A stretch of DNA of 64,000 bases from Deltaproteobacteria bacterium. Lineage in GTDB: Bacteria > Myxococcota_C > UBA6777. The stretch covers positions 1 through 64,000 of the forward strand of contig PCBK01000188.1 in NCBI GenBank assembly GCA_002731275.1, in the 5' to 3' direction. The translations under genes were made by a program, and so were the position numbers. The notes beneath the pieces were generated by a model. That model saw only the letters and a list, made by a program, of their open reading frames with translations, ran no database searches and was not told the DNA's origin. Of the stretch, positions 1 to 64,000 are shown piece after piece. Within the stretch, counting starts at the first letter, position 1; each line of letters begins with the position of its first letter.

Positions 1-110
1 GAGAGTTTGTTGAGGCATATGTTGCAAAGCGTACGGAGCAAACGTCCTCATAGGACGCTTTGCTTTGGACGCAAGTGCAACGTCTGCCGGAGCAGTTTTC
101 AAGTCTCCAA
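1..110 (+). repeat. Family B intergenic repeat, copy B1 (5' part cut by window edge)
   Basis: The first ~105 bases are nearly identical to 15180-15285: the same GAGAGTTTGTTGAGGC start, the same GTCCTcatAGGAC hairpin (44-56) and the same tail around ACGTCTGCCGG. The upstream hairpins of the family are missing because the window begins inside the element. Confidence 0.85.
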
Positions 111-162
111 CAGCTCGCGAGCACATCGTAGGGGGTGTCGTTACCTAAGTTATATATGGTGG

Positions 163-190
163 TTGACATGTGTTGTTAGCCTATGATACT
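163..190 (+). promoter_or_regulatory. Possible sigma-70-type promoter
   Basis: A perfect TTGACA at 163-168 is followed after 16 bases by GATACT (185-190), a 4/6 match to the -10 consensus. It lies 70 bases upstream of the ATG at 260. The -10 is imperfect, so this is tentative. Confidence 0.35.
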
Positions 191-259
191 CAGGTGTACA
201 TTCTTGTTTCTGAATAACCTTTGGCCCCGGTATATCCAGGGGGATATGAGAGTATACTT

Positions 260-1012
260 ATGGCACAATCTGCGATAGTCGATCAACTCATCAAGCGTTT
301 TAACAACGCTGAGAGTATCCACAAGACGTATGGTTCGTCTTTGTCGAAGAGCCTGGATGGGCTTTTTGTGGAGAGCACGAAGGACGCGAAGCCTGTATCA
401 AGTACCTTTTTGGATTATCAGTTTTCGTTGGTTAAGCATATTGTCGATGAGTTGGCTGCAGCTGATCGTGATGTGATCAGGGAGTCTGGCGAAGACATTG
501 ACGCGATCAATTTTCGCGATCGTGTGAATGTGGAGACGCGTGAGGGGACATCTTCTTTGAAGCAGACTTTGGGGGGGATTTTTGGTGAAGAGATCCTGAA
601 TACCCTTGGTTTGAATGGTCCAATCGCAAGTGATCCTGTGGTTTTGTCGCGGACGCTCAAGAGCGCGTATGAGATCTCTCTTGAGCTCAAAGAGATGCCC
701 AAACCGACCAATTCGTTCATGCCAAAATGGGAGGTTGGTCAATTGCAGGGGATGTTGAAGGGGCTCTCGGGCAAGTTGGGTGATGCGATCACCAAGACAA
801 ACATCGAGAAGAAGGAGACACAAGAGGCGCAAATCAAGCGTCGCGAGTTGTTGTCGAAGGCACGCAACGCGCTCATTTCTTTCGATCATCTCCTTGAGAA
901 CTATGCTCGCCTTGTTGGCAACACTGAACTTGTCAGCCGCATTCGTCCGACAGGAGGGCGTCCCAAAAAGAACAATGATACACCTGCGCCTCCTGTGAAT
1001 CCGGTTTCTTGA
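260..1012 (+). CDS. Hypothetical helical protein
   Basis: This encodes a soluble protein of about 250 residues that I do not recognise. It has no signal peptide and no membrane segment. The sequence is rich in charged and helix-favouring residues, and its last ~25 residues are a low-complexity Pro/Lys/Asn tail (GGRPKKNNDTPAPPVNPVS). The ATG at 260 is preferred, with a weak GAGAG about 7 bases upstream; an in-frame TTG at 221 would add 13 residues. The gene follows a family B repeat and a possible promoter at 163-190, and it stands alone. No function is proposed. Confidence 0.75.
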   Translation: MAQSAIVDQLIKRFNNAESIHKTYGSSLSKSLDGLFVESTKDAKPVSSTFLDYQFSLVKHIVDELAAADRDVIRESGEDIDAINFRDRVNVETREGTSSLKQTLGGIFGEEILNTLGLNGPIASDPVVLSRTLKSAYEISLELKEMPKPTNSFMPKWEVGQLQGMLKGLSGKLGDAITKTNIEKKETQEAQIKRRELLSKARNALISFDHLLENYARLVGNTELVSRIRPTGGRPKKNNDTPAPPVNPVS

Positions 1013-1560
1013 GCTGGGGCAGGCTGGAAAAGCTTTCTTCTTGTGACCTTTGGTGACCAAGAAAAACATGTTTTTGGTGTTTGGGGTTGCTTGGATGACT
1101 TCAAGAAGATGTTTTGTTGTGTTCGGTGTAGGTTTGGATGCTCTTTTTTGATCGTGTAAAGGGAGCGGAGCTGCTCTGGACGCGATAAAAGTCTCACTTG
1201 AAGGCTTCCAAGGCGCTTCAGGCGCGTCATAAGTCTCACTTGAAGGCTTCTGAGTTGCTTGGAACGGATGAAATTGATTTTTTGATCCGTTGGTAGGAGA
1301 GCAAGGCGAAGAAAAAGATGTTTTGAAGTCTTCTGGGTTGCTTTTGGTGGGATTGGACGTGGTTTTTTTGCGTTGGGTGTTGCTCAGAAGGCTTTGGATG
1401 AGCAAAAACTCGTGTTTTAAGCAGCTTCTGAGGTCTTGAAGGAGACTTCGAAGACATTCTCGGAACCGAAACGCCCTCCAACACAAGCAAAAGAAGCGTT
1501 TATATGTCTCCAAGCTCAAGAGCCCAACAATCACTAGACGTCAACACTTGGATTACGCAA
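1013..1560. repeat. Gene-free region with degenerate direct repeats
   Basis: No convincing gene lies here; long minus-strand frames lack start signals and are compositional shadows. The words AAGTCTCACTTGAAGGCTTC (1189-1208 and 1231-1250, exact 20-base copies), GATGTTTTG and GGTTGCTT recur. This suggests decayed tandem repetition or the remnant of a repeat-rich gene. Confidence 0.5.
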
Positions 1561-1723
1561 AATGGGCACAGCCCATTGCATTGCGAGTGTCCTCTTCGTA
1601 TAAAAAAGCGTCGATGAATTTCCAGAAAGATTGTAAGGACATTGAGTCTGAAAAAGGAACTCCTCAATACATGAAAAAGTGGAGAGCGTTAAAAGAACGG
1701 CACTTTGGCAAAAGGGCAACACC

Positions 1724-2254
1724 ATGAAATATCTCTTTCTGCTCATCGTTTTCTTCCTTTGCCTCGTGACTTTCGCGAAAACGTCACAAGCATGTATCTG
1801 TTCATGCGGAAAAAAGAAAGCCTGGTGCAAAGATAGCAAAGTTTGGTGGATCACTGAGGAAACCTGTGGTCGCGAGTGTGGATGTCGAAAAAATTGCACA
1901 CCGACTTGCAAAGGTGACGTATTGGATCTCTGTCGCTTTGGTTGTCGTACGAACAAAGTCATCACTGATTTTCGTGGTATAAAGAGCATAGCTATGCACC
2001 TATGCAACCCATTTCCATCGGAGAATGGGGAAACTGAAAGCGGCTCTCAAGCGGATGGACAAAAAGGCCATGATGTTGATGGTGGAACCTCTCAAGAGCC
2101 AAACGGAAAGAACAAGGATGGCTCCTCAACGCCAAAAACGTTTCCTGGCTGTGTGTGCTCTGCAAAGGGTACCAACAACTTTGACCTGTCGTGGCTTTTG
2201 TTTTTCATGCTCGCTTTTTTTTACAGTAAGAGCAAGCAAACGTCGATCTCATAG
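1724..2254 (+). CDS. Small exported Cys-rich protein with MYXO-CTERM-like tail
   Basis: The protein has about 176 residues. A signal peptide (MKYLFLLIVFFLCLVTFAKT) is followed by a cysteine-rich module (CICSCGKKKAWC ... CGRECGCRKNC) with roughly 15 cysteines in the first 100 residues. A hydrophilic Gly/Ser/Asp/Lys linker comes next. The C-terminus has the motif GCVC, a short linker, a hydrophobic stretch (LSWLLFFMLAFFY) and a basic end, which is the layout of MYXO-CTERM sorting signals processed by myxosortase. The ATG at 1724 has AAAAGGG 7 bases upstream; the longer in-frame start at 1679 would put a hydrophilic extension before the signal peptide. It is probably anchored at the cell surface. 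The function of the cysteine module is unknown. Confidence 0.75.
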   Translation: MKYLFLLIVFFLCLVTFAKTSQACICSCGKKKAWCKDSKVWWITEETCGRECGCRKNCTPTCKGDVLDLCRFGCRTNKVITDFRGIKSIAMHLCNPFPSENGETESGSQADGQKGHDVDGGTSQEPNGKNKDGSSTPKTFPGCVCSAKGTNNFDLSWLLFFMLAFFYSKSKQTSIS

Positions 2255-2465
2255 ATAATTCGTTTTCCTTCCAAATATCCTTCTTCCGTCGAGGCTCTGG
2301 TTTGCTCCGAAAGCAAGCTCAGACTTTGATGACGTTCTTATGTAAAGTCTCAAGGCTTGGAACATATAGAAGTATGCAGTGGTCGACAATACTTCTATGT
2401 GCGGATTCGTAGGTGTCAGGACAAGACGCCTCCACACACACAAGTTGGCTGGTAAGGTGCGCAGC

Positions 2466-2867
2466 ATGATGAAAGAGTCCGAGATACTTGTGGCAGATAC
2501 AACAGCGACTTTCTCTGCTGACCTAGCCTCATTCACAATTCGAGTTACCGATAGCGGCTATTATGAGAAGGTCAGCACTTCATGGTCTGCGGAAGCTGGC
2601 GAAAAAGAGGTGAAAACTGATGGTTACCTCTCTCAAGCAGATCTGGGCCGTATCAAGTCTCTGCGGGGGTTACTGATTCAAGCCAAGCCCAAGGATATGT
2701 GCTATGATGACGTCGGGCTAAGATCAGTGATGTACAGGCTCAAGGATGGCTCGATTCAAAATGTTCACCGCCAAGGAACAGGTGTGAGCAGGAAGGCAAA
2801 GGATGACCCGTTCGAGAAGGCCTGGAAAGTGATTCTCGAAATCATCGCCAGCCAACAAGACGTTTGA
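2466..2867 (+). CDS. Hypothetical protein
   Basis: This is a small soluble protein (about 133 residues) with alternating beta-like and helical segments; I do not recognise the family. The ATG at 2466 has AAGG 8 bases upstream. In-frame GTG 2379 and ATG 2397 would add a basic stretch (RTRRLHTHKLAGK) that lacks a ribosome-binding site. The C-terminus is a likely amphipathic helix (DDPFEKAWKVILEIIA). There is no signal peptide. Confidence 0.6.
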   Translation: MMKESEILVADTTATFSADLASFTIRVTDSGYYEKVSTSWSAEAGEKEVKTDGYLSQADLGRIKSLRGLLIQAKPKDMCYDDVGLRSVMYRLKDGSIQNVHRQGTGVSRKAKDDPFEKAWKVILEIIASQQDV

Positions 2868-2977
2868 GCGGACGTGGCTTCGCCGCGCCACTCGACTTGG
2901 ACGTTCTCTTTCATTTTCATCCAGGTCAAGCTCTTCACATTCAAGCTCGGTAAACATGGTACATTTCAGGTCGCCAC

Positions 2978-3487
2978 ATGAGCAAAAGAAACACGAGCGC
3001 CGAGCTGAGGACTCTTCTTGCAAATACAAACCACGACGATCTCTGGAGAAGGACTTTCTGGGACTTGCTCTACTACGTGGACACGTCCGAATCACCAGAA
3101 AATATCGAGCTTTGGCGACGATACTGTGAGGAGCACAAAGAACTCATTCCATCACCACTTTTTTCGTTCGGCTCTCTCGATGAACTCGAAGAAATGAGTG
3201 AGTATGCACCATTCATTTCCTTTGGACTTGACCTCTCATATACCGACTGTCGCGATGATGAGCTCAAATACATCATCGAATCCCCCATCCTCAAACTCAC
3301 GAAGTTTCTCGACCTAAGAGGAAATTTGCTCGGTCATCAGTCAGCCGAGCTTCTTGCCAACTCCCTAAAGCTTCAACACCTTGAAGAACTTCAGATCTCC
3401 GACAATCCCATCAATGAACATGGATACGAACTCATCGCCAACTCTCCCTACTTGTGCGATGCCATCAAAAAACAATACAAATCATAA
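2978..3487 (+). CDS. Short leucine-rich-repeat protein (LRR-1)
   Basis: The protein has 169 residues. The N-terminal ~75 residues contain ELWRRYCEEHKE, then two to three leucine-rich repeats of ribonuclease-inhibitor type (KLTKFLDLRGNLLGHQSAEL, HLEELQISDNPINEHGYEL). Its architecture matches the larger protein at 6558-7466: the same N-terminal region with a Trp/Tyr-Cys motif, then SxxFSFGSLDELxEM against TVTTVERFLEWHEAAP, then LRRs ending in GYE(L/V). They are paralogues, this one with fewer repeats. LRRs of this type serve protein-protein binding. There is no secretion signal, so it is probably cytoplasmic. Confidence 0.75.
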   Translation: MSKRNTSAELRTLLANTNHDDLWRRTFWDLLYYVDTSESPENIELWRRYCEEHKELIPSPLFSFGSLDELEEMSEYAPFISFGLDLSYTDCRDDELKYIIESPILKLTKFLDLRGNLLGHQSAELLANSLKLQHLEELQISDNPINEHGYELIANSPYLCDAIKKQYKS

Positions 3488-4103
3488 CGTTCCGAACACC
3501 GACGAAGTCGGAATACAAACGATATGCACGAGGGCGATGTGATGTGAGCTGGGGTGATATTGATGTGGTGACATCGATGTGGTTGTGACGTTCGGTGATG
3601 CTCTTTCTTGTGGGTCGGGAGCCGAACTGGGGTTGTGGAGAGGAGAGGGCGTGAATCTTTTTGGGGGAGGGGAGGCGTATTTGGGGGGGGTGTTGTTTGG
3701 TGTCATGTTGCTGGGATGCTTTTTGAGTGTGTTTGCTGTGATTGTGTTCAGTGACACGGTGTCACCCCAAAAATTCAGGTGTGGTACTTTCTGAATGGGA
3801 ATGATCGCCTGTAGGTCAGGTTTTGTGGGGCTTTGAGGTGTTGGCGTTTGCTCACAGGCAAGCGAGAGGACTTTTGACTGAAATTCCTCCGCGAGTGAGT
3901 TCAAGATATCACTTGACAGGTGTGCGATATTTGGACATACTCTGTTGATATCTGAACAACTATTGTGAAGAGCATCAAAAAAGCGGACAAACATTGAATG
4001 AGTTCAATAGAATAGCAAGTTCGGGCGTAACTTTCAATTTGTTCTTTCAATCTTATAACTTCTTAACTATTTTTAGCTATACATTCATTTTTGAGGAGTT
4101 TTC
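3488..4103. other. Gene-free stretch with a family A remnant
   Basis: CCGACgaaGTCGG at 3499-3511, followed by ACAAACGAT, resembles the outer hairpin of family A and sits 12 bases after the stop codon of LRR-1. From 3550 to 3770 the strand is strongly G/T-skewed. A minus-strand frame (3482-3994) lacks a ribosome-binding site and turns Pro/Ser/Thr-rich, so I do not call it. From about 4020 the DNA becomes AT-rich. Confidence 0.5.
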
Positions 4104-5363
4104 ATGAACAACCAATTATCAGATGATTTAATAGTTAACAATCTTTTTACGGTCGCACAACGCTTTTTGCCGGAGCAAGCTCCTAGAGATTGGTGGTGGT
4201 TAATCCGGAACTTTCATCATCATCTACATCAACTACCACGACTATATGATTTCGATGAAGAATATACTTCTGAAGGATGCTATAAACTACTGGAGGAAGT
4301 TATTTTTCAAGGTGTCGAATTACAAGATGTCGAATTACAAGATGTCGAATTAGTTGATAGCAAAGTAGCTAGTCTAAAAAAACTATTTCTTGATGTGTAC
4401 AATTCTGATGTCATTACACCGGAAACAGGTAGAAATCTTTTTCTTTCTTTGTCTGACAATATGTTACGACACCTAACAGGCTTGCGGGATTCGTTTCTAC
4501 AAAAATCTGAAATGAATAATGCTCTTTTTCTTCCCGAGACACTTTGTAAGACCAATAAGCTTGGAGAGTTAGTTGAATTGGAAAGGATCGAATCTTTCTA
4601 CAGCTATCTTAGAGGGGGCGGTGTTGCTGAAGCTGTTATTGATCTGTTGATTCACAATTTGAGACTTATTACACGTGAGATGTATGACGAAGCATTGGTA
4701 TACATTTCTGATGCTATTCGCAATTTTGTAGGGGGGGATGATTACGCAATACAAGTTAAGTGTAAACAAAATGAAAGTGGTAGCTACATTCTACCTCAAC
4801 TAAATTTGCATCGAGAACCTTCTTGCATATTGTTCTATCCGGGGGCTCAACAACAAGAACATGATGAGTTTTATAAGAATATGGAGTTTGTTGTCAATAA
4901 TAAGATTAAGCTTGTTCGGTTAGATGATGCCGCTTACGCTGCAACACAACTCAAAGAAGATATGCTAATGCTTAGGCATCAAGGGTATGGCCTATCAAAT
5001 TATATGATCTGCTTGGTTGGAATTTCTTACTATGCAATTGAGCGATTGATTCACATTTATCCAAGCGTAGACATTAAAGCATATTATCGGATTCCAACTG
5101 TTGATGAAATATTGGACATTGAACTGTTAGAGGAACTGGAAGATAGGATGAGAAATGATAATTGCCATCGTGGTTGGTTCAATTTTAAAGCTGTTCTTAC
5201 AGCATTATGGTGCAAAGTTCCTGATAATTTTGTTGGTATCTTAAAAAGGAGCGGAGCTACAAGTAATGGTCAATCAATAAATAAATGTCATGGTGAAACT
5301 CCTGAGTGGATTATTGATGATTTGAACAGATTTCTCCCTCCGTACTATGATAATCCTTCTTGA
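4104..5363 (+). CDS. Unrecognised AT-rich, probably horizontally acquired gene
   Basis: The protein has 419 residues, no signal peptide and no membrane helices, and I cannot assign it to a family. GAGGAG lies 5-6 bases before the ATG. A perfect 15-bp tandem duplication (4314-4343, plus a partial third unit) gives VELQDVELQDVEL. The C-terminal half has a mixed alpha/beta pattern (SCILFYPGAQQQEHDEFY; IKLVRLDDAAYA; YMICLVGISYYAIERLIHIY) like a Rossmann-type or TIR-like fold, but no diagnostic motif was seen. Bases 4081-4140 are 27% GC by hand count, far below the neighbours. The gap before the next gene is short. A defence or phage-derived role is possible but speculative. Confidence 0.75.
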   Translation: MNNQLSDDLIVNNLFTVAQRFLPEQAPRDWWWLIRNFHHHLHQLPRLYDFDEEYTSEGCYKLLEEVIFQGVELQDVELQDVELVDSKVASLKKLFLDVYNSDVITPETGRNLFLSLSDNMLRHLTGLRDSFLQKSEMNNALFLPETLCKTNKLGELVELERIESFYSYLRGGGVAEAVIDLLIHNLRLITREMYDEALVYISDAIRNFVGGDDYAIQVKCKQNESGSYILPQLNLHREPSCILFYPGAQQQEHDEFYKNMEFVVNNKIKLVRLDDAAYAATQLKEDMLMLRHQGYGLSNYMICLVGISYYAIERLIHIYPSVDIKAYYRIPTVDEILDIELLEELEDRMRNDNCHRGWFNFKAVLTALWCKVPDNFVGILKRSGATSNGQSINKCHGETPEWIIDDLNRFLPPYYDNPS

Positions 5364-5415
5364 ATCTCATTACCGGACACTTTTGATCATAACAAGTGAG
5401 GCGGCAGGTAGACCA

Positions 5416-6201
5416 ATGCACATTCGAATAATCCAGTGGAACATTCGGATCAATTCTGACACAGGGGCTATTCTAGAACTGTTGCGCTCGGAGGTTCGGA
5501 CACCGACTATCGTTCATCTTCAGGAAGTCTCGGAATTCGCATTTTCTATGTTGCATACTCATCTTCAACCTACAGGTTCTGCATTTAGCTTGGAGTATCG
5601 ACGGCCTGGAAAGAACGAAGGCCGTAATCGCCGTATGGGTGTGGCTACTCTCGCCTTCGGGGCTGCAATCGTAAAATCCGACTTGGTGAAGCGGTCGGTG
5701 TTTCCGGAGCGCACCCTTGTAGCAGAAGTCGAGGTGGGAGGAACTTTTGTCAGAACCTTAAATTTTCATTCACTTACTGGCGTTGATTACAAAAAAGCCA
5801 AGTCGTCAAATTTTGCCTCACTCGCCGATTTTCTCGAATCTGAGTCCATTGATTTTCTATGTTGCGATGCCAACGAGCCAAAAGTTGATAGCCTTAACTG
5901 GGCTGAGGTCGAGTTCTTCAACAATCGGGATAAAGGCCGATGCGCCGCAATGATTTTCGGTGAATCACCTCAGCATGCGCTCTTTGATTCTTTCAAGGTT
6001 CATTTGCAGAATATTGGCGAGGGCATCGAGGGCTCTCCCCTTGCGGTTTCGCACGTTGTAACCGGACGGTATCCACGTCGATACGACCACATATTCCACA
6101 GTCCTCAGTGGGAAGTAGAGGCAATGAGCTACGATTATGAATCAGCGAAGAAGGCAACGAGCGACCACGCAGTTGTCGTGGCGGATTTCAGCTATGTGTA
6201 G
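5416..6201 (+). CDS. Endonuclease/exonuclease/phosphatase-fold protein
   Basis: The protein has about 261 residues of the EEP (DNase I-like) superfamily. Visible elements are an early beta strand with the Asn motif (IIQWNIR), HLQEV carrying the metal-binding Glu, NFHSL, CCDANEP (the D-x-N of the active site), RYDHIF and the terminal SDHAVVVADF with the catalytic Asp-His. These are the metal-dependent phosphodiesterase residues; the substrate (nucleic acid, lipid or other) cannot be told. The start at 5416 is chosen because the EEP fold begins at once and AGG lies 7 bases upstream; an in-frame start at 5347 overlaps the preceding gene. An attC-like sequence follows the stop, so this may once have been an integron cassette. 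Confidence 0.8.
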   Translation: MHIRIIQWNIRINSDTGAILELLRSEVRTPTIVHLQEVSEFAFSMLHTHLQPTGSAFSLEYRRPGKNEGRNRRMGVATLAFGAAIVKSDLVKRSVFPERTLVAEVEVGGTFVRTLNFHSLTGVDYKKAKSSNFASLADFLESESIDFLCCDANEPKVDSLNWAEVEFFNNRDKGRCAAMIFGESPQHALFDSFKVHLQNIGEGIEGSPLAVSHVVTGRYPRRYDHIFHSPQWEVEAMSYDYESAKKATSDHAVVVADFSYV

Positions 6202-6557
6202 TAAGCCGTCGCCTGACAAGTCGCTGCGGCTGACGTTTGGCCCACTGCCCATTTTTTCTACCGCAAAACCCGCCATCGTTTCAAATGCCGATGAGCTTGG
6301 TTATTGGGGAGGTGGGAACATCGTCTTCCTCATGACAGCCGGCCTGAGGGTGCACAGTGAGTCCTTGCTGCAAACTGGAACCCAAAGTCGAGATTGATGA
6401 ATGTGCTTTAAAGACGGTTGCGTGCTTTTCATCACCAAGTCAGCGACACATCACCACCTCACCTCACATAAACGTAACCGGGTGAGCCAAAGACCCTGGA
6501 ATCCATCAAGAGCGCAAAAGTAAAATCAGCGTGAGCTTGCGCAAAGGGATGAATTGA
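6202..6557. other. Intergenic region beginning with an attC-like half site
   Basis: Immediately after the stop codon, 6213-6245 reads GCCTGACAAGTCGCTGCGG, then CTGACGTTTGGCC. This resembles the 5' half (R'' and L'' boxes) of integron attC sites (consensus RYYYAAC plus AAGTCGCTGC). No matching 3' half with GTTRRRY and complementary arm was found downstream. The rest holds no gene I can support. Confidence 0.35.
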
Positions 6558-7466
6558 ATGACAATACATAAACTTAATGTCGATAAATCCGAGAATACAG
6601 AGACATTCGCAAAGTTGAGAGAGCTCTTGAGCTCTGCGGAACATGAAAGAGATCATCAATCTTGGACGTATGAGTTTCGTACGCTACTTTTGGAAAACTA
6701 CAGAGCTCGGCCTGATATTCATCAACAACTCTGGATCCCATATTGCACGCAACACTTGGAGGAATTTGAAACTCTACAGTGGACCGTCACTACTGTTGAA
6801 CGCTTTCTCGAATGGCATGAAGCTGCTCCTTTTGTCGAGTTTCGGCTTGAATTCAACTCTCGAAGTGGCGGAGATTGGATTCTGCAAAAAATTGCAGCCT
6901 CTCCAGGAACTCAGATGCTTGTCGAAATTCAAGCAATGGACAATGAGATTATGGATGAAGGTCTTATCGCACTTGCAAACTCTCCTTATACAAGTCATCT
7001 TCGAATTCTGCACCTTGGAACAAACCACATAGGAAGTGAAGGAGTTGAAGCATTAATTTGCTCTCCAACGATACGCAATTTAGAAGTGTTGAACTTAAGC
7101 GAAAATGAACTATGGGACAAACAGCTAACTGCAATCGTCAATTCGAACAATATGAGACATTTGCGTGTTCTCGATGTCTCCCACAACAAAATAAGTGACA
7201 AAGGTCTTGAAACATTGGCTAATTCAAATAAGTTGGAAAGTCTTGAAAGGATCACATTGCGTGGGAATCGGGATATAAGTCGCCAAGGTTATGAAGTCTT
7301 GATCTTGTCGGAAGCTATGCCGAAAAAAGTACGGCGCGACCTGTTGAAGGAAATACGTACTGACCACTTAATTGAACTCGCAAATCAACTTGGGATGGAA
7401 GTTAAGCCAGAGCATCCAAGAGAGGAAATGATTGAATGGATATGGCAGAATATGGCGGATTTGTAG
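6558..7466 (+). CDS. Leucine-rich-repeat protein (LRR-2)
   Basis: The protein has 302 residues. The N-terminal helical region (to ~95) is shared with the protein at 2978-3487. Four to five ribonuclease-inhibitor-type LRRs follow (~105-235), for example LRILHLGTNHIGSEGVEAL, LEVLNLSENELWDKQLTAI, LRVLDVSHNKISDKGLETL and LERITLRGNRDISRQGYEVL. The C-terminal ~40 residues (HLIELANQLGMEVKPEHPRE) look like a SAP/HeH-type helix-loop-helix. AAAGGG lies 10 bases before the ATG. There is no signal peptide. The role is probably protein binding; the partner is unknown. Confidence 0.8.
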   Translation: MTIHKLNVDKSENTETFAKLRELLSSAEHERDHQSWTYEFRTLLLENYRARPDIHQQLWIPYCTQHLEEFETLQWTVTTVERFLEWHEAAPFVEFRLEFNSRSGGDWILQKIAASPGTQMLVEIQAMDNEIMDEGLIALANSPYTSHLRILHLGTNHIGSEGVEALICSPTIRNLEVLNLSENELWDKQLTAIVNSNNMRHLRVLDVSHNKISDKGLETLANSNKLESLERITLRGNRDISRQGYEVLILSEAMPKKVRRDLLKEIRTDHLIELANQLGMEVKPEHPREEMIEWIWQNMADL

Positions 7467-7914
7467 TAACCGGACGAGCCGGTACGTCTTTGAAAAATCC
7501 TGTGTGTTGATATGATGGTAGGTTTATTTTTGTGTAGATGCCCAGTTTTGAGGGAGTCAATCTTCGATGTCTTCGGAGGGATGTGTTTTGATTCGAACCA
7601 AACTCTTCCAATGCTCATATCGGTGGGCTTGGTGGAGAGGTCGATACGAATGCTGAAGGGAATTGAAATCATGACAATTTGGAAAGTTTATGAGCAAGTG
7701 TTGCGAAGAATCGAGCATCAGGAGTTTGTGCAAACTCAACGATGATGTCATTTGGCAAATACATACTGACATTCGAGCTTTCAGAAGGATTCATCGATTT
7801 GGCTTCGAGGAAATCGACGTTTTATGCAAATGACTTATTTTGAACAATGCCCCCTTCACAAACGTACACTCCAGCTAGAGCATTTGGTATCATGTCCTGA
7901 AATCTGGAGTACGT
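7467..7914. other. Gene-free stretch
   Basis: A 77-codon plus-strand frame (7512-7745) has no ribosome-binding site and no recognisable features. I see no convincing gene, repeat or RNA here. Confidence 0.4.
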
Positions 7915-8658
7915 ATGCAATTGGATGATTTGTTCCTTAATCCCGCCTATCAAACCTACCTTGAAATAAAAAAGAGCCCATTTGCTGATCAACTTTCATT
8001 CGTGTATTGGGGGCCTTGTGAGTTCTCTGTTTGCACTCATCTCCAAGATTACAACACCAGGCTTCAAAAGGTTGGTGAGTATTGGTACAGATGGACCTCG
8101 ACACCCAACAGAAGGCTACTGAAATTCGCCTCCCTTGAGGATGTGTTTTTGTACAAGAATCCCATCTCGTGTCCTGAATCCGAGTTTTCCGATCCGGAGT
8201 GGCGTTTGTTTTGTGATGAGTCCCAACAACATGAATACGAAGCTCTCGGCTGGTTTGAGGATGTTCAATATAAGGAGCCCGACATCAACACAAGGGCTTC
8301 AGATACGACTCTTATTCCGTGGCCATTCCCTTGCTCAGGCTTCAAACTGCTCATTTTGGATCACATTATCTCTCGGCAATTGCGCACATACATGTCCGAA
8401 CAAACCGATATGTGGTATGCCGGTTCCATTGTGAGTCATCCTCTTCAGTACCAATCCCCCATACCACCCAAGCGTTTCCCATTTGGCTTCTCATGTGAAA
8501 ATGCTCCCTTTCTGACAAACGCCTCCTATACAAATTGCGCCAGATTTCAGTTTTACAAAGAAGCTCTTGCTGTGAGAGCCAAAGACAAGTCTTTTCTGCG
8601 AGCATTGACACCACCAGCTTCCGAAGAGATACAGAAAGCCGCAGAACTGTATGCTTGA
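7915..8658 (+). CDS. Hypothetical protein rich in aromatic residues
   Basis: The protein has 247 residues, is soluble, has no signal peptide and belongs to no family I recognise. It is notably rich in Trp, Tyr, Phe and Pro (SFVYWGPCEF, GEYWYRWTSTP, DPEWRLFC, LIPWPFPCSGFKLL). GGAG 5 bases before the ATG supports the start. It stands alone; the ankyrin membrane protein follows after ~160 bases. Confidence 0.75.
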   Translation: MQLDDLFLNPAYQTYLEIKKSPFADQLSFVYWGPCEFSVCTHLQDYNTRLQKVGEYWYRWTSTPNRRLLKFASLEDVFLYKNPISCPESEFSDPEWRLFCDESQQHEYEALGWFEDVQYKEPDINTRASDTTLIPWPFPCSGFKLLILDHIISRQLRTYMSEQTDMWYAGSIVSHPLQYQSPIPPKRFPFGFSCENAPFLTNASYTNCARFQFYKEALAVRAKDKSFLRALTPPASEEIQKAAELYA

Positions 8659-8821
8659 CGCATCTCCTCGGATGTTGTCACAGGGGGATTGGAGTTTTGT
8701 GGATGTCTTCGATGCTGTGGTCCATCGGGGTTTTGCGTTGACAAGCATGAAAAGCATGGTATCGTCGGTTTTTTGTCTCTGTGAACGGCAACCTCTCTCT
8801 TTCGGAAAGCACGTGAGTCCC

Positions 8822-9622
8822 ATGGAAACGATTCAACATATCATCAATCGCCTTGTCTCCTGGATTGGTTTTCTTTTTTCTCCGTCGATGCGCTTCGCCT
8901 CGATCGCCTCTCTGGTCTCTTTTCTTCTTACCTTCATCTTGATCGGTATCCCCGGACTTCTAGTCTTTTACACCACTGTCCCGATCATCTGGTTACTGTT
9001 CCCTGGTTACCCCGTCGAGAGCGTCGTCTCAGGTGATGCTACCTGGCCCTTTATCCTGTCCATCGGGTTCTTGTGGTCCGCGAGTTTTTTGATGCTGGGA
9101 TTCTTTAACCTGCTCCTTTGTCGATACCAACTGAACAAAACGATACGCATCACCATCTGCGCGCTGGCCCAATACGCCCTGATCTTGCTCGTCTGTACTC
9201 TGTCCTTCGCCAATATGTACCGTTCCAAAACGAACGCCGACTTTTACGACTATGCTGTCCATCATAAGGATGTTGCCTTCCTCAAGGTGCTGATCAAAAA
9301 AGGCCTCGTCCTCAATCCTAAGACGAAGGGACCCAAAACGATCTACCCACTTCACATCGCCGTTGCGTATGGCGACAGCTCCTTTGTGAAGGCACTCCTG
9401 AAACATGGCGCAGATATCAAGCTCCGTAACCGAGATAACGCGACCGTCTTGTACCCGGCTCTCGTGAGAAAAGACCTGAATATGCTCGCCTTCCTCCTGA
9501 AGAACGGAGCTATCCCCCCATCCAACAAAGTACGGCGCGAGAAGTACATCAGCTACCTCAAAAAGAACCCATCCCCAAAGGCCAAGGCCGTCTTGAGCTT
9601 GTTTTTGAAAACATCGAAATAA
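8822..9622 (+). CDS. Ankyrin-repeat membrane protein
   Basis: The protein has about 266 residues. Three hydrophobic segments lie in the N-terminal ~130 residues (FASIASLVSFLLTFILIGIP; FILSIGFLWSASFLMLGFF; ICALAQYALILLVCTLSF). The C-terminal half holds two to three ankyrin repeats (TIYPLHIAVAYGDSSFVKAL; LLKHGADIKLRNRDNATVLY; LNMLAFLLKNGAIP). The ATG at 8822 begins just before the first membrane segment; an in-frame ATG at 8651 overlaps the previous gene and would add 57 residues with no membrane function. The ankyrin part is probably cytoplasmic and binds a partner protein. A family A repeat begins 75 bases after the stop. Confidence 0.75.
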   Translation: METIQHIINRLVSWIGFLFSPSMRFASIASLVSFLLTFILIGIPGLLVFYTTVPIIWLLFPGYPVESVVSGDATWPFILSIGFLWSASFLMLGFFNLLLCRYQLNKTIRITICALAQYALILLVCTLSFANMYRSKTNADFYDYAVHHKDVAFLKVLIKKGLVLNPKTKGPKTIYPLHIAVAYGDSSFVKALLKHGADIKLRNRDNATVLYPALVRKDLNMLAFLLKNGAIPPSNKVRREKYISYLKKNPSPKAKAVLSLFLKTSK

Positions 9623-9652
9623 TGTGCTACGTGTTGACAAACGAATACAAAC

Positions 9653-9674
9653 GGAACCCTGTCTGTACGGTTCC
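9653..9674. terminator. Possible stem-loop after the ankyrin gene
   Basis: GGAACC (9653-9658) pairs with GGTTCC (9669-9674) across a 10-base loop, 30 bases after the stop codon. No T-run follows, so it may be a processing or pause hairpin rather than an intrinsic terminator. Confidence 0.3.
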
Positions 9675-9697
9675 CAGAATATAAATGCCCGTTCCCA

Positions 9698-9805
9698 GCG
9701 CTCGAAGAGCGCAACACAGACGATGTGTGAGCATCGTGGGTCTGGGGTCTACGACCCCAGGCGGGTGTGGGCAGCCAGCCCACTATGCCAAGCGGAGCGC
9801 GGCAG
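9698..9805 (-). repeat. Family A repeat, copy A1
   Basis: Four hairpins occur in order: GCGCTCgaaGAGCGC (9698-9712), CGATGtgtgagCATCG (9721-9736), CTGGGGTctacgACCCCAG (9742-9760) and GTGGGCagccaGCCCAC (9767-9783), then GCCAAGCGGAGCGCGGCAG. The order is the reverse of the copies at 14.3, 25.0, 40.3 and 44.1 kb. Confidence 0.85.
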
Positions 9806-10012
9806 CAATACGCTTGAATGATAAGGGGTTTCTTTGGGGAGGGGGTCCTTTTTTGTGTGGATAGTACTTTAGTACGACTGTGTACCTTTTTGATCTTTTT
9901 TGACAAACCGTACTTTCGGTTCTGCGAATGTCTGTTGGTATTTCGTATCCTGTATTCAGAAACAACGAGCAAGGTTGCTCAACTTCACTCACACATATAC
10001 GGAGTCCCAGCG

Positions 10013-10996
10013 ATGCAAAACTTGAACGGTCAATATTCCCTCAGCGAACAATCACTCATGAACGCAGTCATTTGCACAAAGTATGGTGCTCCCGAAGTCT
10101 TGGAGTTGCAAGAGGTCAAAACGCCCGAACCAAAAGATGATGAGGTGCGCATTCGTATTCACTTCACGAGTGTGACGGCGAGTGACAGCCTTATCAGGGG
10201 ATTGGAATTTCCGTTCCTCCCGAGAATGGTCTTGCAGATGATCTTTGGCTTTGGCAAACCACGCAATCCAATCATGGGGATGGTTTGTGCGGGTGTTGTC
10301 GATAAAGTCGGAAAGAATGTCACCAAGTTCAAAGTGGGTGATGAGGTGGTCGCATATGGCTCAAAGTCTCCGACAAAGAGACGCTTTGGTTCGTATGCTG
10401 AGTTCATTTGTCTGCCAGAAGACTGGTTCTTGACAAAAAAACCTTCCTCGATCTCATTCAAGGAAGCAGCAGCCATCCCATATGGCGGTTTGATCGCTGA
10501 CTTCTACACAGAAAAAGCAGGCATCCAACCTGGTCAAAAGGTACTCATCTACGGTGCCTCCGGGAGTATTGGGACTGCCGCCCTCCAGCTCGCAAAGCAC
10601 ATCGGTGTAGAAGTGACTGCTGTATGTAGTGCTCGGAACTTCGGTCTCGTTGAATACCTTGGGGCTGATAAAATGATCGACTACACCAGTCCAGACGCTG
10701 TGTCCCAACTCGAAGAGTACGATGTTGTCCTCGATGCAGTCGGTGAGACAAAGACCTCGGATGTGAAAGAGGCGAGCAAGCACGCGCTTCGGGATGGTGG
10801 TCGTTATGTCTCTGTGGACAATGGGACGCCTAACCCGAAAATCACGTCGTTCATGAAGATTATTGAGATGGCTGGAAAGGGTGAGCTGAAGCCAGTCATC
10901 GACAGGACATTCTCTCTGACGGACATTGTCGAAGCACATCACTATGTGGACCGAGGCCACAAAAAAGGCAATGTGATGATTGAAGTGAATCAATAG
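10013..10996 (+). CDS. Zinc-independent MDR oxidoreductase (quinone-oxidoreductase-like)
   Basis: The protein has about 327 residues of the medium-chain dehydrogenase/reductase superfamily. The N-terminal GroES-like domain opens with AVICTKYGAPEVLELQEVKT and contains GMVCAGVVDKVGKNVTKFKVGDEV. The NAD(P)-binding domain has VLIYGASGSIGTAALQLAKH with the AxGxxG-type signature of the quinone-reductase branch, then DVVLDAVG. The C-terminus GRYVSVDNG ... AHHYVDRGHKKGNVMIEV is typical. No catalytic-zinc Cys/His set was seen. GGAG 8 bases before ATG 10013 sets the start; the ATG at 10058 is the alternative. Substrate and physiological role are unknown. Confidence 0.85.
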   Translation: MQNLNGQYSLSEQSLMNAVICTKYGAPEVLELQEVKTPEPKDDEVRIRIHFTSVTASDSLIRGLEFPFLPRMVLQMIFGFGKPRNPIMGMVCAGVVDKVGKNVTKFKVGDEVVAYGSKSPTKRRFGSYAEFICLPEDWFLTKKPSSISFKEAAAIPYGGLIADFYTEKAGIQPGQKVLIYGASGSIGTAALQLAKHIGVEVTAVCSARNFGLVEYLGADKMIDYTSPDAVSQLEEYDVVLDAVGETKTSDVKEASKHALRDGGRYVSVDNGTPNPKITSFMKIIEMAGKGELKPVIDRTFSLTDIVEAHHYVDRGHKKGNVMIEVNQ

Positions 10997-11206
10997 AAGA
11001 AGGATTAGTTTGTGCTTACGCCTGTCTCGATGGTCGAGGAGCAAGACTATTTCAAGCAAAAAGGGGCGCGTGACAGTTCCTTCCAAAGCCCTGTACAAAA
11101 TGACGAAGATGTCGTATCTTCAGTGGCTATATGATCGAATGAATCGGGGTAAGACCATTCGGAGAAAGAGTTGGTTTGGCCCTTTGTGTCGTTGAAAGGA
11201 AGGAAT

Positions 11207-14200
11207 ATGCGAGAGCGTCAAGTCTTGTACAGATGTTTTCATCTGTTGATCTTTTTTGTAACATTGTTTGTGGGTTGTGATTGTCAGGAGACAGGTGGGC
11301 TCGGTTCAACGCGCCATCTCGTTGCAGCTCCCGAGAGCATTTCTTTCGACGCACAAGAGGGGCAGGAGCAAACCCAGGAGGTGAAGATCACTGCGAAGGT
11401 TGGAGCCATTCAGATTGAGAGTGTCAGTCTGATCACTGGTAAGTCCCACTTTACATTGCTGCAGGATACACTCCCAACGCTCCCGATGACCCTTGAAGAG
11501 GGGGCATCTTTTACACTCAAGATTACCTACAAGGCTCCAGCGGGGACGCCGCCTACAGGTCTCCTTCGGGTTGTGAGTGATTCGACGATCCCAGCAGAGG
11601 GCAAGTTGGACATTCCATTACTCACACAGCTCAACAACCAGCGCCTGACACTGACGCCTAACCCTGCGAACTTCGGTGGTCTCGAAGAAGGCCAGGACAA
11701 AGAGATCGAGGTGGTTGGTAAAAATGAAGGTCGTGCGGTCCTCAATATCGAGAAGATTGAGAAGGACGCCAGTAGCAGTCCGGCCTTTACGTTCCCTGAT
11801 GGGCTGCCCAAGACGCCCCTTGAAGTCAAACCTGGAGAGAGCTTCAAATTTAAGATCAAATTCTCCCCAACACAGCGTAAGCCCGACCTTGGGAAGATCT
11901 TGTTTACATGTAAAGGTGGGTGTTCACCTGAAGATCCCAACCCAAATAACCGCAAAGATCCGTTTATTTTGCCACTGAGTGGGACGATCGCGATACCTTC
12001 GATTGAGGTCGAGCCAAATGCCCTTGATTATGGTTTTGTGCAGAGCGGGAAGGTAGTGACGAAGACATTCAAGGTGAGGAACCGGGGCGCCGCGCTGTTG
12101 AAGATCAGTCAGATTACCTTTAAGGCGGGTTCCAGTGGTGCGTTCTTTATGCCAGTCCTCGAAAATATCGATATCCAACCGGGCGCCAACAAGGACGTCG
12201 CTGTCGAATACAAGCCCAGCGCAGTCGTTGAGAACAGAGGGACTGTTGAGATCCACAGTAATGATCCTTCGAAGAAGGTGATCGAGGTCCAATTACTTGG
12301 GAAGGTCTCGGCACCAAAGATCAAGGTGACACCGACAAAGTTGGCTTTTGGGAAGGCACCTATCAAGAAGATCTTATGTGTGACCATCGCGAATGTCGGT
12401 GATCAACCACTTGAGGTCGAACCTGCGACACTTGTGGCTGGGACGTCTGCTGAGTTCAAGCTCGAAAAAGCACCTGTGAAGATCACGCTCCAACCCAACG
12501 GAAATGACAAGCTTTGTGTTGTGTATACACCTGTCGATGCAGTGAATGATGTGGGGACATTGAGGCTCAAGAGTAACGATCCGGCGAGTAAGATTGTCGA
12601 CGTGGCTTTGACGGGCGAGGGGCTTGCGCCGAAAGTTTGTGATCTTGTCGCGCGGCCTTCGACGATCAATTATGGTTTGAGTGTGCTTGGACGTGCGAGG
12701 GTCGAAAAACTCGAATGGTACAACACTGGAGCGGCTGATTGTACGGTGACACGTTTTGGTGTCGCGACGGACAGGAGTGGTTTTCCTCCTTATCTTGGGC
12801 CGGAGGTGTTCTCGATCAGCAATCTACCTGCACAGTGTTCATCTGGTACATGTAACCCTCCATTGATTGTGAAGGCCGGGAACGCCTTTACGATGGATGT
12901 GACCTTTCTACCTATCCACGAGAAGAAGGGGATCAACAGCAATCCTCCGTTGACTGGGAGTGTGACCGTTAGTACCAACGGGACACCTAATAATCGGGTC
13001 GCGCAGCTCTCAGGACTCGCTGTTCCCGGATGTGTTTCAGTGGTTCCAGATGTGATTGATTTTGGATTGACGACGATCAACTGTTCATCTAAAAATGAAT
13101 CGGTCTTGATTTACAATACATGTCCAAGAGAAGTCACGGTCTCAAAGGTGCGCTTCAAGAATGTGCCATCTGGTGGATTTCAGATCACGAAGTCTCCGAC
13201 AGTTCCCTTTAAGATCCCATCTGGAAAGACAGTGGAGATTGGGCTTCGTTACAAAGCGGGTGCGACACCTAAACAGGAGAACGCGACACTTGATATCGAA
13301 CACTCATTGACCCAATTGTCTCCGGTCAGTGTTGCTTTGTCTGCGGCTGTGACGACAACGGCGGACCAGACGGATACATTCAAGCAAGCGAGTAACGAGA
13401 AGGCCGACATCTTATTTGTCATTGACAATTCGTGTTCGATGTCAGCCGAGCAGAACACCCTTAAAAAGAACCTGGGGATCTTTTTGCAGTGGGCGAAGAC
13501 GCTCAATGCGGATTATCATATTGGTGTGACGACGACGGATGTGCGGAAGATCGCGAGACCTGTTCCTGGTACATTACGTGGTTCGCCCAATATCATCACA
13601 CCGACGACACCCAATCCAGAAGCAGTGTTCCGCAACAACGCGACACCAGGGACATCTGGGGATGCTCCTGAGTCTGGACTTCAAGCGGCGCACTTGGCGT
13701 TGACACCACCTCTTTCGACAGGTGCCAATAAAGGGTTTTTGCGACAAGATGCGACGCTGACGATTGTTGTGGTCTCAGATGAGTCTGATCAGTCGACGAA
13801 CTCGACGGGATTTTATCTCAACTTCTTCCGTAACTTGAAGGGTGGACCCAGAGCGGATAGATTCCGACTGCATGCGATTATTGGGATTGACCCCACCAAT
13901 AAACAGGTCCTAAATTGTAAGTCAGGAAACAGCAGCAGCAACTTCGATGGTGGGTATTCTGGTGGACGATATGCGGATGTCGCGACGAAGACAGGGGGCT
14001 TTGTTGAGTCGATTTGTCTCTCTGATTGGTCGAACTATTTTAAGAAAATTGGGACACTGACATTTTCGTTACGCAAGAAGTTCTTCTTGAGCCGTGCTGC
14101 CGATCCCAAGTCGATTGTTGTCAAAGTGAACGGTGCCGTTCAGGCAACAGGCGCAAGCACATGGGTGTATGACGCGACCTCGAACAGTATCGACTTCTCA

Positions 14201-14257
14201 ACTGCACCCAAGGCCGGCTCGACGATCCAAGTCAGCTACAAAGCCATCTGCTTCTGA
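11207..14257 (+). CDS. Lipoprotein with choice-of-anchor-D repeats and a VWA domain
   Basis: The protein has about 1016 residues. The signal peptide ends in a lipobox-like LFVGC. Residues ~35-720 hold at least five Ig-like ASPM-SPD-2-Hydin/choice-of-anchor-D modules (ALDYGFVQSGKVVTKTFKVR; KLAFGKAPIKKILCVTIAN; VIDFGLTTINCSSK). A von Willebrand A domain begins near residue 737 with an intact MIDAS start DNSCS in FVIDNSCSMS. The last ~55 residues form a conserved beta module (VVKVNG ... VYDATSNSIDF) shared with the paralogue at 25195-28272. AAGGAAGGA precedes ATG 11207. It is probably displayed on the outer membrane, with an adhesive or ligand-binding role inferred from the domains. A family A repeat begins 36 bases after the stop. 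Confidence 0.85.
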   Translation: MRERQVLYRCFHLLIFFVTLFVGCDCQETGGLGSTRHLVAAPESISFDAQEGQEQTQEVKITAKVGAIQIESVSLITGKSHFTLLQDTLPTLPMTLEEGASFTLKITYKAPAGTPPTGLLRVVSDSTIPAEGKLDIPLLTQLNNQRLTLTPNPANFGGLEEGQDKEIEVVGKNEGRAVLNIEKIEKDASSSPAFTFPDGLPKTPLEVKPGESFKFKIKFSPTQRKPDLGKILFTCKGGCSPEDPNPNNRKDPFILPLSGTIAIPSIEVEPNALDYGFVQSGKVVTKTFKVRNRGAALLKISQITFKAGSSGAFFMPVLENIDIQPGANKDVAVEYKPSAVVENRGTVEIHSNDPSKKVIEVQLLGKVSAPKIKVTPTKLAFGKAPIKKILCVTIANVGDQPLEVEPATLVAGTSAEFKLEKAPVKITLQPNGNDKLCVVYTPVDAVNDVGTLRLKSNDPASKIVDVALTGEGLAPKVCDLVARPSTINYGLSVLGRARVEKLEWYNTGAADCTVTRFGVATDRSGFPPYLGPEVFSISNLPAQCSSGTCNPPLIVKAGNAFTMDVTFLPIHEKKGINSNPPLTGSVTVSTNGTPNNRVAQLSGLAVPGCVSVVPDVIDFGLTTINCSSKNESVLIYNTCPREVTVSKVRFKNVPSGGFQITKSPTVPFKIPSGKTVEIGLRYKAGATPKQENATLDIEHSLTQLSPVSVALSAAVTTTADQTDTFKQASNEKADILFVIDNSCSMSAEQNTLKKNLGIFLQWAKTLNADYHIGVTTTDVRKIARPVPGTLRGSPNIITPTTPNPEAVFRNNATPGTSGDAPESGLQAAHLALTPPLSTGANKGFLRQDATLTIVVVSDESDQSTNSTGFYLNFFRNLKGGPRADRFRLHAIIGIDPTNKQVLNCKSGNSSSNFDGGYSGGRYADVATKTGGFVESICLSDWSNYFKKIGTLTFSLRKKFFLSRAADPKSIVVKVNGAVQATGASTWVYDATSNSIDFSTAPKAGSTIQVSYKAICF

Positions 14258-14292
14258 TTCCTCTTTCCTCCCCAGCCTACTTGCCTCTACGA

Positions 14293-14416
14293 CTGCCGCG
14301 CTCCGCTTGGCATAGTGGGTTTGCCAGGCGTGCGCGCCCCCGGCCACACCCGCCTGGGGCTTTCACCCCAGACCCCACGATGTTATCACATCGCTTTTGT
14401 TGCGCTCTTCGAGCGC
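14293..14416 (+). repeat. Family A repeat, copy A2 (rearranged first hairpin)
   Basis: It starts with TGCCGCGCTCCGCTTGGCAT and ends with GCGCTCttcGAGCGC. The CTGGGGctttcaCCCCAG and CGATGttatcaCATCG hairpins are retained. The GTGGGC hairpin is replaced by a longer segment containing GGCGtgcgCGCC. The copy lies 36 bases after the stop codon of the VWA lipoprotein. Confidence 0.85.
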
Positions 14417-14510
14417 TATGCGGCGGTTTGTCGGCTCCCGCCTATGCTCGACTGCTGCAAAGCAGCACTCTCGCGGTGCGCGTCGTGACTTCCAGCACGA
14501 AGGGAATCTG

Positions 14511-14560
14511 GGGAGGAGAGTTTGTTGAGGCGTATGTTGTAAAGTGTACGAAGCAATAAG
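14511..14560 (+). repeat. Family B repeat, partial copy B2
   Basis: GGGGAGGAGAGTTTGTTGAG, then GCGTATGTTGTAAAGTGTACGAAG, matches the central block of family B. Neither the leading hairpins nor the ACGTCCGCCGG tail is present. Confidence 0.7.
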
Positions 14561-14579
14561 CCCGATGAAGAAAGAATAA

Positions 14580-14815
14580 CCCCCTCAGTCCGAGAGCTTG
14601 CTCGTCCAACTCCCCCTGTCCAATTTCATTGGCAAAGGGAGCGATACAAGACCCCCTCAGTCCGACCTGCGGTCGTCCAGCTCCCCCTGCTGTTCAAGCC
14701 TCGATATTCTCGGCTTGGCAAGGGGAGCGATACAAGACCCCCTCAGACGGGCTTCGCCCGCCAGCTCCCCCTGTGAGACCTACGCTTTGCTTCGGTCGAC
14801 AAGGGGAGCGATACA
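14580..14815 (+). repeat. Family C: three tandem hairpin units
   Basis: Three units (14580-14651, 14652-14737, 14738-14815) share CCCCCTCAG, then a variable arm, then (C)AGCTCCCCCTG, a second variable arm, and AAGGGGAGCGATACA. The conserved CTCCCCCT and AAGGGGAG form the base of a hairpin. The inner arms differ: the first arms are GAGAGCttGCTCGTC, GACctgcgGTC and ACGGGCttcGCCCG; the tips of the second are CAATTTCATTG, GCCTCGATATTCTCGGC and CGCTTTGCTTCGG. Unit length varies (72, 86, 78) with the arms. Confidence 0.85.
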
Positions 14816-14865
14816 TATCAAACGATACATCGCGATGTAAGCCAAATATTCGAGTATATCGGATA

Positions 14866-15099
14866 AATGGTCCCTCCTCTCGAAAGGCTTGAGAGGAGGG
14901 AAGAGCCGAAGGCTCAGGGTGGAGAGTTTGTAGAGGCGGATGATTGCAAGTGAAGACGCAAAAAACCCACTGAAAGTACGAAAGCAACCGAGCTTTCCAA
15001 GGATGTCGCCTGCGACATACGCCAGGAAGGAGGGGGTGAACTCGTGGAATAAGGGGAGTTTGCGGAGACACAAGTGCAACGTCCGCCGGATCAATATTC
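14866..15099 (+). repeat. Family B repeat, copy B3
   Basis: The leading hairpin is CCCTCCTCTC/GAGAGGAGGG (14872-14900). The second is GAGCCgaaGGCTC (14903-14915). Then come the GGAGAGTTTGT block, the text GTGAAGACGCAAAAAACCCA, a cargo hairpin ATGTCGCctGCGACAT (15003-15018) and the tail ACAAGTGCAACGTCCGCCGG. Confidence 0.85.
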
Positions 15100-15124
15100 T
15101 AGAATCCCCCGTGTATGTAGAGTA

Positions 15125-15290
15125 AATAGTCCCTCCTCTCGAAAGGCTTGAGAGGAGGGAAGAGCCGAAGGCTCAGGGAGGAGAGTTTGTTGAGGCATAT
15201 GTTGCAAAGCGCACGAAGCAAACGTCCTCATAGGACAGCTTTGCTTTGGACGCAACTGCAACGTCTGCCGGATCAGATTTCAAGCAAAAC
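15125..15290 (+). repeat. Family B repeat, copy B4
   Basis: The leading hairpin lies at 15131-15159 and GAGCCgaaGGCTC at 15162-15174. The central block continues with the GTCCTcatAGGAC hairpin (15224-15236) as in B1, then the ACGTCTGCCGG tail. It lacks the GTGAAGACGC segment of B3 and B5, so the family has two alternative middles. Confidence 0.85.
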
Positions 15291-15305
15291 CACGTGTATA
15301 TCGGT

Positions 15306-15545
15306 AGAATAGTCCCTTCTCTCGAAAGAGTTGAGAGGAGGGAAGTCACGAAGTGACAGGGTGGAGAGTTTGTTGAGGCGTATGTTGCAAGTGAAGACGC
15401 AAAAAACCCACTGCAAATAAGCGAGTAGAAGGGAATGCAAGGATATGGCCTTGCTATATCCGCCTGCAAGATGGGGATGATTTGGTGGAGTCAGGGGAGT
15501 TTGCGGAGACACAAGTGCAACGTCCGCCGGAGCAGATTTCTAGCT
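15306..15545 (+). repeat. Family B repeat, copy B5
   Basis: The leading hairpin is CCCTTCTCTC/GAGAGGAGGG (15314-15342, one G-U-type pair). The second hairpin has changed to GTCACgaaGTGAC (15345-15357). The middle is the GTGAAGACGC type, with cargo hairpin GGATATGGCcttGCTATATCC (15441-15461). The tail is ACGTCCGCCGGAGCAG. Confidence 0.85.
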
Positions 15546-15570
15546 AAATCACGTATATGTCGGCGAAAAA

Positions 15571-15605
15571 CCCCTTTTTTCTCCAAAGGCTGGAGAGAAA
15601 GGAGT
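15571..15605 (+). repeat. Family B leading-hairpin remnant (B6)
   Basis: A TTTTTTCTCC arm, loop AAAGGCT, and GGAGAGAAAGG occupy the position and loop of the family B leading hairpin, with a different but still paired stem. No central block follows. Confidence 0.55.
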
Positions 15606-15731
15606 TGGGGGATTGTAGGGGTTGTTGGAGTGCCCTCTGGAAAGTCTACTTGTGTTTTGTTGGAAAGAGGCTTATTTTTCCTGTGCGCATTTTTCTGCTT
15701 TTTCTGTTTCTTTGGTGTGTTGGAGTTGGTC

Positions 15732-16082
15732 ATGGCAGATTCTGAGACGTTGTTTTTTTCTAGACAAAGCCCACCCGAACAAGGCGCGCGGTTGGTTGAA
15801 ACGATTTGTGGATGCAAGTGGTCAATGACTGTCTTTCGTTTGCTTTCGAATGATATTTGTCGACCTGGTGCGATGGTGCGGAGTGTTGAAGGATTGACAA
15901 CGAAAGTGTTGAATCAATGTCTACGCAAGAATGTTGAATTTGGTACCATCGAACGAACAGCCTACCCCGAGATCCCTCCCCGAGTAGAATATCATCTCAC
16001 ACCTCTTGGTCATCGTCTAATCGACATCCTTGGTCAAATCGAAATGTTACAAGAGGAGTTTGTACTCTTTGAACATGAGTGA
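15732..16082 (+). CDS. HxlR-family winged-helix transcriptional regulator
   Basis: The protein has about 116 residues. The HxlR signature is visible: an N-terminal Cys-containing CGCKWSMTVFRLL, then the recognition region SVEGLTTKVLNQCLRKN, and the wing with PRVEYHLTPLGHRLIDIL. HxlR proteins are MarR-like dimeric DNA-binding regulators that often sense redox or electrophiles through the N-terminal cysteine. GGAG 6 bases before ATG 15732 fixes the start. No adjacent target gene is obvious: the upstream DNA is the repeat cluster and a large lipoprotein gene lies ~380 bases downstream. Confidence 0.85.
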   Translation: MADSETLFFSRQSPPEQGARLVETICGCKWSMTVFRLLSNDICRPGAMVRSVEGLTTKVLNQCLRKNVEFGTIERTAYPEIPPRVEYHLTPLGHRLIDILGQIEMLQEEFVLFEHE

Positions 16083-16106
16083 TAAACTGCTCGATCTTGT
16101 AAGAAT

Positions 16107-16153
16107 ATTGTGGAGTGTGATTGCTCCATCTGTCCGAAGCTTTACTCCACAAT
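16107..16153. promoter_or_regulatory. Perfect 10-bp inverted repeat downstream of hxlR
   Basis: ATTGTGGAGT (16107-16116) and ACTCCACAAT (16144-16153) are perfectly complementary with a 27-base spacer. Similarity continues outward (TCTTGTAAGA and TCTTGTT). It could be an operator, an attenuator or a transcript 3' structure for the HxlR gene. The rest of 16083-16462 holds no gene. Confidence 0.4.
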
Positions 16154-16462
16154 CTTGTTGAAGGGTGCATACGTATATTTTTTAAGAATATTCAAACTTT
16201 TTTCTAGCATGTTGACTGCGCAGTGCAATTTTTTTGGTGATGTGTTTTTTCTTTTTTGATGGGATGTTGGTACACCGATTGCTTTGCGGGGAGGCCGTTT
16301 GTCCGATGAGCATGATGCTCGTCATACTTGGTTGACCTCTTCACACTTCTCAAGTGACTTTTGCGCTCTCTACGGAAATTCACCCTTTCCAGAACAGTCT
16401 TTTTCGAGAATTTGGGGGAGGTCTCATACCCAGCGCGCTCGATATGCGCCGAAGGAGATCCC

Positions 16463-19400
16463 ATGAACCAACGATACACCCATCGGTATTTTCTGTTCCT
16501 GTTTTTACTCGGTATATGGATGTCACTGAGCATCGCATGTGGTCCACCACCTGCAGTGTGTAAGGTCGGTGGTGATTGTGTGAATGAGCTTACCTGTGAT
16601 GAAGGACAATGTGTCACGGAGTGCAGCGCTGGCAAAACGCAATGTGGACAGATGTGTGTGGATACACAAAGTGATGCCAAGCATTGTAGCGCCTGCGATG
16701 CCGCCTGCAAAGAAGGGGAATCCTGTGACAAGGGGTCTTGTAAGGCTTTTTGTGAGGATGGCAAAAGCAACTGTGGCGGAGAATGTGTCAACACAAAATC
16801 CAATGCCAAACACTGCGGAGCCTGCGGCACTTCTTGTAAAGAGAATGAACAATGTAAAGAAGGCACATGTTCTTCTTCTTGTGGGGCGGATGAGTTACTT
16901 TGTGATGGTACATGTGTCAACACCCAGACGAGCACCGAACATTGCGGTCGTTGTGGTACATCATGTCATACCGGGCAGTCCTGTACAGACGGAGCGTGTG
17001 CTTGTCCTAGCGGGACAGCATCGTGTGCTGATGCCTGTGTGGATACAAAGAGCAGTACAAGTCATTGTGGCGCATGTGGAAAGGCTTGTGCTTCTGGGGA
17101 GTCGTGTGAAAATGGTCGCTGTGTGTTGAAGTGTAGTGCTGGCCTTCAGAATTGTGGGGGTGCTTGTGTGGATACAAAGAGCAGTGAACAACATTGTGGC
17201 GCATGTGGAAAAGCCTGTGCAAACGGTGAGACCTGTCAGGCAGGTAAGTGCACTCTTGTATGTGGTGCAGGTCTTAGCAATTGTTCGGGGTCTTGTGTGT
17301 CTTTGCAAAAGGACCGTTCACATTGTGGTGGATGTGGAAAAGCCTGTGCGACAAATGAAGTCTGTGTCTCTGGTAACTGCCTGCTTAATTGTCGTGTGGG
17401 GACAACAAATTGTGGTGGTAAGTGTGTGGATACAAAGTCGGATAAGGCCCACTGTGGACAATGTGGGAAGGTATGCAAGACAGGTGAAGTCTGCAATCAG
17501 GGGAGCTGTGTTTTGCAGTGCGCTTCAGGGACCACAAATTGTAGCGGTTCTTGTGTCGATGTAAAAAGCAGTACAAGTCATTGTGGTGGATGTGGAAAGG
17601 CTTGTGCTTCTGATGAAGTCTGTCTTTCTGGGGCATGTACATTTCAGTGTCCAACTGGTTTAACGGATTGTAGTCGCACATGTGTAGATACAAAGTCGAA
17701 CACAAAACATTGTGGTGCGTGTGGGAAAACATGTCACACAGGGCAATCTTGTAGTAATGGTGCCTGTGTTTGTCCGGCTGGGACAACCTCTTGTGGTGGG
17801 GCTTGTGTGGACACAAAGAGCAGCGATGTCCACTGTGGTGCGTGTGGAAAAGCCTGTACAGGAGGGACGTCTTGTCTCTCTGGCACATGTCAGTGTCCAA
17901 CTGGACAGACATTGTGCAATGGAAAGTGTGTGAATGTGAAGACTGACACAACAAATTGTGGAGGGTGTGGAAAAGTCTGTGGTGCTGGGCAAAGTTGTCA
18001 GTCTGGCCAGTGTGTGTGTCCGACGGGACAGACATTATGTGGTGGAAAGTGTGTCAACACCGACACGGATAATACTCATTGTGGTGCATGTGGTTTTGTG
18101 TGTAGTGGTGGAACTTCGTGTACAACGGGGACGTGTCAGTGTCCGACGGGACAGACCCTATGTGGTGGACAGTGTGTGAATACAAAGACTGATAAGGCAC
18201 ATTGTGGTGCGTGTGGAAAGGTTTGTGGTACTGGGCAGAGTTGTCAGTCCGGCCAGTGTGTATGTCCGACGGGGCAGACATTATGTGGCGGAAAGTGTGT
18301 TTCTTTGCTCACTGACAAGGCACATTGTGGTGCGTGTGGATTGGTCTGTTCTGGTACATGTCAATCTGGAAAGTGCAGCACGTTGGTGTACGAGATTGCA
18401 GCAGGTAATGAACATGTTTGCGCTGTCGTCGGACAAAATATCAAGTGTTGGGGACACAATTTGAATGGACAGCTTGGCTATGGTGACAAAATAGATCGTT
18501 CAAAGCCTCCAACACAAAATGTGAGTGTGGGGACTTTTGTATCGAAGGTCTCTGCCGGGAGAGCTTCGAGTTGTGCGATATTGGCCAACGGTCAAATCAA
18601 GTGTTGGGGATTCAATAACACAGGTATGCTCGGTTATAACGATCGTATGGAGCGTACATCGCCACCGAGTACATCCGTTGCGGTTGGTTCGACTGCGAAA
18701 ACGCTCTCCGTTGGAAGTGGTCATATGTGTGCTGTGTTGAGTAACGACAGGATAAAATGTTGGGGGAGCAATACATATGGAGAACTTGGGTATGCAAGTG
18801 CAGGGATTCTTGGCTATTTGCAGCCACCTGCGTCCTATGTGACGACTGGATTCTCTGTCCAGACAGTCCACACGAGTAGCAGTTATACTTGTGTTTTGTT
18901 GACGAATGGTCAGAGCAAGTGTTGGGGGTCTGGGTTGGCTGGGAAGCTGGGGTATGGAGACACGACCACACGTAAAGTTCCTGATTCGAAGTATATTTCA
19001 CTAGGAACAGGTCTCTCCGTAAAGCAAATTACGCAGGGATCCATCCATGTGTGTGTGCTCCTCAACAACAACAAAGTGAAGTGTTGGGGACACAATTCCA
19101 GTGGTCAACTTGGGTATGGCGATACGTCACAGCGTCTGAGTCCACCGTCTGCGTTTGTGGATTTGGGAGCCGGACGAACGGCAACTTACATTGCTGCAGG
19201 TGAGAGTCATACATGTGTCATTCTTGATAATGGTCAGGTCAAGTGTTGGGGGAAGAATGCCAGCGGAGAGCTTGGCTATGGTGACACAACCAACCGGAAT
19301 AAACCAGCTTCAGCTACGGTCTCCATTGGCACCGGAAGACGCGCCATTCAGCTCTCTTTGGGGGTTGGTTTTACATGTGCGTTGTTGGATAATCATGAGG

Positions 19401-19492
19401 TCAAGTGTTGGGGGAACAATCAATATGGGCAACTTGGTTATGGGGACAAAACAAACCGGACAAAACCGGCTACCAGCGTGATTTCGTTCTAG
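16463..19492 (+). CDS. Cys-rich-repeat plus RCC1 beta-propeller lipoprotein
   Basis: The protein has about 1009 residues. A signal peptide with lipobox LSIAC is followed by 14 tandem cysteine-rich modules of 39-43 residues (pattern C-G-C-G-CV-T-HCG-CG-C-G-SC-G-C; residues ~35-630). Then come seven RCC1-type repeats (for example HVCAVVGQNIKCWGHNLNGQ followed by LGYGD), enough for a seven-bladed propeller. AGGAG lies 5 bases before ATG 16463; an in-frame start at 16361 would bury the signal peptide. Modules 11-14 are nearly identical in DNA, a sign of recent duplication. The protein is surface-exposed and probably binds a ligand or another protein. It ends 11 bases from the convergent membrane-protein gene. 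Confidence 0.88.
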   Translation: MNQRYTHRYFLFLFLLGIWMSLSIACGPPPAVCKVGGDCVNELTCDEGQCVTECSAGKTQCGQMCVDTQSDAKHCSACDAACKEGESCDKGSCKAFCEDGKSNCGGECVNTKSNAKHCGACGTSCKENEQCKEGTCSSSCGADELLCDGTCVNTQTSTEHCGRCGTSCHTGQSCTDGACACPSGTASCADACVDTKSSTSHCGACGKACASGESCENGRCVLKCSAGLQNCGGACVDTKSSEQHCGACGKACANGETCQAGKCTLVCGAGLSNCSGSCVSLQKDRSHCGGCGKACATNEVCVSGNCLLNCRVGTTNCGGKCVDTKSDKAHCGQCGKVCKTGEVCNQGSCVLQCASGTTNCSGSCVDVKSSTSHCGGCGKACASDEVCLSGACTFQCPTGLTDCSRTCVDTKSNTKHCGACGKTCHTGQSCSNGACVCPAGTTSCGGACVDTKSSDVHCGACGKACTGGTSCLSGTCQCPTGQTLCNGKCVNVKTDTTNCGGCGKVCGAGQSCQSGQCVCPTGQTLCGGKCVNTDTDNTHCGACGFVCSGGTSCTTGTCQCPTGQTLCGGQCVNTKTDKAHCGACGKVCGTGQSCQSGQCVCPTGQTLCGGKCVSLLTDKAHCGACGLVCSGTCQSGKCSTLVYEIAAGNEHVCAVVGQNIKCWGHNLNGQLGYGDKIDRSKPPTQNVSVGTFVSKVSAGRASSCAILANGQIKCWGFNNTGMLGYNDRMERTSPPSTSVAVGSTAKTLSVGSGHMCAVLSNDRIKCWGSNTYGELGYASAGILGYLQPPASYVTTGFSVQTVHTSSSYTCVLLTNGQSKCWGSGLAGKLGYGDTTTRKVPDSKYISLGTGLSVKQITQGSIHVCVLLNNNKVKCWGHNSSGQLGYGDTSQRLSPPSAFVDLGAGRTATYIAAGESHTCVILDNGQVKCWGKNASGELGYGDTTNRNKPASATVSIGTGRRAIQLSLGVGFTCALLDNHEVKCWGNNQYGQLGYGDKTNRTKPATSVISF

Positions 19493-19503
19493 ACAGAAGA
19501 CTT

Positions 19504-20862
19504 TCATGCTTCGTCTTCGAAGGAGAGGGGGAGTGCGAGTGTATTTGAGAGCATCCCCGCGAAGGCTATCCCATCATCGTATACTGTTTGTGCGTTGTTT
19601 GTAAGCTCACCTGTTTCACAAACTTCTAGCTTTGTATGACCGGGCATACCTGTGATGTACGTAATTCCATTGTACGTGTAGTACGTCTCTGTTCCCCTGT
19701 TGTGTTTTGTCCCTGTTGTTCTCGTGTACTGGGTCATTGTGCGTTCGAAAAGAATGCCAGTGGCTTTGTCGAGTGGGTATTGTATCTTTTTGTCACCATG
19801 TTCGTACGTGAGTGAGGGCTCACCAAATACGAAGGTCCATCGTTCGGGGGGATATCGACCCATTTTCCAGGAAACAAGATTCCAGATACTGCAAAAGCAA
19901 AAGACACCCACTCCTGCCTTCAATGGCCATACTGGATCGAGGTGGAGTCTGATGCCAAAAATCCCGAGGACATAGACACCAATAAACATGAAGAGAGTGC
20001 TGTAAAAACCGAACTTCGCTGCAGATACTACGAGTGATAAGGGGGTCGTTTTGTGTTCGAGGACGAGCAGCTTTTCGGGCTTGTATGCGACAAGCTCCCC
20101 AACAAATGTATGTTTTTTGGGATCCCAAGGTGTCGTGATGATGTTTGCGAGTCGAGCGTCTTTTTTGGCTTCTCCTTTTTCGTAAAGTTGCTGTAATGAA
20201 TCTGTGTCTTGTTCGGTCTTGTCATCTTGTCCGTGTTTTCGTTTGAGCAGTATTTGTTCCGGCTCATCGAATGTATCGATTGGATGTTTGCATGTCTTTT
20301 CTGTGTATGCTCTATCAAAACTCAACGTGAAGTTGAGTGGATCACTTGCGTCGATGTTCCCCCATGGGATATTGAGGATTTGCGCGATTCGTTTGGCAAA
20401 GTCGAGAACCTCGTCTCTTGTTTCAATTCCATCGACTGTTAATTCCGCTGAGAGGGAGGTTGTGTCGCGCAAAGAAAAGCAAAGGACCAGATAGACTTCT
20501 TCGGATGCGCCCTGGTATGTCGATAATTCAAATGAGAAACTCTCAACGTCTTGTGGTGAAAAAGAGCCACTTTCTTCTTCTTTCCCCACTCGCCATTCCC
20601 ATAGGCAATCGTCTTTGGAGAGGGATAACCTGATCCACTGTTGTGTCGATACCGAAGAGAAAATGACACTCCATGTGATGAAGATTAAGACGCCATACCA
20701 CAGGATCCGAAACGCAATGGGGGGCGACACCATGATCGGGGCGATGTAAAAAATGGACAAAAAGAGCAGGATAAACCATGGAAAACCGTCTTCTGGGCGT
20801 TCTTGGTAATCTGGCTCAAAAAGTGTGAGCGTTTCTTGTGGTTTGTATTCTTGTATGTGCAT
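19504..20862 (-). CDS. Hypothetical membrane protein
   Basis: The protein has 452 residues. Two adjacent hydrophobic helices lie near residues 28-70 (WFILLFLSIFYIAPIMVSPP; ILWYGVLIFITWSVIF). A hydrophilic region follows (~75-270). Two more helices lie near 275-330 (STLFMFIGVYVLGIFG; GVGVFCFCSIWNLVSW), then a C-terminal domain. AAGGG lies 7 bases before the start. I do not recognise the family. It is convergent with the RCC1 lipoprotein gene. Confidence 0.75.
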   Translation of the reverse strand: MHIQEYKPQETLTLFEPDYQERPEDGFPWFILLFLSIFYIAPIMVSPPIAFRILWYGVLIFITWSVIFSSVSTQQWIRLSLSKDDCLWEWRVGKEEESGSFSPQDVESFSFELSTYQGASEEVYLVLCFSLRDTTSLSAELTVDGIETRDEVLDFAKRIAQILNIPWGNIDASDPLNFTLSFDRAYTEKTCKHPIDTFDEPEQILLKRKHGQDDKTEQDTDSLQQLYEKGEAKKDARLANIITTPWDPKKHTFVGELVAYKPEKLLVLEHKTTPLSLVVSAAKFGFYSTLFMFIGVYVLGIFGIRLHLDPVWPLKAGVGVFCFCSIWNLVSWKMGRYPPERWTFVFGEPSLTYEHGDKKIQYPLDKATGILFERTMTQYTRTTGTKHNRGTETYYTYNGITYITGMPGHTKLEVCETGELTNNAQTVYDDGIAFAGMLSNTLALPLSFEDEA

Positions 20863-21101
20863 ACAAAAACCCTTTTGCTTTGAGTGTCTAGTGGATGAAG
20901 CAGGATACAGAGCCCCTGAACTTTAGGTGTTCTCGTAAAATTACGTCTTTGGGGGCAAGTCCATTCACTCATCCATGTGTCAATTTCTTTCCTTCGTAAA
21001 AACGGAAGAGTATGAGGAATCACTTGCGCAAGCAATCTTTTTTTCAAACATACACGGACTTATCTGATGTTGACAAGGCAGCTTTGTGGGGGAGGACGGG
21101 G
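20863..21101. other. Short gene-free stretch
   Basis: This is the upstream region of the membrane-protein gene and the downstream region of the glycosyltransferase gene. Nothing specific was seen. Confidence 0.4.
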
Positions 21102-22187
21102 CTATACACCCAGCCATTGTGCGTAGGCGTACTTTTGTGTTGTCCAAGAGAGCGTGTCCAACGCGACGTGGTGTCTCTCTCTTGGCGCCTTGAGCGCCTT
21201 CTGAAGAGCTGCGACAAGCGCTCGTTGTTCTTTGTCTTCGTCTTCTGTGAATGAGTCATAAAGGTAGCGTGGGGGGATCCACTCAGGATAGGCGAGGCGG
21301 TTGGGGACGAGAGGGCGGCATCCTGCGGCGACAGCTTCGAGTAACGCCAACCCTTGAAACTCATGAAGTGCCGTTGAGACAGCGATATCACAGCGTCGAA
21401 GGAGCGCGCGGTAGGCGTTTGCGTCTTCGAGATATCCCCATGTCTCGATGTATGGGGCGAGGCGTTCTTTGGCCTCATCGAAGATCTTGGGGCTCTTGCG
21501 AAAACGTTGACCAACGACATGCAGCTCAAAGTCGACATCTTGTTCGGAGAGCGCGAATAGCGCATGAAAGAAGCGTTCGGGGGCTTTGTCGTACTCCCAG
21601 CGATGATTCCATAGAATAGAAGGCCGCGCAGTGGCTTCGATTTGTTCTTTTGTGAAGCATCGTTCTTCGAGAGGGACAGGGAGGACTGTCGATCGTTCCT
21701 CAATAGATTCGACGATGCCGGGAGGGACACAGTCGGGCATACGTTTTAGGAGGGCTTTGGCACCTTGGAGGAGAGTGTCGCGGTTATACGATGAGTTAAA
21801 CGCGATCGAGTCGGCGGCGAGTGCCGTGTAGAGGTTGAGCATACAGAAGTGCAGGCGTTCACGTTGTGCGACTTGTCTGATCGGATAGACGAATTGGTTC
21901 TCGTGAAAGTAAACGTATGTGGGGAGCTTTGTGAGCGCGGGGACAAGGCCCCGAAGTGTCGAGAGGTCCACCATCGAAGTCGCGAGTAGAAGATCGTATT
22001 CGGCTTCAAGGGTTTCACGCTCAGAGAAGGCCCAGGTGAGGGCATTTCCCCGAGAGCGCCAACTGAAGAAGCGAGGTGGGAGCGAGAGGACTGTCCACTG
22101 ATGTTGGGGCATGGAGCGTAGAAGGCCACGACGCCAGCGTTGATGGCTTTCCGCGTCATATCCCGATAAACATAAGATCTTGGCCAA
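21102..22187 (-). CDS. DUF3524 glycosyltransferase (tRNA-queuosine mannosyltransferase-like)
   Basis: The protein has about 361 residues. It opens with ILCLSGYDAESHQRWRRGL and continues with a WTVLSLPPRFFSWRSRGNAL motif, DLLLATSMVDLSTLRGL and YVYFHENQFVYP. These are hallmarks of the DUF3524/GTDC1 family, whose animal member mannosylates queuosine in tRNA. The C-terminal half is a GT4-type GT-B domain (LWNHRWEYDKAP; LHVVGQRF; DIAVSTALHEFQGLALLEAV with the family E-x7-E). The start is a TTG at 22187 with AAAGGAG 6 bases upstream; the longer GTG start at 22214 would place that Shine-Dalgarno inside the gene. The bacterial substrate is inferred, not shown. Confidence 0.8.
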   Translation of the reverse strand: MAKILCLSGYDAESHQRWRRGLLRSMPQHQWTVLSLPPRFFSWRSRGNALTWAFSERETLEAEYDLLLATSMVDLSTLRGLVPALTKLPTYVYFHENQFVYPIRQVAQRERLHFCMLNLYTALAADSIAFNSSYNRDTLLQGAKALLKRMPDCVPPGIVESIEERSTVLPVPLEERCFTKEQIEATARPSILWNHRWEYDKAPERFFHALFALSEQDVDFELHVVGQRFRKSPKIFDEAKERLAPYIETWGYLEDANAYRALLRRCDIAVSTALHEFQGLALLEAVAAGCRPLVPNRLAYPEWIPPRYLYDSFTEDEDKEQRALVAALQKALKAPRERHHVALDTLSWTTQKYAYAQWLGV

Positions 22188-22276
22188 TGCATTCTCCTTT
22201 CGACGTTGACACACGTTGGACCATCCATGACGGTATCAAGCTCAAAGGAGACGTTCAAGTGTTTCTCTGTAAGGAG

Positions 22277-24835
22277 TTATTTTCCACCGTAAAATTTGTA
22301 GAAGTCTTGGTAGAGGCGTGGTCCACCGCTCCAGATTTTGGCTTTGATTTTGTTTTTGATGGCTTGGTCGATGACTTCTTGTGCGACAGTTTGGATGGCG
22401 GGTACACAGGCGGTGCCGATCGCGAGTCCTGCGCCGGGGATCATGATACTGCAGGCGGTGACACATGCGAGAACTGCGGGAGCGAGGACTGTGTAGGTAG
22501 CGGCGTCCATGACGAGACCACCTATCAATAATCCATAGAAGTATTCGAAGGTTCCATTGGCTGATTGATGTGCAAAGCAATTGCCGAAGGTCGTGGTTTT
22601 TTTGCCGCTGGCTGTTTTGAGATCTTTTTGTTTGACTTTGCAGGTGATGGCGCTGACAGCGTACATGACACCGGCGTCGAGGACCATGGAGACCAAGAAC
22701 GCAGCTGCACCACTACCTGCACCTTTTAGACGCTTGATGGCTTTTTTGGTGAGATTTTTGAATTGGGAGCCACGTTTGGCTTTCCCGAATTGGCTCATCA
22801 GTCTGGATTTTCCTCTGGACATGAGCGTACTGGCTTGTTTGGTGTGTTTGCTCCAATTGCTTGTGAGTTTGCTCTTCATCATGCCGAATGCTTTTTTGGC
22901 GTTGGTCTTGGCACCTTTGACGATGAGTGATTGGATCAACCCTTTGGATTTTCTGGCCCATTTGGTTGCGGCTTTTTTGGCAGCGAGTGCTATTTTTTTA
23001 CTGACATTGAGTGATTTTTTGGCGGCGTCTTTGGTTTTTTTGGCGGCCTTTTTGCTGGCTTGTTTTGTGGCTTTGGCGGCACGTTGTGATTTTTTCTTGG
23101 ACTTTTGAAGTTTCTCTTTGCCTTGTTTGCCAACGCGTTGTTTTTTGCGTTTGGCGTATTTGGCGGCGAGTTGACTTTTCTTTTTGAGTTTTTGTGCTTT
23201 TGAACGTGTGCTTTTTGTGATCTGCTGTCGTTTTTTGCGATAGACTTTTGCGCTCTTTTGTTTTGCTTTGTAGGCCTTTTGGGCGCCTTTGCGGAAGAAG
23301 CTTGAGACACCTTTGACGGCTCCTTTGATACCGTTCTTGATTTTGTATGCGACCTTTTTGGGGAAGCTCATTTTGTCGTACTTGCTCTTTTTCTGGCGAG
23401 CAGAGCGATACTTTCTGTTTTTTTGTACGTTGACTTTGGCGCGGCCCTGTCGGTTTTGCTTGGCTTTTGTATTACTTTGCGCTGTGATTTTTTTCTTTTT
23501 CTGTGTGCGTTGTCGAGATTTTGTGTTTCGTTGTTTTTTGCTTGCCTGTTGTTTCTTGGCTTTTTGTCGTGTCCGTTGTTGCTGCATTTTAGGTGGGAGT
23601 TTGCTGAACTTTTGTCGATCGGCTTGTAATTTTTTCTTGGCTCTTTTTTGCGCGAGGTATTTTTGTCTTTGCCAGGGATTCATTTTGGAGAGCTTTTGTC
23701 GCTCCATGTACTGTTTGGAAGCTTGTTGTGCTTTGGTTCTTCTCTTGGAGAGCTTTTGGGCTTTGGCTTTCTTTTTGGAGAGTTGTTGTGCCTTGGTTCT
23801 TTTTTGTTTGGCTTTTTGGATTGATTTGATGAGCTTTTGGGCTTTTGCGCGTGTTTTGGCGGACTTTTGTGCTTTGGCCTTGGAGAGCTTTTGGGCTTTG
23901 GTCTTCTTAGAAGTTTGCTGTGCTTTTTTGAGTTTGATCAGTGCTTTTTTGCGTTGCTGTGCTTTTCGTTTGTTGGCTTTTTTGTTGAGCTGCGCTTGTT
24001 TTCGTGCTTTTTTGGCCTTGATCTGGGATTTGACGCGCTTTTGGGCTTTTTTTCGAGCTTCGTGTTTGACTTTCTTTTCTTTCTTTTGGGCTTTGAGTCG
24101 TTTTTTGGAAGACTTTTGTGCTTTCTCACGTTTGGCTTTGCGGATGGCCTTCTCGCGTTTCTGGCGCTTTCGGTGTCTGAGTCGTTTGTAACTCCTTTGC
24201 AGGTTTTTCTTCATCTTCTTGCCAAACTGTTTGCCTCTGTTGGCGCCTTTGCCTGCGATGGTTTTGACGGGGGTAAGTGCTCTCTTCTTGAACGACTCGA
24301 TGGGTTTACAAACACGTCTTTTGCATGTGAACCCTGCACCACAAAGTGCAAATGCTCCACATCGTTGATTTAGTTTACGAACACCTACACATCGACCGAG
24401 CACTCGTGAGAGGTTGCTTCGTAGGAGTTTGAGTTTTCGACCGAGCTTTTGGTCGAGACAAAAGTAACCTGTGTAGCAAATGTCGAATCTTGCGTCGTTG
24501 CAGCGTTGTCCTATTTTGTGGACTTTGACGCATCTCGCGTAACCTTTGAAGTAGCGGCAAGTCAAACCAAGACTACAAAGTTTGTAGGTTCGTTTGTCGC
24601 AGCGTTTGCCTTTGTTGGTTTTGATGGCACAGATCTTCCGACCTCTGTAGCGCATACACACCGAACCTCTTCGGCACTCTTTGTTGGCTCTGCACGATTG
24701 GCCATTCTTTTTCTTTTTGAGAATGGTGTGGGTTTTGTTCCATGCATCCGGCTGCTTCGGGGTTAGTATCGAGATGGCAAGAAACAGCATCGCGGTGTAC
24801 AGTGAACAGCGGGTGATGACTGGGACGTTCGTCAT
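22277..24835 (-). CDS. Exported, extremely Lys/Gln-rich protein
   Basis: The protein has 852 residues. A signal peptide (LYTAMLFLAISILTP) is followed by a cysteine-rich region (~40-180) of Dickkopf-like CxxxxxCxxGxxC units (GQSCRANKECRRGSVC; GQRCNDARFDICYTGYFC; NQRCGAFALCGAGFTC). Residues ~190-660 are almost entirely K, Q, R, A and S with recurring KAQK(L)SK and KKAQ words, predicted helical and strongly basic. The C-terminal ~190 residues carry two hydrophobic Gly/Ala-rich stretches (GSGAAAFLVSMVLDAG near 705; LLIGGLVMDAATYTVLAP and IPGAGLAIGTACVPA near 770-815) and end in a hydrophilic tail. AAAGGAG precedes the ATG. It may bind DNA, polyanionic matrix or membranes. No family is recognised. 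Confidence 0.8.
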   Translation of the reverse strand: MTNVPVITRCSLYTAMLFLAISILTPKQPDAWNKTHTILKKKKNGQSCRANKECRRGSVCMRYRGRKICAIKTNKGKRCDKRTYKLCSLGLTCRYFKGYARCVKVHKIGQRCNDARFDICYTGYFCLDQKLGRKLKLLRSNLSRVLGRCVGVRKLNQRCGAFALCGAGFTCKRRVCKPIESFKKRALTPVKTIAGKGANRGKQFGKKMKKNLQRSYKRLRHRKRQKREKAIRKAKREKAQKSSKKRLKAQKKEKKVKHEARKKAQKRVKSQIKAKKARKQAQLNKKANKRKAQQRKKALIKLKKAQQTSKKTKAQKLSKAKAQKSAKTRAKAQKLIKSIQKAKQKRTKAQQLSKKKAKAQKLSKRRTKAQQASKQYMERQKLSKMNPWQRQKYLAQKRAKKKLQADRQKFSKLPPKMQQQRTRQKAKKQQASKKQRNTKSRQRTQKKKKITAQSNTKAKQNRQGRAKVNVQKNRKYRSARQKKSKYDKMSFPKKVAYKIKNGIKGAVKGVSSFFRKGAQKAYKAKQKSAKVYRKKRQQITKSTRSKAQKLKKKSQLAAKYAKRKKQRVGKQGKEKLQKSKKKSQRAAKATKQASKKAAKKTKDAAKKSLNVSKKIALAAKKAATKWARKSKGLIQSLIVKGAKTNAKKAFGMMKSKLTSNWSKHTKQASTLMSRGKSRLMSQFGKAKRGSQFKNLTKKAIKRLKGAGSGAAAFLVSMVLDAGVMYAVSAITCKVKQKDLKTASGKKTTTFGNCFAHQSANGTFEYFYGLLIGGLVMDAATYTVLAPAVLACVTACSIMIPGAGLAIGTACVPAIQTVAQEVIDQAIKNKIKAKIWSGGPRLYQDFYKFYGGK

Positions 24836-24928
24836 TTCACTCTCCTTTGTGTAAGTGTGATTCTGAGTCGGGACTGTATCACACTGTCATACCCATTGAC
24901 TAGCTTATGTTTTTTGGGAGAGTGGGGC

Positions 24929-25015
24929 GAGTCGCTGAGAGTAGGGCGAGTTGCCACTCGCTGAGAGTAGGACGAGTTACCACTCGCTGAGAGTAGGGCG
25001 AGTTTCCACTCGCCC
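24929..25015. repeat. 26-bp tandem palindromic repeat
   Basis: CGAGTTgCCACTCG hairpins are joined by CTGAGAGTAGGg. Units begin at 24947, 24973 and 24999 (period 26), with a partial unit at 24929. The loop varies (TTGCC, TTACC, TTTCC) while the CGAGT/ACTCG stem is constant. Confidence 0.85.
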
Positions 25016-25018
25016 TTA

Positions 25019-25149
25019 CTGCCGCGCTCCGCTTGGCTCTGGCTGCCGCGCTTCGCTTGGCATCGTGGGTTTGCCACCCACACCCGCCTGGGGTCTACGA
25101 CCCCAGACCCACGATGTTATCACATCGTCTGTGTTCCGACTTCGTCGGT
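25019..25149 (+). repeat. Family A repeat, copy A3
   Basis: The outer GCCGCGCTTCGCTTGGC block is duplicated. GTGGGTttgccACCCAC, CTGGGGTctacgACCCCAG, CGATGttatcaCATCG and CCGACttcGTCGG follow. It starts 46 bases beyond the stop codon of the minus-strand lipoprotein gene that ends at 25195. Confidence 0.85.
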
Positions 25150-25194
25150 TTTGAAGCGCTTCGCTTTTGGGAAAGAGTGAGGGGATTTGGATGG

Positions 25195-28100
25195 CTACGG
25201 TTTGCAAAGGGATTTGTATTGTATTTCAATTGTCGCGCCGGGGCTTGGGATCGCGCGATTGGAAAACACAATCTTGTTGGTCAAAGTATCGTATTCCCAG
25301 CCATACTGTTCGCTTCGTGGGATGACGATGCCATTGACACGTACCTGAAGAGTTTGCAGAGCAGGACGTTGAGATAACGCAAATTGTGAGCGGAGTTCTA
25401 TGCCTGTCTTGGCGAGTTGAACCATCATATTCCCCCAGTCCGTCGAACGAATACCCTGATAGTATCCATTTGTTTTGTTGGCCAGTTCATGGTACCTGCA
25501 TGAACCAAGGCAAGCACCTCCACTCACAATCGAAGGCCCAATGGCCGAGACGATGACTTGTTTGTTTTGCTTGGAGAAGAAGTCTTCAAAAAATGACTGA
25601 GATTTCGCTGAGACGTCATCTGTGTTGGAAGTGTATATGATCGATAGTGCCGCATCTGTTCGAATGAACCCATTATTGCATTGCAAGTCATTGAGAGTCG
25701 GTGGTGTGAGCGCTCGATATGTCGCTTCGAGGCCTTGTGGCTCTGTGCTTCCTGTGTTCCCGACGAGAAGATTTTGTTTGAGCAGCTGTGCAGCGTTCGG
25801 GGGGGATGATGTGATGAATGTTGACTTTGTCCCATGTAGACAACCTGGTGCTCGGCCTTCTGTGCAGGGAGGGCCATCTTTGCATGTCGTGCTGTCTGTG
25901 GAGATGACGCCTACGCGGTAGTCGACATTTTGTTGTGTGAGTGAGCGGAGGAAGAGTGGAATGTGTTGTGTGAGCTGTTGTTGGACGAAGGACATTGATT
26001 TGGTGTCGGCGACGACGAATAAATAATCGACGGTGGGGCGTTTTCTTTGCTGGAAGATCTCCTTCTCTTCGTTTGTCGCGTGACCTTTTCCTTGTATGGG
26101 GATGGATACTGTTGGCTGGGCTTTGACGTCTGTTTTGAGTTCGATGGTGGCGTGTTGATGGATTGCCTGTGTGGCTCGGAATGAGACTTGTATTTGTGCG
26201 TGCTTGGTTGCTGTAACAGTGAGGGGGAGTTTGGGGGTTTTTGTGATGGTGAATGCCTGTGTTGTTTGTGGATTCATGTTGATGGCGTCGATGTCAATGG
26301 ATGTTGGGCAATGTTCAGCGCCACTGTGGTAAATTGTGAGTGTTTTTGTCTGTGCTGTACAGTTGACGGATGAGCGACCAAAATCAACGATTGATGGGAT
26401 GGAGAGGAGACACGGATGGTTGGTTGTGCCTGAGAGCGGTAGTACAAGCGTAGGATACCTGCCGTCATTGCTGTCAATACCCAAAACCCAATGTTCATCT
26501 CCGACTTTTGTGGGAGTGTACTGGACGTTGACTTGCATTGTCTCTCCTCCCCGTAAACGCTTGGGGAGTAAGTTTTTTGCGAGGATGCTGAAAGGTGAAT
26601 GTCCCTTGTGCTGAGGGTGGTGGGTACTAAAGCGTCTGGGGAGACAATCACCCCAACTATCGTTGGTGACTGAAATTGTCATGGTTTTGGTCTGGCCTAT
26701 TGGGACAAAAGAAAAATCGAGTGCTCTAGGTTTTGCCACTATTCTGCATTCAGAGCCTTCAGGGACATATCCCATCAATGTCACCGTCCGAGTTGGCTGG
26801 ATAAGGTCATTTGTTTCGAGAATGAGCTTACCTTCTTTTACAGCCCTACCCATTGGGGAATACTGGATGATAATATGCATTTTAGAACCAGGGGGGATTG
26901 TTTGGTTTGGCTTGGATGGGTAAAGGATTTTGAAGTAGTCATGGTTTTGTTTTTCGAGATAAAAGTTGCGGACAAGGCAGGACGAACTTCCTACGTTTTC
27001 GATCCAGAGGTATCTTGGGCGGTGTGAGAACACTTCTTCTTTTTTTAATGGAGGTCTTATGATGCAACCATATGAGGCTACTTTGATAGGGACGTTTTTT
27101 GTTCCGACATTTGTGTCGATATGCATCTCACCTGCATCTGGGTATCTATCGGAGGGTGTATATTCGACGGTGATATCTTTGTGTGTATTTGGGGGGATGT
27201 TGAGGGGGAATGTCACTTTTTCCATGTCGAGACGCAGGTCATTGCTGTGGTATTGTGTGATCTTGATTCCATTTACAATGAGCGGAACATTTCCCAGAGC
27301 TCGTATTCTGAGCGTTCTTTTTAATGTTGACCCCCAAGGGATGTAGCGGAACATCAATAAGGTGTCTGGTTCTTTCATCCGGCAGTTTTTGTCTGGGCCA
27401 TAGGGATCCGTCACACAGGTGTGTTGATGATCGAGCCAATCGCAATCTGCGTCTGTTGTGCAAGGGGGATAGATGGGGATGGCTTCAAAGGAAGCGTAGG
27501 CGACATGACCTTTGACTTTGAGCGTTACTTGCTCGTTGGTTGGGGAGCTTTTGAAGACGAAGTGTCCCACTGATATGATGGGGGATTCTTGTGAAGGAGA
27601 GTATTGGATGTTGCATGTTACAGAAGCACCTTTGGGGATGATCGCCTTGGGGGCCTGATTCGAGAAGGTGAGGGAGAAGTCTTCTTTTCGACCTGACTTT
27701 ACGACAAATGAATCTGTTGTGAGGGTGATCTCTTCGTGTCCTCTGTTGTGGACCTCGCAAGTTTGGGTTGATGTGGTGTTTCTTGTAGTTTTTGGAAAGG
27801 AGAGGAGGGGGGCGCAGGAAAATTCGACACTTGGGTCAGGTATGGGAGGTGCAGGTTGGTGGAGGAGTTTGATATGAAAGAGCCCTTCGTTGCTGGCGTT
27901 CTCTGCGTTTTCAAGAGATAAGATCAGGTCTGCTTGGGCGTCTATGTTGTGTTTGGCTGTGTATGCAACGGTGAGTTTAATGTTGTGTTGTGTTCCAGGT
28001 TTGAGTGTAAATGGAAGAGCTGGGGGATGATGTAGCCTAAATGATTCGTAAGGGTTTTTGGGGATGAGGAGCGCGTGAATGATGAGATCGGCTTCTCCAT

Positions 28101-28272
28101 CATTATATATTGTGATGAAGCGCTGTTGTGTTTCGTGAAGGGGGACAGCCTGAAAAGTGATGATGTTATTCTCTTGGTTTGTCGAGAGGTGACCTTGCTG
28201 GTTTGATGTAAACCCACAACCTGCGAGCAAGAACAAAGTCAAAAACAGAAAGATGTGTTCACTTTTTTGCAT
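25195..28272 (-). CDS. Lipoprotein with choice-of-anchor-D repeats and a degenerate VWA domain
   Basis: The protein has 1025 residues and is a paralogue of the protein at 11207-14257 with the same plan. The signal peptide has lipobox LLAGC. Several ASPM-SPD-2-Hydin-type modules follow (ALDFSFVPIGQTKTMTISVT; IVDFGRSSVNCTAQ). A VWA-like domain starts near residue 740. The C-terminal beta module reads QVRVNG ... WEYDTLTNKIVF. At the MIDAS position the paralogue has DNSCS, here ADTKS: the metal-binding Asp is replaced by Ala with an Asp one residue later. An inserted CTTDADCDWLDHQHTC loop lies near residue 280. It was probably surface-anchored; the two genes diverged after an old duplication. Confidence 0.82.
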   Translation of the reverse strand: MQKSEHIFLFLTLFLLAGCGFTSNQQGHLSTNQENNIITFQAVPLHETQQRFITIYNDGEADLIIHALLIPKNPYESFRLHHPPALPFTLKPGTQHNIKLTVAYTAKHNIDAQADLILSLENAENASNEGLFHIKLLHQPAPPIPDPSVEFSCAPLLSFPKTTRNTTSTQTCEVHNRGHEEITLTTDSFVVKSGRKEDFSLTFSNQAPKAIIPKGASVTCNIQYSPSQESPIISVGHFVFKSSPTNEQVTLKVKGHVAYASFEAIPIYPPCTTDADCDWLDHQHTCVTDPYGPDKNCRMKEPDTLLMFRYIPWGSTLKRTLRIRALGNVPLIVNGIKITQYHSNDLRLDMEKVTFPLNIPPNTHKDITVEYTPSDRYPDAGEMHIDTNVGTKNVPIKVASYGCIIRPPLKKEEVFSHRPRYLWIENVGSSSCLVRNFYLEKQNHDYFKILYPSKPNQTIPPGSKMHIIIQYSPMGRAVKEGKLILETNDLIQPTRTVTLMGYVPEGSECRIVAKPRALDFSFVPIGQTKTMTISVTNDSWGDCLPRRFSTHHPQHKGHSPFSILAKNLLPKRLRGGETMQVNVQYTPTKVGDEHWVLGIDSNDGRYPTLVLPLSGTTNHPCLLSIPSIVDFGRSSVNCTAQTKTLTIYHSGAEHCPTSIDIDAINMNPQTTQAFTITKTPKLPLTVTATKHAQIQVSFRATQAIHQHATIELKTDVKAQPTVSIPIQGKGHATNEEKEIFQQRKRPTVDYLFVVADTKSMSFVQQQLTQHIPLFLRSLTQQNVDYRVGVISTDSTTCKDGPPCTEGRAPGCLHGTKSTFITSSPPNAAQLLKQNLLVGNTGSTEPQGLEATYRALTPPTLNDLQCNNGFIRTDAALSIIYTSNTDDVSAKSQSFFEDFFSKQNKQVIVSAIGPSIVSGGACLGSCRYHELANKTNGYYQGIRSTDWGNMMVQLAKTGIELRSQFALSQRPALQTLQVRVNGIVIPRSEQYGWEYDTLTNKIVFSNRAIPSPGATIEIQYKSLCKP

Positions 28273-28377
28273 GGGCTACCCTGTATTTTCTTCCATTGTG
28301 AGGTTGTCGGAGTCTTTGTCGTGACACATCCTTGGACGAACAGGAGCGTGTTGATTGGGAAGTTTTTTCTTTTTCTG

Positions 28378-28555
28378 CTTGGCATGGTGGGCTTGCCGCC
28401 CACACCCGCCTGGGGTCGTTGCCCCCAGACCCCGCAATGTTATCACATCGTTTGTGTTCCGACTTTGTCGTTGAGGGGTTGATGGTATCCTTCTCTGGAG
28501 ATGTATGTCTTTTGGGTTGACTTTGCATGTCGCAAGGGTTTGTTCTTTTTGATCG
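28378..28555 (+). repeat. Family A repeat, copy A4, long form
   Basis: The hairpins are GTGGGCttgccGCCCAC (28387-28403), CTGGGGtcgttgcCCCCAG, a mismatched CAATG/CATCG and CGACtttGTCG. The extra 3' block of the long form (GATGGTATCCTTCTCTGGAG ... TTGACTTTGCATGTCGCAAG) follows. It pairs with an inverted copy just downstream. Confidence 0.82.
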
Positions 28556-28561
28556 GGATTC

Positions 28562-28752
28562 TATATTGGTTTGGAGGTTGGGTTTGTGGTGTGTCTTTTG
28601 TGTTCACGCGAGAGCGTCGCTTTGCGACGGTTGAGCATATGCTCTTCCAAGCGCCGAAGGCGCAACACAAACAATGCGTGAGCATTGTGGGGTTCGGGGT
28701 CTGTGACCCCGAGCAGGTGTGGACGGCAAGTCCACAATGTATCAAGAAAAGA
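28562..28752 (-). repeat. Family A repeat, inverted partner A4b
   Basis: In reverse order relative to A4: CGTCGCtttGCGACG, GCGCCgaaGGCGC, CAATGcgtgagCATTG, TTCGGGGTctgtgACCCCGA and GTGGACggcaaGTCCAC, then ATCAAGAAAAGAGTT. Four of these hairpins correspond to A4 hairpins with changed, still paired stems. It ends 6 bases from the hydrolase stop codon. Confidence 0.82.
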
Positions 28753-28758
28753 GTTCCT

Positions 28759-29685
28759 CTATTTTTTGAGGAAGGAGAGGATATGCTTTGCGGTTTTGTG
28801 GGGATATTCGTTTTGGGGGAGGTGTCCACATTTCTTCATCATGATCCACTTCGAATCTTTGATCTGTGCGTGGTACACCTTACCGATAGCAGGTGCGACG
28901 ATGCGATCGTGGTCGCCCCATAAGATAAGCGTTGGGGTCGTAATATTCGCGACCTTGGCGTTGAGAAGATAATCTCTTCCTTTTCGGATGTCGTCGCCAA
29001 TTTTTTGATTCCATTTGGCATTTTTGATGGCTTGCTTGGTCAGGAAAGAGAGCACCGGTCCAGGGATACTTGGGAGCTTATAGAAGCATTTTTTGAGGAA
29101 GGTGAGGAAGTCCTTTTGGCTCTTCATTGGGTGACGACCTGGAGCGTAAGGGATACCCGTTTGGGGAGCTTTTACACCGGCTGCGTTGAGTAAGATGAGT
29201 TTGGAGACCTCTTTGGGATGACGCAAAGTATAGGCTGCTGCGATGTGTCCACCCATCGAGTTCCCCCCAAGTGCGAATTTCTTGTAACCGAGCTTTCCAA
29301 ACATTTTGTGGAAAATGGTGACCTGTGACGCGATGTCATAGCTCCGCTTGGTGTCGTGTGGAGATGTCCCAAAACCAGGAACTTCTGGTATTAAGACGCG
29401 GTATGTTTTGGTGAGCCACTTCGCCGTCTGAAGGAAGCTGATTTTGCTGTCACCAAAACCATGTATCAAGATCAACTTGGGCGCGTCTGCTTTTCCTCCC
29501 TCATAGTACGAGATGGGGTAACCATCGACGATGACTTTTTTGGCTGTCACACGGGCATTTCGTTCATAGCCCATGCGGACCATGCCGAGCAATAACTGGG
29601 GAAAGGCAAAGTAAATGATAAGACCAACAAGACCTAGAATCACGGGGAGCATTCCCCCAATCCAAAGCCACTTTCGTTTATTCAT
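28759..29685 (-). CDS. Membrane-anchored alpha/beta hydrolase
   Basis: The protein has 308 residues. One N-terminal membrane helix (~8-28) precedes an alpha/beta-hydrolase fold. The oxyanion motif HGFGDS is at 75-80, the nucleophile elbow GNSMGG (Ser143) at 141-146, the acid in WGDHD (Asp258) and His288 in CGHLP, so the triad is complete. AAGGAGG lies ~6 bases before ATG 29685. The closest look-alikes are esterase/lipase or C-C hydrolase-type proteins of the MhpC/BioH group; the substrate cannot be deduced. The stop is followed by a family A repeat. Confidence 0.85.
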   Translation of the reverse strand: MNKRKWLWIGGMLPVILGLVGLIIYFAFPQLLLGMVRMGYERNARVTAKKVIVDGYPISYYEGGKADAPKLILIHGFGDSKISFLQTAKWLTKTYRVLIPEVPGFGTSPHDTKRSYDIASQVTIFHKMFGKLGYKKFALGGNSMGGHIAAAYTLRHPKEVSKLILLNAAGVKAPQTGIPYAPGRHPMKSQKDFLTFLKKCFYKLPSIPGPVLSFLTKQAIKNAKWNQKIGDDIRKGRDYLLNAKVANITTPTLILWGDHDRIVAPAIGKVYHAQIKDSKWIMMKKCGHLPQNEYPHKTAKHILSFLKK

Positions 29686-29819
29686 CCGAGTCCTCCTTGG
29701 TTTTGGGTCGCTTCAAGGAAAAGCGACCTCGTCCTTGATGGATCGTGGCGAGTATACAAATCTGGTTCCTTGGAGGAAAGGTTCTTTTTGAATGTACTCG
29801 TTTTATCGAGTATTCACGG

Positions 29820-31451
29820 CTATGACAGCAGGACAAACAGGAGTTGGACAAACAGGATTTTAGCGATCATGGAGATGGGGAGAATCATGGTGAAACCGAT
29901 CGTCGGAAGTTTGTTCTCGGATTGGTCGATTGCGTATTCGAGGATGGCGGGTTGGTTGGCGACCATTCCTGTTAAAAAACTAAAGGGGATGCGTAAGATT
30001 TTGTAGCCAATCCACAAGGTGAAAAACGCCGTCAGGAAGCTTAACAGCAAAGAACATACAAAGAGCGCGCTCCCTCCACCTGCTTGCAATGTCGTCAAGA
30101 AGGTGTGTCCCGAGCGAATACCAATCCCCGCGAGAAGTAAAATCAAGCCAAATTGTCGAAGTGTTAGATTTGCACTGTAGGGAAGTGTCCAGATGATTGG
30201 ACCTGTACGCCTCAGCTGACCAAGGATCAAGGCAACAAGCATCGGACCACCTGCAAAGCCAAGTTTGAACGATAACCCTCCAGGGAATTGGAACGTCACC
30301 AAACCCATCAGCAAACCAAGCACCATCCCCGAACCAAAAGACATGAGATTGATGTGGCTGAGTGATTCGTAGCTGTTCCCAAAGAGGTCCGTCACCTCAT
30401 CGACATCTTTTTGTCTGGTGATGAGCTGTACGCGATCACCCAATTCGAGGATGGTCTCACTGCTCGCGAGGAGCTCTACGTCTCCTCGTTGTACACGTGT
30501 GATCAACGCCGGGAATTGTTCGATTAAGCTCAGTGACGCGATGGATTGTCCGACAACGGCAGTGTTGGAGACGAACAGCTTCAAAGACGCATACGATGAA
30601 TTTTCGTAAGAGATGTCTCTCTCGACTTCTTCTCCGAGGTATTGCGTCATCTTGTGGACGGCGTCGTATGAACCGACAATCACGATCTTGTCGTTGCGTT
30701 TGAGTCGTGTGTCCCAATGGCTTAGCTGGACCTCATCCCCTCGTTGGATTCGTGCAAACAGAATATTTCTGTCACTGTTCTTTGTGATGGTGCGCAGCTC
30801 GACATCTTCGAGGTCTTTGTTGGTGATCAAGACGGTCCTGCTGACGAGTTGGCTGTCGATCGCGTAGTCTTTGCGCAAAAGGTCTTCTTCTTTGCGATAA
30901 TCAATCCCCAACCATTTTTGGGCCGTGTGGATCGCGAGCATGACACCAATCACGCCCATGGGGTAGGAGAGAGAGTAACCAACGACGGCGTTTTTGGCTG
31001 CGTGTCCCAAATCGTCAAACTTATCGGAACTCTGAATAATGTCGAGCAATCCGGCGAGTGCGGGTGTGTTCGTCGTCACACCTGCGAACATCCCGGCAGA
31101 CATGGAGGCTCGAAAGTGAAAGAGGTAGTGGAGTCCGACTGTCGCGAGGGCCGAGAGGGTGAGCATCGCGAGCACGAAGATGATGTCTTTCGCGCCTCTG
31201 CGTTTAAAGGTCGCAAAGAAGCCTGGACCACTGCTGAGTCCGATGGTATAGACAAAGATTGCGAGTCCAAGCAAGATGATGATCTTGGGGACTTGAAGCT
31301 TGGGATCGAGGGCACCAAAGCCAAGGCCGACAAAGAGGACTGCGGCGACACCAAGGCGAGTTCCTGCGATGCGGATACTACCGAGCAGGTACCCAAACGC
31401 CGAGACGACGAAGAGAAGGAGTAATGGGTTCTCCTTGAGGATGGTGATCAT
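29820..31451 (-). CDS. AspT/YidE/YbjL-family transporter with two RCK_C domains
   Basis: The protein has 543 residues. Five or so N-terminal membrane helices (LLLFVVSAFGYLLGSIRIAG; IIILLGLAIFVYTIGLSSGP) carry the AspT-domain motif VGLGFGALDP and AGVTTNTPALAGLLD. Two TrkA-C/RCK_C regulatory domains lie in the middle (~205-370). A second set of helices repeats the motif set (GLVTFQFPGG; LILLLAGIGIRSG; GMVANQPAILEYA). This is the inverted-repeat plan of the aspartate:alanine exchanger family (TC 2.A.81). The substrate of non-AspT members is largely unknown, so amino-acid or dicarboxylate exchange is only a guess. GGGAGGGGAG lies a few bases before the ATG. Confidence 0.88.
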   Translation of the reverse strand: MITILKENPLLLLFVVSAFGYLLGSIRIAGTRLGVAAVLFVGLGFGALDPKLQVPKIIILLGLAIFVYTIGLSSGPGFFATFKRRGAKDIIFVLAMLTLSALATVGLHYLFHFRASMSAGMFAGVTTNTPALAGLLDIIQSSDKFDDLGHAAKNAVVGYSLSYPMGVIGVMLAIHTAQKWLGIDYRKEEDLLRKDYAIDSQLVSRTVLITNKDLEDVELRTITKNSDRNILFARIQRGDEVQLSHWDTRLKRNDKIVIVGSYDAVHKMTQYLGEEVERDISYENSSYASLKLFVSNTAVVGQSIASLSLIEQFPALITRVQRGDVELLASSETILELGDRVQLITRQKDVDEVTDLFGNSYESLSHINLMSFGSGMVLGLLMGLVTFQFPGGLSFKLGFAGGPMLVALILGQLRRTGPIIWTLPYSANLTLRQFGLILLLAGIGIRSGHTFLTTLQAGGGSALFVCSLLLSFLTAFFTLWIGYKILRIPFSFLTGMVANQPAILEYAIDQSENKLPTIGFTMILPISMIAKILFVQLLFVLLS

Positions 31452-32307
31452 GTATTCTCCCCTCCCTGCTGGGAGTTTCGACTATCTGAATGGGGCTCAT
31501 TGCATCTTTCTCCACGATGCATGCCTGCGTGTCGCAAGATACGGTGAGGTGTAGAAATGTCCAGTGGTCAATGCGAAGTTTTTCTTCTCACCAACCTGTT
31601 TTTTGGAGAGGCTCACACAAAAAAGGTTTTGTTTTGGGGGAAAATACTTTCAGAGCAGACTATGTATTTTTGTCTTGTGAGAAAATGTGAGACTTTTTTG
31701 TATTGGGGGGGGTCATTGTTGTTAACGAAGACGCGATGTGTCGAGACCTTGGTATTTTGTGAGAGTTCCTTGGTTTTTTGGTCGCACAGGAAGTGTCAGG
31801 GCGTTTGGTGGTGGTGTTTTTGTAAAAAATGTGTTGCAAGGGCAAGAGACGTTGTGACAGGATAATCCCCTGTTGCATGGTACAACCTACCTTGTGGCGA
31901 ATTTCGCAAAACCAAAAGTGTGTGGCTTTGTGGTTTCTTTGTCGGAGAACAATGTATGGCAACTACGTTCTCCTTGAGCTGTCCCTTTTACAATGTATCG
32001 AGAGGTCAAACATGAAATTCTTTTTCAACACTTGTTAAGCCCCCCTTCTGGTCGCTTTGAATTTTTTTGAAGGGACCAACACTTCACGTCGGATATTCGT
32101 AGACATCGAATCATCCGTATCGGTCTATGTTTTCTCTTTTTCTGAAAACTCCAAAGGATTGGACGTTTCATTTGTCGTTGTGTAAGCACGGTGAGATACT
32201 GTGTTTGTCCAACATCGATTTGCACGTAAGGCTCGGTATTCTATACGACAAGGAACGCTTTGTATCGCTTGCCTTTGTGCTCTTTTGCTCGAAATGAGGA
32301 GTAAAGA
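31452..32307. other. Gene-free stretch between divergent genes
   Basis: About 850 bases lie between the transporter start (minus) and the giant surface-protein start (plus). It presumably holds both promoters, but no clear -35/-10 pair was identified. Small frames here (for example 31557-31865) lack ribosome-binding sites and have implausible Trp/Cys/Phe-rich translations. Confidence 0.4.
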
Positions 32308-35300
32308 ATGAGGCAACTCCGTCCTGCATTTTTGTATGCTGTGGCCTTGGTGCTGAGTGTCGGAGCCACTTTGTGTTGGGCTCCATCTCAGGCTGAAGCC
32401 TCCCACTTTCGTGGTGGGACATTGAGTTATGTTTACAAGAGCGGTCGAACAGTCGATATCACTTTGGATACTTACTTTCGCCGCGGATTTTCCAACTGGT
32501 GCCCTTCAACAGGGACCTGTGTCGGCCGAACAATCAACGTCGGTTCGATCTCGACGGGTGATGGTGGCTCCATCTCAGCACAGCTGAGAGTTGTGTTTGA
32601 TGATCAAAATGGAAACAACGGTGTCATCATCGCAAGAAACACATTCACCTACACATATCGCGGAACAAGTCTTGGGCCGTTTGTGGCGAGCTGGCGAGGA
32701 GGGGCCTGGATTTCAGGTGCTTCTGGCCGCGCTGGCTCTAGCTGGAACTTGGAAACACAAGTTTGGCTTAACGGAAACACCGGACCAGACTTCAACTCTC
32801 CCACTTACTACGAGTGGTGTGCAGGTATTCCCTTTATCATCAACGTCAACGCAACGGACAAGGAAAATGATCCCATCACCTACCGTTTGCGATGGACACC
32901 TCGCGACAAAGATAGCTCTATTCCTGTCGCTGACAACGCAACGATCGATCAACTAGGGACCATTACTTGGCCCAAACCAAAAGCTGGCAACTGGGTCATC
33001 ACGCCTGAAGCAGAAGACTCCAAGAAAGCCACCGTTTACCGAGATTTTCTGTTGGTGGTTCGTGCGAGCTGTACCAACCGCGTTCCGACGATCGCTTTGA
33101 GTACATCGAGTGTACAAGTCAAACCTGGCATCAAGGCTTGCACAACTGTGACCGCATCCGACCCTGACGCCGGGCAGAAGCTTACATTCTTGGCCTTGCC
33201 ACAAAAGGTTGGTTCGACCCCCAATCCCTTGCCAAGCAACCAAAACAGCCCTGCGACGTTCCAGTATTGCTGGACACCCACGGCGCTGGATATTGGTGTA
33301 CACAAGATCCAAATGACCGTGACTGATACAGGCTCACCTGGACTGAGTGCGTTCAAGACATTTACTGTCAACGTCACAAAAGGTGATCCACCCACATTCA
33401 CGATCACAGGACCGACATCAGGCTACCCTGGACAGACCTTTTCATTTACTGTCAAAGCGACGGACCCCGATGGTAAGGCTATTTCTATCTTCAATATTGC
33501 GAACTTGCCGAGCTACTGTACCGCTGTCAAAACAGGCAGTGACCTCTACACCATAACGTGTAAGCCTACAACTGCCGACTCCGGCAAGAAAATCACTGTC
33601 GAAGTGACCGCTGTGGATGCTGACACAGAGGTTGGTAAGAGGAGCTTTGACATCGAAACACTCGTCAACAATCTCCCCAAGATTACGAGCACACCAGGGA
33701 CAACTGTGAATGAGCGGGCCACCTACACTTACAAAGTGACCGCAACAGACGCTGACGCTGGCGATACGCTTACGTATAAGATGACCAAAGGACCCAATGG
33801 CGCCGCGATGGGAGCCGGGAACACTGTCTCTTGGTCTCCTGCTGCTGCGGATCTTGGCAAGTCCTTTGATTTTGAAGTGGAAGTGTGTGACCAGAAAGGT
33901 GGCTGTATAAAGCAAGCCTGGAAAGTCACTGTCCTCAATGTCAACGATCCACCCAAGATTACTTCGACCGCGCCTTCTGATATCACACGTGATAACCCCC
34001 TCAACTACGACGCTGATGCGACAGATCCAGACACGGGCGACACCCTGACATGGTCCATCACAAAAGGGCCAGCCGGCGCCAGCATCAACGCAAGCACTGG
34101 CGTCTTGACGTGGTTACCTCCGACGTCTGATGAAGGGAAGTCCATCGATTTCACGATCAAGGTGTGCGACAAGGGTGGGCTTTGCGATACACAAAGCTTC
34201 AAAGTCAACGTCAAAAAACTCGCGAGTCCTCCACAGATCTTCGGAACACCTGAAGGAAACGCAACGGCGACGAAACCATACTCCTACAAACCTAGTGTCA
34301 TCGACAATGACACTGGCGATACACATACCTGGAAAGGAAACAAACTCCCCACAGGTGCAACGATTAACGCGAGCACAGGCGAAATTACCTGGACTCCTGC
34401 TGCCGCCGATGCCGGAAAAGAGTTTGATTTCGACATCGAAGTCTGTGATCAATCAGGACTTTGTGCCAAGCAAACCTGGACAGTTCGTGTCTCAACAGGG
34501 AACAACCTTCCTCAAATTATCGGCACACCCGGACAGACTGCGCAACGCGATCGTAACTACACATACGCTCCAACAGTCCGAGATCCTGACACTGGTGATA
34601 CACACACTTGGACCCTGGACAAGGGGCCTGCTGGTGCGTCTTTGGACCCAAAAACAGGGCGTTTGAATTGGACACCTGGGGCTGCTGATGTCGGTAAAGA
34701 TGTCGACTTCTCCATCAAAGTCTGTGATGCTGCCGGTGATTGCGCGAGCCAATCCTGGAAAGTCAATGTTCAATCCGGTCCCAACACACCTCCCCAGATC
34801 TCGACGACACCTGCGACTTCGGGAACTGTCAATCAGGCGTATACATATGTACCTGCCGTGATCGACCCCGATGCCAGTGATACTCATACATGGGCCTTGA
34901 AAAAGGGACCTGCTGGTGCGAGCTTTGAAGCCTCTACTGGGAAGCTCGACTGGACTCCTGCTGCCGGAGATGACGGAAAAGACATCGAGTTTGAGCTCGA
35001 AGTGTGTGATAACAGTGGAGCGTGTGCGATCCAAACGTGGAAAGTTCGCGTTGGAAATGGAAACAACCCACCTGTCATCGTTGGTGCGCCGAAAACAACG
35101 GCTTCTGTTGGTGTGCCTTACACCTTCAGCCCAAAAGTGACAGACGCTGACTCCGGAGATACACACACCTGGAAGGGGACAACGCTTCCGACTGGTGCGT
35201 CTATTGATTCGACGACTGGTGCGATCACCTGGACACCTGGTTCTGCGGACGCTGGCAAGCACTTCGATTTTGAGATTGAAGTGTGTGATGACAAAGGCGC

Positions 35301-38300
35301 CTGTGCAACACGTAAATGGAAGGTCAAAGTAGATGCACAAGGGAACGTTTCTCCGTCCATTTCATCGACGCCTTCCTCCAAGGCGACTGCAAATCAAACT
35401 TATTCTTATGTACCCGTCGCGGTGGATCCAGACATCGGCGATACCCTCTCTTGGAGCGGAAAGACGTTGCCTCCAGGTGCCTCTGTTGATCCAACGACAG
35501 GCCGTTTGACTTGGGTTCCTACAGCTGCGGATGATGGGAAAGAAGTAAGCTTTGCCATCGAAGTGTGTGATGACAAGGGCGGTTGTACGACGCAGACATG
35601 GAAAGTCCGTGTCGGAAGCGGAAATACACCACCTGCCATCACAGGGACACCTTCCAATACTGGTATTGAGGGTGTTGCGTATGGATTCAAACCTGCAGTT
35701 GTTGATCCTGACGCAGGGGACACACACACCTGGAAAGGGACGACGTTGCCTACTGGCGCAAGTGTTGATGCTGCGACTGGAGAAGTGACCTGGACACCTG
35801 CCACAGCTGCTGTTGGCCAAAACGTGCCCTTCGAGATTGAAGTCTGTGATAAGAGCGGTTCCTGTGCGCGAAAAAGCTGGAGCGTACTGGTACGTTCGGC
35901 TGGTGTGAGCAACACACCTCCTCAAATTGGTGGTGTGCCTGCAAATGACGCGACAGAAGGGAAGTCCTATTCATACGCTCCTTCGGTGATTGACCCTGAC
36001 ACGACAGACACACACGGCTGGCGATTGAAGTCTGGACCAGCAGGCGCGAGCTTTGATCCTAAGACTGGCAAAATCGATTGGACACCGTCTTCTACAGATG
36101 TCGGCAAAGAGGTCACCTTTGAGCTTGAGCTGTGTGACAGTGGGGGAGATTGTGCGACACAACAGTGGAAGGTGAAGGTTGGGGCTGCGAATCAACCTCC
36201 TCTCATCACCAGCACACCTCCTGTAAAGGGCGAAGTGTCAACTGCATATTCCTATAAACCTACAGTGACAGATCCCGACACTGGAGACACACACACCTGG
36301 AAGCTCAAAAAAGGACCTTCTGGTGCGAAAGTCGATGCGTCTACAGGTGAGGTGACATGGACACCAACCAGCGCTGAGAACGATGCGTCTCATCGTTTTG
36401 AGCTTGAAGTGTGTGATCAAGGTGGTAAGTGCACAACCCAGTCTTGGGAGGTGCGTGTTGGGAAAGGCAATCAACCTCCTGTGATTACAGGAACACCAGG
36501 TTTGACGGCTGATATCGACAAAGATTACACCTATGAACCAAAGGTCACTGACGCAGACGCTGGTGACAAACACACCTGGAAACTCGTCTCTGGCCCTGGC
36601 GCCGCTTCGATTGATCCTTCAACAGGGAAGATTACGTGGAAGCCAGCGGCTTCTGATGGTGGAAAAGAAGTCAACTTCAAAGTCGAAGTCTGTGACGACA
36701 AGGGGGGCTGCGCGACACAAGAGTGGAAGACCACTGTGACCGCAAACAACCCACCTCAAATTGACGGTGCACCTGAGACGACCGCTGAGGTTGGAAAACC
36801 TTACGGTTACAAACCAAAGGTGACGGACCCTGATGCAGGTGACAAACACACATGGACTGCCAAGTCGATTCCGCCAGGAGCGACATTTGATGCACAGACT
36901 GGTGAGCTCTCCTGGACGCCAAAAGCCGGAGATGCAGGGAAGACATTCGATGTTGAGGTCGAGGTGTGTGATGACAAAGGTGGTTGTGCGACGCGTAAGT
37001 GGCGTATCAAGGTTGGTGGTCAGGCCAATACACCTCCATCTATCGCAAATGCGCCTTCTAACCATGCTGTCGCGACAAAGGAATACGCCTTTGAACCAGT
37101 CCTTGTTGACCCTGATACAGGGGACACGCATACCTGGAAACTCGTGAGCGGACCCACCAATATGAAGGTCGATCCACAAACAGGGAAGTTGACCTGGACA
37201 CCGACTGCTGCGGATGCTGGAAAAGACTTTGATGCTGAGATTGAGGTTTGTGATAGCAGCGCAAATTGTGCGAGTCGTAAGTGGAAGATTCGTGTAAGCA
37301 GCGAACAAAATCCTCCCCAGATTGGTGGGACTCCCAAGACATTAACGGCTGTATCGAAGCCATATGTATACGGTCCATTTGTCTCCAATCCTTATCCTGG
37401 CGAGACGTATACCTGGAAGCTCAACAAGGGGCCAACTGGCGCCAAAGTTGATCCTTCGACAGGCGCGCTTGTCTGGACTCCGGGGGCTGGAGATATGGGG
37501 AAAACATTTGATTTTGAGATCCAGGTTTGTGATAGCAAAAACAAATGCAGTACACGCTCATGGAAGGTCCGTGTGACAAGAGATGTCAACACACCTCCTT
37601 CGATTGTGTCGACACCTCCAACGGACGCACAAGAAGACATTGTGTACACATATGCTCCTCGTGTGCTCGATCCAGATGCTGGTGACAAACACACCTGGAC
37701 GCTCAAAAAAGGCCCCACAGGCGCGACCATCGATGCCAACACTGGCATGGTTCGCTGGACACCTGGTGCAGGGGATGTTGGGAATGATGCTGATTTTGAG
37801 ATTGAGGTGTGTGATGCACAAAACCGCTGTGACTCTCAAACTTGGAAGGTCAACCCCAAAGGACGAAATCATCCCCCAACAATCGACAGCAAGGCACCTT
37901 CGACTGCGTATGTCGGTACAGATTACACCTATGAACCACAGGCCAATGATGTCGACACAAACGACACTTTGACCTGGAGATTGGTGACTTCACCTCCTGG
38001 CGCAACGATCGACGCTGCGACAGGAAAAGTCACCTGGAAACCGACGGCTGCGGATGCTGATGTGCCGAAGTCTTTTGAGGTTGAGGTTTGTGATAATGGT
38101 GTGCCACCGCTGTGCAAGCGTCAGGTCTTCTCAGTGACTGCGAAGAACCGTTGTCGTGTGGATGTCGATTGTCAGGGGACAGATATCTGTGTGCAAGATA
38201 CAGCTCGTCAGTGGATTTGTGTTCCTGCTGGATGTAGTCTGCTTTCACCTAAGTGTTCAGATGCAAAAGCGCTTTGTATGGAAAGTCAGTGCAAGGAGAA

Positions 38301-40206
38301 TCTCTGTGATGGGAAGCAATGTGCGAATGACGAAATTTGCCGTCCTAGTGATGGAAAATGCATTCGTTCTTGCGCTGGTGTGACCTGTCAGAGTGATGAG
38401 CAATGTGTTGACGGTACATGTGTGAAGGACGCGTGTGCACAAGCTGGTTCTGCTTGTAAAGCAGATGAAGTTTGTGATGATTCAGACGCACAGAATCCAA
38501 AATGTATTACGAACCCTTGCTCCAAACAATCATGTCGTCATGATCGTGTTTGTCACCCAGGAATGGGCGTTTGTGTCGATGATCCTTGTGGATTGATGAC
38601 TTGTCCAACAGGGCAGGTTTGTATGGCTGGTCAATGTACGGATCCCAAAGACTGTAAGGTCGATGTGGATTGTGATGGTGATGACATCTGTGTTGCCGGA
38701 AAATGCCGTGCTCCAGGCTGTTATACAAATGAGGCGACTTGTCAAAGTGGCGAGAGTTGTTTTGAAGGTGGTTGTTCGACCAACGAGTGCCCCACACCTG
38801 GTGGAAATGCGTGTGCTGCTGGTGAGTTCTGTAGAAGAACGGACAGTAAGTGTATCAAATCATGTGTGAATGTCTCTTGTAAGAGCGGTGAGCGCTGTGT
38901 GGATGGAGCTTGTGCTGCCGATCCTTGTGCGGGTGTGACATGTCAATCTAATGAGGTTTGCAATGACACCACAGGGAAGTGCGAGACCAGTCAATGTACA
39001 GGTGGAAACAAGTGTCGTCATGGCCGGGTTTGTAGTACACGAACCAACAAATGTATCGATGATGGTTGTGTGAACGTCGAGTGTGGCGCAAACGGAGTAT
39101 GTGTTGAAGGTCAGTGTGTCTTCAACGGTTGTCGTTTGGATTCGGAATGTCCGGGCGAGGAGATCTGTGTTGCGAACAAGTGTGTCCAGCCTGACTGTCG
39201 CAAAGTCGAAGATTGTCAGGATGGTGAACTTTGCATCGATGGCAAATGTACTGCTGACTCATGTAAGGATAAAACCTGTGGAAAGGGTGAATTCTGTCGA
39301 GGTGGTACATGTGTGAAGACGTGTGCAGGTGTGACCTGTTCAGATGGCGAGACCTGTGTGGATGGGGAGTGCAAGGAAGATCCATGTAAAGACGTCACGT
39401 GTTCGGCTGAAGAAGTATGTGAGAGCGGAAAATGTGTGCTCAACTTCTGTCAGGGACAAAACAACTGTAAGGATGGTCGCCTCTGTCAAATTGATAAGTG
39501 TGTGACAGATCCTTGCTCAGGTCTGACTTGTTCTGGCAGTGAAGTGTGTAAGAACGCTCAATGTACGGGTGACCGACAATGTCAGGTTGATGCGGACTGT
39601 CCTGGTGATACGATCTGTGTCGAAGGCAAATGTGGCGAGGCTGGATGTTACAAACAACAAGATTGTACATCCGATCAGATTTGTGGAGCCGACGGAGCGT
39701 GCTTTGGTGATACCTGCAAGGACAACGGAAGCTGTAAGGACAGCGAAGTATGTGTACCAGGGAAAACCGCCGCATGTCAGAAGTTGTGTCCCAAGTGCGC
39801 TGACGGTGAGGTCTGTGTGGATGGAGCTTGTGCCGCTGATCCATGTAAGGATGTGAACTGTGCAGATGGCGAGACTTGTCAGGCCGGGCAGTGTGTGAAG
39901 GATGTTTGTTCCGATTCTTCGACAACACAATGTCGCTATGGTCGGGTTTGTTCTAACAATAAGTGTGAGAATGATCCTTGCAGTGGTGTGACCTGTCCTA
40001 CCGGATATGATTGCCGCAAAGGAATGTGTTACAACACGAAAGATACCGAGACTGTGACGGACGGTGGGACACCCGATCCTATCCCTCTGTTGGCCTCTGG
40101 TGGATGCCAGTGTAATACTTCTTCATCCCCAACACCTGTCCTGTTCCTCTTCTTGTTCCTGCTGGCCTTTGGCTTCTTTGGCCGCAAGAGAACGACATCC
40201 CGCTAA
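32308..40206 (+). CDS. Giant surface protein: Ig-like repeats, Cys-rich modules, MYXO-CTERM-like anchor
   Basis: The protein has 2632 residues. A signal peptide is probably cut after QAEA. An N-terminal domain begins SHFRGGTLSY. From ~360 to ~1945 there are about 17 tandem putative-Ig (He_PIG/cadherin-like) modules of ~90-95 residues with the consensus NTPPxIxxTP ... Y.Y.P.V.DPDxGDTHTW ... GPxGAxxD..TG..TWTP...DxGK...FE.EVCD. Residues ~1946-2575 are cysteine-rich EGF/Dickkopf-like units (CRVDVDCQGTDICV; DGETCVDGECKEDPC). The C-terminus is GGCQC, a short linker, a hydrophobic helix (VLFLFLFLLAFGFFG) and RKRTTSR, a MYXO-CTERM layout. GGAG lies 6 bases before the ATG. The DPD and GDTHTW loops suggest calcium binding. 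It is probably a long adhesin or gliding-type filament. Confidence 0.9.
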   Translation: MRQLRPAFLYAVALVLSVGATLCWAPSQAEASHFRGGTLSYVYKSGRTVDITLDTYFRRGFSNWCPSTGTCVGRTINVGSISTGDGGSISAQLRVVFDDQNGNNGVIIARNTFTYTYRGTSLGPFVASWRGGAWISGASGRAGSSWNLETQVWLNGNTGPDFNSPTYYEWCAGIPFIINVNATDKENDPITYRLRWTPRDKDSSIPVADNATIDQLGTITWPKPKAGNWVITPEAEDSKKATVYRDFLLVVRASCTNRVPTIALSTSSVQVKPGIKACTTVTASDPDAGQKLTFLALPQKVGSTPNPLPSNQNSPATFQYCWTPTALDIGVHKIQMTVTDTGSPGLSAFKTFTVNVTKGDPPTFTITGPTSGYPGQTFSFTVKATDPDGKAISIFNIANLPSYCTAVKTGSDLYTITCKPTTADSGKKITVEVTAVDADTEVGKRSFDIETLVNNLPKITSTPGTTVNERATYTYKVTATDADAGDTLTYKMTKGPNGAAMGAGNTVSWSPAAADLGKSFDFEVEVCDQKGGCIKQAWKVTVLNVNDPPKITSTAPSDITRDNPLNYDADATDPDTGDTLTWSITKGPAGASINASTGVLTWLPPTSDEGKSIDFTIKVCDKGGLCDTQSFKVNVKKLASPPQIFGTPEGNATATKPYSYKPSVIDNDTGDTHTWKGNKLPTGATINASTGEITWTPAAADAGKEFDFDIEVCDQSGLCAKQTWTVRVSTGNNLPQIIGTPGQTAQRDRNYTYAPTVRDPDTGDTHTWTLDKGPAGASLDPKTGRLNWTPGAADVGKDVDFSIKVCDAAGDCASQSWKVNVQSGPNTPPQISTTPATSGTVNQAYTYVPAVIDPDASDTHTWALKKGPAGASFEASTGKLDWTPAAGDDGKDIEFELEVCDNSGACAIQTWKVRVGNGNNPPVIVGAPKTTASVGVPYTFSPKVTDADSGDTHTWKGTTLPTGASIDSTTGAITWTPGSADAGKHFDFEIEVCDDKGACATRKWKVKVDAQGNVSPSISSTPSSKATANQTYSYVPVAVDPDIGDTLSWSGKTLPPGASVDPTTGRLTWVPTAADDGKEVSFAIEVCDDKGGCTTQTWKVRVGSGNTPPAITGTPSNTGIEGVAYGFKPAVVDPDAGDTHTWKGTTLPTGASVDAATGEVTWTPATAAVGQNVPFEIEVCDKSGSCARKSWSVLVRSAGVSNTPPQIGGVPANDATEGKSYSYAPSVIDPDTTDTHGWRLKSGPAGASFDPKTGKIDWTPSSTDVGKEVTFELELCDSGGDCATQQWKVKVGAANQPPLITSTPPVKGEVSTAYSYKPTVTDPDTGDTHTWKLKKGPSGAKVDASTGEVTWTPTSAENDASHRFELEVCDQGGKCTTQSWEVRVGKGNQPPVITGTPGLTADIDKDYTYEPKVTDADAGDKHTWKLVSGPGAASIDPSTGKITWKPAASDGGKEVNFKVEVCDDKGGCATQEWKTTVTANNPPQIDGAPETTAEVGKPYGYKPKVTDPDAGDKHTWTAKSIPPGATFDAQTGELSWTPKAGDAGKTFDVEVEVCDDKGGCATRKWRIKVGGQANTPPSIANAPSNHAVATKEYAFEPVLVDPDTGDTHTWKLVSGPTNMKVDPQTGKLTWTPTAADAGKDFDAEIEVCDSSANCASRKWKIRVSSEQNPPQIGGTPKTLTAVSKPYVYGPFVSNPYPGETYTWKLNKGPTGAKVDPSTGALVWTPGAGDMGKTFDFEIQVCDSKNKCSTRSWKVRVTRDVNTPPSIVSTPPTDAQEDIVYTYAPRVLDPDAGDKHTWTLKKGPTGATIDANTGMVRWTPGAGDVGNDADFEIEVCDAQNRCDSQTWKVNPKGRNHPPTIDSKAPSTAYVGTDYTYEPQANDVDTNDTLTWRLVTSPPGATIDAATGKVTWKPTAADADVPKSFEVEVCDNGVPPLCKRQVFSVTAKNRCRVDVDCQGTDICVQDTARQWICVPAGCSLLSPKCSDAKALCMESQCKENLCDGKQCANDEICRPSDGKCIRSCAGVTCQSDEQCVDGTCVKDACAQAGSACKADEVCDDSDAQNPKCITNPCSKQSCRHDRVCHPGMGVCVDDPCGLMTCPTGQVCMAGQCTDPKDCKVDVDCDGDDICVAGKCRAPGCYTNEATCQSGESCFEGGCSTNECPTPGGNACAAGEFCRRTDSKCIKSCVNVSCKSGERCVDGACAADPCAGVTCQSNEVCNDTTGKCETSQCTGGNKCRHGRVCSTRTNKCIDDGCVNVECGANGVCVEGQCVFNGCRLDSECPGEEICVANKCVQPDCRKVEDCQDGELCIDGKCTADSCKDKTCGKGEFCRGGTCVKTCAGVTCSDGETCVDGECKEDPCKDVTCSAEEVCESGKCVLNFCQGQNNCKDGRLCQIDKCVTDPCSGLTCSGSEVCKNAQCTGDRQCQVDADCPGDTICVEGKCGEAGCYKQQDCTSDQICGADGACFGDTCKDNGSCKDSEVCVPGKTAACQKLCPKCADGEVCVDGACAADPCKDVNCADGETCQAGQCVKDVCSDSSTTQCRYGRVCSNNKCENDPCSGVTCPTGYDCRKGMCYNTKDTETVTDGGTPDPIPLLASGGCQCNTSSSPTPVLFLFLFLLAFGFFGRKRTTSR

Positions 40207-40265
40207 ATCCTCTCCCTCTCCTCTGTTTTTTTCTTGATACTCCCTCGTTCCCACTTGCCCATATG

Positions 40266-40442
40266 GCTGCCGCGCTCTGCTTGGCATCGTGGGCTTGCAG
40301 CCCACACCCGCCTGGGGCTTTCACCCCAGACCCCACGATGTTATCACATCGTCTGTGTTCCGACTTCGTCGGTGAGGGGATGATGGCATCCTTTTCTGGA
40401 GTTGTATGTCTTCTGGGTTGACTTTGCATGTCGCAAGGGTTT
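40266..40442 (+). repeat. Family A repeat, copy A5, long form
   Basis: The outer GCCGCGCTCTGCTTGGC block is followed by GTGGGCttgcaGCCCAC (40289-40305), CTGGGGctttcaCCCCAG, CGATGttatcaCATCG and CCGACttcGTCGG. The long-form block ending TTGACTTTGCATGTCGCAAG comes last. It starts 59 bases after the stop codon of the giant gene. Confidence 0.85.
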
Positions 40443-40452
40443 GTTTTTTCTT

Positions 40453-40532
40453 GATGAAGGGGGTGTGCTATCGTTGTTCGATGAAGTGGGTGTGCTATCG
40501 TTGTTCGATGAAGGGGTGTGTTATTGTTGTGG
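40453..40532. repeat. 27-bp tandem repeat between A5 and A5b
   Basis: GATGAAGkGGGTGTGCTATCGTTGTTC begins at 40453, 40480 and (degenerate) 40507, with period 27. The single-copy equivalent lies between the A6 partners near 44238 (GATGGAGGGGGCTATTGTTG), so this is a local expansion of the spacer. Confidence 0.8.
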
Positions 40533-40722
40533 TCGTTCGTCTTTTGTGTAAGTGGTGCTCTCGCGAAGTAAGCGCATTAACATGATGTTGCATTTTTTCC
40601 GTAGGGTCGGGCCTTGTGTCCGACCTCGATGTTGAATGTCTTTTTCGTGAGAGGACCAGTAAGTTTGTGCTGGAGATAAAAAACCCACCCACGATGACAT
40701 CGTCTTTTTGATGGGGAGCCTA

Positions 40723-40917
40723 CATTGTTTTGGAGGTTGGGTTTGTGGTGTGTCTTTTGTGTTCACGCGAAAGCGTCGCTTGGCGACGGTTGAGCACATG
40801 CCAAGCGCCGAAGGCGCAACACAAACGATACGCAGTATCGTGGGGTTCGGGGTGAAAACCCCGAGCAGGTGTGGACGGCAAGTCCACAATGCATCAAGAA
40901 AAGAGTTCGTGAGGGTC
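40723..40917 (-). repeat. Family A repeat, inverted partner A5b
   Basis: The hairpins are CGTCGCttgGCGACG, GCGCCgaaGGCGC, CGATAcgcagTATCG, TTCGGGGtgaaaaCCCCGA and GTGGACggcaaGTCCAC, then ATCAAGAAAAGAGTTCGTGA. It is a near copy of A4b and A6b. The stretch 40533-40722 between partners holds no gene. Confidence 0.85.
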
Positions 40918-40977
40918 GTGGTGTTTTGCTTGCTCGGCCTGTGTTTAGGAGTGGGTGGGTAAGTCTCCTCACTGAAG

Positions 40978-41018
40978 CAAGAAGCCACTTCCAAAGGCGT
41001 AGCCGGCGGGAGGGGGAG
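40978..41018. repeat. Short dispersed repeat (copy 1 of 2)
   Basis: CAAGAAGCCACTTCCAAAGG continues with CGTAGCCGGCGGGAGGGGGAG. It matches 46684-46724 (CAAGAAGCCTCTTCCAAAGG, then CTAATCCGACGGGAGGGGAG). It lies ~90 bases upstream of the MopE lipoprotein gene. Confidence 0.6.
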
Positions 41019-41108
41019 TTCACAGCAAATGTGTAAGAGGAGTGTGATACAAATCTTTGTGTTCGGTAAACTCTTTGGAATGTTTCTTCACGTTGCGGAG
41101 ATCGTTGT

Positions 41109-44045
41109 ATGAAAAGATTGATCATGGCTTGCGGTGGGATTTTTTTAGTTGTTTGGTGTGCTGCGTGTGGGATTGCATCTGAAGAGCCTGAGATTGTGCG
41201 TGTAGAGCCCAAGGAGACGGAAGCGTTTGTGGAATTTTCTCCAAGTGAAAAAATTGATGAGTATTCTGATCTCGAAACCCCACAGCCAGACGAATCACCT
41301 TCAAGCCAAGTGCTTGATGCATCGCCTCCTGAGCCTGCCTTTTTGTGTCCTCCCAAAGAGACAAGATCCTGTTTTGATGGTCCGAAAGAAAGCACCGCTG
41401 TAGGGGGCTGTCGTTTCGGATATAAGGTGTGTGACAAATCGGGGAATTGGGGACCTTGCCTTGATCAGGTGCTCCCAACCCTCGAAGAATGTAATGGGAA
41501 AGACGACGATTGTGATGGTGATATTGACGAATCATACTCTAAAAAGGGACTGTCTTGCATCTTGCCTGACAAATATGCTCGTTGTGCGACTGGAAAATAT
41601 GATTGTACAGATGGGAAGCTGACCTGCCAGCAAACGCAAACTCCACAGGTCGAAGAGTGTAATGGAAAGGATGATGACTGCGATGGTTCTGTCGATGAGG
41701 AGTTGACAATATCATGTCAGACCCCTTGTGGAACGGGAGTGGAGCGCTGTGTGAGTGGGAGTATGCTTGCTTGTGATGCACCTCGTCCAGCGCTTGAAGT
41801 GTGTAATGGAAAAGATGACAATTGTGACGGAAGTATTGATGAGATGTATCCCGAAAAGATAGTGGGTTGTGTGCTCTCTGGTCAAAAAGGGCGATGTGCA
41901 GTGGGACTGGCTCAGTGTAGTGCAGGGAAGGTCATCTGTACATCAAACTATACATACCAAACAGAGCGATGCAATGGGATTGATGATGATTGTGATGGGC
42001 TTACTGATGAAGGTTGCGGTAAGGGTTGTCTTGTGAAAGACACTTTTCCCGCGCTTCCCAAAGCGCATACTTTCTCCATTCGTGGTGTGGTGTTTCATCC
42101 AGATGGAAAACGGTACTTTACGTACGACAAACATCAGGTCTACGTGTGGGACATTGCGACACATAAGTGGCTGGACTCGTTTGATTTACCAATCACCATT
42201 TTCAATCTTGTGTTCTCAAAAGACGGACGTTTTCTTTTTGCTGGAGATCATTGTCGAAAGTCCATCAAGTGGGAGCTTTCTACTCGTCAGGTTGTACACG
42301 TCTACACAACAACAGATCCTCAAAAAGTGCACGGTTGTTTTCCTGGCGTTGCTTTGTCACCTGATGGAAAGAACATTGCTTTGTCCGATTATAACTTCGA
42401 TAGTGTCAAGACAAAGCATTGGGTTGAATTCTTTGATACAGCGACAGGAAAACGCTCTCAGACCATTCAACTTGGTTTGCGATACCATCGCTTAAATGTT
42501 ACATTTGATCTTTCTGGGGATTATCTTTTGGTTCCGACGACATATGATATTGATCAACGTTTTTCGACCTCTATTGTCCAGGTCTCTTCGAATCCGAAGC
42601 GGTCGTCGATATGTTTGCGTGATGCGTATGCATGGACACAGGATCAAAAAATGGGTGTCGCAGTTGAGTACTATGTCGACCAAGTGACACCCATGGAGAA
42701 AATCGTGGTATGTGATCGGGCCAATGATAAGATCCTCTCTTCCTGGAACATTGGGCAAAAGTGGGATCTCAAGAAGAGACATATGTACGTGGATATATCA
42801 GAGGATGGTAGGAGGGTTCTGACTGGTTCTTGGGCGCAGAAAAACAATATCAACATTTGGGATGTCGCTACACAGAAGGCCATTATGACGCTCAGTTACT
42901 TTGACACCCTTTCCATACGTAAAATCGATTTGAGTCCTGATGGTAAGTTCTTCACGATCTTGAAGAATGATAAAACGACGAGTGGGCGAGTTCTTGAGAT
43001 TTGGGAAGTTTCTACAAAGCAGCGTGTGTATACATCTTCGATGTCAGTGCATGGTTCGCTTTTTTGGCCTGCCGGAGATGCCGTGATGATCTACGGTGAT
43101 GGTGTGGAACTTTGGAGTCTCTCTCTGCGAAAATCGACGTACAGACTTTCTAACAAACCACTCTCCAACACGCCGAGAGCAAAAGCCATCGCAATACATC
43201 CAGGTGGCACGACTGTCGCATATGTGCTCGACAATCAGCTTCATATTGGAGATCTGAAGACCTCTACATTCTCACATCAATTGACTCTTCGTGGTTCCGT
43301 TCACCGAATGGATTTTCATCCAACAAAGCCTATTATATCGCTTTTGTACAAGGACAACATTGAGCTGCGTGATGCATCGACAGGTCAGCTTCTTTTTGTT
43401 CTCAAAGGACCGAAGGAGCTTCACCAAGGATACTTTCACACGAATGGAAAGGAGTTTCGTGCGAGTTCTCAGACCCAACCAGGTATTTGGGTTTGGGATA
43501 TCAGCACCGGGAGACTGTTGGGTAAAGAACAACCAACACTCCCTGCACCGTTTAAGATGAGTCGCGATGGGGATATTCTGCTGAATTGGGTCCAGGTTTG
43601 GAATGCCCGAACAGGCGTCATTTATTTTTCGGGTGGAAGAAAACCATCTCCTTTTGATGTTGCGCTCTCATATATTCACTTGGATCCGACTGGTACATAC
43701 TTAACATATAAAGAGAAACAGGTGGGCTCCTTTTCGTTGCCTATGTGGGCATTGATGGATATCTCTGGTCGTGTTTTTTACAAAGAGTATCCTGTTGAGA
43801 AACAGGAGTCTCTTGCTCTTCCTCCGTACCTCCCCTTTATTTCGGGCCTTGGGGCGCATGGCCAAGTTGCTGTTTTGGAGCACAATGACTTTCAGGGGGT
43901 CTACTCTCTCACACAGAAGAAGTTTTTGGGTTACACTCCTCTTCTTCAGGTTGACAACTCTTCTGCTATCGCGACAAGCAAGGACGGGAAGACAATCGCT
44001 GCACGTTACAAGTTTGACCACTTCCGTGTTTGGTATTGCCAATGA
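41109..44045 (+). CDS. Lipoprotein with MopE metal-binding repeats and a WD40-like beta-propeller
   Basis: The protein has 978 residues. The signal peptide ends in lipobox WCAAC. A Glu/Pro-rich linker precedes four MopE-type putative metal-binding motifs (ECNGKDDDCDGDIDE; ECNGKDDDCDGSVDE; VCNGKDDNCDGSIDE; RCNGIDDDCDGLTDE), with cysteine pairs between them (~105-305). The remaining ~660 residues are WD40/quinoprotein-like propeller blades (GVVFHPDGKRYFTYDKHQVY; DLSPDGKFFTILKNDK; AIHPGGTTVAYVLDN). In Methylococcus MopE this motif is linked to copper binding; here calcium or another metal is possible. GGAG lies ~9 bases before the ATG. A family A repeat starts 5 bases after the stop. Confidence 0.87.
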   Translation: MKRLIMACGGIFLVVWCAACGIASEEPEIVRVEPKETEAFVEFSPSEKIDEYSDLETPQPDESPSSQVLDASPPEPAFLCPPKETRSCFDGPKESTAVGGCRFGYKVCDKSGNWGPCLDQVLPTLEECNGKDDDCDGDIDESYSKKGLSCILPDKYARCATGKYDCTDGKLTCQQTQTPQVEECNGKDDDCDGSVDEELTISCQTPCGTGVERCVSGSMLACDAPRPALEVCNGKDDNCDGSIDEMYPEKIVGCVLSGQKGRCAVGLAQCSAGKVICTSNYTYQTERCNGIDDDCDGLTDEGCGKGCLVKDTFPALPKAHTFSIRGVVFHPDGKRYFTYDKHQVYVWDIATHKWLDSFDLPITIFNLVFSKDGRFLFAGDHCRKSIKWELSTRQVVHVYTTTDPQKVHGCFPGVALSPDGKNIALSDYNFDSVKTKHWVEFFDTATGKRSQTIQLGLRYHRLNVTFDLSGDYLLVPTTYDIDQRFSTSIVQVSSNPKRSSICLRDAYAWTQDQKMGVAVEYYVDQVTPMEKIVVCDRANDKILSSWNIGQKWDLKKRHMYVDISEDGRRVLTGSWAQKNNINIWDVATQKAIMTLSYFDTLSIRKIDLSPDGKFFTILKNDKTTSGRVLEIWEVSTKQRVYTSSMSVHGSLFWPAGDAVMIYGDGVELWSLSLRKSTYRLSNKPLSNTPRAKAIAIHPGGTTVAYVLDNQLHIGDLKTSTFSHQLTLRGSVHRMDFHPTKPIISLLYKDNIELRDASTGQLLFVLKGPKELHQGYFHTNGKEFRASSQTQPGIWVWDISTGRLLGKEQPTLPAPFKMSRDGDILLNWVQVWNARTGVIYFSGGRKPSPFDVALSYIHLDPTGTYLTYKEKQVGSFSLPMWALMDISGRVFYKEYPVEKQESLALPPYLPFISGLGAHGQVAVLEHNDFQGVYSLTQKKFLGYTPLLQVDNSSAIATSKDGKTIAARYKFDHFRVWYCQ

Positions 44046-44049
44046 CACG

Positions 44050-44226
44050 ACTGCCGCGCTTCGCTTGGCATAGTGGGCTTGCAGCCCACACCCGCCTGGG
44101 GCTTTCACCCCAGACCCCACGATGTTGTCACACCGTTTGTGTTCCGACTTCGTCGGTGAGGGGATGATGGCATCCTTCTCTGGAGTTGTATGTCTTTTGG
44201 GTTGACTTTGCATGTCGCAAGGGTGT
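44050..44226 (+). repeat. Family A repeat, copy A6, long form
   Basis: The block GCCGCGCTTCGCTTGGC is followed by GTGGGCttgcaGCCCAC, CTGGGGctttcaCCCCAG, CGATGttgtcaCACCG (one mismatch) and CCGACttcGTCGG, then the long-form tail. It starts immediately after the MopE gene. Confidence 0.85.
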
Positions 44227-44330
44227 GTTTTTTCTTGATGGAGGGGGCTATTGTTGTGGTCGCTCGTCTTTTCTGGGGCTTTGTCCTAGAAATAAAAAAC
44301 CCACCCACGATGACATCGTCTTTTTGCTGG

Positions 44331-44535
44331 GGAGCCTACATTTGTTTGTGGGTTGGGTTTGTGGTGTGTCTTTTGTGTTCACGCGAAAGCGTCGCGTTGC
44401 GACGGTTGAGCACATGCTCTTCCAAGCGCCGAAGGCGCAACACAAACGATACGCAGTATCGTGGGGTTCGGGGTTGAAAACCCCGAGCAGGTGTGGACGG
44501 CAAGTCCACAATATCCCAAGAAAAGAGTTCGTGAG
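44331..44535 (-). repeat. Family A repeat, inverted partner A6b
   Basis: The hairpins are CGTCGCgttGCGACG, GCGCCgaaGGCGC, CGATAcgcagTATCG, TTCGGGGttgaaaaCCCCGA and GTGGACggcaaGTCCAC. Plus-strand reading frames across this element are not genes. Confidence 0.85.
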
Positions 44536-44557
44536 GGTTATTCTTGTTTTGGGGATG

Positions 44558-44737
44558 TTAGGCCGTTGGATGGAAAAAAGCGAAGACAAGAGGGCAGTGG
44601 ATGGGGCCTCAGGCAAGGCATGAGGAGAAGGCATAGCATCGCTACGCCGACGACGAATCACAAAGTCTGTGGCTTCAGCAACAACCTTCTGTCTTCGTCT
44701 CATTTTCCGTATCCTTTTTTCTATCCGACGGCCTTTA
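44558..44737 (-). mobile_element. Family D MITE-like element, copy D1
   Basis: This is a 180-bp element. Reading the minus strand it starts TAAAGGCCGTCGGATAG and ends CCATCCAACGGCCTAA; the ends are imperfect inverted repeats (AGGCCGTCGGAT against AGGCCGTTGGAT) bounded by TA. A second copy at 53473-53650 is inverted. Inside, GGCGTAGCgatGCTATGCC forms a hairpin. The TAA at its start is the stop codon of the kinase gene. A peptide-like frame (VVAEATDFVIRRRRSD) is conserved in the other copy. Confidence 0.75.
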
Positions 44738-46420
44738 TGTTTGAAGGAGCGCGAGTGCTTGTTCGGCGACTTCTTTGGCTGATTGTGGGCGGTCTTCTGG
44801 ATCTAAGGAGAGACACTCCATACAGAAGGCTTCGATCTCTTCGGGGATATCTGGTGCAAATTGCCGGACTTTGGGGAGTGTCCCACACATGATGATAAAG
44901 AAGACGCTGTTGGCGGGGATATCATACAGAGGGGTGTGTCCTACGAGCATCTCGAAGAGGAGGACACCGAGGCTGTAAATGTCACTTCTTTTGTCGACTT
45001 TTTTGGGGTCGATGATTTGTTCGGGGGCCATGTACTGTGGTGTCCCGACGATGTAGCCTTCTTGTGTCAGTCGATTTTCTTTTAGATCGAGGATGACACC
45101 AAAGTCCGTGAGCATGGGTTCACCATCTTTTGAGATGATGATATTTTCGGCCTCGATGTCGCGGTGCAAGATCTCGTGATCATGGGCTATTTGAAGCGCG
45201 TCTGCGATTTTGGCGAGCCATTCGAGAGCTTGTTGGATGGGGAGGGGGCCTGACGTTTCAAGGCGTTTCCATAGTGTACCACCTGGCGCATAGTCCATTG
45301 AGTAGTAGTGCAGATCGTGAGCGTGTCCCGAATCGTGAACGGAGATTAAGTTCGGGTGGGACAGACGTGCGAGTGTTTGTATCTCTCTTTGGAAGCGTTC
45401 CATTGCGGTGGAGTCTTTTTTTCCTTTGAAGACCTTCACGGCAAGTGGGATGTGGAGACCGATGTGATTGGCGAGGTAGACGATACCCATCGCGCCTTCA
45501 CCGAGCACCTTTTGGATCTCGTAGCGATTGTCGAGGATGCTACCGACATGGAGTCCTGAGGCAGAAGTGTGCGTTTCGGCGTTTTTGTGGACCAGACGTT
45601 TGATTTTGGCGAGGAGGACGCGTGTATTCACGGGTTTTGTGAGGTAATCATCTGCGCCAAGTTCGTATGCCTTGATGATGTCGGATTCGCTGACACTAGA
45701 GGTCAGGATAATGATGGGGACATCGTGTAGTGATGGTGTCTTTCGCAACTGATTACACACCGAGAATCCATCGACTTTAGGAAGCATCAAGTCCAACAAG
45801 ATCAGCTCTGGTCTCAGCTTTTTGGCCAACTGTAGGGCCGTCTCTCCATCCTCTGCGACGTGGCAGGCATATCCGTCCTCCGACAGGCTCATTGTCATCA
45901 TCTGCATCAGGAACGGATCATCCTCGACGAGAAGGATGGTTGGGTGTTCTGCTCCTTGGGCACCTGACGCTACACTGATCTCTGTGTGATTTTTTCTTGT
46001 CTGTACAGGGAAGGGGGCTGCGGGAGTCACTTTTGTGTCGGGGGCGTTGGTGGATGAATAGCTTTGTGTCCACCGTTTGTTTTGTGTGTGTTCGGAGTCG
46101 AGTGAGGCATTTGACTTCAAATCTTGGAAGAGGGCGTGTAATCTCTCTTGGTCATCGTCTGTGTGGTGTCCCAACTGTATTCTGTTGGTGATGACGGCTT
46201 CGAAGTTTTTGGCAGATTGTCCGAGCGCCCTGAATCCAAATGTTGGCGCTGAACCAGCGATTTGGTGGACCATGTTTCTTAACATGGACCATCCATCTTT
46301 ATCCGATGGTGTGGCAATGAGTGCTTCAAATTGAACCTCTATGTCTTTTATCTTTTGAGGAATTTGTCGCTCATAGTGTTCACATAGTGCCTGAAATTTC
46401 TTTTCAAAAGAGCCAGTCAT
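44735..46420 (-). CDS. Hpt - receiver - Ser/Thr kinase fusion protein
   Basis: The protein has about 561 residues. The Hpt domain (~15-105) has MVHQIAGSAPTFGF with phospho-accepting His52. The receiver domain (~150-270) has LLVEDDPFLM, the phospho-acceptor LILLDLMLP (Asp210), ILTSS and DYLTKPV. The Hanks-type kinase (~290-555) has GEGAMGIVYLA, AVKVFK, HRDIEAEN, DFGV, APEQ and DIYSLGVLLFEM. The catalytic loop is HRDIEAEN, not HRDLKPEN: the conserved loop Lys is Glu. The start at 46420 begins the Hpt domain; a longer frame to 46531 adds an unlikely Cys/Trp-rich stretch. It links two-component and Ser/Thr signalling in one cytoplasmic protein. The stop codon lies in a family D terminus. Confidence 0.87.
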   Translation of the reverse strand: MTGSFEKKFQALCEHYERQIPQKIKDIEVQFEALIATPSDKDGWSMLRNMVHQIAGSAPTFGFRALGQSAKNFEAVITNRIQLGHHTDDDQERLHALFQDLKSNASLDSEHTQNKRWTQSYSSTNAPDTKVTPAAPFPVQTRKNHTEISVASGAQGAEHPTILLVEDDPFLMQMMTMSLSEDGYACHVAEDGETALQLAKKLRPELILLDLMLPKVDGFSVCNQLRKTPSLHDVPIIILTSSVSESDIIKAYELGADDYLTKPVNTRVLLAKIKRLVHKNAETHTSASGLHVGSILDNRYEIQKVLGEGAMGIVYLANHIGLHIPLAVKVFKGKKDSTAMERFQREIQTLARLSHPNLISVHDSGHAHDLHYYSMDYAPGGTLWKRLETSGPLPIQQALEWLAKIADALQIAHDHEILHRDIEAENIIISKDGEPMLTDFGVILDLKENRLTQEGYIVGTPQYMAPEQIIDPKKVDKRSDIYSLGVLLFEMLVGHTPLYDIPANSVFFIIMCGTLPKVRQFAPDIPEEIEAFCMECLSLDPEDRPQSAKEVAEQALALLQT

Positions 46421-46683
46421 GGATCGTTTTTCTTCCCATCTGCCTGTACACAAGCAAGTTTGAAGCCCGCATATACAGTCATACCACACGAGGGGCTTCT
46501 CTCCAACAGGAAAAAGGGAGGACCCAGCCAAAGCGCCATTTTCTCGGGTGGTCTTTAATGAACTGGAGTGAAGATTGGTTTGGTCTGCTGGTTGCGTTCT
46601 TGTGGACTATTTTGGATTGAAAGTGATTGATTTGTGATAAGCGACTTCCGAGGACTTGATGTATTTGTATCGAACTCGGTTCT

Positions 46684-46724
46684 CAAGAAGCCTCTTCCAA
46701 AGGCTAATCCGACGGGAGGGGAGA
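46684..46724. repeat. Short dispersed repeat (copy 2 of 2)
   Basis: It matches 40978-41018. The surrounding gap (46421-46737) holds no gene. Confidence 0.55.
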
Positions 46725-46737
46725 ATACACTTGGTTT

Positions 46738-47035
46738 TTAGCCTGCGTTGTCTTCGTTTTTGGCCAAGGCGCGTTCGATCATAAAATCTTTTGCCTTGTT
46801 TGAAAGGTTAAAGAAGATCAAAAGCATGCGATTTCCTCGTATCAGTTGTAGTTCTTCTTTGGAAAATTGCTCGCAAAGAAACCCAGGTATGTACCGATGG
46901 GGGTGATGAGCTTGAATCCAAAATACTGACCTTCGGGGACCTGTTCACGGACGATTGCACCAGCATCTTCAAGTTCGCCCCGTAGACGTTCAACCCGTTC
47001 GGCTCGTTCTGATCCAGCCTAAGTATGCGAATCAT
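46738..47035 (-). pseudogene. Frameshifted remnant of a small gene
   Basis: On the minus strand one frame reads ERVERLRGELEDAGAIVREQ then VPEGQYFGFKLITPIGTY. A second frame takes over with CEQFSKEELQLIRGNRMLLI, then FFNLSNKAKDFMIERALAKNEDNAG and a TAA at 46738-46740. A third frame holds the only nearby ATG (47035). Joining them needs one or two single-base shifts. It lies just downstream of the zinc-finger gene at 47044. No family is recognised. It is a decayed gene, or it carries sequencing errors. Confidence 0.55.
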
Positions 47036-47043
47036 GGCAGGAG

Positions 47044-49227
47044 TTATTTGGTCGTTTTTTGGATGCGCGATGGGTGAGGGAGTGTGACTTGGATCGGCGG
47101 CTCATGAGGAAACATTGGCACTTCAGTCGTTAGTGTCAGGAGATCTTCCTCTTGACCGCGGAGAATGTTGGCCTTCTGCATGTGTTTCTTGTGTTCCTTT
47201 TTATAGTCCGCGAGCGCCCAAAGACAGCCTATCGCGATCCTGAAATCATCTTCTTTGAGAGGGATGATTTTCATCTCCGGATCCATGTGCCGAAAGTCAG
47301 GGTAGGCTTGCAAATTCGCGATTTCCCAACCTTGCTTTATCCATTCCTGGTGTTGGGGTTTGGTGATCTCGTTGATGTTTTCAAAATCGATCGCACGAAT
47401 ACCCACCCCAAAACCCGAACCTGGTATCATCATGTTCTGCATACTCAACACGAAATCGTAAAATTGGTCGTAATCATCGATGGTATCGAAGATCAAGATA
47501 CCTATGTTGATACCTGCGGCGCCCATCACGCAGACACTATATTCTCCAAGGTCCCAATCCCGAAGATCGACACAGAAGGGATGCATGTCTCCTATAACGC
47601 TCCATGGTTTCTGTTGATAAAATGCTGCACTGGCTTGGAAGAGTGCTGCGACTGTCTCTGCCTTGGTTTTTTTGTTTTCGAGGTAGGGTTTGGGGGCTTG
47701 TTGTGTGACATGTTCCCTCATGTTCGAGAAGATCGGAGCGACGATCCTATCCCCGCCGTAATCAACTTCAATATCAAATGGTTCGAGTTGTGCTCGTAAG
47801 GGCTCTACAAGCCACTCACTTGCGATCAGGATGCGCGCTGGTTTTCTCGGAGGCCCGAACTCTTCCTTGTTGATGGCCTCGAATAACAGGTCGAGTAGAA
47901 GATGTCCTGAATCTCCTGGCGTGGTGATGCCATGAGAAAAAACGGGATGACCTGATTCATGGACCCATATACAGACTTCGGGCTCGACGGAGCCCGATTC
48001 GAGCAAGAGCGCTGGCATGGCAGCTCTGCTACCAATCCACGTTTCGTCTACCAAAGGGAGTCTTTCGAGCTGGCTTTTTTGCTTGGGATCCAATTCTGGG
48101 GGAGTCTCGTAGCTGGTCATTACGTGCTGTATGAGCGCTTGCGTATCGATGGCAGAGGACTGTCCAGTGAGCAGGAAACTCTCATCGAAAAAGAAGTCAT
48201 CATCATCCTCCTCAAGTGGATGTCTCAAGGTATCGACTTTTCTGATGATTTTGTTGTAGGTTTGGGAGATGGAGGTCGTTGTCGTGTTGTATTTTTTAGC
48301 CAGTTTTCCTTGCGAGACAGGAAAGTTTGCCAGATGTCCGAGTATGTATTCGACGGAGGCAGCGTACACTTTTGCTGAACGTATCGTTGGGACATCTGCT
48401 TCGACATAGACATCCCAGAGATTCAGCGCCGATTCCAAAGTGCTCTCAGGGTAGGGAGTCATATGTTTTCGCAATAATCTTCTGACTTCTTCGTATTTGG
48501 CGATGTTTTTGGCGCTTGGAAGTTTTTTCTCGAAGTTCTGCATGACGGCTTCTTCATCGGCTTCTGTCCCATATGCACAGGTCCCGATCCTGGGCGAATT
48601 GACGACTGGTAGCCAAGCAGCTCCATCACACTTGTGTTTCTTTTTGCACGCTTTACAGACTCTTCCTGTACCATAGAAGAAACACGTCGAACATACTTCG
48701 GTGGCTTGTGCTTTTCCACAGTCGCAAGGGAGCGGAGGAGGCTGGTTGCGGGCGAGGAGTAGGATGGTGTTTCTGATCGGAGCGCCAGATCTCTCGCTGA
48801 CCACTTGTAAGGTCAAAAGGGTCGACGAACCAAAGTCGTACTCGTAATGGAAGGGCATCTTCGGTGAGAGTATATCTCCTAGCATCTTGCCCATCGTGTC
48901 ATCATCTTCTTGCTCCCAATAGTACTCAAAGTCTGGAGGGGCGTGTTTGGTACCAAAGTCAAAAGAGCTCATATGTCCACAACATTCCAACCACAGCTCC
49001 CTTAGAAAGGCATCAAGCGCCCCAAATGTCATGGAGGCTGGGATCTCCAGGTGCATCCAATATTGTGGATCTTCTTTTCCTTCGACTCTCAGCAGATATA
49101 GCGTCTCTTGTTTCGAAGTCGTTGGGGCATGTGCAAGGATACACTTCTGTAGATGGCGGGACATCCCACCTTTTGTCGTTTCTTTTCCACAGAGCCTGCA
49201 CACGGCTTTTGTTTGTACGGTTTTCAT
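47044..49227 (-). CDS. Zinc-finger pRiA4b ORF-3-family protein
   Basis: The protein has about 727 residues. An N-terminal zinc-finger-like CRLCGKETTKGGMSRHLQKC is followed by a plasmid pRiA4b ORF-3/IS1096 TnpR-like domain (~45-155) with LRELWLECCGHMSSF and YEYDFGSSTLLTLQV. A second Cys cluster (CDCGKAQATEVCSTC, then CKACKKKHKC) lies near 180-215. The middle contains a probable helix-turn-helix (SQGKLAKKYNTTTTSISQTY). The C-terminus (IGILIFDTIDDYDQFYDFVL) resembles domains often fused to pRiA4b proteins. AAAGGA lies 7 bases before ATG 49227. The molecular function of this family is not established; the fingers suggest nucleic-acid binding. A deleted copy lies at 51658-52024. Confidence 0.82.
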   Translation of the reverse strand: MKTVQTKAVCRLCGKETTKGGMSRHLQKCILAHAPTTSKQETLYLLRVEGKEDPQYWMHLEIPASMTFGALDAFLRELWLECCGHMSSFDFGTKHAPPDFEYYWEQEDDDTMGKMLGDILSPKMPFHYEYDFGSSTLLTLQVVSERSGAPIRNTILLLARNQPPPLPCDCGKAQATEVCSTCFFYGTGRVCKACKKKHKCDGAAWLPVVNSPRIGTCAYGTEADEEAVMQNFEKKLPSAKNIAKYEEVRRLLRKHMTPYPESTLESALNLWDVYVEADVPTIRSAKVYAASVEYILGHLANFPVSQGKLAKKYNTTTTSISQTYNKIIRKVDTLRHPLEEDDDDFFFDESFLLTGQSSAIDTQALIQHVMTSYETPPELDPKQKSQLERLPLVDETWIGSRAAMPALLLESGSVEPEVCIWVHESGHPVFSHGITTPGDSGHLLLDLLFEAINKEEFGPPRKPARILIASEWLVEPLRAQLEPFDIEVDYGGDRIVAPIFSNMREHVTQQAPKPYLENKKTKAETVAALFQASAAFYQQKPWSVIGDMHPFCVDLRDWDLGEYSVCVMGAAGINIGILIFDTIDDYDQFYDFVLSMQNMMIPGSGFGVGIRAIDFENINEITKPQHQEWIKQGWEIANLQAYPDFRHMDPEMKIIPLKEDDFRIAIGCLWALADYKKEHKKHMQKANILRGQEEDLLTLTTEVPMFPHEPPIQVTLPHPSRIQKTTK

Positions 49228-49469
49228 TTCTAGTTCCTTTCTGTGCCTTTTGAAGAGTTCCTGTGTCGCACCAATGGCAAGATACAACATATTTGCTCCG
49301 CCTGGAAGTCCCACAAGAAATACAACCTCAACAGCCTATCAATCTAAGAACACAATAAAGTGATTTAGTCGTTTGCTCCGTGAGGTATGGAACAAGGTCT
49401 CGTGCTCGGCTTGACCACACAGCAAGAACTCCCATTGCATCGGATCGGTTGGTCACGCCAAGCAGCATG
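49228..49469. other. Upstream region of the zinc-finger gene, partly duplicated
   Basis: The 5' leader of the zinc-finger gene (49240-49322) recurs at 51943-52022 next to the pseudogene copy. No gene was seen between 49323 and the AraC gene end at 49532. Confidence 0.6.
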
Positions 49470-49531
49470 TTATCTCTTTTTGTTAGCATGAGCGGAGCCA
49501 TGTTCATATCTGTTTTTCCTTTGTAAAGAAA

Positions 49532-50452
49532 TCAAATAGTAGAGGAAGGATGCTGCATTTGACGGCTCGCTCTGTCCGAGGATGGCACGACCCCAAAATG
49601 GCGTTTGTATTCGCGGCTAAACTGTGCAGAGCTGTTATACCCCACCAAATTGCCGGCTTCACTGACGTTCATTCCCTCCAAAATATACGCCTTTGCCCGA
49701 TTTAATTTGACTTGTTTTGTGTACTGAAGGGGCGATAAATGCATCACTTCCTTAAATCTTTTGTGAAATGATGAATGGCTCATATTCACCAATTGCGCCA
49801 ACTCGTTGATCGACACGGCCTCTGAGAGGTGGTTGTGTACGTAGTCGATCGCTCGGGCAATTTGCGAGATTTGGCCTCGCTGTTGCAGCAAGTAAGGAAG
49901 GGAACCACTTCGTTCGTGCTTGAGAATGCGAAAGTATATCTCATCGAGAATAGCATCACCCATAATCGCTGACTCAACCGGACAATCCATAACTTTGACG
50001 AGTCGGATGAGAGCATCCAACATCGCGTCATTGTCGTAAAGGGTCGCTGTAAAGAGACTTGATGGATCTATTTCGTCCGGCATTGGGGGCAATGACTCCA
50101 CTCGCTCCATTTTCATCATCATCTTCATGGCACGTTGGCGTTCAAACGTCACTCCAACAGCGAGGAGCGGTTTTGTTGGACTCGCTTGTATGATCTCACA
50201 GGCCATGGGGATGGGGGCAAGCGCTGCCAGAAAGTGTCCCTCATTGTACGAATATGTCACACCTTCCAACACTGCGCGCTTTTTGCCCTGAAGCATAAAA
50301 ATCATACAGGGCTCGTAGAGTCGAGGCTGCAGCGAGTGGGTTTTCGATGACCGAATGAGGCTCACAGAGGGAAGGAGATTTTGTTGAAGAGCATCATCCG
50401 GTAGATGTGCCAAAAGTAATTCTATCAAAGTGTCTATTTGGTGTTGTGCCAT
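49532..50452 (-). CDS. AraC-family transcriptional regulator
   Basis: The protein has about 306 residues. The N-terminal AraC_N-type ligand/cupin region contains PRLYEPCMIFMLQGKKRAVL and HFLAALAPIPMACEI. The C-terminal double helix-turn-helix contains SINELAQLVNMSHSSFHKRF and the signature GYNSSAQFSREYKRHFGVVP. AGGAG precedes ATG 50452; an upstream in-frame TTG (50470) would place that site inside the gene. It is transcribed divergently from the SDR gene with a 219-bp shared region. AraC_N regulators next to a divergent oxidoreductase usually activate it, and that is the inference here. Confidence 0.88.
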   Translation of the reverse strand: MAQHQIDTLIELLLAHLPDDALQQNLLPSVSLIRSSKTHSLQPRLYEPCMIFMLQGKKRAVLEGVTYSYNEGHFLAALAPIPMACEIIQASPTKPLLAVGVTFERQRAMKMMMKMERVESLPPMPDEIDPSSLFTATLYDNDAMLDALIRLVKVMDCPVESAIMGDAILDEIYFRILKHERSGSLPYLLQQRGQISQIARAIDYVHNHLSEAVSINELAQLVNMSHSSFHKRFKEVMHLSPLQYTKQVKLNRAKAYILEGMNVSEAGNLVGYNSSAQFSREYKRHFGVVPSSDRASRQMQHPSSTI

Positions 50453-50671
50453 AACCTTCTCCTGGGACAATGATAGGTGCTCTCAAACAGGATCAAGCAA
50501 GAGCATACCTCAAAATGAGCAAGAACCGCTATTGGTTTGGAGGATTGTGCAAGAAAAGTACGAATTTGTGTATTCCAAGTATCAAATCAAGCGGTTATAG
50601 TGCATCATGTTGTGAACAGAAGAAGCAACACATACTTCAAAGTAGCCCCTAATCGAACAAGGAGAGACACT

Positions 50672-51649
50672 ATGAGTCAGTCCGATCAAACACCAACACA
50701 TTCAGGTTTTCATGCAAAGAGCACAGGCGCAGAAGTCATCGCAGACATCGACCTCGCAGGAAAAACAGCGATCGTCACAGGCGGGTACAGTGGTATCGGC
50801 CTCGAAACGACGAAGGCGCTCGCGAGCAAAGGCGTGACTGTCATCGTCCCTGTTCGCTCACCTGAAAAAGCAAGCGCCAATCTGGCGGGGATTCAGGGAG
50901 ATGTGAGAACAGCTTCGTTGGATTTGGGAGATCTTGCTTCTGTGGGTCGTTTTGCCGATTCAATGCTCGGTGAGATCACACAATTGGATATGTTGATCAA
51001 CAACGCAGGCATCATGGCGAGTCCAGAAACACGTATTGGTCCAGGTTGGGAGATGCAATTTGGTGTCAATCACATCGGGCACTTTGCATTGACCCAAAAG
51101 CTGATGCCGTTATTGCAAAAGACACAAGGTGCACGTGTCATCGCGTTGAGCTCAACGGCACATAAAATGTCTGGTATTCGATGGGATGATATCCACTTTG
51201 AAAAAGAAGCATACGACAAGTGGCAGGCTTACGGCCAATCAAAGACAGCAAATGCTCTCTTTGCCAATGCGCTTGCACGCCGTCTGAAAGAAAGTGGCGG
51301 ACATGCCTTCTCGGTGCATCCTGGCGGTATCCTCACTCCTCTCCAACGTCACCTTCCCAAAGAGGAGATGGTCGCGATGGGTTGGATCGATGAAAACGGT
51401 GAACCTGCACCAGCGGTCAAAGATCTCTTCAAAACTCCAGAACAAGGGTGTTCGACGACCCTTTGGGCAGCGACCTCACCAAAACTCGAAGGGAAACCCG
51501 GCGTCTACTGCGAAGATTGTGACGTTTCATCCCCGACAGATCCTGAATCTCCAACAGCTCGATTCTTTGGTGTCAACGCACACGCATGTGATGATGAAGC
51601 TGCAGAAAAGCTCTGGGTGATGAGTGAGGGTTGGCTCGCCACCAAATAA
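50672..51649 (+). CDS. Short-chain dehydrogenase/reductase (retinol-dehydrogenase-like)
   Basis: The protein has about 325 residues. Classical SDR motifs are visible: TGGYSGIG (36-43) for NAD(P) binding, NNAG (110-113), the catalytic Ser in ALSST (~160) and Tyr187/Lys191 in YGQSK. The C-terminal extension (EGKPGVYCEDCDVSSP) is found in the WWOX/retinol-dehydrogenase-like branch. AAGGAGAGA lies ~7 bases before ATG 50672; an upstream in-frame start at 50537 has no Shine-Dalgarno and would add 45 implausible residues. It probably reduces or oxidises a small carbonyl or alcohol under control of the divergent AraC regulator. Confidence 0.9.
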   Translation: MSQSDQTPTHSGFHAKSTGAEVIADIDLAGKTAIVTGGYSGIGLETTKALASKGVTVIVPVRSPEKASANLAGIQGDVRTASLDLGDLASVGRFADSMLGEITQLDMLINNAGIMASPETRIGPGWEMQFGVNHIGHFALTQKLMPLLQKTQGARVIALSSTAHKMSGIRWDDIHFEKEAYDKWQAYGQSKTANALFANALARRLKESGGHAFSVHPGGILTPLQRHLPKEEMVAMGWIDENGEPAPAVKDLFKTPEQGCSTTLWAATSPKLEGKPGVYCEDCDVSSPTDPESPTARFFGVNAHACDDEAAEKLWVMSEGWLATK

Positions 51650-51657
51650 TCCAACTT

Positions 51658-52024
51658 TGAGAACGTTGGCCTTCTGCATGTGTTTTTTGTGTTCCTTATC
51701 CTCAAATGGATGTTAGAGCTTCAGCGCCAACGCCAAAGCGTCTTTGGGGCTGGAGGCCATATGTGTTCGCAATAAGCTTCTGACTTCTTCGTATTTGGCG
51801 ATGTCTTTGGCGCTTGGAACCCTTCTCTCGAACTTCTGCATGACGGCTTCTTCGTCAGCTTTCGTCAGATATGCGCAGATCCCGATCCTGGGTGAATTGA
51901 TGACTGGTAGCTAAGCAACTTCATCGCACTTGTGTTTTTTTTTGCGCCTTTTGAAGACGTTCCTATGTCGCACCGATGGCAAGGCACAACATATTTGCTC
52001 CACCTGAAAGTCCCACAGCAAATC
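51658..52024 (-). pseudogene. Decayed, internally deleted copy of the zinc-finger gene
   Basis: Three blocks match the gene at 47044-49227 in order: 51658-51697 matches 47162-47205 (3' end), 51758-51945 matches 48461-48650 (middle) and 51943-52022 matches 49245-49322 (start and leader). About 1.2 kb and 0.6 kb are missing between blocks, and frame-disrupting changes are present (for example a stop within GSLATKQLHRTCVF at ~51912). It is a partial duplication now decaying. Nothing else was seen in 51650-52240. Confidence 0.8.
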
Positions 52025-52240
52025 ATGTAACACCTGACCAGATTCTGGACACCTGCTCAAACACTGATCCAACATTTGGACAGACACCTGACATCACTCA
52101 GTATGTGGATGTTGCGTACGTTTTTGTTTTGACATGTATTTTGATTCTCCGTTGTCCTGGTATGTCATTTGCCAAAGAGAGGGGGCAAGTCAAACAAATT
52201 GACATTCAACGTTAACCAAACACAATCAGGAGAATGTAAG

Positions 52241-52900
52241 ATGAAAACCGTTGAAAAAATTGCCCAAGCCAAAGCCTGTCAACTCGTCCTCCAACACCAC
52301 CCCGAACACATCTTTTGCAGATACAACGGCCCGAAACTTCAGGGGCTTACGGATTCTGTCGAATCAGCCATCGCGCTCGCCAACACCTCTGAAGGCCGCT
52401 GGAAACGCGAGCTACATGAATCCAACGAAGCCCTCAATTCGGCTTACGAAAAAGCCGCATATTACGGGAATATGCTCTCCATCGAGGCACCCTATCTCGA
52501 AAAAGTGAAATCCCTCAAAACCCCCTCGAACATGCTCGAAAAAGCCGCATACCTCGCTGCTGTGACACAGCTCGTGAATGACCACAAACAAGACCTCTAC
52601 TTTGCTGACGAAGCACTTGATGTCCTCGCGCCTTTGGAGTCCACCTTCAAGAAAGAGACAGACGAGAGCAAACACGCCAAAGAAGAATACCACCAGGCCG
52701 TCAGCCTCAAAGACGAGTCCATCGTCGAGCTCGACGAGCTTGTCAAACGCATCAAACGCTTTGTTCGACATACATTTGGCATCCAGTCACGACAATTCCA
52801 ATCCCTGAAGAACGATGTGTTCACCCGACCCAACCCAATGCAAAAAGACACCACCGAGACTCCCACTCCAGAAGTTCCCACTCCCTCTATTGAGAGCTGA
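52241..52900 (+). CDS. Hypothetical helical (coiled-coil) protein
   Basis: The protein has about 219 residues, is highly charged, Ala/Glu/Lys-rich and predicted almost entirely helical, with heptad-like stretches near 45-90 and 125-170. It ends in a Pro/Thr-rich tail (TETPTPEVPTPSIES). It has no signal peptide and is of no family I recognise. AGGAG lies 8 bases before ATG 52241. It stands alone between the pseudogene and a 1.2-kb gap. Confidence 0.72.
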   Translation: MKTVEKIAQAKACQLVLQHHPEHIFCRYNGPKLQGLTDSVESAIALANTSEGRWKRELHESNEALNSAYEKAAYYGNMLSIEAPYLEKVKSLKTPSNMLEKAAYLAAVTQLVNDHKQDLYFADEALDVLAPLESTFKKETDESKHAKEEYHQAVSLKDESIVELDELVKRIKRFVRHTFGIQSRQFQSLKNDVFTRPNPMQKDTTETPTPEVPTPSIES

Positions 52901-53039
52901 ACTCCCACATCACCATCCAGTATCCCACCTGAGCAGACTCTCTCCCTTCCATTTTTCGCATCTTCATTGGAAATAATCTTACTTGCGGTCTCTCAAAGTA
53001 CCACCTCAGGTTACCTGAAGTGGCATCCCAACAGCACAA

Positions 53040-53440
53040 AGTCCTTGGTGTGCGCAAGGGAGTGACATATCTGCGCGCTGGAGTGACATATCTGCGCGAA
53101 GAAGTGCTTGCTCTGTGCATTGGAGTGGCTTGCCTGCAAGAAGAATCGAGCTCTTTGTGAATGAAATGCTTGCGTTTGTTGCTCAGATGAAGGTGTTTGT
53201 TAAGCAGGCTTCACATATCTGTTGCCTGAAATGACAGCTCTGTTTGTTGTTTTGGGCTTTGGGTGCCTTGGGATGACTTTGGTGTGGGGGAGACATCCCC
53301 TCCGTGTTTTGGGACATCCTCTCCGTGTTTTGGGACATCCCCTCTCTGTGTTTTGTGGCATCCCTTCTCTGTTTCGGGACGTGCTTTCTGTGTTGTGAGA
53401 CGTGTCTTCTGTGTTTTTGGGCATTTCTTTCTTGCTTGGG
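53040..53440. repeat. Degenerate ~21-bp tandem repeats
   Basis: From 53292, gACATCCcCTCCGTGTTTTGG recurs about seven times with increasing divergence (to ~53440). Further upstream, GGAGTGACATATCTGCGCG occurs twice at ~20-bp spacing (53060-53098), with fainter copies to 53160. No gene is supported. The period of seven codons would fit a decayed coding repeat. Confidence 0.6.
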
Positions 53441-53472
53441 GATATATCATGTCTGCGTTTTGGGATGGCTCC

Positions 53473-53650
53473 TAAGGCCATCGGATGCAAAAAAGGATAC
53501 AGAAAAAGAAACGTCCGTAGAGGTTGTTGCTGAAGCCCCAAGCATCGTGATTCGTCGTCGCAGTGGCGATGTCACAACTCCTTCTCATGCCTTGCCTGAG
53601 ACTTCATCACCGACCCTCTTACGTACGCTTTTTTCCATCCAGCGGCCTTA
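53473..53650 (+). mobile_element. Family D MITE-like element, copy D2
   Basis: It is a 178-bp element with ends TAAGGCCATCGGATG and CCATCCAGCGGCCTTA, imperfect inverted repeats flanked by TA. It aligns over its full length with D1 (44558-44737, inverted) with few indels. The central hairpin is GTGGCgatGTCAC, different in sequence from D1 but with the same GAT loop. A frame with VVAEAPSIVIRRRSGD parallels D1. Confidence 0.75.
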
Positions 53651-54177
53651 TCCAAATACAATGGTGTTTGAGGTGGGCGGTATGGATCTATCGGATTTTT
53701 GGTGCTGTTGTGGGCTTTTGGGCTTGATTGTTACGTTCTTTTCTTAAGGGTTTTTGAGCTAGGCGTTGAAGTCCCCTCTGGATTTTTGGGGGGGATGTTG
53801 GGGGAGTTGAATATGGTAGGAATTTACGCGTAGCTCAAAGAATTGTTATTGTGTGAGGTGCATTATGGAAAACATACTCATCGTGATCTTTGGGATGCTC
53901 TCAAGGCCAAATGTCCTCTAAAGGATTTTTTAGGCGTTTCGTTGTTGGTTTGTATCGGACTCCCTCAACTTGTGTAGCCTGCTGCTTTGGTGTAATACTC
54001 TTTTTTTTATGACATGTTATGCGCTCCTCTTTATGTTATCTTGGCTCGTCGAATCTTTTTACACTTGACCATATGTTAAAGCTATTTTATTGTCGTTGAC
54101 ACTCTTTTGTTCTTGTTAGTGTCTGCGTGAGCCCATTTTTCCTCCCAGGCACACATCTGAAGTGGAGGCCGATGTCC
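53651..54177. other. Gene-free AT-rich leader of the defence operon
   Basis: About 530 bases without a supported gene, T-rich toward 54000-54070. It presumably holds the promoter of the operon starting at 54178; no confident -35/-10 pair was picked. Confidence 0.4.
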
Positions 54178-57100
54178 ATGCAAACCCAGTCCATCCCCGC
54201 AAAAGGCCAACTTGTCACGGTTCGACAACGGCAATTTGTCGTGACAGACGTCAAAGGAAGCCAACTTGAACCTGATCCGCTTCGGCCGATCGTTGAAAGG
54301 ACAGGCCATCACCTCGTCAGCCTGTCATCCGTCGATGATGAAGGTCTTGGCGAAACGATGCAGGTCATCTGGGAGCTTGAGCCTGGCGTGCATATTCGTG
54401 AGAACTCGGAGCTTCCAGATCCAACCCATGGATTCGATACGCCCAAGAGACTTGATGCATTCCTTGATGCCGTTCGCTGGGGAGCGATCGCCTCCGCCGA
54501 GCACAACTCTCTTCACGCTCCCTTTCGTAGTGGTATTGAAATCGAAGACTATCAACTCGACCCTGTTGTTCGGGCCCTTGATATGCCTCGTGTCAACCTA
54601 CTCATTGCTGATGACGTAGGGCTAGGAAAGACCATCGAAGCAGGTCTCGTCGTGCAAGAGTTAATGCTTCGAAACAGGGTGCGGACGGTCCTCGTTATCT
54701 GTCCAGCCTCCCTTCAGCTCCAATGGCGTGACCAGATGAGAGATAAATTTGGCCTAGAATTTCGTATCGTTGATCGACAGCTTATGAAAGACCTTCGTCG
54801 CAGACGTGGTCTCCACGTCAATCCTTGGAATCACTTCCCCAGGCTCATTACATCGATCGACTTTCTCAAACGCGAAAATGTGCGACGACTTTTTCAAGAA
54901 CTTCTTCCTCCCGGAGGGAAACCATCTTTTCCTCGTAAGTTTGACTTGATGATCATCGATGAAGCCCACAATATCGCTCCCTCTGGCTCAGGGAGCTACG
55001 CCGTAGACTCCCAACGTACCGCAACCGTCCGAATGTTGGCGCCCCACTTCGAACACAAACTCTTCCTCTCCGCGACCCCACACAACGGTTACAAGGAGAG
55101 TTTTACCGCACTCCTCGAGCTCCTGGACAACCAGCGATTCCACAGAGAGGTCACACCCGACAAGGCACAACTCGCGAACGTGATGGTACGCCGTCTGAAA
55201 AGCGAACTCATCCACGACTGGAGCGGAAAACCTCGGTTTGCAGAGCGCAAGATTATTCCACTCGAAGTCGCCTATACAGAAGAAGAGCGACAGATTCACA
55301 GAGAGCTGCACAACTACACGAAACTGCGCATCAAGAACGCACAAAACGCAACAGAATCATTTGCTGCTGAGTTTGTCCTCAAGCTCCTGAAGAAACGCCT
55401 GTTTTCATCTCCTGCAGCCTTCCTCTCTACCCTCGAAAAACACGAAGATTCTCTCGAAAACGCAGTACGTAGGAAGAAAGAAAAGAAGTCCCGCTCCAAA
55501 CCCACCCTCCGTATCCTCCAACATCAAATCGCCAACATCGAAGATGATTACGAAGATGAGTATGCTCACGAGGAGTTGACGGATGAAGTCGTAGATGCAG
55601 CCTGTCGTCTCTTTGCTGAGCTGGAGGATGAGGAGCGTCAACTCCTCGATAAGATGCTCTCTTATGCTCGAAAGGCCACAGAACAACGGGACACCAAAGC
55701 CGAAACACTCCTGGCTTGGTTGAAAACACATATCCGTCCAGGTGGGAAGTGGTCCACGCGGCGTGTCATCATCTTTACCGAATATCGTGCCACACAAAAG
55801 TGGCTGTTGGATGTCCTGGCGGCAGGTGATATCGGTCAAAATAACCGGATTTCCCTGCTCCACGGTGGATTGAGCAAAGAAGAACGTGAAGAGGTCAAGG
55901 CCGGCTTCCAAACTTCACCCGAGGAAGCTGATGTGCGTATTCTACTCGCAACCGATGCAGCATCCGAAGGGATCGATCTTCAAAACTTCTGCTCCGATTT
56001 GATTCATTACGAAATTCCATGGAATCCGAACAGGATGGAGCAACGGAATGGTCGCGTCGATCGACATGGACAGCGAGCCTCTGAAGTTAACATCTACCAC
56101 TTCGTCGGTGATAAGTTCGAAGAATCTAAAAACAAGATCGCCCTCAACCGCAAGCCTGGAGAACTCGAAGATGATTTGGAGTTCTTGATGCGTGTCGCGA
56201 CAAAGATCGAAAGTATCCGTGAAGACTTGGGAAAAGTTGGTCCTGTCATCGCATCCCAAGTCGAACAGGCTATGCTAAAAGGTGCAAATAGAGAGCTTAC
56301 ACTGGAAAACAGTCGAACAAGCCAACAACTTACGAAGAAGATGTTAAAACTGGAAAGAAACCTCAGGGAGAGACTCAAAAAACTCGATGAGACACTCAAA
56401 CAATCCCGCCACACCCTGCGGCTCACACCAGAAAACATTCAATCGGTTGTCGAGGTGGGATTAGCCCTGGCCGAGCAACCACCTTTAAAACCGGTGGAAG
56501 TCGAGCTTGAAGGTCCTGGAGGCAAGACCATCCGGGCATTTGAAGTCCCTTCGATGAAGGGAAGTTGGGCTCGATGCCAAGAAGGTCTTATGCATCCATA
56601 CACCCAAGCGATACGACCTGTCGTGTTTGATGGAGACTTGGCTCGAAAGAATGACAAGGTCGTCCACGCACATCTCAATCATACCCTCGTACAGCTCTGT
56701 CTCCACTATCTTCGTGCCGAGGTCTGGTCCCCCAAGGAAAAACGAAGGCTTAAACGTGTGGCGACGAGAGTCATCCCCTCTCACGTCCACAACGCACCTG
56801 CTGTCATTGGATACGCTCGCCTCTTGATCATGGACAACAAAAACAACCGCCTTCATGAGGAGTTGATCACCGCTGGAGGGAGTATTGTTGGTGCGAACTT
56901 CGAGGAGCTGGGTGTCCATAAGACGAAAGACCTGCTGAGCGCAATGAAGGATGAGGAAGTTCCCATCCATATCCACGACGATCTGCTCGATATTTGGCCC
57001 AAATTTTCGAAGTCCTTGAAGAAATCCCTCGAAAAAAGAGCGAAAGAGAGAGAGAAGTCCCTGAAAAAGGTTATCGAAAAAAAAGGGAAGGCAGAAGAAG

Positions 57101-57393
57101 AGCACATTCGCTCCCTCCTCACCGATCTGAAAAATCACATCGAGCAGGAGATGAAGCAAGCTGAACAAGATCTTGTCAGCAGCTCCTCGGGGCAACTCGA
57201 ACTCGTCTTCACTCCAGAAGAAAAACAACAATTCGAACGAAACAAAGAATCATTACAGGCCCGTATCGACGCGATCCCGGAAGAGATTGAACGTGAAGTA
57301 TCCGCCATTCAAAAGCGATATGAAAAGACGACCGCACGGATGTTTCCAGTGGCGATCACGTTCTTGTTCCCACAAAATTTGGTCAGGGGGTAA
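54178..57393 (+). CDS. drmD: SNF2-like helicase, DISARM DrmD-like
   Basis: The protein has about 1071 residues. Superfamily 2 SNF2 motifs occur in order: LLIADDVGLGKTIEAGL (Walker A, ~140-156), VICPASLQLQWRDQM, LMIIDEAHN (Walker B, ~258), FLSATPHNG (~296-304), VIIFTEYRATQKWL, LLATDAASEGIDLQ and QRNGRVDRHGQ (~622). The long C-terminus is helical and Lys/Glu-rich. Length, N-terminal leader region and motif context match DrmD of class 1 DISARM phage-defence systems; the symbol is assigned by resemblance. The ATG at 54178 has GGAGG 9 bases upstream; GTG 54127 and ATG 54172 are alternatives. It is 5 bases upstream of the methylase gene, clearly one operon. Confidence 0.82.
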   Translation: MQTQSIPAKGQLVTVRQRQFVVTDVKGSQLEPDPLRPIVERTGHHLVSLSSVDDEGLGETMQVIWELEPGVHIRENSELPDPTHGFDTPKRLDAFLDAVRWGAIASAEHNSLHAPFRSGIEIEDYQLDPVVRALDMPRVNLLIADDVGLGKTIEAGLVVQELMLRNRVRTVLVICPASLQLQWRDQMRDKFGLEFRIVDRQLMKDLRRRRGLHVNPWNHFPRLITSIDFLKRENVRRLFQELLPPGGKPSFPRKFDLMIIDEAHNIAPSGSGSYAVDSQRTATVRMLAPHFEHKLFLSATPHNGYKESFTALLELLDNQRFHREVTPDKAQLANVMVRRLKSELIHDWSGKPRFAERKIIPLEVAYTEEERQIHRELHNYTKLRIKNAQNATESFAAEFVLKLLKKRLFSSPAAFLSTLEKHEDSLENAVRRKKEKKSRSKPTLRILQHQIANIEDDYEDEYAHEELTDEVVDAACRLFAELEDEERQLLDKMLSYARKATEQRDTKAETLLAWLKTHIRPGGKWSTRRVIIFTEYRATQKWLLDVLAAGDIGQNNRISLLHGGLSKEEREEVKAGFQTSPEEADVRILLATDAASEGIDLQNFCSDLIHYEIPWNPNRMEQRNGRVDRHGQRASEVNIYHFVGDKFEESKNKIALNRKPGELEDDLEFLMRVATKIESIREDLGKVGPVIASQVEQAMLKGANRELTLENSRTSQQLTKKMLKLERNLRERLKKLDETLKQSRHTLRLTPENIQSVVEVGLALAEQPPLKPVEVELEGPGGKTIRAFEVPSMKGSWARCQEGLMHPYTQAIRPVVFDGDLARKNDKVVHAHLNHTLVQLCLHYLRAEVWSPKEKRRLKRVATRVIPSHVHNAPAVIGYARLLIMDNKNNRLHEELITAGGSIVGANFEELGVHKTKDLLSAMKDEEVPIHIHDDLLDIWPKFSKSLKKSLEKRAKEREKSLKKVIEKKGKAEEEHIRSLLTDLKNHIEQEMKQAEQDLVSSSSGQLELVFTPEEKQQFERNKESLQARIDAIPEEIEREVSAIQKRYEKTTARMFPVAITFLFPQNLVRG

Positions 57394-57398
57394 CAGTT

Positions 57399-60300
57399 AT
57401 GTCGAAAACACATCATACAGAGTGGCTGTCTCTCATCGATATCTCCGGTCCATTTCTCTCTCTTCCCGTCCTCAAGCGAGTCTTTCCTCAAGGGCTTGAG
57501 AAAGTCGACAGGGACAAGAAGCAAGACCTCCGCATGGCGATGGAGGATTGGGAAGAGGCGCACACTGATCCCGCTATTCATCGAGCTTGGCTGCGATTTG
57601 TCATCGGTGAGCTGCTCGAACTTCCTGAAGTCGTCGTCTGGGAAGGTTCCGAAATTCCCGACTCGCTTCGTGTGCGGTTTGACAACCACCATGAGATCCT
57701 TGTCCCTGATCTGGTCATCCACAATCCAGAACAATACACTGAACCCGAAAAGCCCCGACTGCTCGTTAAGTTATATGAACCAGGTCAGAAGCTCAACCAA
57801 CCTCTGCAGGACGCCTCCTGGAAAGCCTCCCCAGCCGCCCGCATGATGGAACTTCTCCAGGTCACAGGTACGCAGCTAGGGCTCGTCACCAACGGCGAGA
57901 CCTGGATGCTTGTCAATGCCCCACGCAACGAGACCGTTAGCTACATCAGCTTTTATTCGAACCTGTGGCGAGAAGAGCCCATCACGCTGTCGGCTTTTTG
58001 TAGCCTTCTGAAAGCAAGACGTTTCTTCTCTGTCCCAGCAGAAGACACCTTGGAAGCCTTGTTCAAGGAGAGTGCAAATAACCAAGAAGAAGTCACCAAC
58101 CAGCTTGGGCTTCAGGTGCGAAGAGCTGTCGAAGTGTTGATCCAAGCCATCGATCGCGTTGACAGAGATAGAAACCGCACACTCCTCGAAGGTGTCGATG
58201 AAAAACGTCTGTACGAAGCGTCCGTCACGTTCATGATGCGGTTGGTCTTCTTGTTGGCTGCGGAAGAGCGGGGGTTGTTGTTGCCCGATAACGATATTTA
58301 TTCGGAGTTTTACGCCATCGCAACCCTTCGAGACCAGCTCCAGGAAGAAGCCGATAAGTACGGTGAAAAAGTCCTGGAGACCCGTAACGATGCATGGAGC
58401 CGTCTGCTTGCAACATTTCGTGCCGTTTATGGGGGTGTCCAACACGATGAAATCTCATTGCCTGCACATGGTGGTTCCTTGCTGGATCCCGATCGTTTTC
58501 CATTCCTCGAAGGTCGAGCATTGGGGACAACGTGGGAACAGACGCCTGCAAACCCACTACCGATCGACAACCGCACTGTCCTGCACCTTCTCGACTCGAT
58601 TCAGATCTTGGAGTCACGTGTGGGCGGCATCACGGAGGCTCGCCGACTCTCCTTTCGTTCGCTGGATCCGGAACAGGTGGGGTATGTCTACGAGGGTCTG
58701 TTAGACCATACAGCCAAAAGAGCTCCCTCCACAGTGCTTGGATTGCAGGGGGCCAAGAACAAAGAACTTGAGATCACCATCGACGAATTGGAAGGCCTTC
58801 ATAACAAGGGTGACAAAGAGCTCGTCAAGTATCTCAAGAAAGAGACGGGGCGTTCTGCCAATCCGATCAAAAAAGCCCTCGAAAAGTACGAAATCGATAA
58901 CCCACAACCCTGGTTGATCGCTTGTGAGAGCGAAGTGACTTATGAACGGGTGAAACCATACGCTGGATTGGTGCGCCAGGATACATACGGTGAGCCGGTT
59001 GTTATCACTGAGGGGAGCATCTATGTCACCCAAGGAGTTGATCGTAGAGCCACTGGGACTCACTACACGCCGAAAGTTTTGACAGAAGAGGTCGTCAAGT
59101 ACACACTCGAACCCATTGTCTACAAAGGACCAGCTGAAGGTTGGGAACCTGAGAAGTGGACACTTATCAGCGCGAAGGAGCTCCTGGCCCTGAAAGTCTG
59201 TGATATTGCGATGGGTTCGGGGGCATTTCTCGTGCAGACCTGTCGATATCTGGCAGAACGTTTGTTGGAAGCGTGGGAGACGATCGAAAACGCCAACCCT
59301 GGCGCGATTATCATCACGCCAGAGGGAGAGGTCTCGAAGGCGAGCCCGAAGGAGCGATTGTTACCCGAGAGCATCGAAGAGCGATTCGCCATCGCGAAGC
59401 GATTTGTCGCGGATCGGTGTCTGTATGGCGTCGACATTAACCCTATGGCGACGGAGCTGGCGAAGCTATCGTTGTGGTTGGAGACGTTGCAAAAAGACAA
59501 GCCGTTCACCTTCCTAGACCACGCGTTGCGATGTGGCGACTCGTTGCTGGGGCTGACAAATGCTGAACAACTGTCACAATTTCATATCAACCCGGAGAGT
59601 GGTCAGCAGCTGGCCTTGTACTCGAAAGCCTTTGCTCCGGCTTTACAACAGGCACTCGACAAGCGGATGAAGCTGGTCAAGATCGAGGACAAGGATATCA
59701 CAGACATCAGGGAGAAGGAGCGGCTTCTTCGAGAGTCTGAAGAAGAGTTAGAGACTCTGTGGGTCACTGCCGATCTTGTCACGGCGGCAGCTCTCGCCAA
59801 CGCCGGAAAGAAAGCGAAAGTGCTCGATGGAGTGTTGGGGGGACTCGCAGTTGAAGTCAGCCAGGCATTGAAGAGACGAAGTCTGGAAGGGCTCTCAGAC
59901 CTGAAAATCAAGGTCGATGAGCTGCTCAATCAACGTAGAGGGAGTGAGCATCCTGTAAGAAGGCCGTTTCATTGGATGCTTGCGTTTCCAGAGGTGTTCT
60001 TAAAAATTGAAGATGCAAAAATTGGATTCGATGCTATTGTGGGGAACCCTCCTTTTATGGGAGGAATTCACATAACTGGAAAAATCGGCGTTGATTATAG
60101 AGAATACCTGATCAATCATCTATCCAAAGGAAAAAGAGCAGGCAATGCAGACTTGTGCGCATTCTTCTTGCGACGAATATCTCAGCTCACAAGGAGTTCT
60201 GGTACTTTTGGCCTTGTGACAACAAATACAATTTCTCAGGGTGACACAAGAGAGCTGGGCCTGGAAGAACTTCTAAAAAACAAAAAGGTCGAACTTTTTA

Positions 60301-61751
60301 GAACAATTCCATCCCGCTCGTGGCCTGGTTCTGCAAATATTGAGATCGCGCAATTATGGGCACATGCAGGAGTCTGGAACGGAAAAAGAAGCATACATAG
60401 ATCCTCCATGACTAACATTGCCTCTAAAAACACCAGAGGTATAAATTCTTTTTTAGAAGAGCCTGGGCGAATAGAAGGGACTCCCTTTCGCCTGAAAGCA
60501 AACTCCAGAAAATCCTTTAAAGGCTCTATGGTCTATGGTATGGGTTTTGTGATGTCTCCAGAAGAAGCCCAAGATCTTATCGACAAAAATCCAAAAAATG
60601 CCGATGTTCTGTTTCCGTATCTCAATGGTCAAGATCTCAACTCCAGACCAGATCAATCGCCGAGTCGATGGGTGATCAACTTTCGAGACTGGCCATTAGA
60701 ACGAGTCCCCGAAAGCGAGTGGGAACATTCAACTGATGAGCAGCAGAAGTTGTGGGAAAAACACGGAAGAGTCTCTCCGGATTATGAAGGCTCTGTTGCA
60801 GACGATTACCCAGATTGCCTCGATATCGTACGTAGACTGGTCAAGCCAGAGCGAGAAAAACTCAAAGACAACGCTGATGGACGACGACGTAAAACCTACT
60901 GGTGGCAATATGGACGCTGGACACCAGCTCTTGACAAGGCCATTGAGGGATTGGAAAGAACCATTGCGTGCGCTCGAGTAACAAAATACTTTGCATTCGA
61001 GTTTGTTCCTAACAATCAAGTCTTCAATGAAAAGATGGTAATACTACCTTTAGAGGAAAGTAATTACTATGCAATGCTTCAGTCCTCCGTATTTGAAGCA
61101 TGGTCAGCAAAGTACAGCTCGACTCTGGGGGGGCATACATTTAACTTTTCTCCTTCGGATTGTCTTTCAACCTTCCCTTTTCCCATGTCTCTTCAAAGCG
61201 CAGATCTACTAGAACTTGGCTTAAAACATAATATGAAGCGGAAGGAGGAAATGAGAACATCTCAAGAAGGTCTTACAAAAATCTACAATAGAATCCATGA
61301 TCCATCAGTGCAAGATGCTGAGATAAAAACGATTCGACAACTACAAAAGCAAATGGATCATGCTGTTGCAAAATCGTACAACTGGTTTGAAAAAAGTACA
61401 AACCCAAATTGGGAACCACTGGAACTCAACCACGACTTCTACGAATCCCCACATGGAATTCGATTCACAATCAGCCCAGAAGCACGACGTGAAATTCTTG
61501 ACAGACTCCTCGAACTCAACCATGAACGCTACGACAAAGAGGTTCGTCAGGGTTTACATGGTGAGAAGAAGAAAGAGGCGCGCCAAAAAGCAAAAAGAAA
61601 AGAGCGAGATGCAAAAAGCAAAGAGAAGAAACGCTCTTCCAAAAAGCAGAAAACAAACAACTCCCAACTATCCCTCATCCCAGAAATACCACAACCAACG
61701 CTTCACCCAAAAGAAAGCAAGTCCGCTTCTGAAAATCCGGAGGTCGACTAG
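57399..61751 (+). CDS. drmMI: Adenine DNA methylase, DISARM DrmMI-like (Eco57I-type)
   Basis: The protein has 1450 residues. An N-terminal ~590-residue region is followed by a class-gamma N6-adenine methylase core: CDIAMGSGAFLVQTCRYLAE (motif I, ~603-618), DINPMATELAKLSLWLETL, and the catalytic NPPF (~882). A target-recognition region (~890-1350) comes next. The C-terminal ~60 residues are a very basic tail (KKEARQKAKRKERDAKSKEK). Like DrmMI and PglX it has no obvious nuclease motif in view, so it probably marks host DNA. The recognition region is more AT-rich than the rest. The start overlaps a Shine-Dalgarno inside the end of the helicase gene. The symbol is by resemblance and context. Confidence 0.82.
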   Translation: MSKTHHTEWLSLIDISGPFLSLPVLKRVFPQGLEKVDRDKKQDLRMAMEDWEEAHTDPAIHRAWLRFVIGELLELPEVVVWEGSEIPDSLRVRFDNHHEILVPDLVIHNPEQYTEPEKPRLLVKLYEPGQKLNQPLQDASWKASPAARMMELLQVTGTQLGLVTNGETWMLVNAPRNETVSYISFYSNLWREEPITLSAFCSLLKARRFFSVPAEDTLEALFKESANNQEEVTNQLGLQVRRAVEVLIQAIDRVDRDRNRTLLEGVDEKRLYEASVTFMMRLVFLLAAEERGLLLPDNDIYSEFYAIATLRDQLQEEADKYGEKVLETRNDAWSRLLATFRAVYGGVQHDEISLPAHGGSLLDPDRFPFLEGRALGTTWEQTPANPLPIDNRTVLHLLDSIQILESRVGGITEARRLSFRSLDPEQVGYVYEGLLDHTAKRAPSTVLGLQGAKNKELEITIDELEGLHNKGDKELVKYLKKETGRSANPIKKALEKYEIDNPQPWLIACESEVTYERVKPYAGLVRQDTYGEPVVITEGSIYVTQGVDRRATGTHYTPKVLTEEVVKYTLEPIVYKGPAEGWEPEKWTLISAKELLALKVCDIAMGSGAFLVQTCRYLAERLLEAWETIENANPGAIIITPEGEVSKASPKERLLPESIEERFAIAKRFVADRCLYGVDINPMATELAKLSLWLETLQKDKPFTFLDHALRCGDSLLGLTNAEQLSQFHINPESGQQLALYSKAFAPALQQALDKRMKLVKIEDKDITDIREKERLLRESEEELETLWVTADLVTAAALANAGKKAKVLDGVLGGLAVEVSQALKRRSLEGLSDLKIKVDELLNQRRGSEHPVRRPFHWMLAFPEVFLKIEDAKIGFDAIVGNPPFMGGIHITGKIGVDYREYLINHLSKGKRAGNADLCAFFLRRISQLTRSSGTFGLVTTNTISQGDTRELGLEELLKNKKVELFRTIPSRSWPGSANIEIAQLWAHAGVWNGKRSIHRSSMTNIASKNTRGINSFLEEPGRIEGTPFRLKANSRKSFKGSMVYGMGFVMSPEEAQDLIDKNPKNADVLFPYLNGQDLNSRPDQSPSRWVINFRDWPLERVPESEWEHSTDEQQKLWEKHGRVSPDYEGSVADDYPDCLDIVRRLVKPEREKLKDNADGRRRKTYWWQYGRWTPALDKAIEGLERTIACARVTKYFAFEFVPNNQVFNEKMVILPLEESNYYAMLQSSVFEAWSAKYSSTLGGHTFNFSPSDCLSTFPFPMSLQSADLLELGLKHNMKRKEEMRTSQEGLTKIYNRIHDPSVQDAEIKTIRQLQKQMDHAVAKSYNWFEKSTNPNWEPLELNHDFYESPHGIRFTISPEARREILDRLLELNHERYDKEVRQGLHGEKKKEARQKAKRKERDAKSKEKKRSSKKQKTNNSQLSLIPEIPQPTLHPKESKSASENPEVD

Positions 61752-61813
61752 AAACCAACCAAACCCCGAACCTACAACCCGTATCCACTGACCCCGACGC
61801 GAAGGAGCCCAAG

Positions 61814-63904
61814 ATGGTCGAAAGCTGGACTCTGACCATGAAGCCAGGATTTCTGCACGCCTGGACCGCACTTCCATCTGAATCTGTGGTCACCATTCAA
61901 CAAAGCCTGGAGACACTCCTTCAGGACCCACAGCCTGACGGTGAGAAACGCATATCCCTCCCTGGTGACGATGAAAATAGAATGCGCATGGCGATTGGGG
62001 AACACCACATCTATTATACTCTGGATGCTCCCTATATCAACTTGCTCGCCCTCCACCAAGCAAGTGAAGAGCCAAGTCCAATATCACAAACACAAGACAA
62101 AAGACCTACGCCTGAAGCCATCCCACATTGGCCAGAGGTCACCCCCAGCGTCCCCGATGTCAGCGAATGGCTTCGCCCTCTTGAAGAGCGGCCTGCTGCT
62201 CGACTCACCCGAGCCATCAATGAAGAGACTCTCAAACGCCTCGCTATTCCCAAACACTTCCACAAACAACTCAAAGGCATAGACACCCGCGACGCTCTCC
62301 TCGAATGTAGCGGTGTCCCCGACGAATACCTGCTCAAAATCGACGACGCGCTTGGAAACGTCCGCCCCATCACATCGGGCCCTGACCAGATCGTCAACGA
62401 AGTGAAAGACCTCCTCAAGTATCGCGAAGGTGAGTTGCGAGGATTCCTGCTCAAACTCAACCCAGAACAACAAAAGTTCGCGACCTGGAGGATGGATTCG
62501 ACCGGTGCGACCCTGCTCAAGGGCGGTCCAGGGACAGGAAAAAGTACCGTCGCCCTCTACAGAACCTGGAAAATGTTCCACGCCTTTCGAGAGCAAGGTG
62601 TCTTCCGACCCAAGATCCTGTTCACAACCTACACCAACGCTCTCGTCAACTTCTCCAAACAGCTTCTTCATGCTCTGATGGGGGATAATGACGAATACGT
62701 CGATGTCCGCACAGCTGATAGCCTCGTGATGAACATCGTCATGAGCCGCTATCAGAACCGACCAGACATGGCGGATAGACCGACACTGATGGCGTGCTTG
62801 GAAGAGGCCATCGAACGAACTGAGTTCGAGGGCAGTAAGATGCAAAAGAAGGCACAAGAGACCGCTATTGCCCGTCTCAATTCGGATTACCTCTTGGAAG
62901 AAATTCAGCGTATCATCGAAGCTCGCCGTCTCTACCAGCTTGATGATTATTTGAAAGCCAAACGCCCAGGACGAAAGCTCGGCTTCAACAAAATCCAGCG
63001 AAAAGCAGTCTGGGCCGTCCACAAGTCTCTTCAAGTCGTCCTGGCAGAACGACGTCTCTTCACTTGGCAGCAGCTTCGTGCAAGAGCTGCGGAGCTTGTA
63101 GAGAAAGGGCACGGTCCAGAACAATACGATGCTGTCCTGGTCGATGAAGCACAAGACCTCGACGCCAGTGTTCTCCAACTCATCGCAGAGTTGTGTAAAA
63201 CTCCCGCCAATATCTTTGTCACCGCCGACGCCAACCAGTCGATCTATGGAGGTGGATTCCGCTGGACCCATGTCCACGACGACTTGAACTTCCGTGGTCG
63301 TACAGGGGTGTTGCGTGCCAACCACCGCTCTACCCTGGAGATAGGGGAAGCCGCTCACAGCTATCTCGCGTGGGGAGCCATCGAAGGCGAGTTAGAAGAG
63401 CGCACCTATGTTAGCCACGGACCCAGGCCAGCGGTGAGAGCTGTCGAAGAAGTTGAACATGAAACACAACTCCTGTACCGCTTCTTCAAGGGAGCAGCAA
63501 AAGATCTGCGTTTTGGTCTCGGCTCATGTGCCGTTCTCTGCCCGACTCGAAAAGCCGGGGAGCGTATTGCTCAACGTCTCGAACACCTCGGAACAACTGC
63601 GACGTTCATGACAGGACAGACGCTGAATTTAGGTGCGCCTGGAATCAAGGTGATGACCCTCAAGACAGCCAAGGGGTTGGAATTCCCACTCGTCGGTATC
63701 GCAGGGTTTCTTGATAGTGAGTATCCAATTCTGCGTGACACCTTGGGTGAAGAAGAGCGAGACGAGATCCTCACACAAGAGCGCAGAACGATGTTCGTCG
63801 GGATGACCCGGGCGATGCGTGCGTTGCTGGTTGTCATCCCCTCAAGTACAACATCTCCATTGTTGGAGGGATTTGAAGATGAACACTGGAATCTCAGCAG
63901 GTAG
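61814..63904 (+). CDS. UvrD-like superfamily 1 helicase with RelE-like N-terminal domain
   Basis: The protein has 696 residues. Residues ~8-82 (MKPGFLHAWTALPSESVVTI ... RMAIGEHHIYYTLD) resemble the RelE/ParE toxin fold. After a linker, a helicase core carries GGPGTGKST (237-245), LVDEAQDLD, TADANQSIYGGGFRW, LRANHRST, TLKTAKGLEFPLV and FVGMTRAMR, all UvrD/Rep motifs. No C-terminal nuclease is visible. AAGGAG lies 6 bases before the ATG. It lies 62 bases after the methylase and 41 before the next gene, so it belongs to the operon. It is not a core class 1 DISARM gene as usually listed. It may be an accessory effector or part of a related helicase-methylase system such as Hma. Confidence 0.83.
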   Translation: MVESWTLTMKPGFLHAWTALPSESVVTIQQSLETLLQDPQPDGEKRISLPGDDENRMRMAIGEHHIYYTLDAPYINLLALHQASEEPSPISQTQDKRPTPEAIPHWPEVTPSVPDVSEWLRPLEERPAARLTRAINEETLKRLAIPKHFHKQLKGIDTRDALLECSGVPDEYLLKIDDALGNVRPITSGPDQIVNEVKDLLKYREGELRGFLLKLNPEQQKFATWRMDSTGATLLKGGPGTGKSTVALYRTWKMFHAFREQGVFRPKILFTTYTNALVNFSKQLLHALMGDNDEYVDVRTADSLVMNIVMSRYQNRPDMADRPTLMACLEEAIERTEFEGSKMQKKAQETAIARLNSDYLLEEIQRIIEARRLYQLDDYLKAKRPGRKLGFNKIQRKAVWAVHKSLQVVLAERRLFTWQQLRARAAELVEKGHGPEQYDAVLVDEAQDLDASVLQLIAELCKTPANIFVTADANQSIYGGGFRWTHVHDDLNFRGRTGVLRANHRSTLEIGEAAHSYLAWGAIEGELEERTYVSHGPRPAVRAVEEVEHETQLLYRFFKGAAKDLRFGLGSCAVLCPTRKAGERIAQRLEHLGTTATFMTGQTLNLGAPGIKVMTLKTAKGLEFPLVGIAGFLDSEYPILRDTLGEEERDEILTQERRTMFVGMTRAMRALLVVIPSSTTSPLLEGFEDEHWNLSR

Positions 63905-63945
63905 CAAGCGATCGAAAGGTAGCCCCACAAATAGAGGAAGAAATA

Positions 63946-64000
63946 ATGGAAATATATAGACTTCCCGCTGAGGTACGTGGTGGGAGAGAGTGGACAGAGC
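63946..64000 (+). CDS. Start of a fourth operon gene, cut by window end
   Basis: ATG at 63946 is preceded by GAGGAAG at a suitable distance. The 18 visible codons read MEIYRLPAEVRGGREWTE with no stop. This is too short to identify. Its position suggests it belongs to the defence operon, where drmA, drmB or drmC would be expected in a class 1 DISARM locus. Confidence 0.6.
   Translation, partial: MEIYRLPAEVRGGREWTE

Follow-up and report, generated by a model that had tools for sequence, protein, structure and literature searches.

Family A, the set of repeats analysed here in the window (the whole stretch of 64,000 nt), is probably a non-coding, intergenic, REP/MITE-like DNA repeat that belongs with the intrastrand-triplex elements (PIT/BoxC) and differs from them in its shorter triplexes, its arrays and its modular ends, a reading to which a probability of roughly 0.6 is assigned. 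The new observation is that, besides the covariation within the hairpins, the linkers co-vary with the stems. This linker-stem covariation is of the kind expected from an intrastrand DNA triplex, for which a purine motif formed by the G-rich strand would fit best.

Family A Copies in the Window and in the Genome

A cmsearch run with a covariance model of 24 copies placed nine Family A copies, each at E<=5e-12, in the window, as listed in Table 1, and the next-best match, those nine aside, was no better than E=0.08. An earlier note on this DNA had reported seven copies; the repetition stands, and the number is corrected to nine by the covariance-model search. Six of the nine copies form three head-to-head pairs, at 28.4/28.7, 40.3/40.9 and 44.1/44.5 kb. 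The unit is about 88 nt long and consists of four hairpins, H1-H4, whose fixed order is common to the copies, as had been described, and the stems listed at that time are all present (GTGGGC, GTGGGT and GTGGAC; CGATG, CAATG and CGATA; CCGAC, GCGCTC and GCGCC, the last three with TTC loops). On the 3' side of the copy at 14312..14416, an extra hairpin module reaching about position 14470 can be observed in the sequence.

Table 1. Family A copies in the window, and the hairpins of the copy at 40.3 kb.
Feature	Position	Strand	Description	Basis
Copy, H1-H4, single	9698..9786	-	H4 GCGCTC TTC GAGCGC	cmsearch 86.8 bits, E 1.9e-15
Copy, enlarged H1	14312..14416	+	H1 GTGGGTTTGCCAGGCGTGCGCGCCCCCGGCCAC	cmsearch 69.4 bits, E 4.7e-12
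Copy, single	25062..25148	+	H4 CCGAC TTC GTCGG	cmsearch 101.4 bits
Copy, LE type	28384..28471	+	left of head-to-head pair	cmsearch 96.3 bits
Copy, RE type	28651..28738	-	right of 28.4/28.7 kb pair; H1 GTGGAC, linker ACCTGC	cmsearch 107.1 bits
Copy, LE type	40286..40372	+	left of head-to-head pair	cmsearch 105.4 bits
H1 hairpin and linker	40289..40311	+	GTGGGC TTGCA GCCCAC, linker ACCCGC (third-strand candidate); mirror repeat of 3' arm and linker, GCCCAC-ACCCG	sequence
H2 hairpin and linker	40312..40334	+	CTGGGG CTTTCA CCCCAG, linker ACCCC (third-strand candidate); mirror repeat CCCC-AGA-CCCC	sequence
H3 hairpin	40335..40352	+	ACGATG TTATCA CATCGT	sequence, pair counts
H4 hairpin	40360..40372	+	CCGAC TTC GTCGG; C-GAA-G triloop on the opposite strand	sequence, pair counts
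Copy, RE type	40805..40890	-	right of 40.3/40.9 kb pair; GTGGAC, linker ACCTGC; H4 GCGCC TTC GGCGC	cmsearch 103.0 bits
Copy, LE type	44070..44156	+	left of head-to-head pair	cmsearch 102.5 bits
Copy, RE type	44426..44512	-	right of 44.1/44.5 kb pair; GTGGAC, linker ACCTGC	cmsearch 105.5 bits

The genome to which the window belongs holds at least 124 copies, a lower bound obtained by scoring 150 among 4891 first-look candidates, and 122 of the 124 are intergenic. Among neighbouring copies no more than 700 nt apart, 13 pairs were head-to-head versus three in the ++ and one in the -- arrangement. The head-to-head pairs display two end types, each with a distinct tail (LE, ...GTATCC..CAGGAGTTGTC; RE, TTGGAAGA.CATGTGCTCAACCGTCGC) and interiors of 150-1100 nt. 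Such pairs are what a composite IS or MITE would leave, with the LE/RE copies marking both ends of a transposon that is lost or unseen and the hairpins serving as binding sites for its transposase. This origin is highly improbable, however, since most copies in the genome are single and lack LE/RE tails (43 with H4 GAGCGC, and many others), Clostridial units are likewise mostly single, a transposase ORF was absent from the interiors inspected, and target-site duplication was not established.

An outer pairing, CATCGTGGG..CCCACGATG, was rejected, as it is not conserved between copies. Another module, CCCCCTCAG..AGCTCCCCCT, was seen in few copies of the sample.

Covariation of the Hairpin Stems

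When 24 copies were aligned by sequence only, 96.0% of the pair cells were paired and double changes occurred in 11 of the 24 pairs, compared with 35-46% and 0-3 pairs in the control with slid 3' partners. For all 124 copies, in an alignment fitted to the structure and hence biased towards it, the values were 97.5% and 18 pairs, with 38-44% and 5-8 pairs in the corresponding control. An R-scape-like test, the null of which was generated by permuting branch substitutions over columns in 200 simulations, gave 7 of 24 base pairs as significant at E<0.05, together with one non-pair formed by two adjacent loop columns. Both the covariation far above the slid controls and the result of the check that the earlier note had set, a covariance model with phylogeny-aware covariation, support its reading of the compensated changes as conserved secondary structure.

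Along the branches of the tree, 52 two-sided WC-to-WC changes were counted versus 33 one-sided WC losses, as if both arms change together, and the elements are plainly mosaic. Both features would also be produced if the structure were under no selection and mutation alone kept the stems paired, through template-switch correction of quasi-palindromes and exchange of hairpin modules.

Covariation between Linkers and Stems

The linker located 3' of H1 or H2 mirrors the 3' arm of its stem. In the window's own genome, H1 stems of the form GTGGG(C/T) are followed by linker C in 70 of 70 cases (GTGGG by ACCCG in 68), and GTGGAC stems by T in 11 (ACCTG), by A in 5 (ACCAG) and by C in none. The H2 stems of this genome are all GGGG, and the varied H2 stems come from other genomes. 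There, in tallies that count copies rather than independent events, obtained with a search pattern that did not fix the linker base, GGAG stems carried T in 42/42 (CCTC), and Clostridial GAGG stems carried T in 110 of 111, A in one and C in none (CTCC); among the matches listed, all 129 GGGG stems of the same two Clostridia had C at the corresponding position. In an independent collection, IMG/VR, GGAG was accompanied by T (6/6) and GGGG by C (14/14) among fully paired both-arm matches, a count that leaves out two coding-like GGAG matches without the H1 signature. A single H2 stem, CCAGGGA, is followed by linker ACCCT, and further mirror runs read CTCC-AGA-CCTC and CCCTC-AGA-CTCCC. By way of background, among 705 other purine-stem, non-GGGG hairpins of the same DNA, only nine had a mirrored linker. 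The last H1 linker base in Clostridia departs from the rule, being T in about 45% of units despite a G-C stem pair.

On two trees, stem and linker switched concordantly on 6-9 branches, and on none did both sides of the stem switch with linker C kept; the H2 rule goes back to only a handful of independent ancestral changes (GGAG in Alphaproteobacteria, GAGG in Clostridia, GGA in own-genome H1, and single cases). This joint switching renders maintenance by mutation alone very unlikely. Template switching rewrites arms, whereas the rewriting of a mirror-image linker has no known route, and module exchange spreads existing combinations and creates no matched ones. A process of this kind may contribute to H3 and H4, where a third strand is not seen.

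Two further candidates were considered for the linkers. WC pairing between the linkers of partner units in head-to-head pairs was rejected: facing linkers are mismatched (ACCCC vs GAGG in the genome G061, ACCCGC vs GCAGGT in the window's own), yet each matches its own stem. A G-quadruplex on the G-rich strand is disfavoured because the GGAG and GAGG variants interrupt the G runs and yet obey the triad rule.

DNA or RNA

Structured RNA is usually recognised by covariation, and intrastrand triplexes of the pyrimidine motif are possible in RNA (PMC4666352). A regulatory element, a 3' end or terminator, or a small RNA might then make use of the hairpins and even of the linker triads (U.A-U, C+.G-C), and in two Clostridia the 5' neighbour was on the same strand in 25 of 40 cases. 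Action as RNA is nevertheless unlikely. Among stems with a single mismatch, read on the sense strand, G-U numbered 9 versus 11 for A-C in the window's own genome, and 6 versus 18 across five genomes. The orientation to genes in the own genome is near random (same strand for the 5' neighbour in 38/69 and the 3' neighbour in 29/69), and copies lie on both strands, also head-to-head. Moreover, linker A opposite A-T, present in 5 of 16 own H1 units, misfits the pyrimidine motif. The earlier note had left the novelty of the family open and had named an Rfam search, which returned no family in any lineage tested: there were 0 matches on the window at gathering score and none at the elements of 20 loci drawn from all lineages, permissive thresholds giving chance or unrelated matches. 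Purine-motif triplexes, composed of A(T)-A-T and G-G-C, are reported as unable to form in RNA (PMC4666352). Given the lack of a G-U bias, the nearly random orientation and triads that agree with that motif, a structure of DNA rather than RNA is more likely.

The core sequences were not found described in the open-licence literature, and third-strand covariation receives no mention in the text of PMC4666352. The TMECO consensus CCCTCNCCCN3-6GGGNGAGGG(N3GGGNGAGGG) had no match in the window and one among the 451 loci fetched, off-element.

Proposed Intrastrand Triplex

The property preserved in Family A would be the fold of one DNA strand. At H1 and H2, the stem and its mirror-image C-rich linker would form a short intrastrand triplex of 3-5 triads, best accommodated on the G-rich strand in the order 5' third strand - purine arm - loop - pyrimidine arm, with triads of the class I purine motif (G.G-C, A.A-T or T.A-T); alternatively, the C-rich strand might adopt the class III pyrimidine motif (C+.G-C, T.A-T). 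As an example, the G-rich strand of an H2 variant would read 5'-GGGAGTCTGAGGG-loop-CCCTC, and GGGG and GGAG versions also exist. The triad rules on one strand hold for GGGG/CCCC, GGAG/CCTC and GAGG/CTCC at H2, and for GTGGG with CCC and GTGGA with CCT/CCA at H1. The H4 loops, read on the G-rich strand, give C-GAA-G, a very stable DNA triloop. Runs of 3-4 triads at H1 and 4-5 at H2 lie below the published finder thresholds of >=6 (ITxF) and >7 (Hoyne), and for TMECO, the best-studied motif of this kind, in vivo DMS footprints gave no support for a stable triplex (PMC4666352). The triplex may form in cells, presumably while the strand is single during replication, transfer or repair, and the repeats would spread through copying at the DNA level that is limited to sequences able to fold. 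Stalled forks or template switches at the units might account for the mosaics.

Intrastrand and H-DNA triplexes may have a role in bacterial cells, if they form there at all. If the proposal is true, the repeats would provide evolutionary evidence for short intrastrand triplexes in living cells, as part of the life cycle of an unknown class of mobile DNA. Natural third-strand covariation is a type of evidence that in vitro work cannot supply, and GGGG/CCCC, GGAG/CCTC and GAGG/CTCC are ready-made natural variants for swap experiments.

Occurrence in Other Bacteria

The core H1-ACCYGC-H2-ACCCC recurs with different 3' modules in Alphaproteobacteria, Clostridia and prophage-like contigs. No orthologous sites are available in the window's own lineage because the unit is absent from four same-family genomes and 55 other genomes examined. 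At one orthologous intergenic site in a Clostridial genus, the element is present in G067, degenerate in G080 and absent in the eight congeners examined, a difference that may reflect either gain or loss. Mobility or turnover is suggested by the 13 head-to-head pairs and by presence/absence at this one site only. Tentatively, these may be multi-hairpin DNA repeats of at least three distant lineages in which the third strand is selected or needed for copying; one architecture would then unite scattered and so far undescribed repeats that lie between genes in Alphaproteobacteria, in Clostridia and in the window's lineage.

Y1 enzymes recognise hairpins on a single DNA strand. An ordinary REP/REPIN mobilised by a REP-associated tyrosine transposase (RAYT, a Y1 HUH enzyme) would share the size, intergenic location, palindromes, head-to-head dimers and mosaics, as in REPs and BIMEs (PMC3733652). 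Such mobilisation is quite unlikely here, as the four Y1_Tnp genes of the own genome are IS605-type TnpA adjoining TnpB, with unrelated ends, and a Y1_Tnp match is absent in G061 (41 units) and G069 (27 units), G067 (49 units) having one broken match. RAYT-type genes do not track copy number over the own and ten other genomes, which are incomplete MAG-type assemblies. Furthermore, an invariant GTAG/CGTC tag at the stem foot is absent in the own-genome alignments and in the Clostridial units.

Comparison with Known Systems

The streptococcal BOX and enterobacterial ERIC elements consist of several hairpin modules in fixed order and variable composition and, by description, resemble Family A; we know of no mirror linkers in either. 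With H-DNA, Family A shares the mirror-symmetric pyrimidine run of its stem arm and linker (CCCC-AGA-CCCC and its variants). Unlike in H-DNA, the purine strand is the 5' arm of the same strand, as in a hairpin triplex, and a long duplex tract need not open.

Like GTAG/CGTC REPs, REPINs and BIMEs, Family A is short, intergenic, palindromic and present in many copies, with head-to-head dimers, mosaic clusters and stems that vary and stay paired (PMC3733652, PMC3116915); CGTC-class REPs are also without a known transposase (PMC3733652, PMC3116915). In contrast to the single palindrome of 20-40 nt in REPs, its unit of about 88 nt is multi-hairpin, lacks the tag tetranucleotide and displays third-strand covariation.

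The closest likeness would be to PIT, BoxC, TMECO and ITxF motifs (Hoyne, Maher et al.; Holder et al. 2015, PMC4666352), which are repeated, strictly intergenic, G/C-rich and without strand bias. In PIT, BoxC and TMECO, three co-linear purine/pyrimidine blocks are capable of forming an intrastrand triplex, and the elements are scattered among related species, with the mobilising gene not found (PMC4666352), as for Family A. Rhodospirillum photometricum is listed among the genomes rich in G/C triplex motifs (PMC4666352). Unlike TMECO, with 9-nt blocks in the class II order Y-R-R, Family A has blocks of 3-5 nt, predicted as class I on the G-rich strand and class III on the other, and it carries two candidate triplex hairpins in series, followed by further hairpins.

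Unit Architecture and Copy Number

The Family A unit is an intergenic repeat of about 88 nt, composed of four hairpins (H1-H4) with linkers after H1 and H2, as listed in the table. Nine copies are located in the window, which lies on contig C177 of a source genome of 10.75 Mb in 200 contigs. A covariance model trained on 24 copies recovered all nine at E<=5e-12, and beyond these no match in the window was better than E=0.08. Across the genome, at least 124 copies were obtained at E<=0.001 when 150 of 4891 candidates were scored, 122 of the 124 having no overlap with genes predicted by a purpose-written codon-usage ORF caller.

Parts of the Family A unit (sense used here) and features of the window
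Feature	Window position	Sequence or remark
H1		GTGGGC TTGCC GCCCAC
Linker after H1		ACCCGC
H2		CTGGGG .. CCCCAG, TCGGGG .. CCCCGA or TTGGGG .. CCCCAA
Linker after H2		ACCCC
H3		ACGATGC TCAC GCATCGT and variants
Spacer H3-H4		TTGTGTT
H4		GCGCTC TTC GAGCGC, CCGAC TTC GTCGG, GCGCC TTC GGCGC, ACGCC TTC GGCGT
Copy with enlarged H1	14312-14416	
Hairpin module 3' of H4	14417-14470	TATGCGGCGG..TCGCC..CCCGCCTATGCTCGACTG CTGC AAA GCAG CACTCTCGCGG
Separate repeat	~14590-14690	CCCCCTCAG-[ACGGGCTTCGCCCGCC]-AGCTCCCCCT
Short intergenic repeats	25008-25059, 24935-25030	CTGCCGCGCTCCGCTTGGCA (often tandem) and GGGCGAGTTGCCACTCGCCC, ahead of most copies
Large repeat proteins	33827-38042, 16361-19492	

Covariation of Stems and Linkers

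The conserved structure that an earlier note had read from compensated stem changes was borne out by the covariance model and a phylogeny-aware test. In a sequence-only MAFFT alignment of the 24 copies, standard pairs occupied 96.0% of pair cells and two-sided changes were found in 11 of 24 pairs, against 35-46% and 0-3 pairs in slid controls. For 124 copies, in an alignment fitted to the model, the values were 97.5% and 18 pairs, against 38-44% and 5-8 pairs. Covariation was also tested in the manner of R-scape, on a FastTree phylogeny with Fitch-reconstructed branch substitutions moved to random columns and with APC-corrected G. Over 200 simulations this placed 7 of 24 base pairs at E<0.05, together with a single non-pair that consisted of two adjacent H2-loop columns. 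Parsimony counted 52 two-sided branch events from one Watson-Crick pair to another and 33 one-sided losses of Watson-Crick pairing.

Among the non-pair columns, a linker base co-varied with the H1 stem (columns 15 and 23; E about 0.2), a signal that is suggestive only and that arises because the linker base follows the stem. It can be observed in the source genome that the stem GTGGAC is followed by ACCTG in 11 copies, ACCAG in five and ACCCG in none, while GTGGGC/GTGGGT is followed by ACCCG in 68 and CCCCG in two. In a tree built without H1, stem and linker switched jointly on nine branches, and on none were both stem sides changed with the linker kept at C. The same relation was observed in H2 when the diagnostic linker base was left free in the search patterns: T followed GGAG stems in 42/42 matches and GAGG stems in 110/111 (A in the other), and C followed GGGG stems in 129/129 among the matches listed from the same two Clostridia as the GAGG matches. 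IMG/VR contigs, counted for fully paired H2 arms only and excluding two coding-looking GGAG matches without the H1 signature, gave T for GGAG in 6/6 and C for GGGG in 14/14. Among other 6-bp purine-stem non-GGGG hairpins in the same DNA, 9/705 were mirrored, and several of these nine resemble genuine units that slipped past the filter.

The linker therefore repeats the pyrimidine arm of the stem in mirror order (CCCC-AGA-CCCC, CTCC-AGA-CCTC, CCCTC-AGA-CTCCC), a symmetry distinct from that of direct and of inverted repeats. Such a mirror would match parallel C.G-C and T.A-T triads on the C-rich strand or, alternatively, antiparallel G.G-C and A.A-T (T.A-T) triads on the G-rich strand. Evidence to the contrary is that ~45% of Clostridia units with a G-C stem have T as the last linker base of H1, and that independent stem-linker switches are few.

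DNA or RNA

If the structure were formed by sense-strand RNA, G-U should be in excess among stems with one non-Watson-Crick pair. The ratio of G-U to A-C was 9:11 in the source genome and 6:18 in five genomes with an unbiased parser; A-C on the sense strand reads G-T on the G-rich strand. Orientation to neighboring genes was near random in the source genome (38/69 and 29/69), and in two Clostridia convergent neighbors were in excess (16/40), orientation not being fixed. Furthermore, linkers opposite A-T pairs carry A in some units and T in others, which fits a purine motif formed by the G-rich strand; according to PMC4666352, RNA cannot form this motif. Exception pairs, gene orientation and linker bases thus favor DNA over RNA, on modest numbers.

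Occurrence in Other Bacteria

A scan of named genomes with the pattern CACACCYGCYYGGGGN{3,9}CCCCRRACCCC returned 35 stretches from Alphaproteobacteria (nDJH14bin10, Rhodospirillaceae BRH_c57, Magnetospirillum SS-4, Hyphomicrobiaceae, Devosia), two Clostridia MAGs and one Nocardia. The H1 hairpin lay directly upstream in nearly all of them, though absent from the search pattern. Rhodospirillaceae carry near-palindromic doubles with an A/T-rich hairpin at the center. In Clostridia the order is ACG-H1-ACCYGC-H2-ACCCCTTCTT-CGCTTCGCG, the outer H1 pairs being T-A, C-G and G-C, and H2 stems vary in like manner. The covariance model found 68, 41, 49 and 27 units in the genomes G060, G061, G067 and G069, and none in the four genomes from the same family as the window. 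With a G/C-rich core of only 28-30 nt, common descent and convergence on the same fold cannot be separated.

In three Clostridia loci (L249, L251, L268) an extra H2-like hairpin is inserted (..CCCCAAACCCTTGCAAGGGATTTCATCCCTTGACCC), which suggests growth by added hairpin-plus-ACCC modules. Units within viral-classed IMG/VR contigs of Magnetospirillum SS-4 (L055/L067 4512-4600 and L366) may indicate carriage on prophages.

Mosaics and Possible Mobility

Intergenic regions here are mosaics built from several hairpin repeat families. Besides enlargement of H1 in some copies, a different 5' module can precede H2-H3-H4, and H1-H2 without H3 occurs ahead of other 3' modules; CTGCCGCGCTCCGCTTGGCA, which precedes most copies in the source genome, is also found alone and in tandem. 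Neighboring copies no more than 700 nt apart were arranged head to head (H4 facing H4) in 13 cases, ++ in three and -- in one, the head-to-head pairs having two distinct end types (LE and RE), each with its own tail.

The module 3' of H4 recurs behind H4 in loci L143, L149 and L163 and at C70:17112; its last stem is compensated relative to CGTCGC AAA GCGACG of RE tails. The separate repeat, also present in L137, L141 and L175-L180, has mirror-image pyrimidine arms (CCCCCTC..CTCCCCC) around a hairpin, a geometry that could also yield H-DNA. A 1-kb head-to-head pair (L115 3294-4349) surrounds a small open frame, pentapeptide-repeat-like by eye. Of the large repeat proteins, one comprises some 14 repeats of ~280 nt in near-tandem order, which on inspection look Ig/cadherin-like; the other is Cys-rich with RCC1-like repeats.

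Within the G067 genus, one intergenic site flanked by a pair of conserved genes has a unit in G067 and a degenerate unit in G080; the short orthologous spacer of the eight other species examined has none. Units are therefore gained or lost. The distribution of the Y1 transposase family does not follow that of the repeat. The source genome holds four IS605-type elements (TnpA plus TnpB; L031-L034), and in L031 a Family A unit lies about 100-200 bp past the element's end.

Comparison with Known Elements

Family A resembles REP/BIME elements, but no invariant tag was seen in its alignments and the Y1 genes of the source genome were all of the IS605 type rather than RAYT. Among described elements the closest are intrastrand triplex motifs (PIT, BoxC, TMECO; PMC4666352), which are repeated, intergenic, orientation-neutral, without known mobilizer and linked to local genome variability (PMC4666352). 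Family A behaves like these elements; however, the BoxC/TMECO consensus was found neither in the window nor in 450 of 451 loci scanned, and the triad runs of Family A are below published search thresholds for such motifs. Sequence-based searches of the open literature returned no description of Family A, and the main intrastrand-triplex paper makes no mention of third-strand covariation (PMC4666352). It is the evidence from natural covariation of the third strand that is new in Family A.
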